Assembly (NCBI GenBank): GCA_025602915.1
Contig: JAHLJZ010000071.1
Coordinates: forward strand, 54,263 to 118,262
Source: Paraphysoderma sedebokerense
Lineage: Eukaryota; Blastocladiomycota; Physodermatomycetes; Physodermatales; Physodermataceae
Direction of reading: 5' to 3'
DNA length: 64,000 bases
Below are positions 1 through 64,000 of this stretch, one piece after another. The stretch's first letter is position 1, and each line of letters starts with the position of its first letter. Both the position numbers and the translations under genes were made by a program. Below the pieces are notes generated by a model. That model made no database searches. It was given only the letters and a program-made list of their open reading frames with translations, and was not told the origin of the DNA.

Positions 1-208
1 TCCAAACTTGACGATCTAGGCTCGTGGTAGCAGGATCATCCCATATTTCTGCGAATATTTCCTTATACCTAGTAACACTTTGATAAAACTCCAAATTTTC
101 TTCAGAATGCTCAGTATTTTTGAGAAAGGATTCAAACTCTTTTAGTGAATATGGAGAGACAGTTTCATTCGCTAGAAGAGCCTGCAATGTTGATTTTCGG
201 ACTGACAT
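1..208 (-). CDS. RGS-domain protein, 5' part only (cut by window edge)
   Basis: Start ATG is at 208 on the minus strand; 69 codons are visible before the edge. The residues TLQALLANETVSPYSL and the following EHSEENLEFY are the first helices of a regulator of G-protein signalling (RGS) domain, which speeds GTP hydrolysis by G-alpha subunits. It is identical to the first exon of the complete gene at 39215-40770. Whether this copy has its remaining exons depends on sequence left of the window, so it may be intact or truncated. It is divergent from the K+ transporter at 806. Confidence 0.8.
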   Translation of the reverse strand, partial: MSVRKSTLQALLANETVSPYSLKEFESFLKNTEHSEENLEFYQSVTRYKEIFAEIWDDPATTSLDRQVW

Positions 209-805
209 TCGATCGAGATTACAGTAATTATGAGAATGGGATAATTCGACGGCGCAATGATTTCGCAAAGACGAACGCGCTCGGAAAAACAAATAAATTT
301 TTGTCGATGAATGATGGGCAAAGAGATCACCAAACTTGTATACGAATGCCGACGGAAGATAAAATTCGATGGCTAAAGTGGAGTCGGAGTTTTCGCCTTG
401 ACTTTTTTGTACCTGAAAGTCAGAAGGAACGAACAAAGAAAGAGCTTGCTCCTGAGGGCACGCGAACCAAGTTCAGTCTGAAGGAAAGCAGTAGAGGTGA
501 GATTAGGTGTGTGGAATTTTCATTTCTGCCCCACCAGTCAATTACGAACCTTATCCTTCGTTATGCTACGTGGATAAAGCATTTGGGCCGATAATCCTTT
601 CCACAGTTTAATTGTTTGGCTTCATTCGAGTTAACCACTGCGGCCAATATCGTCAAGCCGATATTTGATGCTTCCCTTGCCAGGGGCAATTCGTCTTTGT
701 CTTGCTCTTTGCGAGGGGTCATCTGTCGTTACACTAACATGATAGTATAGTAATAATGGAGTTTAAGCTGCCGCTGTTGTTGTCCGTCTTCACCTTCCGA
801 AAATC
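209..805. other. Intergenic region between divergent RGS and HAK genes
   Basis: About 600 bases separate two divergent start codons (also at 40771-41367). It must hold both promoters and 5' leaders. The open frame at 145-594 on the plus strand begins with GTG, overlaps the RGS exon in antisense and resembles nothing I know, so I do not call it a gene. No clear regulatory motif was recognised. Confidence 0.5.
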
Positions 806-3783
806 ATGCATGATCCAAACATTAGTTCAAGCAGCAATTGTCCTAATTCCGCATCTTCACTTACGCCAAGGAAACCGCAAAATGTTTTGAACAACTTAGA
901 TGAAAATCCTAACTCTAAGGACGCCTTCCCTGCCGCAAAAAGGAAAAGCGTGGCGTCATTGGTTTCTCCGATACCAGTCTCGAATAACCGTCGCAGTTCG
1001 TTCTTCAGTTGGAGAGCATCATCACATGCACCAGCACTCGATCCAAGTTTATCATCTTACCTTAAAATGGCGGTTAAGAAGCCGCAAGATGACAAAAATG
1101 TGGATACGCAGGGTAGAAAGAGGAGACGATTATCGATTGGTACGATGTTACTCATTCCACCGATGCCAAAACGTTCTGAGAAGTATGCTCCAGTCGATGT
1201 TTTTCTGCCTTCGGCATTGCTGAGTGCAACTCATTTTCTAATCGTCTATTTCCTAGGATGTCATTGAGGGAAGTTATCAAATTGGCCGGTATAGCTACTG
1301 GTTTGATTTATGGTGATACTGCCACTGCTCCTATGTTTGTCCTCAAGCACATGGTCCACTCCGATTTCAACGAAACTGCTTATGAGCTGCAAATAATGGG
1401 TTTTCTCAGTATCATTATTTGGATCACAATCATCCTCGGTGCTATTAAATACGTTGGATGTGTTGTTCAAGCGGACAACAATGGTGAAGGGGGGACATTA
1501 GCGTTAATCTCAATGTTACCAAGTGCAGAAGAGGAAAGTGCCCCGGTTATAATCAAAAAGTTTTACCGTATCTTCTTTACGGCTGCATTGTTGGGTTGTG
1601 GATTCATCCTTGCAGACGGAGTTCGTAATTTCAGAATCATCCTTTCCAACATCTACTTGTATTGACTATTTCGTAGCTTATTACGTCCCCGATTTCAGTA
1701 GTCGCGGCCGTAGAGGGTCTATCAACAATTGATTCGTGAGTTGAGGATACTTCGTACAAGTTTCCGGTATTCCCTAATATCAAACCCTTACAATAGTGTC
1801 TTCGATGACTTGGTTATACCAATTGCTTGTGCGATATTGTTCGCGTTATTTTATTCTCAGCAGTACGGCACTGGCAAAGCATCGAGAGTTTTTATACCTC
1901 TTATGATCGTATGGTTCATTATTATATCGTCTCTGGGTCTTTATAGAATTATAGAAACCCCAAGAATATTATCAGCATGCAACCCTCTTTGGATCCTCCA
2001 TTTCGTCAGTTTCAAAGGAGCAAAAGCTTCGTTTTCTACTCTCTCTGATGCGTAAGTATACATATTATATTTACTTATTTTAAGCTGGTTTACAAATTCA
2101 TCAGTTTGTCAGGGTCCTTGCAATTACCGGACTTGAAACAATTTACGCCGACATCGGTTCGTACAAGCGAAAGCCGATATACTTATCATTTTTGACCGTT
2201 GTCGTTCCAGCCATCATTTTGAACTATCTTGGGTAACTTTTATAATAACTCTATACTTTGCATGGCAGCCAAATAATCTCTTTTTAGGCAAGGTGCACTT
2301 TTACTAAATGCGTTCGATAATGCTCTTCCCAGCAAAAACCTTGTCGTAGGAAATCCATTCTTTTATCTCCCGCCAAGGTTAGTGATAAAATAAATGTACA
2401 ATGAGATAATTACATTTTCTCATGTTTTGCATGTGGATCGATAGTTGGTTGCGATTGCCTCTGGTGTTGTTCGCCACACTCGTGTCCGCTATTGCTTCGC
2501 AAGGAACCATTTCTGGCTGTTTTAGTCTTGTTGGTGTGTATAGATTTTGATAGGTGAGCATTATTATCACTGTGACAGCACTAACTGCGCTGGCTTTGTT
2601 AGATCAAGCGGTATGTTTTTTGCAAAAAAAATGCAGCGACTTCTTCCCCAATGTCCTGATTAACCATGTTAGATCTCACTGCGAGCGTTTCCGCCGGTGG
2701 AGACCTATCACATAGTCAAGGATGGTCATGAGAGCGTTTATGTACCGATTCTCAACAAGATATTGTTACTTGGTGGACTCGTATTGGTGATAGTATTTCA
2801 GAAGGGCGACTCAATTACAAATTTGTATGGTTGGTAACATTCTCCCAGATCTTAAACTTCAAGTTTATTGACAACAAATTAGGGCTGTGTGTGGCTGGTG
2901 CAATGACTATAACTTCCATTCTATTTATTCTTGTGATGAAGTTCAAGTGGAAGACGAAAATGACACTTATTGTTTTGTTCATGCCCATCCTGGCTTTGGA
3001 TACATTGCTCTTCATATCAACACTTACGAAAGTGGTGAAATTTGCTTGGGTCGCAATTATAATCAGCCTGTTCTTCTTTTTTGTTATGTTCGTTTGGCAC
3101 AACATCACTGAAGAGATAAAAAATATTGAAGATAATGACTTGTGGAATATAGCGATGTTGCGACAACATGTCCGTACCCATCCCCGAATAACGAATGCAA
3201 TGGGCGTCTTCTTTGCGTCCGGTGATGAAGGTAACCCCAACTCAAATTTGGTTTCAAAACTGCGTGCATAAAAATTTAACAATTTGATATTCAGAGGTTC
3301 CTGACGCTCTGTGTAAACTCGGCCTCCGATTACAATGCCTTCCGGAAATAATTTTAATGGTTACAGTCTTTTGTGTGCCGCTTCCATTTGTCAGCGACGA
3401 AGATCGGATTCAATTCCGAACGATTGACTCCGCGCTTGGATTATATAAAGTCACTGTATGCTATGGCTTTGCAGAAAGACAAGTAGATACAATGCATGCG
3501 ATTGTAAAAGCACGAAAGCGGGGATTGAGACACAAAGAAGGGGATCCGGTGTCATTCTTTACTTGCAGAAGTTCCATAGTAAGTCATCCCGCAAAAGGTC
3601 GGCTGCATGCGTTGTACGTTGCATTCTATGAGATTATGAGTAGAAATAGTTCAAACTTTGTTTACAGCTACAAACTACCCGCTAAAGATACGATGGAGGT
3701 GTGTTCAAAGCATTGATAATTTTTCATGATTCCATTTAACGATTCTAGCTTCATTTTAGATAACCAGTCAAATATTCATTTGA
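806..3783 (+). CDS. HAK: HAK/KUP-family potassium transporter
   Basis: Plasma-membrane K+ uptake carrier. Exon 1 (806-1182) encodes a Ser/Lys/Arg-rich cytoplasmic N-terminus. Exon 2 (1257-1620) opens with SLREVIKLAGIATGLIYGD, the first membrane segment and GxxYGD signature of HAK/KUP carriers. Later exons give about 12 hydrophobic segments, including ILADG, VVAAVEGL, LAITGLETIYADIG, ISGCFSL and FKWKTKMTLIV. The C-terminus ends ITSQIFI after a last intron (acceptor at 3759, stop 3781-3783). Between ISGCFSLV and ISLRAF the reading frame needs an 8-base exon (2603-2610). An AATAAA at 3945-3950 may serve polyadenylation. The two introns around the ADG motif use a weak donor (GTTCGT), so those borders are less sure. 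HAK carriers are usual in fungi and plants and absent from animals. Confidence 0.93.
2603..2610 (+). other. HAK: 8-nt microexon in the HAK gene
   Basis: Eight bases (atcaagcg) completing Asp-Gln-Ala are flanked by an AG at 2601-2602 and a GT at 2611-2612. Joining upstream exon end 2533 and downstream start 2673 restores LVDQAISLRAF, matching the HAK family pattern (SLxxQAIxLGxxP). No other splice choice in 2534-2672 keeps the frame and this motif. Confidence 0.7.
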
Positions 3784-4239
3784 ATGGATTACTCAAGTTA
3801 AAATCTTTATGGAAACTATTTTCTTTTGGGGTTCATACTGACCAGAATTTCATGTTGATGATTCACATCGCAATTCCGGGCTTTTAACTGTTTTCGTGTG
3901 TGATTAGTTTTATGCTGTAATAATATTTATAAATAGAAATGCTCAATAAAACATAATCAAGACACATATGTGATAATTGCCACCGTTCTCTAGTTCTCTA
4001 ATGATAATGAGTTTTCATTGTAGAATCATCGCTAGAGCCAGCTCTGCTCATTGATGACTCTATAGAAAATTATAGAGTCTAAAATACCTTATAAAAAATC
4101 ACTGAATTACAGATCGAGGATTTAACGAGACTAAGCTTAAATGTCATTGTATCAAGAGGCAGTTTTTGAAAGCATTTAAAATCTGGAAAATTATCGCCGA
4201 TATTAGTATTGTGCTTCACGGAAAGCGAAGCCTATAGCT
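3784..4239. other. Intergenic region between convergent HAK and katanin genes
   Basis: AT-rich 456 bases between two stop codons (second copy 44346-44801). Apart from AATAAA at 3945-3950 and a short AT-rich palindrome (gactctatagaaaattatagagtc near 4055-4080), I see no feature. Confidence 0.5.
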
Positions 4240-7218
4240 TTATTGATCCCCAAGATGGGAGAACTCCTTCAAGGCATCCCTAATACAATTCCCTAAGGTT
4301 CCCGGAACTTTCATCAGGTCATTTAGCTGCGCTCGAATCATTTTTAATTCTTCGTAGCAAGATTTACATTTCCTGATCCTGCCGAACGGATTAGAACGAC
4401 AATAGTCAGAAAATATACGTGGAATAAATGAAGGCAATATAGCGACATATAAAAAGAGTGTGAACAGAAGGAAGCATAAGAGTGACGGAGAAAAGGAGCT
4501 TAATTACTTCTCATCGCGATTAATATCTACACCAGGTGAGTAGAATTGCTGAACTGATAGTGTCGTTTTAATCAGTTCCCCAAATTTTCGAAGAATTATT
4601 TTGATTGTAGAGCAGGCTGTTGTGATATAGCTTTTGAATTAACAGTCGAGTCAGACATACGGACACTAATGTTTCACACTATTTTGATTAAATGAATGTC
4701 ACCATACTCTTCATACACATCGAACAGCAACTCCCTTAACAGCGGCAACAATCCCGTGCTAACATCCAAACTAATAAGTCTAGGTCTTGACATTAGCAGC
4801 CTCATAACATCAATCCAGACACTGCGATCATGTACTTCGTAAAGCGCTAACACAGAATTTCTAGCGTTCGATTCGATCCAAAGGGATTTGACAACACGAA
4901 GATGTTTCAGTCGCGTCGAAAGAATCGCTATCATGGAGCTACTGGAGGTTTGCATATTGCTGATCAGTTCCGACTCCGACCGTGGATGCAATGACGATGT
5001 GGTGATAGGTGCTCGAGTGCGCTCGCTCCCTCGCTAATCAAACAAAGAACGTAATTGATGAAATCTATAATCATACAGAAAAGAGAGAAGAAAATCTTAC
5101 TCACCATGAATTCGATGAAATCCAAGTTGATCATGGATTGTCCGACGGCTGGAACGAATGGCGATTTCATTCCGCCAGAGACGCTGGTATTTGGAACATG
5201 ACTTGTGATCTCCAAGGGAGTTTTACTATCGACAAGGGTTAATCCTATTAATCTTCTATCCAGATCTAACCGCTCGCCCAGCATTGGTGCTACTTCACGA
5301 GGATTATCAATGCTACTTAAGTATTGTTGCTCCAATTCATCAAATGACATCGATGATCCCGTCACATCTACTTGTGTATTTTGATTGACAACGTTGCTAT
5401 TCGACCTCGACAACATGGGTAAGCTCGAGCCTGAAGAGTTTGATCGGTTGAGAGATCCGTGTGATACAGTATTGTTTGTCAAAGTTGAAGATGTGAATGC
5501 CTTTTTAGCGGTTTTTGGATGTTTGAACCGCGGCTTAGGCGTTGATATTGACGAGGCGGAGTTGGGACGATGAGACATGGTTGAGGAGGAAGACGGAAGA
5601 TTAGGAAGAATTGGCGGTGTTGAAGTAGAGATGGATGATGAAGAGTCAAATTCTACATTTATATTATATATAGTTAGCGCTATAGACGGAGGAGATGCCT
5701 ACATGGCTAAATACCATATGCTGCTGATTTTTGGAGCTCTGAGATAACCCCATTCATATGTATAGGTGGCAAAGTCGGCTGGTCAGATGCAAAAGCTTGA
5801 TCAAGAACTGCAGTTATCAATTTCGGTGAACCAGTTTGCGTCATATTAGTGTAAGTCATAAAATCCGGTGTCGTTAAATGGTCCTTCCGGTTAAACTGAA
5901 GCTGACTTTTGCTGCCGACAGTGTGGGATTCACTCGGGGCCACTTGAAGGCTATCGCTCGACTTAAACGGCCGACATTGCTGAATCAGAGTTGCAAACTC
6001 AGTTGATGATCGAGAATCATGTATAGTACAACTATACACACCATTATATCTGCTACCCATACTGTGACGATACTTTGATCTATCGTGGCAGCGACCAATT
6101 GACCCGAATTGGATGTTGCATTGAACTCCGCCAGGTTTTTCCAGTCGACATTGACAGTATCGTGACAAAATAACGGCTCCCATTCCCAAATCTTCGATGT
6201 AACTCATCAGTGTAATGCGTATTGAAGCCTTTTTACTACTACTAAATTTGAATTCTCACCTTAAATCCTTCATTGCTAGCGGCAATACAAACACTTCCAT
6301 CATTCGTAAAACCTAGCTTTTTTAGTTTTGATACTGGATTACTGTACTCTGGTGTGGATGATAACAAGTCAAAGGTCTCCATATCCCAAAATTTGATTTC
6401 ACCGTTTTCGCTTCCCGTGGCCATGAGGAACTCGTTTGGATGGAAACATATTGTACTAATAGAGCTCTTCGTATGACTGAACGTATGGAGTAGTTTTCCA
6501 CCAGTTAAATCCCACAACTGATATGTCGAGGCCATACATTTTCTAGTTAGATTAATGGATTCAGATGTTTACAACGCGGCATTTGTTACCTTGATTTGAG
6601 ATTCTTCCCCTCCAGTTGCGATCCATTTTCCGTCAGGGGACATTCTAAGGATATGAACGGACTCGTGCTGCCCGGAATAAGTTTGAATGCACCCTTTTCT
6701 TCGGATGTCCCATACCTTTAATGATCCATCGTTGGACACCGAAGCAAAAAATTCACCAAATGGATGAAATTCCACTGCTCGTACATTGGATCGATGACCA
6801 CTTAATGTCCGTATCACTAAGACAAGGGAAGCCGCAAATGAAGTTTTACTGTACTCTTAGTCATCCGCATTGATTTATATTTCGGTTTACCTTTTGCATG
6901 CTCCAAATCCCACAATTTGATTGATCCCCCTGCAGACCCGGCGACCACCAATTGCTCCACTGAATCCATTGTTACACATTCTACCGGAGTAGTGTGACCA
7001 GAGAGGCTCTTTATTAATTAGAATGAAAAAGAATTTGTATTTATGGATTTGTGGTGGTAGGGGTCCTTGTGAGAACGGCAATATTACCATGATACATTCG
7101 TTCCGGCCGATAGCCCACAAATTGACTCTTCTATCGTCACCCCCTGTGACCATAACCCTAGCACTTTGCGGACCGATTTTCAGACATGATACAGCGGAGG
7201 CATGGGCGATGAAGTCGT
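4240..7218 (-). CDS. KATNB1: Katanin p80 (B1) regulatory subunit
   Basis: Non-catalytic partner of the microtubule-severing AAA protein katanin p60; it targets the complex to spindle poles and basal bodies. Spliced exons give six WD40-like repeats: [32 protein letters not shown] with [24 protein letters not shown] with [46 protein letters not shown] with IKFWDME, and [20 protein letters not shown] long Ser/Thr-rich linker follows (about 5580-6000), then the C-terminal con80 domain ([55 protein letters not shown]). The stop is at 4240-4242. The order and residues match animal katanin p80 throughout. The first coding exon upstream of 7218 is uncertain; an ATG at 7302 with an intron at 7219-7265 is possible. 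The gene is head to head with IFT22. Confidence 0.93.
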
Positions 7219-7490
7219 CTTCGAACAGGTGGCGAAATTATGTGAGTCACAGTGCGACGACAAACAAGGATAGAAAAAAGGAAGCACGTAGTCAACAAAC
7301 ATAATTTTCCAACTATGGGCATGGGTATCAAGATCTTATGGAATGTATGGTGGAAGGTATCTTGACAGGATGATGACAAGAAAAAATAAGTGGATCGCGA
7401 AGGCTGAAGAACGCGTGAATACAAGAACGGTCGGCCAAGGATTCCCATTACGACCAGCAACGAAACATTGTTAAATTCACAGCCTAGAAA
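7219..7490. promoter_or_regulatory. Shared promoter region of katanin p80 and IFT22
   Basis: At most 272 bases, and about 190 if katanin starts at 7302, separate the two divergent start regions (second copy 47781-48052). With both genes tied to microtubules and flagella, one bidirectional promoter is a reasonable inference. I did not recognise an RFX-type X-box. The minus frame at 7158-7613 is a shadow across both genes. Confidence 0.45.
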
Positions 7491-8456
7491 ATGACATCGT
7501 CCAGAAGAGTAAAGATCGCTCTGATAGGTCCTCCTCAGTCGGGGAAAACTTGTATAGCCAGTGATGTTATTTTTATCGCGCTCTCTCTGAGTATCGGCAA
7601 CTCTTCTTAACACTCAAAATGTTTCTGCCAATCCAGACTACCTCGCTTCAATCGACTCATCCCTCCGTAAAAACAAATATAGGCCCACAGTTGGTGTTAG
7701 GATTTTGGAATTTGACAGAAAAATCAAGCAAACTGGGAGCACGAAAAGTAGATCAGCGTCAGATAGTCCAGTTACTGTAACGGTGGAGTTGTGGTGCGTT
7801 TGCTTTATCTGTTCATATGTTTTGACCCTAAAAATTGATCGGTTAATCCAAGGGACTGTTCCGGTAACGAAAAGTGAGTAATTTACATCTATTGATGCTC
7901 GTGTGATGTATAGGTATACCAAACCATGCCCTGACTGGACACATTCAATATCATTCTGTTCCATGTACTTCAAACTGAAAGTTACGAGGGCAACTGGTCA
8001 TCTCTTATTGAGGATGCCGATGGCATATGCTTTACGATTAACGCGGACAGCAGCAATGTAGATGCCGATCTATTGAAATGGTCATTGTTGTTGTCTCTAT
8101 TTCCAAACAATATGTAAATTTGACATGTCTCTTATCTGTGCTGTTCTTCCGCAGGCATTCTCAATTTAATTACCTAAAAGACCAGCAATCTATAATTTTC
8201 CTGCATAAAATGCAAAATCCAAATCAATCAAGATCAAAATTCAAGCTACGTAAGTTACCAATCATCATCTTATGACTTCAATTGGATTTTGCCAATTTTA
8301 TCGGTTCATCCATATTAACAATCGGCTATTATACATAAAACAGCGAAGGCACTTGCTAAGATATCGGCAATTTATACGAGTCTTGATGTGGATGCTGACA
8401 CAATGAATATTCAAAGCCAATTTGATCGACTGTTAAGTAACTGTTTGGCAAAATGA
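7491..8456 (+). CDS. IFT22: IFT22 / RABL5 intraflagellar transport small GTPase
   Basis: Rab-like GTPase of the IFT-B complex, needed to build and maintain the flagellum. Six exons were traced: 7491-7560, from 7637 to an end shortly after ELW, a short exon DCSGNE ending at 7873, from 7982, then two more to stop 8454-8456. The 184-residue product has P-loop GPPQSGKT (residues 13-20), PTVGVRILEFD (40-50, matching PTQGVRILEFE in animal IFT22), ELWDCSG (74-80), and the family's weak C-terminal half without a classic NKxD motif. Animal IFT22 is 185 residues. An intron cuts inside the P-loop exon right after CIA, restoring ANYL. This is a strong marker that the organism makes a flagellum. Confidence 0.92.
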
Positions 8457-8687
8457 GAGAAGACCAAAACGAAAATGAAGTGGATAGGATAGCATAGAAG
8501 AAGTGACTGAGTCTTGCTCTTTTTCCATTTACATATCTTGGATTAGTGTGATTCGCGATAACAATTTGTAAACATGTTGTCGGACTACGGGAAAGTCGCG
8601 GAATTTCAGTTTCTAACATTGAAGTAAACCTTTATTGATTATGCCTGGTCAAATGGAATCTCCTTCCAAACTTCTATAAGCGCAATC

Positions 8688-10318
8688 TCATGATGCAGTA
8701 TTCTGTAGATAGTTCCTGAACCAATCTCTAAAGTTGACATGAGTCAAGTCGATGCCGACTTTCTGCATAGCTGAGGTTGATAATTGAGCGTTGTTGGGTC
8801 TTGGTGCTGTTGTTTGAGAAAAAGTATACATGAATATGACGATTTGAAGATTTAAGAAGTTTTAAGACTGATCGAATTGAATTTTTTACCTGCATCGGGT
8901 TTGGGACCTGCAGGATTGATGTGGTCGATAGGAACTGCTAAAAGTTCACCAAAAATTTCTACCGAGTAGAATTAGGGCATATTCTTCAACCTTGCCAAAG
9001 AGAATTCCAAGAAAAAGAACAGAATACATACTGCACATATCATATTTCGTCATCCTTTCCGTAGCACTAAAATGGAAAATACCATGGATAGCGGGATTCT
9101 TCTGAACAACGGCTTTTTCAATCAACTGATGAATTACGTTTCCGACGTCGAGGACTGTAATCGTTAGAGTAAACAATTTTGTATTAGCTATAATTTCAAA
9201 ACTCGACATGTGGATACGAATAGGGCAAGACTACCGTTCGTAGGGTACCGAATCTGCACATTATCCATGTCTACTCTGTTAGACGGATTCTAGTTTGAAT
9301 TAATGTGATTAGCATAAGCGCTACAAACAGCTTTACAAATGATTGAACGAACTTTGACAATATCCATTAGTATGTTGACTGCAGATTCTTCAGGTTTAGC
9401 AACCGGGCCGTATAAAACTGGAACACGAAGAATAACCGCACTAGGGTTCACCTGACGAATTGCCTGTTCGCCATTAAATTTAGTCTTGCCTTTATAAGTG
9501 TTAATGTTAACGGACGAGAAATGCAAGGGGCAGTCAGCAAACATTTCGTCTGGAGAGGAGGGTCGTCTATGAAGTCTTATGACGCACCATAGAAGTTCAA
9601 AGGGTTCGGCAGGTCGTTAACCTCGTAAGGCGGTTTGGCCCCGTCAAAGACATAATCCGTTGAGATATATATAAAGAGGGCTTTCAGTCTTAAAGCCAGG
9701 TTGGCCAAATGTTCAGTCGTCGCGACGTTTAACTAAATTAACAAAGTACGTCATACTTCTGTAATGCAAAAACTAAGGTAATCCAGTTCTGTTGCCCATA
9801 CTTTTAGTGCTCCGTCAGGATCTTTGGCAGCAACATCTGGCCGCCTCTCGGCTGTGTTCGTGAGGGAAGGAGACACGAAGGTAAGATCACTTTGACAAGC
9901 TGCACGCAATGGCAGGCATAGGATAGAACTGTACCAGCACAGTGAACAATCACATTTGGCTTCTCGGTTTCAAAGAATTTTGTCACTGCTTCTGGGTCGA
10001 GAAGGTCGAGCTGATGTCGATTTGCAAGTAGCAAAGAATAAGCCAAGGGCAGATGACAAGTAACTGCGAGAACAAGGTACAAACTTTTTTGAGGCTTCCG
10101 TGTGCTCTTGAAAATCCAAGTCCGACGACTGATTTAAAAAGTTAAACGGGAATGCGTCAGCACGAGAATCTAATATAAATCGTTAACGGTGGCAGAATGC
10201 CGACATCACCATCGTAATCTTTGGCAAGAGTGCCCATGACAGCCCTGCCGAGGAGACCAGACGCCCCGGTGACGATGATTTTAGGTTTCTGCTGAGTGAG
10301 GTTCATGTTCCCGTTCAT
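8688..10318 (-). CDS. MAT2B: MAT2B-like NAD(P)-binding regulatory subunit of methionine adenosyltransferase
   Basis: Extended short-chain dehydrogenase/RmlD family. The start is ATG 10318; an N-terminal Rossmann motif IVTGASGLLGRAV follows at about residue 15. Further exons carry DPEAVTKFF, PNVIVHCAG, the segment around YVFDGAKPPY, PLNFYGKTK (catalytic-type YxxxK, spliced over an intron), NPSAVILRVPVLYGPV, ESAVNILMDIVK, VLDVGNVIHQLI, GIFHFSATERMTKYDM and AVPIDHINPAGPKP. These follow human MAT2B in order, so a role in tuning S-adenosylmethionine synthesis is likely; dTDP-4-dehydrorhamnose reductase activity is the alternative. The stop is at 8688-8690. It is divergent from the CAX gene with about 124 bases between start codons. 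Confidence 0.88.
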
Positions 10319-10442
10319 GTAAAAAGATGCTGTTCTGAAAGACTGTGGATATATGTGTAAGCTGGTCCACCGCCAGACCGCGCGTTGCCTTGATTGAATC
10401 TCATCCGCAGTCTGATTTATCGCCTGCACTGATAACACCAAG

Positions 10443-12323
10443 ATGAGGCAAAGTTGTAAGTGCGGATTATTGTGATTGCGCTGCCCTTTCCTATATCTTG
10501 TGGCACATTTCTCACATCCTGTATGTAGCTCCGCTTCCACCCGCCGACACCACCATATCCGTGCCGTCAGAGTCGTCCCCACTTCTCAACACACAGAATG
10601 AAAACTCCGACGATATTGATTCCATCCATTCATATGAAGAACCTACCTTTAAATCAAGTTTGGTTAACATAATGAAATCGTCATGGATCAATCTTCTTTT
10701 GATTTTCATTCCCATCGGTTGTTTCAGTGGTTCATTTGGGTGGGGTGAATCGGTGACATTTTGGTTAAACTTCCTTGCCAGTACATCCCATATTCTTTTT
10801 GCCATATTTTACTCTGTTTACCGACTGATGTATGCTTGTTTTATTTGAATAGTCATACCACTAGCTCACCAATTGGGCTATGCAACCGAGGAATTATCAA
10901 TCAGAACAAACCAGAGTATTGGGGCGCTATTAAACGGTAAAAGAAGAACAATTTCTCAATTATGTCTCCAGATATGCTAATATTTTTGCTACCAGCAACA
11001 TTCGGAAATGCAGTTGAATTAATCTTAAGTATAGTCGCTCTTAAGGACGGACTAGTGAAGGTGGTCCAGGCCAGTCTTTTGGGTTCAATATTGAGTAACC
11101 TCCTCCTAGTGAGCTGTCCTTCAATCATTCGGAAGAATATGCTATACACTGACTGTGAATATTTAGGTAACTGGATTTTCCTTCTTGCTGGGCGGACTTC
11201 AATTCAAGGAGCAGAAATTCAACGTAACGGGTTTGTCTTGCTTGATCCATTCTTTGTGGCCACCCTTCAATGATTTCTGATAGTCACAAACTTAGCTGCA
11301 CAAACCTCTTCGTCTCTTCTGTCACTAGCGGTCATGTCTTTATTACTACCTGCGGCCTTCGTGTCCACATTAGAAGATGACAAATCGTCCATCTTGGCTC
11401 TTTCTCATGGAACGGCCGTCATTTTGTTGATCATTTATTTTCTCTATCTGTTCTTTTCCTTGAAGACACACCATTACCTTTATACCGGGGAACCAGAGGA
11501 AGAAGAGGAGAGAGCAACTCTGACGCTGTACATGGCGATTCTCTTGTAAGATTTAGATTCAAAAATCACACAGTTGTAACCTTGTGAAGTTAATTTATAG
11601 CTGTTCAGGCTTCTCGTATCAACGCTGCTGGTAGCTGTTTGTTCTGAATACTTAGTAGGTAGTATCGAAGGCTTAAGCGAGGAAATGCATCTATCCAAAA
11701 CATTCGTTGGATTGATTATTCTGCCTATTGTCGGAAACGCTGGTAATGTTGCGACTTCTCAAATTCTTCCTGTTGCAATTTCTTCCGGGCTTCGCATTTA
11801 ACTATAATCACGGATTTCTCGAATAGCGGAGCATGTCACGGCGGTGACAGTTGCAATGAAGGATAAGATGGATCTATCAATCGGCGTTGCGGTTGGCAGT
11901 AGCATGCAAATTGCTTTGCTGGTGACCCCGCTTCTGGTGTATGTTATTTAGTTGATTCACGCTTCATATAGAGTTGTCTAATATTAGAATATGTTAGCGT
12001 GGTCGGCTGGATCACTGGTCAACCTATGACATTATTCTTTGGTAAGTGCAAGAATGTTGATGCATGGAAATTCGGGGCGAACCGGTACGCTAATTGGGGA
12101 TGCATACAGAAACTTTCGAGACCGCCGTTCTTTTCATTTCGGTCCTTATCACTACGTACCTAATCAATGATGGACGATCAAATTGGTTGGAAGGTGCTAT
12201 GTTACTTGCGGTAATATCTGTATTTCCCTTGGTTGCGAGGACTAGATACTGACCAGTGATTGCTGTTTCCCTTCTGTTTAGGCTTACGGAATTGTGGCCC
12301 TTGCATTTTTCTTCCATCCTTAA
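10443..12323 (+). CDS. CAX: Vacuolar Ca2+/H+ exchanger (CAX/VCX1 family)
   Basis: Antiporter that stores cytosolic Ca2+ in the vacuole in exchange for H+. A 13-base first exon (10443-10455, MRQS) is joined by a perfect GTAAGT donor to 10529, giving an N-terminus with [10 protein letters not shown]. Eleven or so membrane segments follow. Both alpha repeats are present: [18 protein letters not shown] with [14 protein letters not shown], and the second with [19 protein letters not shown] and [14 protein letters not shown]. An acidic EPEEEEE loop lies between the halves, as in other CAX proteins. The end is LAFFFHP with stop 12321-12323. It shares an intergenic region of only 124 bases with MAT2B. 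Confidence 0.93.
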
Positions 12324-12645
12324 AAGAGACTAAGAATCTACGGATCATTGTAAATAAAGAGCTGAATTGTATCGTTACATCTAAATGGTAGCAAAGCATG
12401 AAATATAATTCGTTTGTTGGCCACTTTTTGCAGCATCAAATGCCACTGCCGGCGACCAGGCAGAACGTGAAAAAAAGCGCGTAAATTTGCATGTGGGAAA
12501 AGGTCGCTGGGACATAGTTCAATCATCAGCGCATCCACCACATCAGATATACTGCTCCAATTTTGAATCATTCCATACCTCCTTCGACATATCGCCGTCC
12601 TTTTCTGTTTCTTGTTTTGTCTCTGCCATTCTCCATTTCTCTATA
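12324..12645. other. Intergenic / 5' region of the FHA gene
   Basis: Holds the CAX 3' end and the FHA-gene promoter (second copy 52886-53207). The open frame extends upstream of 12646 without a stop but lacks a convincing ATG and has no recognisable content, so I treat it as leader. Confidence 0.4.
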
Positions 12646-14214
12646 ATGTCGCTTGAGGGCCTCAGCATTCTTTCCGCCGTAGCGTCGAACTCACAAACGC
12701 AACCACCGACTCCAAACAACCGCACCTCCCTGGATTCTTCTTCTGGTGTTTCTGAACATATTACTGTTTATGGTGCTTATGATAAACCGATATTCATTGG
12801 ACGAGGACCGACCGTAGACTATTCTCTGCCCAACAAAAAGGTGTCGCGAAAGCATTTGCTAATTGAATACATCAATAACAATGACACCTTTGCTCTTAAA
12901 GTTTTGGGAATGAACGGCGCATACGTCGATGGAAATTTAGTGAAAGGAGACGCAGAGAGCTTGTTCCCAATTCAGGATGGAAGCGTCATTGATATAAGGG
13001 GCACCACTTTGTTGTTTAGGCGGCCCCCTAAACCTTCACTGGCGAGTACCAAGGAAACAGAAAAGAATGAACAAAAAGAATCAAAGGGCGAGAATACTAA
13101 AGACGACAAAAACCTGGAGTCAGAGCTGAGTGAAATTTCCGGATCTTCGTCTCCGAGCTCTGGCATCGCTCAAGATATTGTTGGTGCAGCAACTAAACGG
13201 AAATCTCAGAGAGGCCGCACGAGAAAGGTCTCGGACGTTTCCCGTACGACGTCACCAAATAACCCCGAAAATACCGAAAAAACATCCGAAAAAGCGACCA
13301 CGCAATCCCAAACACAGATATCAAAACGTAACTTCGACAACTCTGATATGTCGCCACGTAGAAAATACACTAGATCCCAAGGCAGCCCAAAATCACAATC
13401 AACGGAAATTTCCCTCACTGATGTTCTCATTGAAACTTTCTGCTTCAGCTCCCGACCGACCCTTGATATAAATGAACTTTACAATCAAATCTGTAGCTCT
13501 TATCCTGTATATCGTTCGAAACCGCCTCTGGAGTTTCAGTCGCAAATTCAAGATGAATTGAAGTCTCAACCTTTCTTCCACGTCCGCCCGAAGACACCGC
13601 TAATGAAGCGAATGACCCATTGGAGTTATACCGCCGCAGATGACCCGGATACTGAACGGCGAAATCGATTCGCTCAGATTACGAGTTCCCTACCGGTCCG
13701 TGGAGCTAGATTAAGTGAAAAGAAATATTATTTTAAGCTACCACAACTGAGGAGGTCGAAAGTCGCATCTAGTGGCGCAGGTGCTAATCACGAAGGACAC
13801 CAAAATGCTGCTGGAGATGGCGGACATCGCCGTGGCAGAAAATCTGGGGGTAAGAATAAAAGAACTGTGGAAGAATACGAAACCGAAGATGAGGACGCGT
13901 TGAAGGGGGAAACGAAAAAGAAGAGGTCACACAAGAAACGAAAACATCATCAAGAAAAAGATTCCGACGAGGTGGCTCATGATGATGCTACGATTGAAAC
14001 AGTACTCTGTAGCGAAAACTTGCATTCAAAGGATCGAGGTCGAAAGCTGAAAGTTGCTGAGGATGTTAAAAAAGTTGATGAAGGTGACGACGTGAATAGC
14101 CCAATTGGAAAATCTGGTGCTGTTCGACGAATTCATGATTACCAAATGGAAGATGAAAATGGCGGGAGGGTGATTGAAAAAACAATTCAAGCCTTGGATG
14201 TAGTGCAACAGTGA
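12646..14214 (+). CDS. FHA-domain nuclear protein with possible degenerate fork-head (FHL1-like)
   Basis: Intronless frame of 522 residues from ATG 12646; the earlier part of the open frame has no ATG in good context. Residues about 37-125 form a forkhead-associated (phosphothreonine-binding) domain with IGRG (51-54), SRKH (67-70) and NGAYVDG (90-96). A charged Ser/Lys-rich stretch follows, then about residues 255-315 (ETFCFSSRPTLDINELYNQI, SYPVYRS, FQSQIQDELKSQPFFHV) resemble the helices and wing of a fork-head fold, much diverged. The C-terminal 120 residues are basic and Lys-rich (KKKRSHKKRKHH, likely nuclear localisation). FHA followed by fork-head is the plan of yeast Fhl1, a ribosomal-protein gene regulator. 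The FHA call is firm and the fork-head call is an inference. Confidence 0.85.
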   Translation: MSLEGLSILSAVASNSQTQPPTPNNRTSLDSSSGVSEHITVYGAYDKPIFIGRGPTVDYSLPNKKVSRKHLLIEYINNNDTFALKVLGMNGAYVDGNLVKGDAESLFPIQDGSVIDIRGTTLLFRRPPKPSLASTKETEKNEQKESKGENTKDDKNLESELSEISGSSSPSSGIAQDIVGAATKRKSQRGRTRKVSDVSRTTSPNNPENTEKTSEKATTQSQTQISKRNFDNSDMSPRRKYTRSQGSPKSQSTEISLTDVLIETFCFSSRPTLDINELYNQICSSYPVYRSKPPLEFQSQIQDELKSQPFFHVRPKTPLMKRMTHWSYTAADDPDTERRNRFAQITSSLPVRGARLSEKKYYFKLPQLRRSKVASSGAGANHEGHQNAAGDGGHRRGRKSGGKNKRTVEEYETEDEDALKGETKKKRSHKKRKHHQEKDSDEVAHDDATIETVLCSENLHSKDRGRKLKVAEDVKKVDEGDDVNSPIGKSGAVRRIHDYQMEDENGGRVIEKTIQALDVVQQ

Positions 14215-14769
14215 AGAGCGTACCGATTTTAAACAGGTGGTGGTTATGGGACAACTCACATGCGATATTATTCTTACTATTTTGGACCAATTCTTGCATT
14301 TTACTGCGTTTTAGGGTTAATATCCCTTTAGATACTATTGTCAGTATGTACTTTTTGTGGAGGCCTTAAACCATATCTCACTAGCGTGCACAAATTTTTG
14401 TTCTCATCTGGTATTCATCTTCCATGCCAATTCTTTATTGTCATCTGTTTTGGTCGAATTCAAGTTAAATTGTACATAATAGTCGATTAGAGTTGAGTTG
14501 TACTTGTTAAACTAAGAAGTTCTATCATTCAAGACGACTGTAAAATGAGACGCAATACATTACATGGCTGATCATATTGATCCAATCGGTGTCTCATTAT
14601 CGATTGCTTCGCACATTCATTCTATATAACCAAACCTCCCGTCCGTTGAGCGCATACAGAGATCATCCTTTTCAACCGTCACGTGACGCGTTGTCAACAC
14701 AATTTTCGACTGTTACCCCAGTATAGTTTTTCTGGCCATATCGACTTAACTCAACAAACAGAATCAGTA
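14215..14769. other. Intergenic region upstream of uL15m
   Basis: 555 AT-rich bases (second copy 54777-55331) with the FHA 3' end and the uL15m promoter. The only motif that stands out is the E-box palindrome near its right end, listed separately. Confidence 0.4.
14678..14687. promoter_or_regulatory. E-box palindrome gtcacgtgac
   Basis: A perfect 10-base palindrome with CACGTG core, 82 bases before the uL15m start (second copy 55240-55249). In yeasts TCACGTGA-type sites bind Cbf1-like bHLH factors near ribosomal and respiratory genes. Function here is inferred from position only. Confidence 0.4.
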
Positions 14770-15826
14770 ATGTTGTCATCACTTTGTCAACAATTCAGAC
14801 ACCTCTGTAATTCATCCTTTGCACACGGTGCTAGTCATCAAACACTCCGAACCTACGCCAGTATTTCTGCTGTCCCTAGATTGGTTACTTTGAACACACT
14901 ACGTGACAATGAAGGTGCAACGAAACAGCGTAAGAGATTAGGAAGAGGAGAAGGTTCAGGACGAGGCGGAACTTCAGGACGGGGCCATAAAGGGCAAAAG
15001 GCGCGGACGGGAACAGGGAAGCCTAGGGTAGGATTTGAAGGTGGCCAAACTCCATTAGCAAGAAGAATACCGAAGAAAGGATTTAAAAACGTGTATGTTG
15101 CCCTATTCATCGAATTCAAGACGCTGATTTAATGCAATACTGACGATCTCATCTCTTGGAGGCAGACACGGAAAAGATTATGCGACATTAAATTTGGATA
15201 GGTTACAGTGGTGGATAGATTCTGGAAGAATCGATCCTTCCAAACCCATTACAATGAAGGAATTGTTGGATTCAAGAGCAGTTCATAATGTAAAAGACGG
15301 AGTGAAGCTACTGGGCGATGTAAGTTTTAAAGTTATTCATTTTTGGCTTCGTCTATGTCTATGGAAACCCAGCAAAACCAACATGTTCGGTCGTCCTTAG
15401 GGTGCTCCTTTCTTTAAAACGCCAATACATATAGAAGTGTCAATGGCTTCTCAGCAAGCGATCAAGGCGATTGAAAACGTAGGGGGGAAAATTCTCGCCG
15501 TATACTATAACAACTTGAATTTGCGGTCCCTTCTGAAACCACACCGATTTCCAATATTGCCTCGCCGAGCTGATCCTATCAACACCAGGCTTCTAGGTAT
15601 TTCGATCTCCTTCTTTCAATATCAACACTCACTTAATACTAATTATTTATCAGAGTATTATCGGAACCCTGCAAATCGAGGATACCTCGCTCTCGACATC
15701 CAGCCTACGTATCCAGCACCTTCGGCCACTTTCTACAACGGGTCATCACCTGTATCATACACCGCTCCTGCCCTTTCGTTACCCAAACCGACTAGATTAG
15801 CTGCCCCAAAAGATGTATTGAAATAA
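14770..15826 (+). CDS. MRPL15: Mitochondrial large-subunit ribosomal protein uL15m
   Basis: Mitoribosome structural protein that binds large-subunit rRNA. The ATG at 14770 opens a basic, Ser-rich presumed mitochondrial presequence of about 35 residues. Then comes the L15 signature: [47 protein letters not shown]. Exon 2 (from 15169) gives [20 protein letters not shown] and [16 protein letters not shown]. Exon 3 gives [28 protein letters not shown] and the last exon ends PKDVLK. Donor at 15093 is GTATGT. AATAAA overlaps the stop codon (15822-15827), giving a very compact 3' end before the convergent TPR gene 80 bases on. Confidence 0.93.
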
Positions 15827-15905
15827 ATAAATATTTGCGACCACCGGCTAGCTAAATGTTGGAGTTCTGGCGATTTCTTATGAAACGGCGATGGACTTGT
15901 CCGAC

Positions 15906-16607
15906 TCATATTGATGCGTTTCGCTGTTCTTCCCTTTCCGTTAAAACATTCAGGTATTCTGCTGTCAGGTCCTCGCTCAGAACATCAGTTGGCCCTCGTT
16001 CTGCTTGCTTTTGACGCAGTTCTTCCAATTCCATCTGAAGCTCGATCACTAGTTGCCAGTCGTCATTATATCCTTCTAATGATATTTAGTGAATACGCCA
16101 GTCACAAAATACTTGCATCAAAATCGAAGGAGGTACTAAACTAACCATTGACGCAACTTTTGAATTCTTGAAAAGCATTCTCGATTTCACCAAGATTGAG
16201 ATAACAATAGCCGAGTAAATGATGGCCATGTATTTCGGCGTCAGGTAAAGATGACTATTTTTGAGTTACATTTGAGTGATTAGACATTTCTGTGATTAAG
16301 CATTATCGAAACTCATCCCAAAGTAAACGAATTGATATCGTACGCACATAATATTGCAAACAAATCATAGCCCGAGAATATGCACCCATTTTGTAGAAGT
16401 CTTTTGCGACCTGATATTTCAATTGTGATATGAAAGTAAATCAATACAAGATACTTTAAGATATCACAGATTCAAAATATTTGACATTTCCAATGTTAGA
16501 GAACCCCATGAAGAAATATTGAATGACCCCACCTGATATACGTCTGCAGCTCCAGCAAGGCGATTTAAACGTCCCTTAAACCACATCAGTATTTCTTCTT
16601 TCGTCAT
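15906..16607 (-). CDS. Small TPR-like helical protein, function unknown
   Basis: Exons were traced from ATG 16607 (MTKEEILMWFKGRLNRLAG) through AKDFYKMGAYSRAMICLQYY, then (phase 0 across the intron) SSLPDAEIHGHHLLGYCYLN with IENAFQEFKSCVN, and EGYNDDWQLVIELQMELEEL to a Glu/Arg-rich tail ending RNASI, stop 15906-15908. The pattern of paired helices with YSRAM...G...Y..LG..ENAF is that of tetratricopeptide repeats, usually protein-binding. It loosely recalls the N-terminal repeats of RanBP2, but not enough to name it. It is divergent from the Chibby gene. Confidence 0.65.
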
Positions 16608-16987
16608 TGTCGGTCTAAAATATATAGTCAGAGGGAAATTTATCATCAGTCGAGGTCTGGTTATGTCAAGGACGTTATTGTATTGAGAACAATCAATTTT
16701 GAGGAGTGTGTGATACACTAAGAAACAAACCGAAAGGATTCTAAGTCTTGATATTCGGACATTTCGGATAATCTTCAGCAGTGCAGATATGGCTGATAAT
16801 GGGGGGAACTTTGGAGGTGAGATTTGAATGAAAATGTTATGTACACCCCTCAGATTGGCGAAGGATCGTCTCACAACGCGATCAAATTCATGTCACTGCT
16901 TCTCCAACTCCGTTTTCGCTCCATTTATTTTCAACAAGTACTCATCCGCAAATTCATAAATTTATATATAGTTAAAGCTAATCTAGA
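16608..16987. other. Intergenic region between divergent TPR and Chibby genes
   Basis: 380 bases (second copy 57170-57549). A potential ATG exon at 16789-16816 ending in a GT donor exists, but the Chibby model starting at 16988 does not need it. No regulatory motif was recognised. Confidence 0.35.
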
Positions 16988-17578
16988 ATGGTATCGAATG
17001 GCTGGCAAACTGGTAAGAGTTGTTCTCGGCATTGCTATTGTAGAACACTGTCGAGTCTCGAACTTTATTCCGCATTCTAACTTCACATGCTTCCGTGATT
17101 TGACAGTCAAGAAGCATTCTCGTAGACTTTCAGAATCTCTTCGGAGGTCGCCCATCAAAGAACCTAGACAAACTAATTTTGATGATTACACACAACCTAT
17201 CACAGTCAACCTGGATGGAAATGAACTTATTTATGAGAACAATCTATGGAGTGCAGGTACGCTTCATCACTTTCAGTACAACGGTTCCTATAATGCCATG
17301 CTAATTGAATCGCAAATTGTCTACTTGTTTGCACTGTAGCATCAATCGATGGAAATCATTTGAAAAATCAGATAAATGCGCTGACTGAAGCGAATCAAAC
17401 TCTCCAAGAAGAAAATCAATTTTTGAAGTTCAAAATAGGTATATTGTTGGACATGGTATGCAAACCGTCCCTTTTCAACTCTGATAGCGGCTGGTAAGAT
17501 CTAATATATTGATAGCTATCCGTAACGAAGTTGGATTTACTTCGCTTACAGGATGAGCACAAAAATAGCCCCAAATGA
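16988..17578 (+). CDS. CBY1: Chibby homologue (basal-body/ciliary coiled-coil protein)
   Basis: Small protein of 117 residues (human Chibby 126). In animals it sits at the distal mother centriole, helps basal-body docking and ciliogenesis, and binds beta-catenin. Four exons: 16988-17012, 17107-17258, from 17340, and 17514-17578. The N-terminus is basic and Ser-rich (KKHSRRLSESLRRSPIKEPR). The middle has TVNLDGNELIYENNLWSA, matching animal LAGQSLKFENGQWIAE. The coiled coil has EENQFLKFKIGILLDMLSVT, matching EENNLLRLKVDILLDMLSES. The last splice falls between DM and LS, restoring the most conserved motif (93-99). The first intron has a GTAAGA donor; reading through it gives an alternative, less family-like N-terminus. 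Its stop is 82 bases from the convergent neighbour's stop. Confidence 0.85.
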
Positions 17579-17660
17579 GCGGAAGAAAAATGTACGATAT
17601 TGCGTAGACTGGACTGGAGATTCAAGATTGATTCCAACACTATATCGTCCTCTATTTTCA

Positions 17661-19333
17661 TCAATAAAAAAGCTCATCTTCCTTCAACATTTTAACCCCA
17701 AATGTGATAGTCTGGAAGTCTACGCCTGTAACTGAGCCATACTTCTGAGCTACGGCAGTTAAATGTTTTTCTAACTCTGCTACATGGGACTGCCACTGAG
17801 CAATATAATCTGCATCGTCGTTTGACTCAGAATGAGCAAGAGGGTCGGAACGAATGGATAAATAAGAATCGATGGCGATGGACAAAACATTCACAAACAC
17901 TTCCAACCAATTCATAAAGTTCTCTTTTCTCTGCGGAATAAGACGGAAGTACACGAAACAAATCTTTTTCAGTGACACAGGAATTCGGAGTAAATTTCTA
18001 TCTTTCAACTGAGTCTTGTCTTCATCTCGAAACAAATAATCTATTATCTGGAGACGAAGCGAAGGCGATTCGACAGTCTTTACGACGGTGACGTTAGATA
18101 AAACAGTAAAGTTGGCTCAAGCGAAGGTCCGAGCTCACCTTAATGAATGCGATATATTTCTTTGGCTCCCATTGGTTTATGACGGGACAAACATATGCAA
18201 CCATGCTTTTCAAATCAATTAAGTTGCCATTGTTTCCAACGATAGTCATCTAAAATTAACCGTTAAACAAGGGTTTGAAATGACCAATGTATTCTGATTC
18301 ACCTACCAAAAAGAGAATCCTCTGCAGTAGTGTCAACAGAAAGACATCATCGCACTTTTCGAATGCCGAGAGCAGTTCGATCACGAACTGCGACAAACTT
18401 GTATGATGGCGGCTGTTGGCAGAGCGACCGATCATTGAACTGAGAAGGCAATTATCTAAACAAGGGTGCGAGTTGAGATTCAGGAGAGGAAGACGGCAAA
18501 GTCGAATGTGACTTCACCTGAAGTTCCAGCAGATTGCAACCACCGGTATGTGTCGGTTTCCAGAAGCCTCACAAAAGGTTGAAGTAAAACCTGCGACTGT
18601 AAAGTCTAAGGATAATATCGTTAGATTGTTCGGAAAATAAGATGAGTTTTTATTTTCAACTCACCGCATCGTCATTCCCACTAGCTTCGACGATTTTCAC
18701 AAAACAGAGACGCAAATATGACCACAAGGATGAAATTTGGCTTCCTTCCGGATGCACATCTTTTTCTAGTATTATAGCATCCTCGATAGAGTTTGCCCCA
18801 TGCCAGCCAATGGTCGCTGATATTATTTTTTGACTCTCTCGCAAATAAACTGGGTTAGGACCAAACTTCTGGCTACTTTGGCTTTCCGTTCTGTAATCAT
18901 TCGACTCATTAGGTCGATTATATTTTGCAGACTGTTGTACCATTCCCTCCAATATTATAGAGCGAATGATAGAGCTAAGCAGGAAAGATGTGTTAATTTG
19001 CACAATTATCGTGGGAAATGATCATGAAACAAGCGGTAAATATCGTACGGTTGAAGTCCCACACTCGGAGATAAGAAAGGTTCGAGTAGCCGAACGGCAG
19101 CCTCAACTGATATATAGCAAGTCAATAATAGATCACAGGGGCCCTTTGACATGCAGAAGATACATACAGTGCCCATCTTCGATGTTGCTCTCAATAAGGC
19201 TCTTTGCATTACGGCTGAGTTCTTTGTACTTCAAGGGATGCTGGGAGGGAGCTACAATATCTTTATAACTATATAAGAAATTTCGAGCATCCAGGGATAG
19301 ATTTTGATCAGGATATGACACCCCGGCCATCAT
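17661..19333 (-). CDS. Unrecognised all-helical protein
   Basis: A multi-exon gene from ATG 19333 to stop 17661-17663. Pieces in order: NLSLDARNFLYSYKDIVAP, VRLLEPFLSPSVGLQP, SIIRSIILEGMVQQSAK, ISATIGWHGANSIEDAIILE, LWSYLRLCFVKIVEA, VLLQPFVRLLETDTYRWLQ, TSLSQFVIELLSAFEK with VFLLTLLQRILFL, IDLKSMVAYVCPVINQWEPK, IIDYLFRDEDKTQL, RIPVSLKKICFVYFRLI, FMNWLEVFVNVLSIAIDSYL, then a short coiled-coil C-terminus. It looks like a HEAT/ARM-type helical repeat protein of about 480-520 residues. I do not recognise the family. Splicing at 19006-19180 is the least certain part. Confidence 0.6.
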
Positions 19334-19854
19334 CTTCTAGGACGAGGACTGAAGTTGCTGTAAGGTGACGCGCCCAAGGTGGGAAGGTCGAGTAGTGATG
19401 TTCTTTCCTGTGAACTACCGTATCGCGCCTCCAAAGTTATGTTAGATCAGTTTCTTCCTTTTAAGTGCACTTTCGCACTGATACTGACAACGATGTGGCT
19501 TAAATCTGCTACCGTGAGCATCGAGTGACCGTTGTCTCAGTTTATATTATGCAACGATTGATATATGGATGACCACAAACTGTTCCCTTGCAGATCCTGC
19601 AGCTTCCTTCAGCTTATCTCACAGAGGATTAAATCAGCTCTCACTGGCATGATTTCCACCGCACCCGCAACTGTATGAGGACGAACCCCAGCCTACGTGG
19701 TAACTCCCAGACATTTTTGACGTGGATCCTTCGGTTGTCAGTGGAAAGTCCTAATGTTTCGACATCACAATAAGTTCTAATTCCGACAGAAAAGCTATCC
19801 AGTTCGAAGATTACATCAAAAATGAAGTATGTATATCGAATGAGAAGCAAAAAC
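19334..19854. other. Intergenic region
   Basis: 521 bases between the unknown protein's start and the tRNA gene (second copy 59896-60416). It contains the upstream region of the unknown gene. I see no gene in it. Confidence 0.4.
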
Positions 19855-19949
19855 GCTCCAGGGTGGACTCGAACCACCAACCTTTTGGTCACGGCAGACT
19901 TTAGAATTTCTATAACAGCCAAACGCGCTAACCATTGCGCCACTAGAGC
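19855..19949 (-). tRNA. trnN: tRNA-Asn(GTT) with a 23-nt intron
   Basis: Read on the minus strand: acceptor GCTCTAG pairs with CTGGAGC (one G-U); D stem GCGC/GCGC with loop AATGGTTA; anticodon stem TTTGG/CCAAA; T arm GGTGG-TTCGAGT-CCACC. After removing an intron (19890-19912) between positions 37 and 38, the loop reads CTGTTAA with anticodon GTT. The mature length is 72 before CCA. Both internal promoter boxes are intact. Strong similarity to eukaryotic cytosolic tRNA-Asn. The open frame across it on the plus strand is not a gene. Confidence 0.93.
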
Positions 19950-20271
19950 AGTCGGACGTCAGGGCTCACAATTACAGATATTTTCAGACGCATTTATCTT
20001 TCAAGGTGTGACCAAATTGATTCCTCTGCTAAGCGCAACAGTACTTCGACTAACGGTTGTACGAATGAAAATTTAACTCTGTCATTGTTCTCAATACTAG
20101 AATCTTGGATATTGTTGGCAAGGAATGTAATTGTTTTGGTTCATGTTACTTAAATTTATTCCCAGGTACGTTTGAAATTGTTGACATGCGTTATGTGTTT
20201 CAAGTGCGGTATTTTCTGTATTTGATATTTGTAACATATGTTTTGTATCTCATTATTTTGTATGCAGTTTA
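19950..20271. other. AT-rich tail of the repeat after the tRNA
   Basis: 322 bases (second copy 60512-60833) with no gene. It forms the last shared stretch before the two copies part. Confidence 0.4.
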
Positions 20272-22281
20272 CATTACAGATTGAAATTACTAATGAATAC
20301 AGAATTTTTACCGCCTACTACATAAGGATCCTGAACTCATTAGTGCTTTCAACATTATAAATCCTGATTTGTATTTCCTCAAATACATTCTAGCCATTGT
20401 CGTCGCCTAAATCTCTTTCAATTCCATTACAGAAGGAGTAATTTCAATCTGTAACAAGAGGGAAAGATATTAAAGCGACAACAATCGGCAAGGATGTATT
20501 TGAAGAAATACAAGACAGGATTTACTTATGCTGAAACTAATAGTGAATACAGAATTCTTACGGGCTATTTATACTACAAAATATGGATGGATAGCGTTAT
20601 GGCCACGAAAACTAATATATTAAATCATGCTAATTGTCAAGAAACACAAAAGGCCAAGATCACATCATATTAAATTTCAAATGTCTTTAACTTTCTTCAT
20701 CTAAGTTCACTTGATTCCTTACAGGTTCGAAACAGATAGTTAGAGAATTACCCGTTTCCCATGAGTTATTGAGAGACACAATACTAGATACTCTATATAT
20801 ATCGAGGCCAATTATTTTTGAGTTCATGTTTGAAGTCACTGCTGACTGTCGATTGAACTGGTAAATTTAAAAACTCAAAAGCGCGTTTTAATCGTGTTGA
20901 TGGCCGCCCTCTAAAGAGTTGTTCCTTCTGCAAATATTTCACTGGTTGAGATTAGACACTTTGGAAAAACCCTAGATTGAGTCAACGTAGAATGGAATAT
21001 TAGAATAGAAGATTAGCATCCAGCGGGTACTCTTAAGGGTTGGTGACTTGTTGTATATTAAATAATTCTGCCGACAGTTCTCATAGATTCTGGTGCTCAA
21101 GGGTTTGCTTATATCAATGAAGTTTCTGAACATATCATATAGAGTCCTTTAGTGTAACTATCCCATTCCTGTTGCTGCCGCCGATATACAGGCCTATCGC
21201 AAATGTACCTATCATACCATCACCCATCCTTGATTCGTATGAATCGTTAAACCTCTTCATCTCTAATTATCCTACCATTTTCGAATTATCTCTTTTCATG
21301 CTAGTCCTGATTTCACTCCAATACTTCTTCCTCCAATTCAAGCATCATCCGCATTCCGCCGCGTATCGATAGATGTAGCCTTGTCCACTTGCTCCATCAG
21401 CCGTTAACAACCCGACCGCCTACAAATTTACAATCCATTATCCACGCTGTTGTTTTAAGTCATGTGCAACGAAATCATAGGATGCCTGAATGATCTTGAC
21501 AGATATGAGGAAGCTATTGGATAGGATTTATGGAGACGGGTTGATAACAATGCTGGCACGTTGAACAGACTGTTATCAGTTTATTTATAAATCTGAATTC
21601 TATATCGAGTCGCAGTGCCCCAGATCTATTTTTGGATGATGCTAGAGCCCATGGAAGACAATTTAAAATTTCTGGTTAAATAGTCTGATTCTTCCATGCA
21701 ACCGTCTGTGAGAGTCGAATAGGTTGCGAATGATAGTAGGATGTGAGGTCATCTTTGGTTTTCAATTAATTCATATGGCGCCGAGTGGCAGCCGGCTTCT
21801 CTTATCCATGCCCGTGCAGTCACGTTCTACTTCGGGTTGACAATCACATTCAGCAGGCCAGGCTGGGAGGGAGAGACGCACTTCCGGGTTGGCTTATCAC
21901 GGCGTACTGGGCTCATGGGCATGGTATCTGGTATATCTGGCTCAGCAGCGTATTGTGCACGAGTGGTGCTGTGATGGTGTGATTGTTCCATTTCCGTTGT
22001 TCTGCTTGTAGCCCTGAAAATCTGCTTGTGAATCAACTGGTGAACGGGTGTGAACGAAACCTTCGACCCGAGAGTTGAAACGGGAAGCGGGAGAAGCGGG
22101 GTTAGAGTTTTTTAATTTTTTGTCTCGTAGACTTTTTGCATGTCACAAACTCTTGTCGCTGTTCCTCCTCATCCACAATACAGACAACACATTCTAAACA
22201 TTATCAGAAGAGTCTAATTATCCCCCTTTTCTCGACTCGAGTCTCGCTTCTTTTCGGGCAAAATATACCACAGCACGAGTC
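20272..22281. other. Gene-poor region between repeat A and the RhoGEF gene
   Basis: Besides the inverted-repeat element, no gene is supportable. A frame at 21172-21372 (hydrophobic, no ATG) and a locally GC-richer patch at about 21775-22000 are open on both strands for 60-70 codons but match nothing. The last 200 bases presumably hold the RhoGEF promoter. Confidence 0.4.
20274..20560. repeat. MITE-like imperfect inverted repeat beside the duplication edge
   Basis: Two arms of about 85 bases, 20335-20419 and 20462-20547, are imperfect reverse complements (roughly three quarters matching by eye), for example gatttgtatttcctcaaata against tatttgaagaaatacaagac. Nested in it, 20274-20290 is an exact 17-base inverted match to 20438-20454, and gaatacagaatt recurs directly at both ends. 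There is no coding capacity. The form fits a small non-autonomous DNA transposon or a remnant of nested insertions; no target-site duplication was identified. Confidence 0.6.
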
Positions 22282-25200
22282 ATGTCGTCCGCTTCAGCAT
22301 TCTACGATGCCATCTTATCCTCTATATTGCTGTGGTCCAAAACCATCGTTTTGGCTGCCCTGCTGGTTCATGTTCCGAGTATATTAAAGGCCCTACTCTC
22401 CAGTCCTCATTCATCATCACAATCTTCAAACACCAAAAGCCAGCCGAAATCTTTAAATGACTCGCAGCACCAGGCGATTTCAGATGAAACCCTCCCTTCA
22501 CCACCACCTGTAAATTGCTCAGGATTAAATATAAACGTAGAAAAGAACGAAGAAGTTACAAGGAAATTAGAACCTAGAGATTCTGTTTATAGTGAAAACA
22601 ATTTTCATGTTCACCAAGTCAGACATTCTCGCCCTTCCTCTACAAATTACGAATGTGGCGACACTTTCTCTTCTCCTATCAAAGAATCGACAAGTAGACT
22701 ATCCGCATCGCACCAGTCTTCGTTCTCCAGTGATTTTGAACACGACGATAACATGGTACCATTGAATCTATTGACTGGAGATGATTTTTCTACCGGTGAT
22801 GAGGTTGAATCCCACCGGAAACCCGAGCTGAACAGAAGCCGGCAAGAAGATAATACATTCATAATTAAATCCGAGCCACCCTCATCTGCCTCAACTCAAT
22901 CCTCAACGAGACGATCGATAAAAAGGAAACCGGTTCCGTCTCTCGACTTTTTCTCACTTCCTCCACATATCCCAAAATCAGTTAACGAATCCGCGGTTGT
23001 GGCATCCAGTCCATCAGTTTGCGGCTCCATCGCTTCAACATGGGTGACCTACGAAAGTGATCACCCGTTGGACTCCGACATGGAGTCTACGCATACTTCT
23101 CACCGTCATCAAAACTCTGCAGTTCGCCCACCTAAAAGGAACCGGCCTACCCGTCGCCCCGTCTCCTCCTCGAGTACATCATCCGTTCGCATCCCCACTC
23201 CCGATTCATCCAACGAGTCTAATTCCGATTACTCTTCCGGCGACGTATGCGATTTAAGCTCAAAAGAATTGACAGAGTTCCCTCTCGTCCCGACCAATGT
23301 GGCAAAATTATTATTAGATTACAACAACATATACAGCATCCCGTCGAATGCGTTCCAAGACTTTTCAAATTTAGAAGTATTGGATTTAAGTAGCAATAGA
23401 TTACCTGATTTGCCGGATTCTATTGGTAGCTTGGGGAACTTGAAAGAGTTATATTTGAGGGGAAATTTATTGCTCAGGTTACCTGATGCTTTGGAAAGAC
23501 TCACAAATTTGGAGATTCTCGATGTCAGCTGTAATGAATTATATGAACTCGGTACATCACTTGCTATATGTTACAACAGTTGTTTATAATATTATTAACT
23601 CTTTTGCTTTGTTATTTGTTTCTTCTCTCAGGACCGTATGTTCGCACCATGACAAGTCTACAGCAGATTGATGTCCGACACAACAAATTGCGAACATTGC
23701 CGTCGGAGCTTGGTCTTCTCATAAATACTTTAACTTGCTTACTCTTGGACGGAAACCAATTTGAATCGTTTTACAAGGATTTAACTCAACCGCTGTTGGC
23801 CAAAGCTGCTGCGTCTCCTGGTATCACTTCACATCGCCGTACCCTTTACGCCGCTGACTCTGGCCACGGTTCATCGTTAACGCTGTCTTCAGATTCCTCA
23901 AGTAACGGTCGCAGCTCGAAACCGAATCAAAGATTTTCGGCTGAACCTTATCCTACTGCGCATCATTCGGCCTCCAACGATTCTGAATTAACAAGAGATG
24001 TAATCGCGAAACGACGAATCACGTCTGCCCCACTTCTTGGTCGAGGAGAGCATCAGTCGAATTTGTTGTCGCCGATGATATACAAAGAATCATCCTTGGA
24101 GCCTATCAGCGAAAGACGAAATAGCGCGCAATCTGATCTTCCTGAACTACCCCCTTTATCGCCTGTTGGTGCCCTGTTTCCTGACCTTCCTGTTCCTTCT
24201 CATCATCGAGCGAGTGCCCCGCAGGTGAGCGACTCGGAGCTACGTGGTTACCCTTCGCCTCATCCGCCTCGAACTGTATCTGCCACATCATCAGTATGCT
24301 CATCCCCGAATGTTACTCCAGCGTCTCCACCTCTCCGTCGTCCGTCGACGCCCCCAATCTCAATTTCGAGCGCGAATCCGATATCCCCCATCGTACCCAT
24401 CCCTCCCGTGATTGCCTTGCAAAATGCAGATAACCTTCCCACACCTCTATCAACCCCTCAACTTCCCTCTTCCTCGCCAAACCTCAATTCACCTTCCCCC
24501 AACGGAAAATCTCGCCCCAGTACTTTATTCTCCCTATTTTCCCGCAAAAAGTCTCACGATTTCAGTTCATCCTTTAATTTTTCGTCACAGTCTCCTGCTG
24601 ACATCACTTCATTGGCTCTTAAAAAGTTATTGGAGTATCTAAGGGATATGTACGATTTGGATGAAACAAACAGTCAAGAAAATTTAGTACGTCTGAGGAG
24701 ACGTGAATGGGATGTCGAGAAAGATGTCGAAAATGGTGATGCTGGACAAGTGATTGATGAACCGAAAACGACGGAGGAGGAAGAAGAAGAAAAAAGAAAG
24801 AAAAAATTAAAAAGTATGGTTGTTTTTGTCATCGTTCTGTATGCGGTGATTGATATTAACTGTCGCCCCGTTTTATTTTTCACATTGATAGAGCAAGAAA
24901 ATATTCAGCGACGTCACAAAATTGTGGCCGAAATTTTATCAACAGAACAGACTTATATATCGGAGTTAGACAAACTGGTTCAGGTAAGATTACGATTCAT
25001 CTTAATCCTTGCTTATTCCCTCTTAACCCTCTCAGGATGTATTCTAACTTTTTAATGAATTTCTGATCTTGGTAGATTTATCTCAACCCTCTGGAATCAG
25101 CGCCGTCGCCGTCATTGTTGACAAGCGATGAAATCAGATTTGTCTTTTCCAATATCCGGAGTATCCTGCAGTTTCACCAAGATTACTTCTATAAAGGATT

Positions 25201-26547
25201 GCAAAAAGTGACAGACTTGGCGGAACAAAGTATTGGGAAAGTGTTTGTTGAACACGTACGTTTAAATCGTTTTCGGATATAAATCAAAATTCTTCTCATT
25301 GACTTTTTTGTTTGGGTGGCTTTTTTTAGGGTGCATTCTTTAAAATGTATTCTGTTTATATCAACAATTTTGATAAAGCAAATTCAGAATTAGAAAAATG
25401 GGTGGCCAAACGAAAAAAACTGAAAGCCTTTATGCAGGTTTGTTTACATCTTCACACTTCATCATGCGTCCCTTCTCTACCAGATTTGCTTACACGATGT
25501 ATTATCCATTACAATCAGAAATGCGCGACCCATCCTCTGCATACTCAATTTACGATTCAGTCCTACCTTATTCTACCTATCCAAAGAATTCCCCGCTACC
25601 GATTATTGTTACAGGATTTACTTGATCATACGAAAGAAAGTCATCCTGACTACGGTAATTTAGTGAGGGCGTTGGAAGAAGTGGAAAAAAGGGCTAAAGA
25701 GATTAATGAAAGTAAACGGTACGTATCCGTAGTGAGATTCGATTATATCTATTTTTGGGAAACTCATAATTTTTTTGATTCGCTTTAATGGCGGCAGAAA
25801 CCACGATCTAGCTCATAAGATTGTTCAGATACAGTCTCGAATTAAAGGCACATTTAAGGCACCTCTAGTACAGCCTCATCGTAGATTGATTCGCGAAGGA
25901 ACATTGAAAGTTGCTAAATTTGTCAAATTGGTTCCGAGGGGGTTAGATAAAGTGTTGAAGGAACAAAAAATAGATGACGAATTTTGGTTTTGTCTGTTTA
26001 ACGATATTTTAATTCAGGTGAGTGACTTTTCTTCAATTCTAGTATTCAATGAATTTTATTTTGCGTGTTGACAAATTCTGTTCGTTTTCCTTGGTGTTTT
26101 CTATCGAATAGTGTAAACCCGACGGAGAAAAACTTGAACTTTGGCGCACTCTCCGTCTCAATACTAGACTCGAACCAGCTTCCTTGATAATTCCATCCGA
26201 ACTCGCAAACTCTCATTTCCCAATCGCATCCACCCCATCTGTCTCCACCCCGCAAATTTCCAGTAACCAGTTAGTTCAAAACTATCTAGGCAGTTCAATT
26301 CCCACTCCCGGAACACCGGGGTCAATGGTGAGTTGCAGTGGAAGTATAAATGGGAGTGGAACAATTGGGTTGGATGGTAAAGTTTGGATGAGGTTAGTGG
26401 ATGCACATGTGATATTGTATCTAAGTGGAGACTTGGATGAGGTTGGTTTTGCTTTATTTTGAATATTCAAAAGGTAATGAATCATGTTTGACCTTATTCT
26501 TAAATATTCAGCTTCAAAGTTGGGTCAAGGATATCAATACGCGATAG
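22282..26547 (+). CDS. LRR-DH-PH protein, putative Rho-family guanine nucleotide exchange factor
   Basis: Starts at ATG 22282 with a hydrophobic helix at about residues 10-37 (likely membrane anchor or signal anchor), then about 280 Ser/Pro-rich residues. At least five leucine-rich repeats follow (LEVLDLSSNRLPDLPDSI, LKELYLRGNLLLRLPDAL, LEILDVSCNELYEL, LQQIDVRHNKLRTLPSEL, CLLLDGNQF). A second Ser/Pro-rich linker leads into a DH (RhoGEF) domain: RRHKIVAEILSTEQTYISEL, NIRSILQFHQDYFYKGL, GKVFVEHGAFFKMYSVYINN, QSYLILPIQRIPRYRLLLQD (conserved helix 8). A PH domain follows: RRLIREGTLKVAKFVKL, DDEFWFCLFNDILIQC, KVWMRLVDAHVILYLSGD, ending LQSWVKDINTR. The stop is at 26545-26547. DH domains load GTP on Rho/Cdc42 GTPases for polarity. 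LRR plus DH-PH with an N-terminal hydrophobic anchor is unusual. Confidence 0.88.
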
Positions 26548-28123
26548 TCATTTCAGTCATTATCAAGAGCTCAGTCCACTGCTTTTACAGTTCTATTGTA
26601 TTCTATAGCATATCTTTATACTTTTATAGCTATCGATATTGAATCACTATTATTAGGTTCAGCTTGTAGTTTTAATAGTGGTATATTCTGTAGGTTTTGA
26701 TTTTCGGAAGGGAAAAATGGTTTTAGTTTTATCATACCCATAAGATTTTTATAGTTAGCTTTTGGCATTGAATTACGGAATATGTTAGGTATATTTCTTC
26801 ATTGTATCTACTATCGATTTACTTGGGTCTTCTTGGTGGAAAATTGCGAACTTTGAACTATAAAAAGATGAGTGGTGCGGGAAAAATAGTACTCATAACA
26901 ACGGCAAATGCTGATACAAAGTAAATACTTCTATCATACAGAACGTAATGTAAATGTAAATCATTCAAATGTGCTCGTATTTCTGGAACCTTGTAGAAAT
27001 AGATTTTGAAACGTCATTGAAAGAAGCACAATCTATTATCGGTCTCGTCACCAAGCCACACGCTATCACCTTCATATCAGTAAATCCCAACGCCGGAACC
27101 TCGATGACCCTAAACGACGTTGCGGATAACCGACACTCTACTTCTTTTCATGTTTCCACCCTCCCTATCTCTATTTGATCTTCAATACCGGATTAAAACC
27201 GTCTCATCTCAATTTATCGCTGTGCCCGGCTCCCCGCTTTAGAAATTTGCAAACTCCCCGCCTTATCCGCCGCTAAACGTGAACTTTGATCTCAATCAGA
27301 CTGACGTCATTCACCGAGGTTGACTATACTCCTTTATTGTTGTTGTTTGAATGTAAGTTAATATAGGATATTGGGAATAGATGGGTCTTTTTTTTTAATT
27401 TTGAGTTCATTTTGGTGGCATGATTTTCAATTTAACTGCATGGGGTGGGCGGATTCGAGAAATTTGATTTAAATTAAAAAGAAGAGACACTGGACTGAGA
27501 TAATTAATATCGTTGGCTCACTTTTCGATTTATATTTCATTCGTTCATTCATATTGAAACACAAACTTTCCTTTTTATAAGACTAGAACTACTATTTTGG
27601 GTGAGATTGGTAGTTTGATTTTGAATTGGTAGGTTTCCATTCCTTCTTTGGGACATGTTTGAGTTATTTTGTGGCCTGTTTTTTGAGTTTTCATCTTTCA
27701 GTGTTATTCTTGGGTTATATTGATTTCTTTCAATTGCAGCAGTCTGGGAGGTAACAGATTATACTTGTGTTGGTTTCCGTACTTTGTCAGTTTGTGGCTT
27801 ATCGTGACTTTTGGATATTGCACATCTTCTGGATTTACTATCTAAAGTTGGAACTTTGTTTTTCATTTTTGGATGATTATTTTGGATTAAGTCATATTCT
27901 CTACAAGTTTGAGTTAGCCAAGGCTTCTTAATTTGTGTGTTGCTTCTTGATTTGGCGAGAACGGTGGCCCCCGTTGCTTATTTTAATATTTCGTCTTGTT
28001 TTCCTTTTATTGCAAAGTACATAACCTTAACTTGTCTGGTTTCTGTCCTATTTTGGTTTTTTCGTCGTTCCCATAGCTAGCTGATATATAATCCACACCA
28101 CGATATCTTTTTCTTCCTGCGAT
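26548..28123. other. Long intergenic / 5' region of the trehalose gene
   Basis: About 1.6 kb with many stops in all frames. It includes the RhoGEF 3' end, a CRE-like site at 27302, and a plausible 5'-leader intron (GTAAGT near 27354 to a TTGCAG near 27735). T-rich tracts occupy 27370-28080. No protein gene is supportable. Confidence 0.4.
27302..27309. promoter_or_regulatory. CRE-like palindrome tgacgtca
   Basis: A perfect ATF/CREB consensus 822 bases before the trehalose gene ATG and about 50 bases before a possible leader intron. In fungi such sites serve stress bZIP factors (Atf1, Sko1). Chance occurrence of an 8-mer is about once per 65 kb, so weight is limited. Confidence 0.35.
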
Positions 28124-31100
28124 ATGACTCCGCAAACGATCCCGCCCACACTTTCGGCTTTGGCCGCGCAAAATGGTGTGCCCGCTAACCGTATCATCCT
28201 CGCCACTCATTACCTTCCCTACACTGTGACTCTTTTGGGAACCGCACATCAACAGAAGTACCCAAATTCCGTCATCAACGTTTATTCTCATTCTCATCAT
28301 TTCCCTAACGGCCATTCCTATCGCGACGCCCACCACCACCCTTACAGTAACCACTCACGCTCCAGATCCCGAAATAGTTCAACATTCACTCCATCATCTC
28401 CTGCAACGTCCCCGGCTACTTCTGTTAGCGAACCTCTGACTTCGGATTCGTCGGCCTTGATTGAAGATGGCTCGTTAGACGGAGCAAGTCAAGCGAGCTC
28501 AGAAATTTCTTTCAAATTCTCGACCAGAAGAGGTCATACTGCGCTTTACAGTGGAATGAAAAGTTTAGAAAAAGTTTCTGACTGTATTTACATTGGCTAT
28601 ATCGGATCCGTTTACGATGAGGATGGATATTTGATTGATCTGAATAAACTCGGTGAAGAATACATCGATGCTATCAAAACGCAGTTGCTAAAAGAAAAAA
28701 ACTGCATTCCTGTATTCTTGGATGAAAAGATAGCCGCAGGTCATTACGAAGGTTACTGTAAATGTGGTATGTTCATCGCAACTTATGGATTCTGATGCTA
28801 TCTGATTCGCTTGTTCGAACAACCTTGGGCTGATTTTGTTCCTCAGTTTTGTGGCCTCTATTTCATTACATCTTGTGGGAGAACGCTACAGATGGTAGAA
28901 TGGAAAAAGACGACTGGGAAGCTTACCAATCTGTGAACCAACAATTCGCCGATATTATTTGTTCCATTTATCAACCCGGAGATATCAGTACGTACTTTTT
29001 TCCTGAACATTTCGAGACGCAGTTCTCATTGTTAATTTGGTTTTCTGTTTCCGTAGTTTGGATCCACGATTATCACCTTTTGACTATGCCTTCCATGCTT
29101 CGGAGCCAATTATCCAGCGGCGCTCCTGTCGGTCTTTTCTTGCATACTCCTTTTCCGTCTTCTGAAGTTTTCAGATGTTTACCGAGTAAGCTCCTTTCTT
29201 TTTCAGGGTTTATATATCTTTCGTCATCCTGATTCATCTTACGTAAAAAAAAAGAACGCAAAGAAGTTTTACATGGTATTCTCGGAGCGAGTCTTGTCGG
29301 ATTCCAGGTATTTACTGTTCAGTTCTGAATGATTGTTAACAAACTCTGACTTGTCCTCTTCTGCTGTTAGACATACTCGTACGCTCGTCATTTCATTTCA
29401 TCCTGTACCCGTGTTCTGGGACTGGAATCAAATCCGACCGGTGTCGAGTACAACGGCAGTATGACCACTATTGGTATTTTTCCAATTGGTATTGATGTAT
29501 CTCGTGTGGAGCGTTACAGGTATGTTCTTCTTCCTTATGGCGCTTTGTTTTGCATTATTAATTCTTATTTTGCTTCATGAAGGAAATCTGCATCAGTACT
29601 GCAAAAAATCCAAACTCTTCGGGAACTTTATCAAAACAAGAAAATTATTATTGGTCGGGATAAGCTTGATCAAATTAAAGGTGTTCACCAAAAACTCAGC
29701 GCCTACGAAAAGTTTCTTCAGTTATATCCGCATTTGGCATCTTCAGTTGTTCTGATCCAAGTGACATCGCCGTCGCCGCATTCCAACCCAAAACTTGAAT
29801 CAAAAGTATCAGAATTAGTCGCCCATATCAATGGCAAATACGGGTCAATTGAATTTACCCCAGTTTATCACATTCATCAACATATCGATGCTGAAGAGTA
29901 CTTTGCCTTATTGAGCGTTGCGGATGTCGGTTTGATCACCAGTGTTAGAGATGGCATGAACACTACCAGTCATGAATTCGTAGTTTGCCAGAAGGAAAAT
30001 GAAGAGAAAGGTGTTTTGATTTTGAGCGAATTCACTGGAACCGCCGGAAGTTTGAGTAGTGCAATATTGGTGAACCCATGGGATTATATGGTACACCTAT
30101 CATCCTGTTCCTCCTTTCGTTTTTTCGCAACGGCAGAGTATTAATGTCAAATTCGTCGATTTTGCAGGGAATGGCACACTCGATATACGAAGCCCTGACT
30201 CTTTCGAAAGAAGAGAGATCCTTAAAGCATCAACAACTCTATGACCACGTAACTTCGCACACTGCGGAGTTTTGGGCATCAAGTTTCGTCAAGGAGCTAA
30301 AGGACGCTGTAAAAGGAACCAACGTCGCCAATCCCACACCATACTTAGATATTAAGTCTTGCTTGTCTGATTATCAGAAGGCTAAGAGAAGGTTGCTGAT
30401 GTTTGATTATGATGTGAGTTATGACATTATTATTGCCGCTGTTGAGGGTTGAAATCTGAACATTTTCTTGTTTGTAATAACAGGGCACTCTCACCCCTAT
30501 TGTGAAAACTCCATCTGCAGCGTTACCATCACCGCAAATGCTTCGAAATTTACAGCTCCTTACGTCGGATCCCAAGAACACCGTCTACATTATCTCAGGG
30601 CGTGATCAACAAACTTTGGAAACTTGGTTGGGCAGCGTACCGGGCGTAGGACTGAGCGCTGAACATGGGTGTTTTTTGAAGAAACCATGCTGGGTGTTGA
30701 ATAGTAAAACCAACCAGTTAGATGGTAAAGACTCAAAAGACGGAATGGCCAAATACGGAAAGTGGGAAAACTTAACGGAAGAAATGGATCTTAGTTGGAA
30801 AAAAGAAGTGATTGATATATTCACTTACTATACCGAGCGAACTCAAGGTCAGTTGTTATTTGCAGCAATGCTGTAGATTGATATCTTCGGAACAGGAACC
30901 TTAACTGCTTAATTTGGGTGGTCGTGATTAGGTTCATTTATCGAACATAAACGCGCTTCGGTTACTTGGCACTATCGATTGGCGGATCCTGAATACGGAT
31001 TGTTCCAGGCGAAGGAGTGCCAGAATCACTTAGAAAATGCAATTTTGAGTAAACTTCCTGTCGAAATCCTGATTGGCAAAAAGAATTTAGAAGTTAGACC

Positions 31101-31644
31101 AGTTAGTGTGAATAAGGTTTGTGAGGTGTTAGAAACCGGCCTGGACAAATTTGGCTAAATGCACTGACACCAACGGTTTTAGGGCGAAATTGTCAAAGAA
31201 TTATTGCTAGCTCCCCCCGACGATTCTGGCGCAGGTTCATTTGAGGATTCGCATCTGATTAATGTCTCGCGTCAACAACCGTTGACTGTAAACCCCAATA
31301 CATCACACGCTGCTACTACTACTACACCCACCTCGTCGAATCCTGTATCACCCACTTCACCAACTTTCCAGCTTCATTATGACTTCGTCTTCTGTGTCGG
31401 TGATGACAAAACGGACGAAGATATGTTTAAAATGTTGAGAAAATTATGCCCTGAAGATGAAGCCACCGAATACAATGCGGCCGGCGTCAACAACGATATC
31501 CAGGTTAATTCTACCAATGGCGCTAGACCGAGCATCTACACTGCGACAATTGGCAATCCCGGAAAATTGACCAGTGCAAAATGGCATTTAACTAGCTCAG
31601 AAGAAGTTGTCGATGTTATGGGTACTTGGGTTGGACAGAAATGA
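28124..31644 (+). CDS. TPS2: Trehalose-6-phosphate synthase/phosphatase (TPS2-type, two-domain)
   Basis: Makes trehalose from trehalose-6-phosphate in the cytosol; the phosphatase half is the likely active part. The N-terminal GT20 domain starts ANRIILATHYLPYTVTLLG, then carries a roughly 80-residue His/Ser-rich insertion, then RGHTALYSGMKSL, WPLFHYILWE, VWIHDYHLLTMP, LFLHTPFPSSEVFRCLP, SYARHFISSCTRVLGLE, FPIGIDVSRV, SVRDGMNTTSHEF and LILSEFTGTAGSL. The C-terminal HAD phosphatase has motif I FDYDGTLTPIV, motif II YIISGRD and a motif IV region VGDDKTDEDMF, with a Ser/Thr/Pro-rich insertion just before it. About nine introns; the DYDG motif is split by one. The stop is at 31642-31644 and AATAAA at 31853-31858. 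Whether the synthase half is catalytic, as in Tps1, or only structural, as in yeast Tps2, cannot be settled here. Confidence 0.93.
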
Positions 31645-32602
31645 GCTCTGAATTTGTTAAAGGTTTTGCTGTATAACATAAGTCTCTGCTGTTAAAATTA
31701 CTGTTGTATGATTAAGCGAGTCTTGAGCATTTTTATCGCAATTTTAGTTCTGTATGTTTCATTACTCCTTACCCTGTCGTATTAATATGATATATCAAAA
31801 GCATGTACAACTCATATTTGTCTTTACGTGGATGTGTATAATAGATTTGAAGAATAAAAATATTAAGTGTCAGATCTTCCATTTATTGTAGCGTAAGATT
31901 CAATTGATCCATTAAAATATCTATTGTGGACTACGTTCTGTCTTAACACCGACAGAATTCTCTAGCATTCGCCACCATAGTTTAAGGAACATTCTGGTTC
32001 ATTCTGTTAACTCATCTAACATGATGTATTTTCCGCAATTAACATTGGTGGCGTCCAGACATGAAGTCTTCACTTGTCTTATTGACATGCAGTATCACTT
32101 AAGATTTGCGGAGGGTGAATGTTTGGAATCTTACGCTTTAAACTAAAAAATTAGCGAGTTCGGATTATTAAGTCATCTTTCTGCTACATGAAGTACTTTA
32201 AAAAGTTCATTTGTTGATCTTGTGCATTCTAGCTCATATTTGTACCGAGATTCAAGTCATATTGGTATATGATTCACCTTTCATCCAGAAGACATACCAT
32301 TGATGAGGCGAAATTAAAAAATAAATTAAAGTTTGGCCACCTAGAAATGACTGTCAAACCTGAGTGAATGGATGCGGAACGCAATTAACTTAATGACATA
32401 AACTACAAACATATACAATATATTCTCATATGCTCTTTACACCAGAAATGATATATTACAATGGAAACTTTATAGAGGTAAAGGAATATACTATTGATGA
32501 AAGCAGATACTCGCCTTCGGAAAATTGCATGCAAATGGATAGTTAACTGAAAATGCGCACAACTCATTTGAATAATGCTTATTTTCAACTCTCGACGTCA
32601 AT
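31645..32602. other. Intergenic region between convergent TPS and stress-protein genes
   Basis: 958 AT-rich bases. AATAAA at 31853-31858 is the likely poly(A) signal of the trehalose gene. I see no gene or clear repeat. Confidence 0.4.
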
Positions 32603-33805
32603 TTAAGCGGCAGTTGCACCTCCTTGTTCTTTCACGATAATTACAGGGCAAGAGGCATGATGAAGGAGACTGTAATTGAAACAAGAGACACAGCCGTCAG
32701 TTGAGAATTCAACGACCGTATCAAGAAAAAGAGGAACTACATACTAAGACGACGTGCTTCCCAAAATAGCCTTCTTTAATGCACCAGCACCATGAGATCC
32801 CATGACTAACAGATCGGCGTTGACATCCTTCACGTAGTCGACAATAATGTCTCGAATGTCATTATCTACTGCCTTCAATGCAACAAGTTCGTAGGAGAGC
32901 TAAAAAATCAAGGAAAAGAAGTAAGTAAATTGCTCCTCAGCCAGGGCACAACTTCATCATGCATACCTTTTCATTCATCGTCTTTTGGAAATCTTCAACA
33001 ATGAGATTAGCGTCGTCAAGGATTCGTTGAGATCGCTCTTCAGCCTAATGCAACGACGTTAAAAGAATTCATGGCAGTTCCACCTTTATACTCGACGCAC
33101 CTTTGCTTCTTTCTTAGCAGTCTTCTCCGGCCCGCCGAATAAGCCAGAACTTTTATAAACGCCAACAGTCAAAATAATCATATGATCTCTAGGAGGATGA
33201 ACTAATTGCTTCAATGCCCAGTTCAAAGCATGGGTAGAAGCGTGCGAGTCATCAAGGGTAACGATCACAGTCCTCTTTCCCAGCCCTGAGCTCATACCGC
33301 TTTCTGATGCTTGCATGCTAGTTCCCATTCCGGTACCCATACCAGTTCCAATTGCGGCACCAGTTCCCATTGCACTTCCCATCCCCATGCTAGATTCCCG
33401 CGGTTCATCCATTCGTTCAGTACCGGCAGCACCGACCAATCCACCCTCGCCGCGGGTTGATTCTGTCAAACCTGGTTCGCGTTCTTGTTCTGCTGAAAAA
33501 GCAGTAGTCGAGGAAGGAGCAAACATAGATGATTCGCCTGTCGTACTGCCCGGCAAAGTTGCAGTTGAACTCATTGAAGGAGCAGTCGAATTAAACGGGG
33601 CGGCTTCGGCAGTTGGAGAGTATTCTTCGTTGCTAGATTTTCGAGGAGGAACGGGAGGGGTTTCTCGTTGTGACATGCCGCCGGGCATCATTGATAACGG
33701 TTCACCTGTTGTCTCCATCGGCTGATCATTATACTGAGTTGACTCAGGCATCGATTCTTCTCGGCGAGAAATAGCGCCAGCGATATCAGTTGCGGACATA
33801 GACAT
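32603..33805 (-). CDS. Universal stress protein (UspA) domain with long low-complexity leader
   Basis: ATG at 33805 (MSMSATDIAGAISRR). About 170 residues of Pro/Ser/Thr/Gly-rich sequence follow, with PPVPPRKS (SH3-ligand-like) and a GTGMGTGMGT repeat. Then the Usp domain: KRTVIVTLDDSHASTHALNW, HPPRDHMIILTVGV, YELVALKAVDNDIRDIIVDY, NADLLVMGSHGAGALKKAIL, GSTSSY and LHHASCPVIIVK. The glycine motif G-2X-G-9X-G-S for ATP binding is present (GSHGAG...LGS). Five exons; the last joins TA|T to give SSYLLHHAS. The stop is at 32603-32605. Usp-domain proteins bind nucleotides and support stress survival. A perfect CRE-like site lies 131 bases upstream. Confidence 0.9.
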
Positions 33806-34175
33806 GATTAATGGTCGTTCTTCAATTGTAGTATAAAAATGCGTGTGATGTTTTGAGTTGAGATAGGAGATGAGGGAGGTGGAAGTCTTCAACTCAAATA
33901 TAAGGACTCCGCGGCGGTCAGCGAAATATTGCGTATGACGTCACGAAACCAAGAGAGTAAATTTAATTCTCGCGTGTCTACTAGCGCATTGTGCGAATAT
34001 AAGAAACTCATTTGTAGTTTCATATAGTACCGTTGAAAACAGGGTTGTACAAACATGATTAACAATACAATCCAAAAATAGACAGAGTGGTCGTGAATTA
34101 TTGTTCTAATAAAATTAATTAGATTGAGTTAAATGGACACGTTAGGCCACTCTATGAAACAAAACAAACAACCTT
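33806..34175. other. Intergenic region upstream of the stress-protein gene
   Basis: 370 bases with the stress-protein promoter and the 3' end of the JmjC gene. It holds the CRE-like palindrome listed separately and nothing else I can name. Confidence 0.4.
33936..33943. promoter_or_regulatory. CRE-like palindrome tgacgtca
   Basis: A perfect ATF/CREB-type site 131 bases upstream of the universal stress protein ATG, a typical promoter distance. Binding by a stress-activated bZIP factor is inferred. Confidence 0.45.
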
Positions 34176-35707
34176 TCAGAACCAGAAGCTGACACTAAAG
34201 CTTACGCTCATTGATCGAAAATAATGCCAGTGAAGGGGCTTAAACAAAACTGTTAGCAAATTTCGCGTATGGACAAAAGTAGGGTAGCCAAAAACATACA
34301 GGTAAGTACAACAAATCCCCCGGCTTCAAAACCGTCTCGTAGTATTTGGCAGTTTTGAAGAGTGGGAACTTCTCTTCGTCCACATTATCCAGGTCAACCT
34401 AGTTTGTATTAGCCGAAGTCGGTTAAACTTTCCAATATTTTCTTTTTTGGGACAAATTGCAATACCTGTGAAGTGTTTGTCATCAGACTACTTGCTTCCT
34501 CATAAGGATACATCTTATCTGTTTCTTCTGGCGAATATAACCGGACATACTTTGTTCCGATTACTTGGGCATATAAGTTGTGATTTCTACCGTCATGGTG
34601 AAGTGGGGTAATCGTTGATGCAGGGCCAAACCATGCGTTTAGACGGACGTCTCTTTCGACGTCTGAGTCTGAGTCTGAAACTGAATTTGTTGACGTAAGA
34701 GTGGAGTTTGATGCAGCAGAGAGAGGAATACAGTAGCAGTAGTCGGGTATGGCTATGTCATTACGCAGCAGAGGTATTTGCGAAAAGAGGTCATGCTGTG
34801 CGAGATAAGCAAGCGATTTTGAACAATTTGATGTGGAAGCCGGAAATTGATCTGCTGGTTTCTTTTGGGAAGAATGATTGAGATTATGGTACAGCGAAGT
34901 CGAATTACTCACCAGCGTATCAATGAAATCCTCAAGTCGCATTAATCTTTGCGTCCAATTTTCGTCAGTGTATTGGGAACCTACTTCTACTGGCACAATT
35001 CTCTTCCCAGCGATAGATTTAAAGTAATCCAAACTCCACTTCCTTGTAGTAAAAGCTGGCCAGTGCGATATAGAGCCGGGGATGATTATTGGAGTGTTGT
35101 AGATGGCGACATGACGAGAGAATTCCAATAAAGACATGGAAGATTGTAGACGGGGAACTGGGCGGGAAATGCTTGGAATGGGAGTGGGAATCGACAATTC
35201 AAATTGCTGCTCAATTGAGTCCGTATATTTTCGCTTCAAAGGGAGGATAGGGTGACAATTAAGTTTTGCGTGGATCTGCGAAGTTAATCGATCTATAGTT
35301 TTCTTCCATAATGGAGCTCCCGATATGATCCCACATAAATCCAGTTTTTCTAAGCACAACCGCCACATTTTATATCTTGTGAGATCGTCTACCGGAAGCG
35401 ATACCGTTTGATTAGAGTCCCCGGTGTTCAAGTCGGAGATAGCAAAGAGGACATTCATCATTGTAGCATAAGTAAGCAAAACTCTCCAACAGGAGTTTAC
35501 TTCTTTATATGGAACTGAATGCAATTTTTCGACGGCATATTTGAAAAGGTTGTCGGCGATTTGAGCAGATTCACTGTACTGCATTGACGAGAACGAGGAA
35601 TCCAATTTCTCCACATTTTGGATAACATAGGGACCGCAACGTCTTAGATGAGATGTATATCCATGGGTCGTCACAATTTCGGAATAGAAACCTTGAATAT
35701 TGATCAT
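34176..35707 (-). CDS. KDM8: JmjC-domain 2-oxoglutarate oxygenase, JMJD5/KDM8-like
   Basis: The long first exon starts at ATG 35707 and encodes 420-plus residues: a helical N-terminal domain (YAVEKLHSVPYKEVNSCWRV, typical of JMJD5) and then the JmjC fold. Motifs: FSRHVAIYNTPIIIPGSISHWP, YFKSIAGKRIVPVEVGSQYT, LNAWFGPASTITPLHHDG with iron ligands His370 and Asp372, and YAQVIGTKYVRLYSPEETDK (Lys for 2-oxoglutarate). Exon 2 encodes VDLDNVDEEKFPLF and LKPGDLLYLP. Exon 3 supplies the third ligand in HWHYFRSMSVSFSVSFWF, stop 34176-34178. JMJD5 proteins are arginyl hydroxylases or proteases acting in the nucleus. An acidic Ser/Asp insertion precedes the HxD motif. Confidence 0.9.
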
Positions 35708-35957
35708 GGCGGTTGTTTATTTGTAAATATTTTGCAAAGTGTAAACACAGCGTAGTTTGACTTTCGAACTTGCGCGCTAACTACCAAGTCACATATCCCT
35801 CTGCAATCTCTGAAATGGCCATAATTTGAAATTACTCTTTGCAGACATTATTATATTAATCCTCGCACTTTTCATTCCGTCGCAACCATCGCTTTTATTA
35901 TAGAGCCTGTGATTTCGCTCCAAAGGCGGCTCTGCAGTAGTACCCATCGCCCTTACC

Positions 35958-38900
35958 ATGTCCAATTACCATCCAGAAATGACGACACCACATCTGCCAT
36001 CTTCCCAGAATCCTTTTAAATCATCATCCGTGTCTCCGCCAAAATTCTCCTTTTTCAACGATTCCGTTATTTCATCGAAGTCCGAAGCCGAGCAACTGAA
36101 CTACAATAAACAAATTAAGAACCTCGAATATCTGCTTTCCAAAGCAGAGAAGGAGAAGGCGGAAAAGAAGATTGAGTTACAGAGCGATCGAGATAAATAT
36201 AAACGGCTCTATGATCAAGCCTGTGCAAAAGTTGATAAACTAGAGAAGGACAGAAGATTCCTTTATGAGAGGGAGAAGGAAGCGTCTTCTAAAGTCGCTC
36301 AGTTCATGAATGAACTTTCCCAATTGAAGGTTATAAGCTAAATGAGTACATTTAAAGTTTTATGTTCATGTCTGACTGTATTACTTGTTTATTTTAGGAG
36401 CAGAGTACCAAATCACAATCGGCAATGCAAAAGGAGCGAAACGAACTGCTCGACCAAATGTCCGAATTGCAGCAGTCGTTTAGAGCTCTACAGAGCGAAT
36501 CTAGGAATAAGATTTCTCAATACAAAAGTCGGCTGGATGCCAGCGAATTCGAGTTGAGACAAGTTCAAAACGAGGTTCGTATCTGAAATATTTAAATGAA
36601 CCCGAAAAAAAATGTTACTGATAACAGCTGCGATGTCCTTGTAGCTCACTCGACAACTACAAGACAATTCAATTCAACGAGATCGATACCAACAACTTCA
36701 ATTGCAGCTCACGGAAACCGAAGCTTCCCTACGCCGCCACCGTATGGAATCGGAAGAAGTTCAAAACATGAATATTGCAAGGCAGGAGCTTCAAAGTAAT
36801 ATTCCCCATTCGTTCGCTCTCTATCTCTTTCGGTTGCATATTTCCGTTCAAGCTCGTCTGACGACCTTTAACTTGAGCAGAACAACTTAGCTATATCGAC
36901 TCTCTCGAAGCCAAAGTCCTCGCTTTGACATCCGAACTTGAGAAATATCGTTCTGAACAAACTAATATTGAACTACTCAAAGAAGAGAAAATAAATTTAG
37001 AAAATCGACTCCGTAGAATGGAAACATTACAATCAAAATCTACCACTCTAGAAGTGGAAAACGCTTTATTAAATAGCGAGCGGGCTCAATGGTTCTTGGA
37101 GTCTCCATTTTTCGTACCTTCCAATCCGCTATGACAACCACGTTTGACAATTACAATGATAGGTCCTCCTTTTTGGGATCGCAAGGAGACGCAATTGGTC
37201 TCAAAACACCATTCGAATTAGCCAAGACTTTGGCCGAAGAGAGATTGGAATTAGCATACACTAAAGAACAACAGGGTACTTGGCAGGCAGAATTGAAAGG
37301 CAAAGATGCTGTGATAAAGCAAATGGATATTGATGTACGTTAAGTCAGCATGATAAACGTCGTTTCTTTCAAAGTATTTGATTCACTGTATTGACTTTGA
37401 CTGCAGATTCAAAATCTGAAGATTGAATTGAAAACAATGGAAATGAAGTATAACCGTGATATGAAAAATTATAGACGGTTGGAGAAATCGAAAGAACTTT
37501 CGCAAAAGGAAGTCCAGTTCTTACGAGAGCAGTTGGTGTGATTATTTTCTTTTCCATTTTCTTTTCTGCGGCAGGTTGTTATTTGTCGTGGAAAGAGCAA
37601 TGAATGTACTCAAACTTTTTTGATTATGCTTGTCACGTACAATGTGCATTATCCGAATTAGCAATCCTATGACACCGAAGAAGCAACATTGATGTCAAAT
37701 TATGACGTTCAAAAAACGAAACGAATTCAAGATTTGGAGAAGTTGATGGAAGAATACAAGTCTCGCGTGAAGGAGTTAGAATCACAAAATGAGGAAATGC
37801 ATAGGAAGCAACCGATGCCAGAAACAAAGGCGGACGCACAAACAGAGCATACAAAGGTCAATGAGAAAGGCGTTATAACTCAATTTATGGACGAGAAGGA
37901 GAAATTGAGTGAAGGTCTGTCGGTCGGCCATTCTTTTCGGCATAACTTTGCCATCACCACTAACTTTCTTGGCATTATAAATGCTCTGTCAATGGTACTG
38001 TACAGAGCTAGCGAAACTTACGAAGGAAAACAGTATGCTGCAAAAAGAAGTTGAATCCTTAGATAAACAAGTTGGGTTGTTAGAGCATGCTGTTGGAAGA
38101 GGAGAGTACAATCCACGAACGACGAGGGTATGCTTTTGTGACATCTACTTCGGCTGTAACTATTGTATGTTCGCACATGCCAACCAAACGCCATGATGTA
38201 TGAAATCAGGTTCTACAACTTTCTGAAAACCCTTCCTCGCGGGACTATGCAATTCGCTCCTCCACACTTACATCCCTCCGAGAAGAAAACGACAAACTTA
38301 TTAATAGAGTACAAGATTTAGAAAAAATATTATATGGACCCGTATCTACATCGGTATCTATGCCTCACTCTTCCGATCACGAATTTAAAGGGAACAAAAG
38401 AGCTCGACTGGAAGAGGAGGAAGGCATTGTAGTGAAGTACGATAAGGGTAAAGAAAAGGAGACAGATATTCGCCAGACAGTGGGAATGGTTCCGGTTGAA
38501 AGTTTCAAGAATTTGAAGGAGGAGAATCAAAGAATGAAAGAGGAGCTAAAGGATAAGGAAAAAAGAATGATGCGGTTGAAGGAAGTTCGTACTTCCCGTT
38601 TAATTAGTCTCTCCTCCTTTAATTCAAGCCTACTTACACTATTTATGTTATCCCAGGTATGGACCGGTAAAGCGCTCGAATTTCGCGAGGCAGTATACTC
38701 TCTTCTAGGATACAAGTTAGATTTCCAGTCAACCGGCCGAGTGAAGTTAACTTCCATGTACAGTCCATCTTCAGATTGTTCCTTCCATTTTTCATCTGAT
38801 GAACCTGGCCCTGCGGCCTCTGGTGTGGTTGCAGATAGAGAAGGAACCGGAACGATGCAGCTAACAGGCGGGGGCAATGAAATGTGGGTGAACAGTTTGG

Positions 38901-39001
38901 ACCCGTTAATTAGGTATTGGGTTGTTGAGAGAGGAAGCATACCTTGCTTTTTGAGCAGTGTTACGTTGGATTTGTGGAAGGAAAAGTTTGAACGGAGTTA
39001 A
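35958..39001 (+). CDS. MAD1: Spindle assembly checkpoint protein Mad1
   Basis: Mad1 holds Mad2 at unattached kinetochores and nuclear pores. ATG 35958 opens a short disordered head, then coiled coil over most of about 750 residues spread over roughly ten exons (EAEQLNYNKQIKNLEYLLSK, NELLDQMSELQQSFRALQ, ELEKYRSEQTNIELLKEEK). Family landmarks are SSFLGSQ...TPFELAKTLAEERLE, GEYNPRTTRVLQLSENPSS (cf. KVLHMSxNP of other Mad1), the RLKE motif at the intron near 38580 (Bub1-binding RLK in Mad1), and the C-terminal RWD-like head WTGKALEFREAVYSLLGYKL, GRVKLTSMYSP, ending LDLWKEKFERS. The stop is at 38999-39001. Several introns are short (50-80 bases). It converges on the RGS gene. Confidence 0.92.
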
Positions 39002-39214
39002 ATCATGATACTGTTATGAACGTTTAATCTCAAATTGACTTCGGTGAAAAGCTGCACCTTCAGGCAACGACACAACTACGCTCATCATAATCATTCATTC
39101 AGTACCGAACTTTAATGCAAGCTTGTAACATTACATCATATTGTTAAACTGTCTACATATGATAAACTAAAATGTCCTTTTGATGTTGTAATTGCTTCGT
39201 GACAGGCAGGCCTT

Positions 39215-40770
39215 TTACTGTCCAAACTCTGGTCCTTTTTCCTCATACGATGGCATCGTGTCCACACTCAAATTCAAACGACTGTCGCTTCCTCCTCTTC
39301 CTCTAGATCCTTGATCTACATATCTGATGAAATGTGGGAAACTGCTTAATCGCATCAGTTCCAGCGTTTTGTCGATGGCAACCTTAAAAACATCTGGATG
39401 ATAATTTCGTTTTACTTGAACTCCATTCAAAATTCCTTGCTTAATATTAAACGCAATGTTAAGTTCTTTCGGCCCACCTGGAGTGAAGTAGTTGACAAGA
39501 ATCGACTGTGCGAGCGCAGTTAGTTCAACAATGGCTGGCCGAATTCCTGGCGGGGTATTATCTATAACAAACCAATATGTTAGAAGTTCGCATGATATAA
39601 GATGAATCAGTAATTGGCAGTGGCGGATAAGATTGAGTCATGTCGTAGTAAATTTACAAATGACATACCAATGTTATTAATCATTTCATTTAATGCATTC
39701 GGAGTTAGAAAGCTCTCGGTGCAAATGGGTGCGATCTTTTGCACGAGTTTTTTATATTGCTCCATAATCCGGAGAAATTCTAAATTCTCTTCAGAATGCT
39801 CCACTGTCTTCAAGAAATTTTCGAACTCCCCCAAAGAATATGGCATTTTCGTTTCGCCTCGTAATAATGCTTGTAATGTCAGTTTTTTCGCGCTGGAATT
39901 GGCTAACAGTAAAGCTGCGACGTTCCGGTTCAACCCCGGCGACGAACTGAAAGGGGTCAACGGCGATGTTGGATTTCTGGAGGGTGTCGGCAATTGAATG
40001 AGTTCGGATTGAGAAGATTTAGTGTATTCTTTGAGTTGCTGTATGTTTTTGGTTTCATCAGAAGCTATAGACTCGACAACCCTTTTTCGTCGATCTGTTT
40101 GAAACGGATGATATAACTTCAGTGGAATTTTCTTAAGAAAGGTAACCTAGATTTTAAAAAAATGGAGATGGCAACACACTTTCTTGAGCGTATCTAACGA
40201 AATGAGGAAAACTGCTTAGACGCATGAGCTCAAATGTTTTATCCATCGCGCGCTGGAAAACACTGGGGTGGTAATTATTTTTAATAGTTATCTCTTCCAT
40301 TATAGACCTTTTTATACTGAAAGCGATGTTCAACTCTTTGCGTGCCCCGGCTGTGAAAAACTCACTCACAATGCGATTTGCCTCTGTGTGTATTTTATGG
40401 AGGGCGCTCCGCGTTTGCTCATTCATCGGTTCTTGGAGCAGGGGACCATGGTTTCACGAATGAAAGAATGATGATTATTAGTACTGGCGACTGACTGTAA
40501 GGGTTTTTAATTCCCGATACACATACCCCTTTCTTTACTTCTCTCCTTTAATTCTTCTGGGCTCCAAACTTGACGATCTAGGCTCGTGGTAGCAGGATCA
40601 TCCCATATTTCTGCGAATATTTCCTTATACCTAGTAACACTTTGATAAAACTCCAAATTTTCTTCAGAATGCTCAGTATTTTTGAGAAAGGATTCAAACT
40701 CTTTTAGTGAATATGGAGAGACAGTTTCATTCGCTAGAAGAGCCTGCAATGTTGATTTTCGGACTGACAT
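39215..40770 (-). CDS. RGS protein, probably with two tandem RGS domains
   Basis: Exon 1 (40770-40527) and exon 2 (40431 to about 40178) encode one RGS domain: TLQALLANETVSPYSL, EHSEENLEFYQSVTRYKEIF, then EANRIVSEFFTAG, NNYHPSVFQRAMDKTFELMR, SSFPHFVRYA. Exon 3 (40146-39669) and exon 4 (39561-39215) encode a second: LTLQALLRGETKMPYSLGEF, EHSEENLEFLRIMEQYKK, LAQSILVNYFTPGGPKELNI, YHPDVFKVAIDKTLELMR, SSFPHFIRYV. Exon 3 begins right after an in-frame TAG that is also an AG acceptor, and has no ATG, so it is an internal exon. The join 40147-40177 would be a very short intron with donor GTGTTG; GTTAGA further upstream is an alternative donor. If unspliced, the first domain would end at 40154 and the second would lack a start. 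Exon 1 lies across the start of repeat A'. Confidence 0.75.
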
Positions 40771-41367
40771 TCGATCGAGATTACAGTAATTATGAGAATG
40801 GGATAATTCGACGGCGCAATGATTTCGCAAAGACGAACGCGCTCGGAAAAACAAATAAATTTTTGTCGATGAATGATGGGCAAAGAGATCACCAAACTTG
40901 TATACGAATGCCGACGGAAGATAAAATTCGATGGCTAAAGTGGAGTCGGAGTTTTCGCCTTGACTTTTTTGTACCTGAAAGTCAGAAGGAACGAACAAAG
41001 AAAGAGCTTGCTCCTGAGGGCACGCGAACCAAGTTCAGTCTGAAGGAAAGCAGTAGAGGTGAGATTAGGTGTGTGGAATTTTCATTTCTGCCCCACCAGT
41101 CAATTACGAACCTTATCCTTCGTTATGCTACGTGGATAAAGCATTTGGGCCGATAATCCTTTCCACAGTTTAATTGTTTGGCTTCATTCGAGTTAACCAC
41201 TGCGGCCAATATCGTCAAGCCGATATTTGATGCTTCCCTTGCCAGGGGCAATTCGTCTTTGTCTTGCTCTTTGCGAGGGGTCATCTGTCGTTACACTAAC
41301 ATGATAGTATAGTAATAATGGAGTTTAAGCTGCCGCTGTTGTTGTCCGTCTTCACCTTCCGAAAATC
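40771..41367. other. Divergent promoter region, second copy
   Basis: Identical to 209-805. Here both flanking genes are complete: the RGS gene on the left and the HAK transporter on the right. Confidence 0.5.
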
Positions 41368-44345
41368 ATGCATGATCCAAACATTAGTTCAAGCAGCAAT
41401 TGTCCTAATTCCGCATCTTCACTTACGCCAAGGAAACCGCAAAATGTTTTGAACAACTTAGATGAAAATCCTAACTCTAAGGACGCCTTCCCTGCCGCAA
41501 AAAGGAAAAGCGTGGCGTCATTGGTTTCTCCGATACCAGTCTCGAATAACCGTCGCAGTTCGTTCTTCAGTTGGAGAGCATCATCACATGCACCAGCACT
41601 CGATCCAAGTTTATCATCTTACCTTAAAATGGCGGTTAAGAAGCCGCAAGATGACAAAAATGTGGATACGCAGGGTAGAAAGAGGAGACGATTATCGATT
41701 GGTACGATGTTACTCATTCCACCGATGCCAAAACGTTCTGAGAAGTATGCTCCAGTCGATGTTTTTCTGCCTTCGGCATTGCTGAGTGCAACTCATTTTC
41801 TAATCGTCTATTTCCTAGGATGTCATTGAGGGAAGTTATCAAATTGGCCGGTATAGCTACTGGTTTGATTTATGGTGATACTGCCACTGCTCCTATGTTT
41901 GTCCTCAAGCACATGGTCCACTCCGATTTCAACGAAACTGCTTATGAGCTGCAAATAATGGGTTTTCTCAGTATCATTATTTGGATCACAATCATCCTCG
42001 GTGCTATTAAATACGTTGGATGTGTTGTTCAAGCGGACAACAATGGTGAAGGGGGGACATTAGCGTTAATCTCAATGTTACCAAGTGCAGAAGAGGAAAG
42101 TGCCCCGGTTATAATCAAAAAGTTTTACCGTATCTTCTTTACGGCTGCATTGTTGGGTTGTGGATTCATCCTTGCAGACGGAGTTCGTAATTTCAGAATC
42201 ATCCTTTCCAACATCTACTTGTATTGACTATTTCGTAGCTTATTACGTCCCCGATTTCAGTAGTCGCGGCCGTAGAGGGTCTATCAACAATTGATTCGTG
42301 AGTTGAGGATACTTCGTACAAGTTTCCGGTATTCCCTAATATCAAACCCTTACAATAGTGTCTTCGATGACTTGGTTATACCAATTGCTTGTGCGATATT
42401 GTTCGCGTTATTTTATTCTCAGCAGTACGGCACTGGCAAAGCATCGAGAGTTTTTATACCTCTTATGATCGTATGGTTCATTATTATATCGTCTCTGGGT
42501 CTTTATAGAATTATAGAAACCCCAAGAATATTATCAGCATGCAACCCTCTTTGGATCCTCCATTTCGTCAGTTTCAAAGGAGCAAAAGCTTCGTTTTCTA
42601 CTCTCTCTGATGCGTAAGTATACATATTATATTTACTTATTTTAAGCTGGTTTACAAATTCATCAGTTTGTCAGGGTCCTTGCAATTACCGGACTTGAAA
42701 CAATTTACGCCGACATCGGTTCGTACAAGCGAAAGCCGATATACTTATCATTTTTGACCGTTGTCGTTCCAGCCATCATTTTGAACTATCTTGGGTAACT
42801 TTTATAATAACTCTATACTTTGCATGGCAGCCAAATAATCTCTTTTTAGGCAAGGTGCACTTTTACTAAATGCGTTCGATAATGCTCTTCCCAGCAAAAA
42901 CCTTGTCGTAGGAAATCCATTCTTTTATCTCCCGCCAAGGTTAGTGATAAAATAAATGTACAATGAGATAATTACATTTTCTCATGTTTTGCATGTGGAT
43001 CGATAGTTGGTTGCGATTGCCTCTGGTGTTGTTCGCCACACTCGTGTCCGCTATTGCTTCGCAAGGAACCATTTCTGGCTGTTTTAGTCTTGTTGGTGTG
43101 TATAGATTTTGATAGGTGAGCATTATTATCACTGTGACAGCACTAACTGCGCTGGCTTTGTTAGATCAAGCGGTATGTTTTTTGCAAAAAAAATGCAGCG
43201 ACTTCTTCCCCAATGTCCTGATTAACCATGTTAGATCTCACTGCGAGCGTTTCCGCCGGTGGAGACCTATCACATAGTCAAGGATGGTCATGAGAGCGTT
43301 TATGTACCGATTCTCAACAAGATATTGTTACTTGGTGGACTCGTATTGGTGATAGTATTTCAGAAGGGCGACTCAATTACAAATTTGTATGGTTGGTAAC
43401 ATTCTCCCAGATCTTAAACTTCAAGTTTATTGACAACAAATTAGGGCTGTGTGTGGCTGGTGCAATGACTATAACTTCCATTCTATTTATTCTTGTGATG
43501 AAGTTCAAGTGGAAGACGAAAATGACACTTATTGTTTTGTTCATGCCCATCCTGGCTTTGGATACATTGCTCTTCATATCAACACTTACGAAAGTGGTGA
43601 AATTTGCTTGGGTCGCAATTATAATCAGCCTGTTCTTCTTTTTTGTTATGTTCGTTTGGCACAACATCACTGAAGAGATAAAAAATATTGAAGATAATGA
43701 CTTGTGGAATATAGCGATGTTGCGACAACATGTCCGTACCCATCCCCGAATAACGAATGCAATGGGCGTCTTCTTTGCGTCCGGTGATGAAGGTAACCCC
43801 AACTCAAATTTGGTTTCAAAACTGCGTGCATAAAAATTTAACAATTTGATATTCAGAGGTTCCTGACGCTCTGTGTAAACTCGGCCTCCGATTACAATGC
43901 CTTCCGGAAATAATTTTAATGGTTACAGTCTTTTGTGTGCCGCTTCCATTTGTCAGCGACGAAGATCGGATTCAATTCCGAACGATTGACTCCGCGCTTG
44001 GATTATATAAAGTCACTGTATGCTATGGCTTTGCAGAAAGACAAGTAGATACAATGCATGCGATTGTAAAAGCACGAAAGCGGGGATTGAGACACAAAGA
44101 AGGGGATCCGGTGTCATTCTTTACTTGCAGAAGTTCCATAGTAAGTCATCCCGCAAAAGGTCGGCTGCATGCGTTGTACGTTGCATTCTATGAGATTATG
44201 AGTAGAAATAGTTCAAACTTTGTTTACAGCTACAAACTACCCGCTAAAGATACGATGGAGGTGTGTTCAAAGCATTGATAATTTTTCATGATTCCATTTA
44301 ACGATTCTAGCTTCATTTTAGATAACCAGTCAAATATTCATTTGA
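41368..44345 (+). CDS. HAK: HAK/KUP-family potassium transporter, second copy
   Basis: Identical to the gene at 806-3783, including the 8-base microexon (here 43165-43172) and all introns. Its GxxYGD signature lies in the exon starting 41819. No frameshift or stop separates the copies, so both could be functional and would double K+ transporter dosage. Confidence 0.93.
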
Positions 44346-44801
44346 ATGGATTACTCAAGTTAAAATCTTTATGGAAACTATTTTCTTTTGGGGTTCATAC
44401 TGACCAGAATTTCATGTTGATGATTCACATCGCAATTCCGGGCTTTTAACTGTTTTCGTGTGTGATTAGTTTTATGCTGTAATAATATTTATAAATAGAA
44501 ATGCTCAATAAAACATAATCAAGACACATATGTGATAATTGCCACCGTTCTCTAGTTCTCTAATGATAATGAGTTTTCATTGTAGAATCATCGCTAGAGC
44601 CAGCTCTGCTCATTGATGACTCTATAGAAAATTATAGAGTCTAAAATACCTTATAAAAAATCACTGAATTACAGATCGAGGATTTAACGAGACTAAGCTT
44701 AAATGTCATTGTATCAAGAGGCAGTTTTTGAAAGCATTTAAAATCTGGAAAATTATCGCCGATATTAGTATTGTGCTTCACGGAAAGCGAAGCCTATAGC
44801 T

Positions 44802-47780
44802 TTATTGATCCCCAAGATGGGAGAACTCCTTCAAGGCATCCCTAATACAATTCCCTAAGGTTCCCGGAACTTTCATCAGGTCATTTAGCTGCGCTCGAAT
44901 CATTTTTAATTCTTCGTAGCAAGATTTACATTTCCTGATCCTGCCGAACGGATTAGAACGACAATAGTCAGAAAATATACGTGGAATAAATGAAGGCAAT
45001 ATAGCGACATATAAAAAGAGTGTGAACAGAAGGAAGCATAAGAGTGACGGAGAAAAGGAGCTTAATTACTTCTCATCGCGATTAATATCTACACCAGGTG
45101 AGTAGAATTGCTGAACTGATAGTGTCGTTTTAATCAGTTCCCCAAATTTTCGAAGAATTATTTTGATTGTAGAGCAGGCTGTTGTGATATAGCTTTTGAA
45201 TTAACAGTCGAGTCAGACATACGGACACTAATGTTTCACACTATTTTGATTAAATGAATGTCACCATACTCTTCATACACATCGAACAGCAACTCCCTTA
45301 ACAGCGGCAACAATCCCGTGCTAACATCCAAACTAATAAGTCTAGGTCTTGACATTAGCAGCCTCATAACATCAATCCAGACACTGCGATCATGTACTTC
45401 GTAAAGCGCTAACACAGAATTTCTAGCGTTCGATTCGATCCAAAGGGATTTGACAACACGAAGATGTTTCAGTCGCGTCGAAAGAATCGCTATCATGGAG
45501 CTACTGGAGGTTTGCATATTGCTGATCAGTTCCGACTCCGACCGTGGATGCAATGACGATGTGGTGATAGGTGCTCGAGTGCGCTCGCTCCCTCGCTAAT
45601 CAAACAAAGAACGTAATTGATGAAATCTATAATCATACAGAAAAGAGAGAAGAAAATCTTACTCACCATGAATTCGATGAAATCCAAGTTGATCATGGAT
45701 TGTCCGACGGCTGGAACGAATGGCGATTTCATTCCGCCAGAGACGCTGGTATTTGGAACATGACTTGTGATCTCCAAGGGAGTTTTACTATCGACAAGGG
45801 TTAATCCTATTAATCTTCTATCCAGATCTAACCGCTCGCCCAGCATTGGTGCTACTTCACGAGGATTATCAATGCTACTTAAGTATTGTTGCTCCAATTC
45901 ATCAAATGACATCGATGATCCCGTCACATCTACTTGTGTATTTTGATTGACAACGTTGCTATTCGACCTCGACAACATGGGTAAGCTCGAGCCTGAAGAG
46001 TTTGATCGGTTGAGAGATCCGTGTGATACAGTATTGTTTGTCAAAGTTGAAGATGTGAATGCCTTTTTAGCGGTTTTTGGATGTTTGAACCGCGGCTTAG
46101 GCGTTGATATTGACGAGGCGGAGTTGGGACGATGAGACATGGTTGAGGAGGAAGACGGAAGATTAGGAAGAATTGGCGGTGTTGAAGTAGAGATGGATGA
46201 TGAAGAGTCAAATTCTACATTTATATTATATATAGTTAGCGCTATAGACGGAGGAGATGCCTACATGGCTAAATACCATATGCTGCTGATTTTTGGAGCT
46301 CTGAGATAACCCCATTCATATGTATAGGTGGCAAAGTCGGCTGGTCAGATGCAAAAGCTTGATCAAGAACTGCAGTTATCAATTTCGGTGAACCAGTTTG
46401 CGTCATATTAGTGTAAGTCATAAAATCCGGTGTCGTTAAATGGTCCTTCCGGTTAAACTGAAGCTGACTTTTGCTGCCGACAGTGTGGGATTCACTCGGG
46501 GCCACTTGAAGGCTATCGCTCGACTTAAACGGCCGACATTGCTGAATCAGAGTTGCAAACTCAGTTGATGATCGAGAATCATGTATAGTACAACTATACA
46601 CACCATTATATCTGCTACCCATACTGTGACGATACTTTGATCTATCGTGGCAGCGACCAATTGACCCGAATTGGATGTTGCATTGAACTCCGCCAGGTTT
46701 TTCCAGTCGACATTGACAGTATCGTGACAAAATAACGGCTCCCATTCCCAAATCTTCGATGTAACTCATCAGTGTAATGCGTATTGAAGCCTTTTTACTA
46801 CTACTAAATTTGAATTCTCACCTTAAATCCTTCATTGCTAGCGGCAATACAAACACTTCCATCATTCGTAAAACCTAGCTTTTTTAGTTTTGATACTGGA
46901 TTACTGTACTCTGGTGTGGATGATAACAAGTCAAAGGTCTCCATATCCCAAAATTTGATTTCACCGTTTTCGCTTCCCGTGGCCATGAGGAACTCGTTTG
47001 GATGGAAACATATTGTACTAATAGAGCTCTTCGTATGACTGAACGTATGGAGTAGTTTTCCACCAGTTAAATCCCACAACTGATATGTCGAGGCCATACA
47101 TTTTCTAGTTAGATTAATGGATTCAGATGTTTACAACGCGGCATTTGTTACCTTGATTTGAGATTCTTCCCCTCCAGTTGCGATCCATTTTCCGTCAGGG
47201 GACATTCTAAGGATATGAACGGACTCGTGCTGCCCGGAATAAGTTTGAATGCACCCTTTTCTTCGGATGTCCCATACCTTTAATGATCCATCGTTGGACA
47301 CCGAAGCAAAAAATTCACCAAATGGATGAAATTCCACTGCTCGTACATTGGATCGATGACCACTTAATGTCCGTATCACTAAGACAAGGGAAGCCGCAAA
47401 TGAAGTTTTACTGTACTCTTAGTCATCCGCATTGATTTATATTTCGGTTTACCTTTTGCATGCTCCAAATCCCACAATTTGATTGATCCCCCTGCAGACC
47501 CGGCGACCACCAATTGCTCCACTGAATCCATTGTTACACATTCTACCGGAGTAGTGTGACCAGAGAGGCTCTTTATTAATTAGAATGAAAAAGAATTTGT
47601 ATTTATGGATTTGTGGTGGTAGGGGTCCTTGTGAGAACGGCAATATTACCATGATACATTCGTTCCGGCCGATAGCCCACAAATTGACTCTTCTATCGTC
47701 ACCCCCTGTGACCATAACCCTAGCACTTTGCGGACCGATTTTCAGACATGATACAGCGGAGGCATGGGCGATGAAGTCGT
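44802..47780 (-). CDS. KATNB1: Katanin p80 (B1) regulatory subunit, second copy
   Basis: Identical to 4240-7218: WD40 propeller, Ser-rich linker and C-terminal con80 domain that binds p60 katanin. The same uncertainty applies to the first exon (possible ATG at 47864). It is head to head with the second IFT22 copy. Confidence 0.92.
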
Positions 47781-48052
47781 CTTCGAACAGGTGGCGAAAT
47801 TATGTGAGTCACAGTGCGACGACAAACAAGGATAGAAAAAAGGAAGCACGTAGTCAACAAACATAATTTTCCAACTATGGGCATGGGTATCAAGATCTTA
47901 TGGAATGTATGGTGGAAGGTATCTTGACAGGATGATGACAAGAAAAAATAAGTGGATCGCGAAGGCTGAAGAACGCGTGAATACAAGAACGGTCGGCCAA
48001 GGATTCCCATTACGACCAGCAACGAAACATTGTTAAATTCACAGCCTAGAAA

Positions 48053-49018
48053 ATGACATCGTCCAGAAGAGTAAAGATCGCTCTGATAGGTCCTCCTCAG
48101 TCGGGGAAAACTTGTATAGCCAGTGATGTTATTTTTATCGCGCTCTCTCTGAGTATCGGCAACTCTTCTTAACACTCAAAATGTTTCTGCCAATCCAGAC
48201 TACCTCGCTTCAATCGACTCATCCCTCCGTAAAAACAAATATAGGCCCACAGTTGGTGTTAGGATTTTGGAATTTGACAGAAAAATCAAGCAAACTGGGA
48301 GCACGAAAAGTAGATCAGCGTCAGATAGTCCAGTTACTGTAACGGTGGAGTTGTGGTGCGTTTGCTTTATCTGTTCATATGTTTTGACCCTAAAAATTGA
48401 TCGGTTAATCCAAGGGACTGTTCCGGTAACGAAAAGTGAGTAATTTACATCTATTGATGCTCGTGTGATGTATAGGTATACCAAACCATGCCCTGACTGG
48501 ACACATTCAATATCATTCTGTTCCATGTACTTCAAACTGAAAGTTACGAGGGCAACTGGTCATCTCTTATTGAGGATGCCGATGGCATATGCTTTACGAT
48601 TAACGCGGACAGCAGCAATGTAGATGCCGATCTATTGAAATGGTCATTGTTGTTGTCTCTATTTCCAAACAATATGTAAATTTGACATGTCTCTTATCTG
48701 TGCTGTTCTTCCGCAGGCATTCTCAATTTAATTACCTAAAAGACCAGCAATCTATAATTTTCCTGCATAAAATGCAAAATCCAAATCAATCAAGATCAAA
48801 ATTCAAGCTACGTAAGTTACCAATCATCATCTTATGACTTCAATTGGATTTTGCCAATTTTATCGGTTCATCCATATTAACAATCGGCTATTATACATAA
48901 AACAGCGAAGGCACTTGCTAAGATATCGGCAATTTATACGAGTCTTGATGTGGATGCTGACACAATGAATATTCAAAGCCAATTTGATCGACTGTTAAGT
49001 AACTGTTTGGCAAAATGA
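48053..49018 (+). CDS. IFT22: IFT22 / RABL5 intraflagellar transport GTPase, second copy
   Basis: Identical to 7491-8456, with P-loop GPPQSGKT and VGVRILEFD. All splice sites are unchanged. Two intact copies of an IFT-B subunit gene are unexpected, since IFT genes are normally single. Confidence 0.92.
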
Positions 49019-49249
49019 GAGAAGACCAAAACGAAAATGAAGTGGATAGGATAGCATAGAAGAAGTGACTGAGTCTTGCTCTTTTTCCATTTACATATCT
49101 TGGATTAGTGTGATTCGCGATAACAATTTGTAAACATGTTGTCGGACTACGGGAAAGTCGCGGAATTTCAGTTTCTAACATTGAAGTAAACCTTTATTGA
49201 TTATGCCTGGTCAAATGGAATCTCCTTCCAAACTTCTATAAGCGCAATC

Positions 49250-50880
49250 TCATGATGCAGTATTCTGTAGATAGTTCCTGAACCAATCTCTAAAGTTGAC
49301 ATGAGTCAAGTCGATGCCGACTTTCTGCATAGCTGAGGTTGATAATTGAGCGTTGTTGGGTCTTGGTGCTGTTGTTTGAGAAAAAGTATACATGAATATG
49401 ACGATTTGAAGATTTAAGAAGTTTTAAGACTGATCGAATTGAATTTTTTACCTGCATCGGGTTTGGGACCTGCAGGATTGATGTGGTCGATAGGAACTGC
49501 TAAAAGTTCACCAAAAATTTCTACCGAGTAGAATTAGGGCATATTCTTCAACCTTGCCAAAGAGAATTCCAAGAAAAAGAACAGAATACATACTGCACAT
49601 ATCATATTTCGTCATCCTTTCCGTAGCACTAAAATGGAAAATACCATGGATAGCGGGATTCTTCTGAACAACGGCTTTTTCAATCAACTGATGAATTACG
49701 TTTCCGACGTCGAGGACTGTAATCGTTAGAGTAAACAATTTTGTATTAGCTATAATTTCAAAACTCGACATGTGGATACGAATAGGGCAAGACTACCGTT
49801 CGTAGGGTACCGAATCTGCACATTATCCATGTCTACTCTGTTAGACGGATTCTAGTTTGAATTAATGTGATTAGCATAAGCGCTACAAACAGCTTTACAA
49901 ATGATTGAACGAACTTTGACAATATCCATTAGTATGTTGACTGCAGATTCTTCAGGTTTAGCAACCGGGCCGTATAAAACTGGAACACGAAGAATAACCG
50001 CACTAGGGTTCACCTGACGAATTGCCTGTTCGCCATTAAATTTAGTCTTGCCTTTATAAGTGTTAATGTTAACGGACGAGAAATGCAAGGGGCAGTCAGC
50101 AAACATTTCGTCTGGAGAGGAGGGTCGTCTATGAAGTCTTATGACGCACCATAGAAGTTCAAAGGGTTCGGCAGGTCGTTAACCTCGTAAGGCGGTTTGG
50201 CCCCGTCAAAGACATAATCCGTTGAGATATATATAAAGAGGGCTTTCAGTCTTAAAGCCAGGTTGGCCAAATGTTCAGTCGTCGCGACGTTTAACTAAAT
50301 TAACAAAGTACGTCATACTTCTGTAATGCAAAAACTAAGGTAATCCAGTTCTGTTGCCCATACTTTTAGTGCTCCGTCAGGATCTTTGGCAGCAACATCT
50401 GGCCGCCTCTCGGCTGTGTTCGTGAGGGAAGGAGACACGAAGGTAAGATCACTTTGACAAGCTGCACGCAATGGCAGGCATAGGATAGAACTGTACCAGC
50501 ACAGTGAACAATCACATTTGGCTTCTCGGTTTCAAAGAATTTTGTCACTGCTTCTGGGTCGAGAAGGTCGAGCTGATGTCGATTTGCAAGTAGCAAAGAA
50601 TAAGCCAAGGGCAGATGACAAGTAACTGCGAGAACAAGGTACAAACTTTTTTGAGGCTTCCGTGTGCTCTTGAAAATCCAAGTCCGACGACTGATTTAAA
50701 AAGTTAAACGGGAATGCGTCAGCACGAGAATCTAATATAAATCGTTAACGGTGGCAGAATGCCGACATCACCATCGTAATCTTTGGCAAGAGTGCCCATG
50801 ACAGCCCTGCCGAGGAGACCAGACGCCCCGGTGACGATGATTTTAGGTTTCTGCTGAGTGAGGTTCATGTTCCCGTTCAT
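49250..50880 (-). CDS. MAT2B: MAT2B-like regulatory subunit, second copy
   Basis: Identical to 8688-10318. The Rossmann motif TGASGLLGR and the spliced YGKTK motif are intact. Confidence 0.88.
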
Positions 50881-51004
50881 GTAAAAAGATGCTGTTCTGA
50901 AAGACTGTGGATATATGTGTAAGCTGGTCCACCGCCAGACCGCGCGTTGCCTTGATTGAATCTCATCCGCAGTCTGATTTATCGCCTGCACTGATAACAC
51001 CAAG

Positions 51005-52885
51005 ATGAGGCAAAGTTGTAAGTGCGGATTATTGTGATTGCGCTGCCCTTTCCTATATCTTGTGGCACATTTCTCACATCCTGTATGTAGCTCCGCTTCC
51101 ACCCGCCGACACCACCATATCCGTGCCGTCAGAGTCGTCCCCACTTCTCAACACACAGAATGAAAACTCCGACGATATTGATTCCATCCATTCATATGAA
51201 GAACCTACCTTTAAATCAAGTTTGGTTAACATAATGAAATCGTCATGGATCAATCTTCTTTTGATTTTCATTCCCATCGGTTGTTTCAGTGGTTCATTTG
51301 GGTGGGGTGAATCGGTGACATTTTGGTTAAACTTCCTTGCCAGTACATCCCATATTCTTTTTGCCATATTTTACTCTGTTTACCGACTGATGTATGCTTG
51401 TTTTATTTGAATAGTCATACCACTAGCTCACCAATTGGGCTATGCAACCGAGGAATTATCAATCAGAACAAACCAGAGTATTGGGGCGCTATTAAACGGT
51501 AAAAGAAGAACAATTTCTCAATTATGTCTCCAGATATGCTAATATTTTTGCTACCAGCAACATTCGGAAATGCAGTTGAATTAATCTTAAGTATAGTCGC
51601 TCTTAAGGACGGACTAGTGAAGGTGGTCCAGGCCAGTCTTTTGGGTTCAATATTGAGTAACCTCCTCCTAGTGAGCTGTCCTTCAATCATTCGGAAGAAT
51701 ATGCTATACACTGACTGTGAATATTTAGGTAACTGGATTTTCCTTCTTGCTGGGCGGACTTCAATTCAAGGAGCAGAAATTCAACGTAACGGGTTTGTCT
51801 TGCTTGATCCATTCTTTGTGGCCACCCTTCAATGATTTCTGATAGTCACAAACTTAGCTGCACAAACCTCTTCGTCTCTTCTGTCACTAGCGGTCATGTC
51901 TTTATTACTACCTGCGGCCTTCGTGTCCACATTAGAAGATGACAAATCGTCCATCTTGGCTCTTTCTCATGGAACGGCCGTCATTTTGTTGATCATTTAT
52001 TTTCTCTATCTGTTCTTTTCCTTGAAGACACACCATTACCTTTATACCGGGGAACCAGAGGAAGAAGAGGAGAGAGCAACTCTGACGCTGTACATGGCGA
52101 TTCTCTTGTAAGATTTAGATTCAAAAATCACACAGTTGTAACCTTGTGAAGTTAATTTATAGCTGTTCAGGCTTCTCGTATCAACGCTGCTGGTAGCTGT
52201 TTGTTCTGAATACTTAGTAGGTAGTATCGAAGGCTTAAGCGAGGAAATGCATCTATCCAAAACATTCGTTGGATTGATTATTCTGCCTATTGTCGGAAAC
52301 GCTGGTAATGTTGCGACTTCTCAAATTCTTCCTGTTGCAATTTCTTCCGGGCTTCGCATTTAACTATAATCACGGATTTCTCGAATAGCGGAGCATGTCA
52401 CGGCGGTGACAGTTGCAATGAAGGATAAGATGGATCTATCAATCGGCGTTGCGGTTGGCAGTAGCATGCAAATTGCTTTGCTGGTGACCCCGCTTCTGGT
52501 GTATGTTATTTAGTTGATTCACGCTTCATATAGAGTTGTCTAATATTAGAATATGTTAGCGTGGTCGGCTGGATCACTGGTCAACCTATGACATTATTCT
52601 TTGGTAAGTGCAAGAATGTTGATGCATGGAAATTCGGGGCGAACCGGTACGCTAATTGGGGATGCATACAGAAACTTTCGAGACCGCCGTTCTTTTCATT
52701 TCGGTCCTTATCACTACGTACCTAATCAATGATGGACGATCAAATTGGTTGGAAGGTGCTATGTTACTTGCGGTAATATCTGTATTTCCCTTGGTTGCGA
52801 GGACTAGATACTGACCAGTGATTGCTGTTTCCCTTCTGTTTAGGCTTACGGAATTGTGGCCCTTGCATTTTTCTTCCATCCTTAA
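51005..52885 (+). CDS. CAX: Vacuolar Ca2+/H+ exchanger (CAX), second copy
   Basis: Identical to 10443-12323, including the 13-base first exon (51005-51017) and both alpha repeats (GNAVELILS and GNAAEHVTAV). Confidence 0.93.
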
Positions 52886-53207
52886 AAGAGACTAAGAATC
52901 TACGGATCATTGTAAATAAAGAGCTGAATTGTATCGTTACATCTAAATGGTAGCAAAGCATGAAATATAATTCGTTTGTTGGCCACTTTTTGCAGCATCA
53001 AATGCCACTGCCGGCGACCAGGCAGAACGTGAAAAAAAGCGCGTAAATTTGCATGTGGGAAAAGGTCGCTGGGACATAGTTCAATCATCAGCGCATCCAC
53101 CACATCAGATATACTGCTCCAATTTTGAATCATTCCATACCTCCTTCGACATATCGCCGTCCTTTTCTGTTTCTTGTTTTGTCTCTGCCATTCTCCATTT
53201 CTCTATA

Positions 53208-54776
53208 ATGTCGCTTGAGGGCCTCAGCATTCTTTCCGCCGTAGCGTCGAACTCACAAACGCAACCACCGACTCCAAACAACCGCACCTCCCTGGATTCT
53301 TCTTCTGGTGTTTCTGAACATATTACTGTTTATGGTGCTTATGATAAACCGATATTCATTGGACGAGGACCGACCGTAGACTATTCTCTGCCCAACAAAA
53401 AGGTGTCGCGAAAGCATTTGCTAATTGAATACATCAATAACAATGACACCTTTGCTCTTAAAGTTTTGGGAATGAACGGCGCATACGTCGATGGAAATTT
53501 AGTGAAAGGAGACGCAGAGAGCTTGTTCCCAATTCAGGATGGAAGCGTCATTGATATAAGGGGCACCACTTTGTTGTTTAGGCGGCCCCCTAAACCTTCA
53601 CTGGCGAGTACCAAGGAAACAGAAAAGAATGAACAAAAAGAATCAAAGGGCGAGAATACTAAAGACGACAAAAACCTGGAGTCAGAGCTGAGTGAAATTT
53701 CCGGATCTTCGTCTCCGAGCTCTGGCATCGCTCAAGATATTGTTGGTGCAGCAACTAAACGGAAATCTCAGAGAGGCCGCACGAGAAAGGTCTCGGACGT
53801 TTCCCGTACGACGTCACCAAATAACCCCGAAAATACCGAAAAAACATCCGAAAAAGCGACCACGCAATCCCAAACACAGATATCAAAACGTAACTTCGAC
53901 AACTCTGATATGTCGCCACGTAGAAAATACACTAGATCCCAAGGCAGCCCAAAATCACAATCAACGGAAATTTCCCTCACTGATGTTCTCATTGAAACTT
54001 TCTGCTTCAGCTCCCGACCGACCCTTGATATAAATGAACTTTACAATCAAATCTGTAGCTCTTATCCTGTATATCGTTCGAAACCGCCTCTGGAGTTTCA
54101 GTCGCAAATTCAAGATGAATTGAAGTCTCAACCTTTCTTCCACGTCCGCCCGAAGACACCGCTAATGAAGCGAATGACCCATTGGAGTTATACCGCCGCA
54201 GATGACCCGGATACTGAACGGCGAAATCGATTCGCTCAGATTACGAGTTCCCTACCGGTCCGTGGAGCTAGATTAAGTGAAAAGAAATATTATTTTAAGC
54301 TACCACAACTGAGGAGGTCGAAAGTCGCATCTAGTGGCGCAGGTGCTAATCACGAAGGACACCAAAATGCTGCTGGAGATGGCGGACATCGCCGTGGCAG
54401 AAAATCTGGGGGTAAGAATAAAAGAACTGTGGAAGAATACGAAACCGAAGATGAGGACGCGTTGAAGGGGGAAACGAAAAAGAAGAGGTCACACAAGAAA
54501 CGAAAACATCATCAAGAAAAAGATTCCGACGAGGTGGCTCATGATGATGCTACGATTGAAACAGTACTCTGTAGCGAAAACTTGCATTCAAAGGATCGAG
54601 GTCGAAAGCTGAAAGTTGCTGAGGATGTTAAAAAAGTTGATGAAGGTGACGACGTGAATAGCCCAATTGGAAAATCTGGTGCTGTTCGACGAATTCATGA
54701 TTACCAAATGGAAGATGAAAATGGCGGGAGGGTGATTGAAAAAACAATTCAAGCCTTGGATGTAGTGCAACAGTGA
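53208..54776 (+). CDS. FHA-domain nuclear protein, second copy
   Basis: Identical to 12646-14214: a 522-residue intronless frame with the FHA domain at the N-terminus, a possible degenerate fork-head in the middle and a basic tail. Confidence 0.85.
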   Translation: MSLEGLSILSAVASNSQTQPPTPNNRTSLDSSSGVSEHITVYGAYDKPIFIGRGPTVDYSLPNKKVSRKHLLIEYINNNDTFALKVLGMNGAYVDGNLVKGDAESLFPIQDGSVIDIRGTTLLFRRPPKPSLASTKETEKNEQKESKGENTKDDKNLESELSEISGSSSPSSGIAQDIVGAATKRKSQRGRTRKVSDVSRTTSPNNPENTEKTSEKATTQSQTQISKRNFDNSDMSPRRKYTRSQGSPKSQSTEISLTDVLIETFCFSSRPTLDINELYNQICSSYPVYRSKPPLEFQSQIQDELKSQPFFHVRPKTPLMKRMTHWSYTAADDPDTERRNRFAQITSSLPVRGARLSEKKYYFKLPQLRRSKVASSGAGANHEGHQNAAGDGGHRRGRKSGGKNKRTVEEYETEDEDALKGETKKKRSHKKRKHHQEKDSDEVAHDDATIETVLCSENLHSKDRGRKLKVAEDVKKVDEGDDVNSPIGKSGAVRRIHDYQMEDENGGRVIEKTIQALDVVQQ

Positions 54777-55331
54777 AGAGCGTACCGATTTTAAACAGGT
54801 GGTGGTTATGGGACAACTCACATGCGATATTATTCTTACTATTTTGGACCAATTCTTGCATTTTACTGCGTTTTAGGGTTAATATCCCTTTAGATACTAT
54901 TGTCAGTATGTACTTTTTGTGGAGGCCTTAAACCATATCTCACTAGCGTGCACAAATTTTTGTTCTCATCTGGTATTCATCTTCCATGCCAATTCTTTAT
55001 TGTCATCTGTTTTGGTCGAATTCAAGTTAAATTGTACATAATAGTCGATTAGAGTTGAGTTGTACTTGTTAAACTAAGAAGTTCTATCATTCAAGACGAC
55101 TGTAAAATGAGACGCAATACATTACATGGCTGATCATATTGATCCAATCGGTGTCTCATTATCGATTGCTTCGCACATTCATTCTATATAACCAAACCTC
55201 CCGTCCGTTGAGCGCATACAGAGATCATCCTTTTCAACCGTCACGTGACGCGTTGTCAACACAATTTTCGACTGTTACCCCAGTATAGTTTTTCTGGCCA
55301 TATCGACTTAACTCAACAAACAGAATCAGTA

Positions 55332-56388
55332 ATGTTGTCATCACTTTGTCAACAATTCAGACACCTCTGTAATTCATCCTTTGCACACGGTGCTAGTCAT
55401 CAAACACTCCGAACCTACGCCAGTATTTCTGCTGTCCCTAGATTGGTTACTTTGAACACACTACGTGACAATGAAGGTGCAACGAAACAGCGTAAGAGAT
55501 TAGGAAGAGGAGAAGGTTCAGGACGAGGCGGAACTTCAGGACGGGGCCATAAAGGGCAAAAGGCGCGGACGGGAACAGGGAAGCCTAGGGTAGGATTTGA
55601 AGGTGGCCAAACTCCATTAGCAAGAAGAATACCGAAGAAAGGATTTAAAAACGTGTATGTTGCCCTATTCATCGAATTCAAGACGCTGATTTAATGCAAT
55701 ACTGACGATCTCATCTCTTGGAGGCAGACACGGAAAAGATTATGCGACATTAAATTTGGATAGGTTACAGTGGTGGATAGATTCTGGAAGAATCGATCCT
55801 TCCAAACCCATTACAATGAAGGAATTGTTGGATTCAAGAGCAGTTCATAATGTAAAAGACGGAGTGAAGCTACTGGGCGATGTAAGTTTTAAAGTTATTC
55901 ATTTTTGGCTTCGTCTATGTCTATGGAAACCCAGCAAAACCAACATGTTCGGTCGTCCTTAGGGTGCTCCTTTCTTTAAAACGCCAATACATATAGAAGT
56001 GTCAATGGCTTCTCAGCAAGCGATCAAGGCGATTGAAAACGTAGGGGGGAAAATTCTCGCCGTATACTATAACAACTTGAATTTGCGGTCCCTTCTGAAA
56101 CCACACCGATTTCCAATATTGCCTCGCCGAGCTGATCCTATCAACACCAGGCTTCTAGGTATTTCGATCTCCTTCTTTCAATATCAACACTCACTTAATA
56201 CTAATTATTTATCAGAGTATTATCGGAACCCTGCAAATCGAGGATACCTCGCTCTCGACATCCAGCCTACGTATCCAGCACCTTCGGCCACTTTCTACAA
56301 CGGGTCATCACCTGTATCATACACCGCTCCTGCCCTTTCGTTACCCAAACCGACTAGATTAGCTGCCCCAAAAGATGTATTGAAATAA
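55332..56388 (+). CDS. MRPL15: Mitochondrial ribosomal protein uL15m, second copy
   Basis: Identical to 14770-15826, with the same E-box palindrome upstream (55240-55249) and AATAAA over the stop codon. Confidence 0.93.
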
Positions 56389-56467
56389 ATAAATATTTGC
56401 GACCACCGGCTAGCTAAATGTTGGAGTTCTGGCGATTTCTTATGAAACGGCGATGGACTTGTCCGAC

Positions 56468-57169
56468 TCATATTGATGCGTTTCGCTGTTCTTCCCTTTC
56501 CGTTAAAACATTCAGGTATTCTGCTGTCAGGTCCTCGCTCAGAACATCAGTTGGCCCTCGTTCTGCTTGCTTTTGACGCAGTTCTTCCAATTCCATCTGA
56601 AGCTCGATCACTAGTTGCCAGTCGTCATTATATCCTTCTAATGATATTTAGTGAATACGCCAGTCACAAAATACTTGCATCAAAATCGAAGGAGGTACTA
56701 AACTAACCATTGACGCAACTTTTGAATTCTTGAAAAGCATTCTCGATTTCACCAAGATTGAGATAACAATAGCCGAGTAAATGATGGCCATGTATTTCGG
56801 CGTCAGGTAAAGATGACTATTTTTGAGTTACATTTGAGTGATTAGACATTTCTGTGATTAAGCATTATCGAAACTCATCCCAAAGTAAACGAATTGATAT
56901 CGTACGCACATAATATTGCAAACAAATCATAGCCCGAGAATATGCACCCATTTTGTAGAAGTCTTTTGCGACCTGATATTTCAATTGTGATATGAAAGTA
57001 AATCAATACAAGATACTTTAAGATATCACAGATTCAAAATATTTGACATTTCCAATGTTAGAGAACCCCATGAAGAAATATTGAATGACCCCACCTGATA
57101 TACGTCTGCAGCTCCAGCAAGGCGATTTAAACGTCCCTTAAACCACATCAGTATTTCTTCTTTCGTCAT
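56468..57169 (-). CDS. Small TPR-like protein, second copy
   Basis: Identical to 15906-16607. Function is unknown; the paired-helix pattern resembles tetratricopeptide repeats. Confidence 0.65.
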
Positions 57170-57549
57170 TGTCGGTCTAAAATATATAGTCAGAGGGAAA
57201 TTTATCATCAGTCGAGGTCTGGTTATGTCAAGGACGTTATTGTATTGAGAACAATCAATTTTGAGGAGTGTGTGATACACTAAGAAACAAACCGAAAGGA
57301 TTCTAAGTCTTGATATTCGGACATTTCGGATAATCTTCAGCAGTGCAGATATGGCTGATAATGGGGGGAACTTTGGAGGTGAGATTTGAATGAAAATGTT
57401 ATGTACACCCCTCAGATTGGCGAAGGATCGTCTCACAACGCGATCAAATTCATGTCACTGCTTCTCCAACTCCGTTTTCGCTCCATTTATTTTCAACAAG
57501 TACTCATCCGCAAATTCATAAATTTATATATAGTTAAAGCTAATCTAGA

Positions 57550-58140
57550 ATGGTATCGAATGGCTGGCAAACTGGTAAGAGTTGTTCTCGGCATTGCTAT
57601 TGTAGAACACTGTCGAGTCTCGAACTTTATTCCGCATTCTAACTTCACATGCTTCCGTGATTTGACAGTCAAGAAGCATTCTCGTAGACTTTCAGAATCT
57701 CTTCGGAGGTCGCCCATCAAAGAACCTAGACAAACTAATTTTGATGATTACACACAACCTATCACAGTCAACCTGGATGGAAATGAACTTATTTATGAGA
57801 ACAATCTATGGAGTGCAGGTACGCTTCATCACTTTCAGTACAACGGTTCCTATAATGCCATGCTAATTGAATCGCAAATTGTCTACTTGTTTGCACTGTA
57901 GCATCAATCGATGGAAATCATTTGAAAAATCAGATAAATGCGCTGACTGAAGCGAATCAAACTCTCCAAGAAGAAAATCAATTTTTGAAGTTCAAAATAG
58001 GTATATTGTTGGACATGGTATGCAAACCGTCCCTTTTCAACTCTGATAGCGGCTGGTAAGATCTAATATATTGATAGCTATCCGTAACGAAGTTGGATTT
58101 ACTTCGCTTACAGGATGAGCACAAAAATAGCCCCAAATGA
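57550..58140 (+). CDS. CBY1: Chibby homologue, second copy
   Basis: Identical to 16988-17578, with the NNLWSA and ILLDMLS motifs and the same four-exon structure. Confidence 0.85.
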
Positions 58141-58222
58141 GCGGAAGAAAAATGTACGATATTGCGTAGACTGGACTGGAGATTCAAGATTGATTCCAAC
58201 ACTATATCGTCCTCTATTTTCA

Positions 58223-59895
58223 TCAATAAAAAAGCTCATCTTCCTTCAACATTTTAACCCCAAATGTGATAGTCTGGAAGTCTACGCCTGTAACTGAGCC
58301 ATACTTCTGAGCTACGGCAGTTAAATGTTTTTCTAACTCTGCTACATGGGACTGCCACTGAGCAATATAATCTGCATCGTCGTTTGACTCAGAATGAGCA
58401 AGAGGGTCGGAACGAATGGATAAATAAGAATCGATGGCGATGGACAAAACATTCACAAACACTTCCAACCAATTCATAAAGTTCTCTTTTCTCTGCGGAA
58501 TAAGACGGAAGTACACGAAACAAATCTTTTTCAGTGACACAGGAATTCGGAGTAAATTTCTATCTTTCAACTGAGTCTTGTCTTCATCTCGAAACAAATA
58601 ATCTATTATCTGGAGACGAAGCGAAGGCGATTCGACAGTCTTTACGACGGTGACGTTAGATAAAACAGTAAAGTTGGCTCAAGCGAAGGTCCGAGCTCAC
58701 CTTAATGAATGCGATATATTTCTTTGGCTCCCATTGGTTTATGACGGGACAAACATATGCAACCATGCTTTTCAAATCAATTAAGTTGCCATTGTTTCCA
58801 ACGATAGTCATCTAAAATTAACCGTTAAACAAGGGTTTGAAATGACCAATGTATTCTGATTCACCTACCAAAAAGAGAATCCTCTGCAGTAGTGTCAACA
58901 GAAAGACATCATCGCACTTTTCGAATGCCGAGAGCAGTTCGATCACGAACTGCGACAAACTTGTATGATGGCGGCTGTTGGCAGAGCGACCGATCATTGA
59001 ACTGAGAAGGCAATTATCTAAACAAGGGTGCGAGTTGAGATTCAGGAGAGGAAGACGGCAAAGTCGAATGTGACTTCACCTGAAGTTCCAGCAGATTGCA
59101 ACCACCGGTATGTGTCGGTTTCCAGAAGCCTCACAAAAGGTTGAAGTAAAACCTGCGACTGTAAAGTCTAAGGATAATATCGTTAGATTGTTCGGAAAAT
59201 AAGATGAGTTTTTATTTTCAACTCACCGCATCGTCATTCCCACTAGCTTCGACGATTTTCACAAAACAGAGACGCAAATATGACCACAAGGATGAAATTT
59301 GGCTTCCTTCCGGATGCACATCTTTTTCTAGTATTATAGCATCCTCGATAGAGTTTGCCCCATGCCAGCCAATGGTCGCTGATATTATTTTTTGACTCTC
59401 TCGCAAATAAACTGGGTTAGGACCAAACTTCTGGCTACTTTGGCTTTCCGTTCTGTAATCATTCGACTCATTAGGTCGATTATATTTTGCAGACTGTTGT
59501 ACCATTCCCTCCAATATTATAGAGCGAATGATAGAGCTAAGCAGGAAAGATGTGTTAATTTGCACAATTATCGTGGGAAATGATCATGAAACAAGCGGTA
59601 AATATCGTACGGTTGAAGTCCCACACTCGGAGATAAGAAAGGTTCGAGTAGCCGAACGGCAGCCTCAACTGATATATAGCAAGTCAATAATAGATCACAG
59701 GGGCCCTTTGACATGCAGAAGATACATACAGTGCCCATCTTCGATGTTGCTCTCAATAAGGCTCTTTGCATTACGGCTGAGTTCTTTGTACTTCAAGGGA
59801 TGCTGGGAGGGAGCTACAATATCTTTATAACTATATAAGAAATTTCGAGCATCCAGGGATAGATTTTGATCAGGATATGACACCCCGGCCATCAT
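58223..59895 (-). CDS. Unrecognised all-helical protein, second copy
   Basis: Identical to 17661-19333. The family is unknown; the reading frame is intact across the same inferred introns. Confidence 0.6.
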
Positions 59896-60416
59896 CTTCT
59901 AGGACGAGGACTGAAGTTGCTGTAAGGTGACGCGCCCAAGGTGGGAAGGTCGAGTAGTGATGTTCTTTCCTGTGAACTACCGTATCGCGCCTCCAAAGTT
60001 ATGTTAGATCAGTTTCTTCCTTTTAAGTGCACTTTCGCACTGATACTGACAACGATGTGGCTTAAATCTGCTACCGTGAGCATCGAGTGACCGTTGTCTC
60101 AGTTTATATTATGCAACGATTGATATATGGATGACCACAAACTGTTCCCTTGCAGATCCTGCAGCTTCCTTCAGCTTATCTCACAGAGGATTAAATCAGC
60201 TCTCACTGGCATGATTTCCACCGCACCCGCAACTGTATGAGGACGAACCCCAGCCTACGTGGTAACTCCCAGACATTTTTGACGTGGATCCTTCGGTTGT
60301 CAGTGGAAAGTCCTAATGTTTCGACATCACAATAAGTTCTAATTCCGACAGAAAAGCTATCCAGTTCGAAGATTACATCAAAAATGAAGTATGTATATCG
60401 AATGAGAAGCAAAAAC

Positions 60417-60511
60417 GCTCCAGGGTGGACTCGAACCACCAACCTTTTGGTCACGGCAGACTTTAGAATTTCTATAACAGCCAAACGCGCTAACCATTGC
60501 GCCACTAGAGC
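60417..60511 (-). tRNA. trnN: tRNA-Asn(GTT) with 23-nt intron, second copy
   Basis: Identical to 19855-19949; the intron is at 60452-60474. Arms and internal promoter boxes are intact. Confidence 0.93.
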
Positions 60512-60833
60512 AGTCGGACGTCAGGGCTCACAATTACAGATATTTTCAGACGCATTTATCTTTCAAGGTGTGACCAAATTGATTCCTCTGCTAAGCGCAA
60601 CAGTACTTCGACTAACGGTTGTACGAATGAAAATTTAACTCTGTCATTGTTCTCAATACTAGAATCTTGGATATTGTTGGCAAGGAATGTAATTGTTTTG
60701 GTTCATGTTACTTAAATTTATTCCCAGGTACGTTTGAAATTGTTGACATGCGTTATGTGTTTCAAGTGCGGTATTTTCTGTATTTGATATTTGTAACATA
60801 TGTTTTGTATCTCATTATTTTGTATGCAGTTTA

Positions 60834-63800
60834 GTATTTATAGAGAAGGAAAGAAGGGCAACATCATCATTAACACGGAATTAAAACTTACAAACACTTA
60901 TGACGATGATTTTATTAATCTTTTTTTTTTCTGAAAAACACAACCTACTATATCTTGAAACGAGTAACTTCACTCTTCCATATATCCTCTATTGGGAGAT
61001 ACCAAATTACTGCATCACTTGAGGCATTTTGATTGCGACTGACATGGACGACGACATTATCCCAGAACAGTTAAGCTTTATTCGTTGTTTTGAAGAAAAT
61101 GATACAAAATACTTTGTCATTATATTTCGCATAGAGAAGGAATCAAAGGAATCTACGAAATATAACTTACAAACTTCTATGACTATGATTTTATTAATCA
61201 TTATGTATTGAAAAATACAACCTATTATATCCCCGAAACGTGTAACTTCACTCTTCGATATATCGCCTATTGGGAAATAAACCCATATCCCCGGAAGGAA
61301 ACGATCCCCCAAATATCCTTCTTTCCGACAATAGTGCACGGGAAGCTGATTTTAATTTATTCGACAAAAAATTGTTGTTGATATGTCTCGACAAACCGTT
61401 AACCCGGTAGCGTTCAAGAACACATAAATTTAATCACCGAAAAAAGAGTTATTACTGTCCAATGTTTATAACAATATTATTTATAAAATTATATCAATGA
61501 TAGGAAAACGATACTATATGCGGATTTACATATGGTAGAAATGTTTTTAGGGCTTCCACAGTTCACACAGGGTGTTTACGGGTTGTGAGTAGCATTGGCA
61601 GCATTGGTAGGAATCTCACTGATCACATGCTTCTGAAGAGAAAACATGTAAAATGTGTCGCTTTAAGGAAAAGAAAGATTAGGAGTCGCTTTACATAATC
61701 CGGATCTGATCATCACAGAGCAACTCTCTGCGCTTCCTTTTCAACCAGCAATATTGATAGTAAAGCCCACCGCCGAAAGGATATGATCACATGACTCTCA
61801 ATGCAAAAACATTTGGCAGAGCTTGCACACAATCATTACGATTACTCCCAGACATCCCAGAAAATGGAATCTCCAGTCGCGGGAATCAATTTTTCTGATA
61901 CAGAGACTGTTTAAAATAATTTAGGGTTGTGAGAGCTGGCGTGTCAATTTGTTGATAACAAATATCGATATTATCTTAGTAACCTAGTTTAGTAAAGACT
62001 TCTGTTTTTCTGAGGTGTCAATCTTTTCGCATATAAGTTGACGAAATTAGTAAATAGATATCTATCATTATAGTTCGACTGCTCATAGGACCTTTATTCC
62101 TTCCTGCACATCTCGTGACCAGGAATTTGCAAAGACAAAATTTTCTAAACAATCTCTCTAATCTTTTTCCTGACGGTGCGTCTCGTACCGCCCGGGACAT
62201 CGCACGCGGGAGGTCTCCAGGGTGTCCTGTGATGGAGAAGGTGATTTAAATGAATGTAATGCATCCAATGTTTTTGTATACTGGTTTCTAAGTGTTAGAA
62301 TTAATGATTTTTGGCGGGAGTTACAGGTTCGATTGAAACCAAGAGATCTTTTCAACAAATGTGTAAATATCAATTAGAAATAAACGATATAGTAGCAATC
62401 AAAACGGTCGTCCTTGAGAGAATTTTCACAGTTTCAGAACACTCAAAATAAGCCCATATTCAATGTTCACGATTTCGATTCAACACCTTATCCATCATGA
62501 ACTTTAATTACTACTCAAGCAGTATGCTTTCAAGCACCTCCATCGGTGTTACAATAGAGATTTAGGCAGCTGTTATTAGTATCTAGAATATTTATATTAT
62601 CGACAGTCCGCCGAAATGAACAGAACATATCGAAGAACATTGCCTGTGAAATTTATAAAACACAAAAGCTACTGAAACGAGGAATAAAACATCTTACGAG
62701 CAATCAACTTAATGGATCATTTTGGGTGCCCGGAAAGTCAACATCGGCGAACATTGAGAATTCACTTCTAGAGAGCGAAACCAAGTGTTCACATGTTCCT
62801 CGGACAACGATTACCTCAGTCATATCTTGACAGGAAGGTCTGTTGTCGCGAGGACTTTAGTTGAGGGGATAAAAATCTAAATTATAGATTTGTGGCTAAC
62901 CAATAGATTGACTTATTTTTCTTTAATACAAATATATGAACTCGTCAATACATATAAACAAACAATAATAGAACCAATCTCTCAAATACTGAACAATTAA
63001 TAAAAAGAAAGTTGCTTTCAATACAAATATAATAGATCGAATTAACGACGGCATCTTTCACAAAAAATTCTTTCAACATTCAATACATATCTCTTCTTCA
63101 TTATCACCAAAGGACGAACGAAACTACGATATAGCGAATTCACCCATATTGGTTACTCTCCAAAGTTTATAATACGTATGAACCTCGTTCATTATTCTTC
63201 CCTCACTTCTCACATCTGGCTATCTTTCTCTCTAAGTTCTCAAGTAATTCAATAAATTGAATATTCGAGATTTCTCTCTATTACTTCTTGTGAATCTTCA
63301 CGGCACTTTCAGTCTTGCAATTCATTCAAAGTCAAACATTAGAATTCATTTCGCATTCGGGATACGTGGTGATATTTCGTCCAATCCTTTCGAGAATCCT
63401 GTGGTTGGCTTTATATACGCCATCATCTCCATCGCCCTTCGCGGAAAATATCTCAAGGCTGCAACACGTTAACTATATGGTCTCCCAATATATGAAGCGG
63501 ACAAGTAATGCAGTATGATTCTTTCAATCAGTTTGTTTGGCAATATTCTCCCCATTCAAAATCGTATGTAATTCTTTATTATCATCTATGTTTCCTCAGG
63601 TCCAACGTCTTTTTCAGTGACACTATAGGAAATTTTTGGACCATTGTTAACAATTCCAAATCGAAACAGTTCGTGCGAATTGAACTAGATGTATAGTGTT
63701 ATATATCGGTAATTATATATCTCGATAATACGAGATGTGAGTGAATTCTATGATTTGGATTGGTCATTATTAACTGTGATACCCGCAAGTTTAATTCATG

Positions 63801-64000
63801 CTAGAGAGTAACCCCAACTAGTGCTTAGCGATGAGTGTTTATAAAATGATTGAGTGTCTGCAAATTCCCACTAAAGTCTCACTCGACGGGTAGTCAGGAA
63901 TGGAGGAGGTTCTATATAATCGTTTACGTTTATACAGATCATCGCTACATAAATATAGAGTTTAATCAAACTGATGAATGTTGGTGACTTGTAATGATTT
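60834..64000. other. Region C: AT-rich DNA without a supportable gene
   Basis: 3.2 kb after the second repeat copy. Open frames are short (under about 110 codons), mostly lack ATG or a recognisable motif, and several overlap on both strands. Apart from the direct repeats at 60886-61276 and AT-rich palindromic bits near 63700, I see nothing named. Confidence 0.4.
60886..61276. repeat. Pair of diverged direct repeats just after repeat A'
   Basis: About 113 bases at 60886-60998 recur at 61164-61276 (spacing 278). Shared blocks include atgattttattaatc, cctattatat against cctactatat, and gtaacttcactcttc. Similarity weakly extends left to a shared tagagaagga at 60841 and 61132. The origin is unknown; it may be a non-coding mobile element or a tandem remnant. 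Confidence 0.65.

What the first reader, a model, noticed from the sequence alone, without database searches (positions are those of the whole stretch)
1..60833. Two apparently identical copies of a 20.3-kb, eleven-gene segment in direct orientation, 40,562 bases apart
Seen directly: bases 1-20271 equal 40563-60833 wherever compared, including introns and intergenic DNA that should drift freely. The order is A-B-A'-C, with A running off the left edge. A real event would be very recent and would double dosage of a K+ transporter, a Ca2+ exchanger, IFT22, katanin p80, Chibby and others. The alternative is an assembly duplication, for example a heterozygous structural variant or a mis-joined haplotype.
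Basis: seen in the sequence. Interest (0 to 1): 0.85.

Follow-up and report, generated by a model that had tools for sequence, protein, structure and literature searches.

The report
Likely false tandem duplication in assembly
The repeated stretch is an exact back-to-back double copy of 40,562 bases, and because the same draft genome holds many such exact doubles and unmerged contig overlaps, it is most likely an assembly error rather than a real gene duplication.

Summary
The identity is real in the sequence: window 1-20271 equals 40563-60833 with 0 mismatches. But A-B-A'-C is an effect of the window edge. On the whole contig (C71, 118,262 bp) the structure is L-X-X-C. X is 40,562 bp (C71:33972-74533 and 74534-115095), head-to-tail, with 0 mismatches, no N and no junction microhomology. 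B belongs to the unit; its first copy lies left of the window.

The pattern recurs. Fourteen further contigs hold same-strand copies at offsets of 3.1-64.2 kb, 100% identical in the duplicated stretches compared. Tandem structure is shown in full for C29 and C96 and at both boundaries for C27; for the rest only probes were compared. Separate contigs also overlap unmerged: C34/C98 (7,478 bp, 100% at three probes) and C79/C81 (33,445 bp, 2 mismatches in one of three probes). The within-contig pairs lie nearer contig ends than chance.

Best reading: overlapping contigs were joined without trimming the overlap, a "homotype" false duplication. A mis-joined second haplotype would hardly be 100% identical over 40 kb. 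No reads were available, so a genuine, very recent duplication is unlikely but not excluded.

The parts
1..20271 (+). Right half of the first copy of the 40,562-bp unit X (C71:54263-74533); the left half, C71:33972-54262, lies outside the window
20272..60833 (+). Second complete copy of X (C71:74534-115095), identical to the first in all 40,562 bases
20271..20272 (.). Copy/copy junction: blunt, 0 bp microhomology with either flank, no N; inferred false join
60833..60834 (.). Right end of the duplication; unit/flank boundary inside a dispersed repeat
20437..20588 (.). Near the unit's left end: one arm of an imperfect inverted repeat (72%) whose other arm lies at C71:33823-33991, so the left breakpoint C71:33971/33972 falls in a repetitive element
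60638..60997 (.). Dispersed repeat (longer matches about 70-82% identical, on more than ten other contigs) spanning the right breakpoint
60834..64000 (+). Right flank C: 3,167 bp, repeat-rich, to the contig end; last 423 bp are 100% identical to C136:39153-39575 (minus strand)

Best explanation
It is an assembly artefact. Two contigs that cover the same locus, L-X and X-C, overlapped by X (40,562 bp). They were joined end to end without removing the overlap, giving L-X-X-C. The true genome would then read L-X-C, with one copy of each gene. Shown: the exact two-copy tandem structure in C71, its blunt ends lying in repeats, the recurrence of exact same-strand copies on 14 other contigs, and unmerged overlaps between contigs. 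Inferred: that the join at C71:74533/74534 is false, and that an untrimmed overlap made it; which program did so is unknown.
For: 1) X is exactly two copies, 0 of 40,562 mismatches, no N, no microhomology. 2) The signature recurs: C29 12,545 bp and C96 3,140 bp, both exact tandems over the full unit; in C96 the second copy ends precisely at the contig end. C27 has a 33,212-bp unit with both boundaries where a tandem predicts. C15, offset 64,172: 7 of 10 probe pairs identical, 3 without a match. Ten more contigs: 0 of 800 mismatches each, 10 of 10. 3) In three surveys with all matches listed, 38 of 317 family matches lie in same-contig, same-strand, equal-score pairs (counted by hand from the rows, summed). 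4) Contigs also overlap each other unmerged: C34 end = C98 start (7,478 bp, 3 of 3 probes 100%); C79 end = C81 start (33,445 bp, 3 probes, one with 2 mismatches in 600); C7 start lies inverted inside C9, 100% at three probes up to 60.6 kb; C105 and C135 hold third copies of parts of the C87 and C46 duplicates. 5) The 15 within-contig pairs lie nearer contig ends than uniform placement (KS p = 0.0025; 12 survey contigs only, p = 0.0066). 6) Both breakpoints of X fall in repeats, where contigs tend to end (established knowledge). 7) The same error is in print: overlapping sequence at contig boundaries giving tandem duplicates after scaffolding (PMC8081667, passages), sometimes joined by incorrect gap filling (PMC9516828, passages).
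Against: No reads were available, so depth and spanning reads were not tested. Published homotype duplicates are often about one read long and separated by a gap; here X is 40.6 kb and C71 holds no N. Six of the 15 pairs lie well inside their contigs. C85/C116 does not match at the predicted overlap end; C7/C9 is a branch rather than a dovetail; one C79/C81 probe has 2 mismatches, so overlaps between contigs are not all exact while the within-contig copies compared are.
Confidence: 0.88

Rival explanations
1. A genuine, very recent tandem duplication of 40,562 bp, formed by blunt end joining and present in the sequenced strain.
For: Perfect tandem order, no gap, junction continuous in the contig; two copies and no third found. 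A graph assembler could also output a real but slightly diverged pair as identical copies (recalled, no call).
Against: Exact same-strand copies on 14 other contigs, with no mismatch in the duplicated stretches compared. X would have to be extremely young: the 95% upper bound on divergence is about 7e-5. It does not explain the overlaps between contigs.
Confidence: 0.07
2. Uncollapsed haplotypes: the two copies are the two alleles of one locus placed side by side (heterotype false duplication).
For: Two inter-contig pairs are 97.1% and 96.4% identical (C30/C163, C12/C152), which may be alleles; this error class is described in PMC2864568 and PMC8081667 (passages).
Against: The copies are 100% identical over 40,562 bases. 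In PMC2864568 the median identity of such false duplicates is 98.1%, few above 99.5%. It would need a homozygous region.
Confidence: 0.03
3. A minority or extrachromosomal form: a circle of X or a heterozygous tandem copy supplied real junction reads, and the assembler unrolled the loop twice.
For: Exactly two copies and a gap-free junction fit a loop edge walked twice; in C96 the contig ends exactly at the end of the second copy.
Against: Would need such loops at many loci and does not explain overlaps between separate contigs.
Confidence: 0.02

Closest known systems
Homotype false duplication at contig boundaries (Vertebrate Genomes Project; PMC8081667, passages seen)
   Same: Same locus present twice, without haplotype differences, in tandem, associated with contig ends, with overlaps between contigs.
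   Different: Here no gap of N at the join in C71, a 40.6-kb unit rather than about one read, and several cases well inside contigs.
Falsely duplicated contigs called DOC and DCC (Kelley and Salzberg 2010, PMC2864568, passages seen; reading these as overlapping and contained contigs is mine)
   Same: Adjacent contigs that align at their ends give a false segmental duplication; C71 resembles the overlapping kind, C96 the contained kind.
   Different: Their cases come mainly from haplotype differences (median identity 98.1%, most contigs under 2 kb, up to 28 kb); here 100% and, where the unit is measured, 3.1-40.6 kb.
Recent true tandem segmental duplication (established knowledge)
   Same: Head-to-tail order and doubling of whole genes.
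   Different: The same exact signature recurs on many contigs, with no mismatch in the duplicated stretches compared.

Membership tests
Homotype false duplication (assembly error) | Two copies of one locus, without haplotype differences | tested here: met
   0 of 40,562 mismatches; two copies of an interior piece found in the genome. That they stem from one locus is inferred
Homotype false duplication (assembly error) | Association with contig boundaries and unmerged overlaps in the same assembly | tested here: met
   C34/C98 and C79/C81 overlaps checked at both ends; position bias towards contig ends p = 0.0025, though 6 of 15 lie well inside
Homotype false duplication (assembly error) | Gap (N) between the copies, usual but not always present | tested here: not met
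   No N in C71. PMC9516828 says most often a gap, sometimes unsupported joining sequence
Homotype false duplication (assembly error) | Reduced read depth over each copy; k-mer copy number in assembly higher than in reads | not testable with these tools
   No reads available
Heterotype false duplication (two alleles) | Haplotype-specific differences between the copies | tested here: not met
   0 differences in 40,562 bases
True tandem duplication | Reads spanning the copy/copy junction and doubled depth | not testable with these tools
   No reads available

The most novel reading that the evidence does not exclude
The duplications are real: this small eukaryote went through a recent genome-wide burst of tandem duplications at 15 or more loci, with copies 3-64 kb apart, so recent that no base difference is seen in the duplicated stretches compared.
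Probability: 0.04. Interest if true: 0.7.

Novelty: not a real feature. Interest (0 to 1): 0.08.

Why it matters
Taken at face value the window would suggest doubled dosage of many genes. The same pattern is spread over the assembly: 38 of 317 listed family matches sit in equal-score same-contig pairs (summed). Gene-family counts, copy-number claims and apparent recent duplications from this assembly should be checked against reads, or purged of duplicates, before use. If reads instead supported the duplications, that would be a striking burst of tandem duplication.

Tried and rejected
Recombination between repeats as the cause: both breakpoints lie in repetitive elements, but the junction shows no shared sequence, and the self comparison of C71 (E up to 1e-8) listed no homology between the two breakpoint regions, so homologous exchange between repeats is not supported.

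Haplotype mis-join: set aside as the main cause because of 100% identity.

Inverted or palindromic read chimera: not applicable, the copies are direct.

Searches of the held library for chytrid with 195 contigs and chytrid with 27.3 Mb found 0 papers. The listing for overlapping contig ends and tandem duplication gave nothing that was used.

Gene names: of 20 ORF fragments given to Pfam, 10 had no match (2 of 10, 8 of 10); none matched a family named IFT22, katanin or Chibby.

Not followed: exact boundaries of the C15 unit and the extent of the copies on the ten contigs probed with 800 bp only; C11 (equal-score pair at offset 38,092) was not tested at DNA level. Three short stretches fetched beyond the predicted overlap ends (on C98, C116 and C81) were not compared.

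In one search the C7/C9 pair was left out by a loop limit; it was compared. In one search the tail of the 171 matches was not listed, so one search is not in the 38 of 317 count. C29 and C96 were noticed because they carry the repeat used as query, so those two are not a random sample; the 12 survey contigs were not chosen by that repeat.

Full report
OBSERVATION. The two stated segments are identical in all 20,271 bases, at a single offset of 40,562, and identity ends abruptly at 20272 / 60834. The window is C71:54263-118262 of an assembly of 27,287,198 bases in 195 contigs; C71 has 118,262 bases, so the window reaches the contig's right end. I read the rest of C71 and compared the contig with itself. 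The identity extends leftwards to C71:33972. The copies are C71:33972-74533 and 74534-115095: 40,562 bases each, 0 mismatches, adjacent. What looked like unique B in the window is the left half of the same unit. The correct description is L-X-X-C with X = 40,562 bp, L = 33,971 bp and C = 3,167 bp.

JUNCTIONS. At the left end, the middle and the right end the bases beside the unit differ at the first position, so there is no microhomology; there is no N in the contig. The left breakpoint falls inside an imperfect inverted repeat (C71:33823-33991 and 34137-34288, 72%). The right breakpoint falls inside a dispersed repeat (window 60638-60997) whose longer matches elsewhere are about 70-82% identical. 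A search with an interior 3-kb piece of X found two copies in the genome, both in C71. The first 3 kb of C71 have no near-identical match elsewhere. The last 423 bases of C71 are identical to C136:39153-39575, 353 bases from the end of that contig.

RECURRENCE. Two contigs showed repeat hits in equal-score pairs. Reading them gave two more perfect tandem duplications: C29:172735-185279 / 185280-197824 (12,545 bp) and C96:81969-85108 / 85109-88248 (3,140 bp), both 100%. The second C96 copy ends exactly at the contig end (88,248). To sample the genome without regard to that repeat I listed matches of four protein families: Pkinase (171 matches, the tail not listed), Helicase_C (82), RRM_1 (112) and Mito_carr (123). 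Equal-score same-contig, same-strand pairs appeared on 12 contigs: C15, C27, C91, C4, C23, C18, C28, C87, C3, C46, C43 and C14. In some searches, 38 of 317 matches are in such pairs (counted by hand from the rows, summed); matches are exons, not genes. DNA checks: C15, 7 of 10 probe pairs identical at offset 64,172 and 3 without a match; C27, of 9 probe pairs 3 identical throughout, 1 identical from 94213 on and 5 without a match, with the end at 127424 / 160636 exactly as a 33,212-bp tandem predicts; the other ten, 0 of 800 mismatches each (10 of 10). With C71, C29 and C96 that makes 15 contigs with exact direct copies. Tandem structure is fully shown for C71, C29 and C96, and by both boundaries for C27; for the other 11 only copies at a fixed offset are shown. 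A further candidate on C11 was not tested.

OVERLAPS BETWEEN CONTIGS. Eight pairs with equal scores lay on different contigs. C34 end / C98 start (overlap 7,478 bp) was 100% at all three probes. C79 end / C81 start (33,445 bp) was 100% at two probes and had 2 mismatches in 600 at the third. C116 start matches C85 at two probes (100%), but the predicted end does not match. C7 start is inverted and identical inside C9 at three probes up to 60.6 kb and not at 100 kb. C135 and C105 carry third copies, 100% over the 800 and 1,462 bases compared, of parts of the C46 and C87 duplicates. C30/C163 and C12/C152 are only 97.1% and 96.4% identical and may be alleles or paralogues.

POSITION. The 15 within-contig pairs lie closer to contig ends than uniform placement predicts (KS p = 0.0025; Fisher 0.00017, which includes the zero distance of C96; for the 12 survey contigs alone KS 0.0066, Fisher 0.023). 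Six pairs (C29, C27, C15, C4, C23, C18) are well inside their contigs. For 11 of the contigs the positions used are those of the family matches, not the unknown unit edges.

INTERPRETATION. An overlap that the assembler left unmerged appears as identical ends of two contigs; if those contigs are later joined end to end the overlap becomes a perfect tandem duplication with a blunt join. Both states are present in this assembly. This is the homotype false duplication described by the Vertebrate Genomes Project (PMC8081667, passages; see also PMC9516828, passages) and resembles the falsely duplicated adjacent contigs of Kelley and Salzberg (PMC2864568, passages). Two features differ from the typical case: no gap at the join and a unit longer than most reads; PMC9516828 does mention joins made by incorrect gap filling. 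Which program made the join is unknown. A true duplication would have to be one of 15 or more similar events, none showing a mismatch in the duplicated stretches compared.

GENES. In X, Pfam supports a K+ transporter (PF02705, two fragments), a Na/Ca exchanger domain, an FHA protein, leucine-rich repeats, trehalose-phosphatase (with a sub-threshold glycosyltransferase 20 hit upstream), a cupin-like protein and a Mad1-like protein. If the artefact reading holds, each is single copy at this locus.

VERDICT. Observation correct in its identity, incomplete in extent; most likely an assembly artefact (0.88). Read mapping would settle it.

Noticed in passing
Whole assembly G000; e.g. C29:172735-197824, C96:81969-88248, C27:94213-160636: Exact direct copies at offsets of 3-64 kb on 15 contigs and overlaps between contigs; the assembly needs purging of duplicates.
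   Followed up: partly
C30:22001-22800 / C163:12787-13586 and C12:171201-172000 / C152:20011-20810: Inter-contig pairs at 97.1% and 96.4% identity, one partner of each on a small contig; possibly alternative alleles of a heterozygous genome.
   Followed up: no
window 60998-61290: A 293-bp stretch with 100% identical copies on C37 and C32 and shorter identical copies on C89 and C11: perhaps a recently moved short element.
   Followed up: no
window 60638-64000: Repeat-rich right flank whose parts recur together on several contigs, in some of them within the first few kb of the contig.
   Followed up: no
C11:49582-49790 and C11:87674-87882: Another equal-score same-strand pair, offset 38,092, a candidate sixteenth case.
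   Followed up: no
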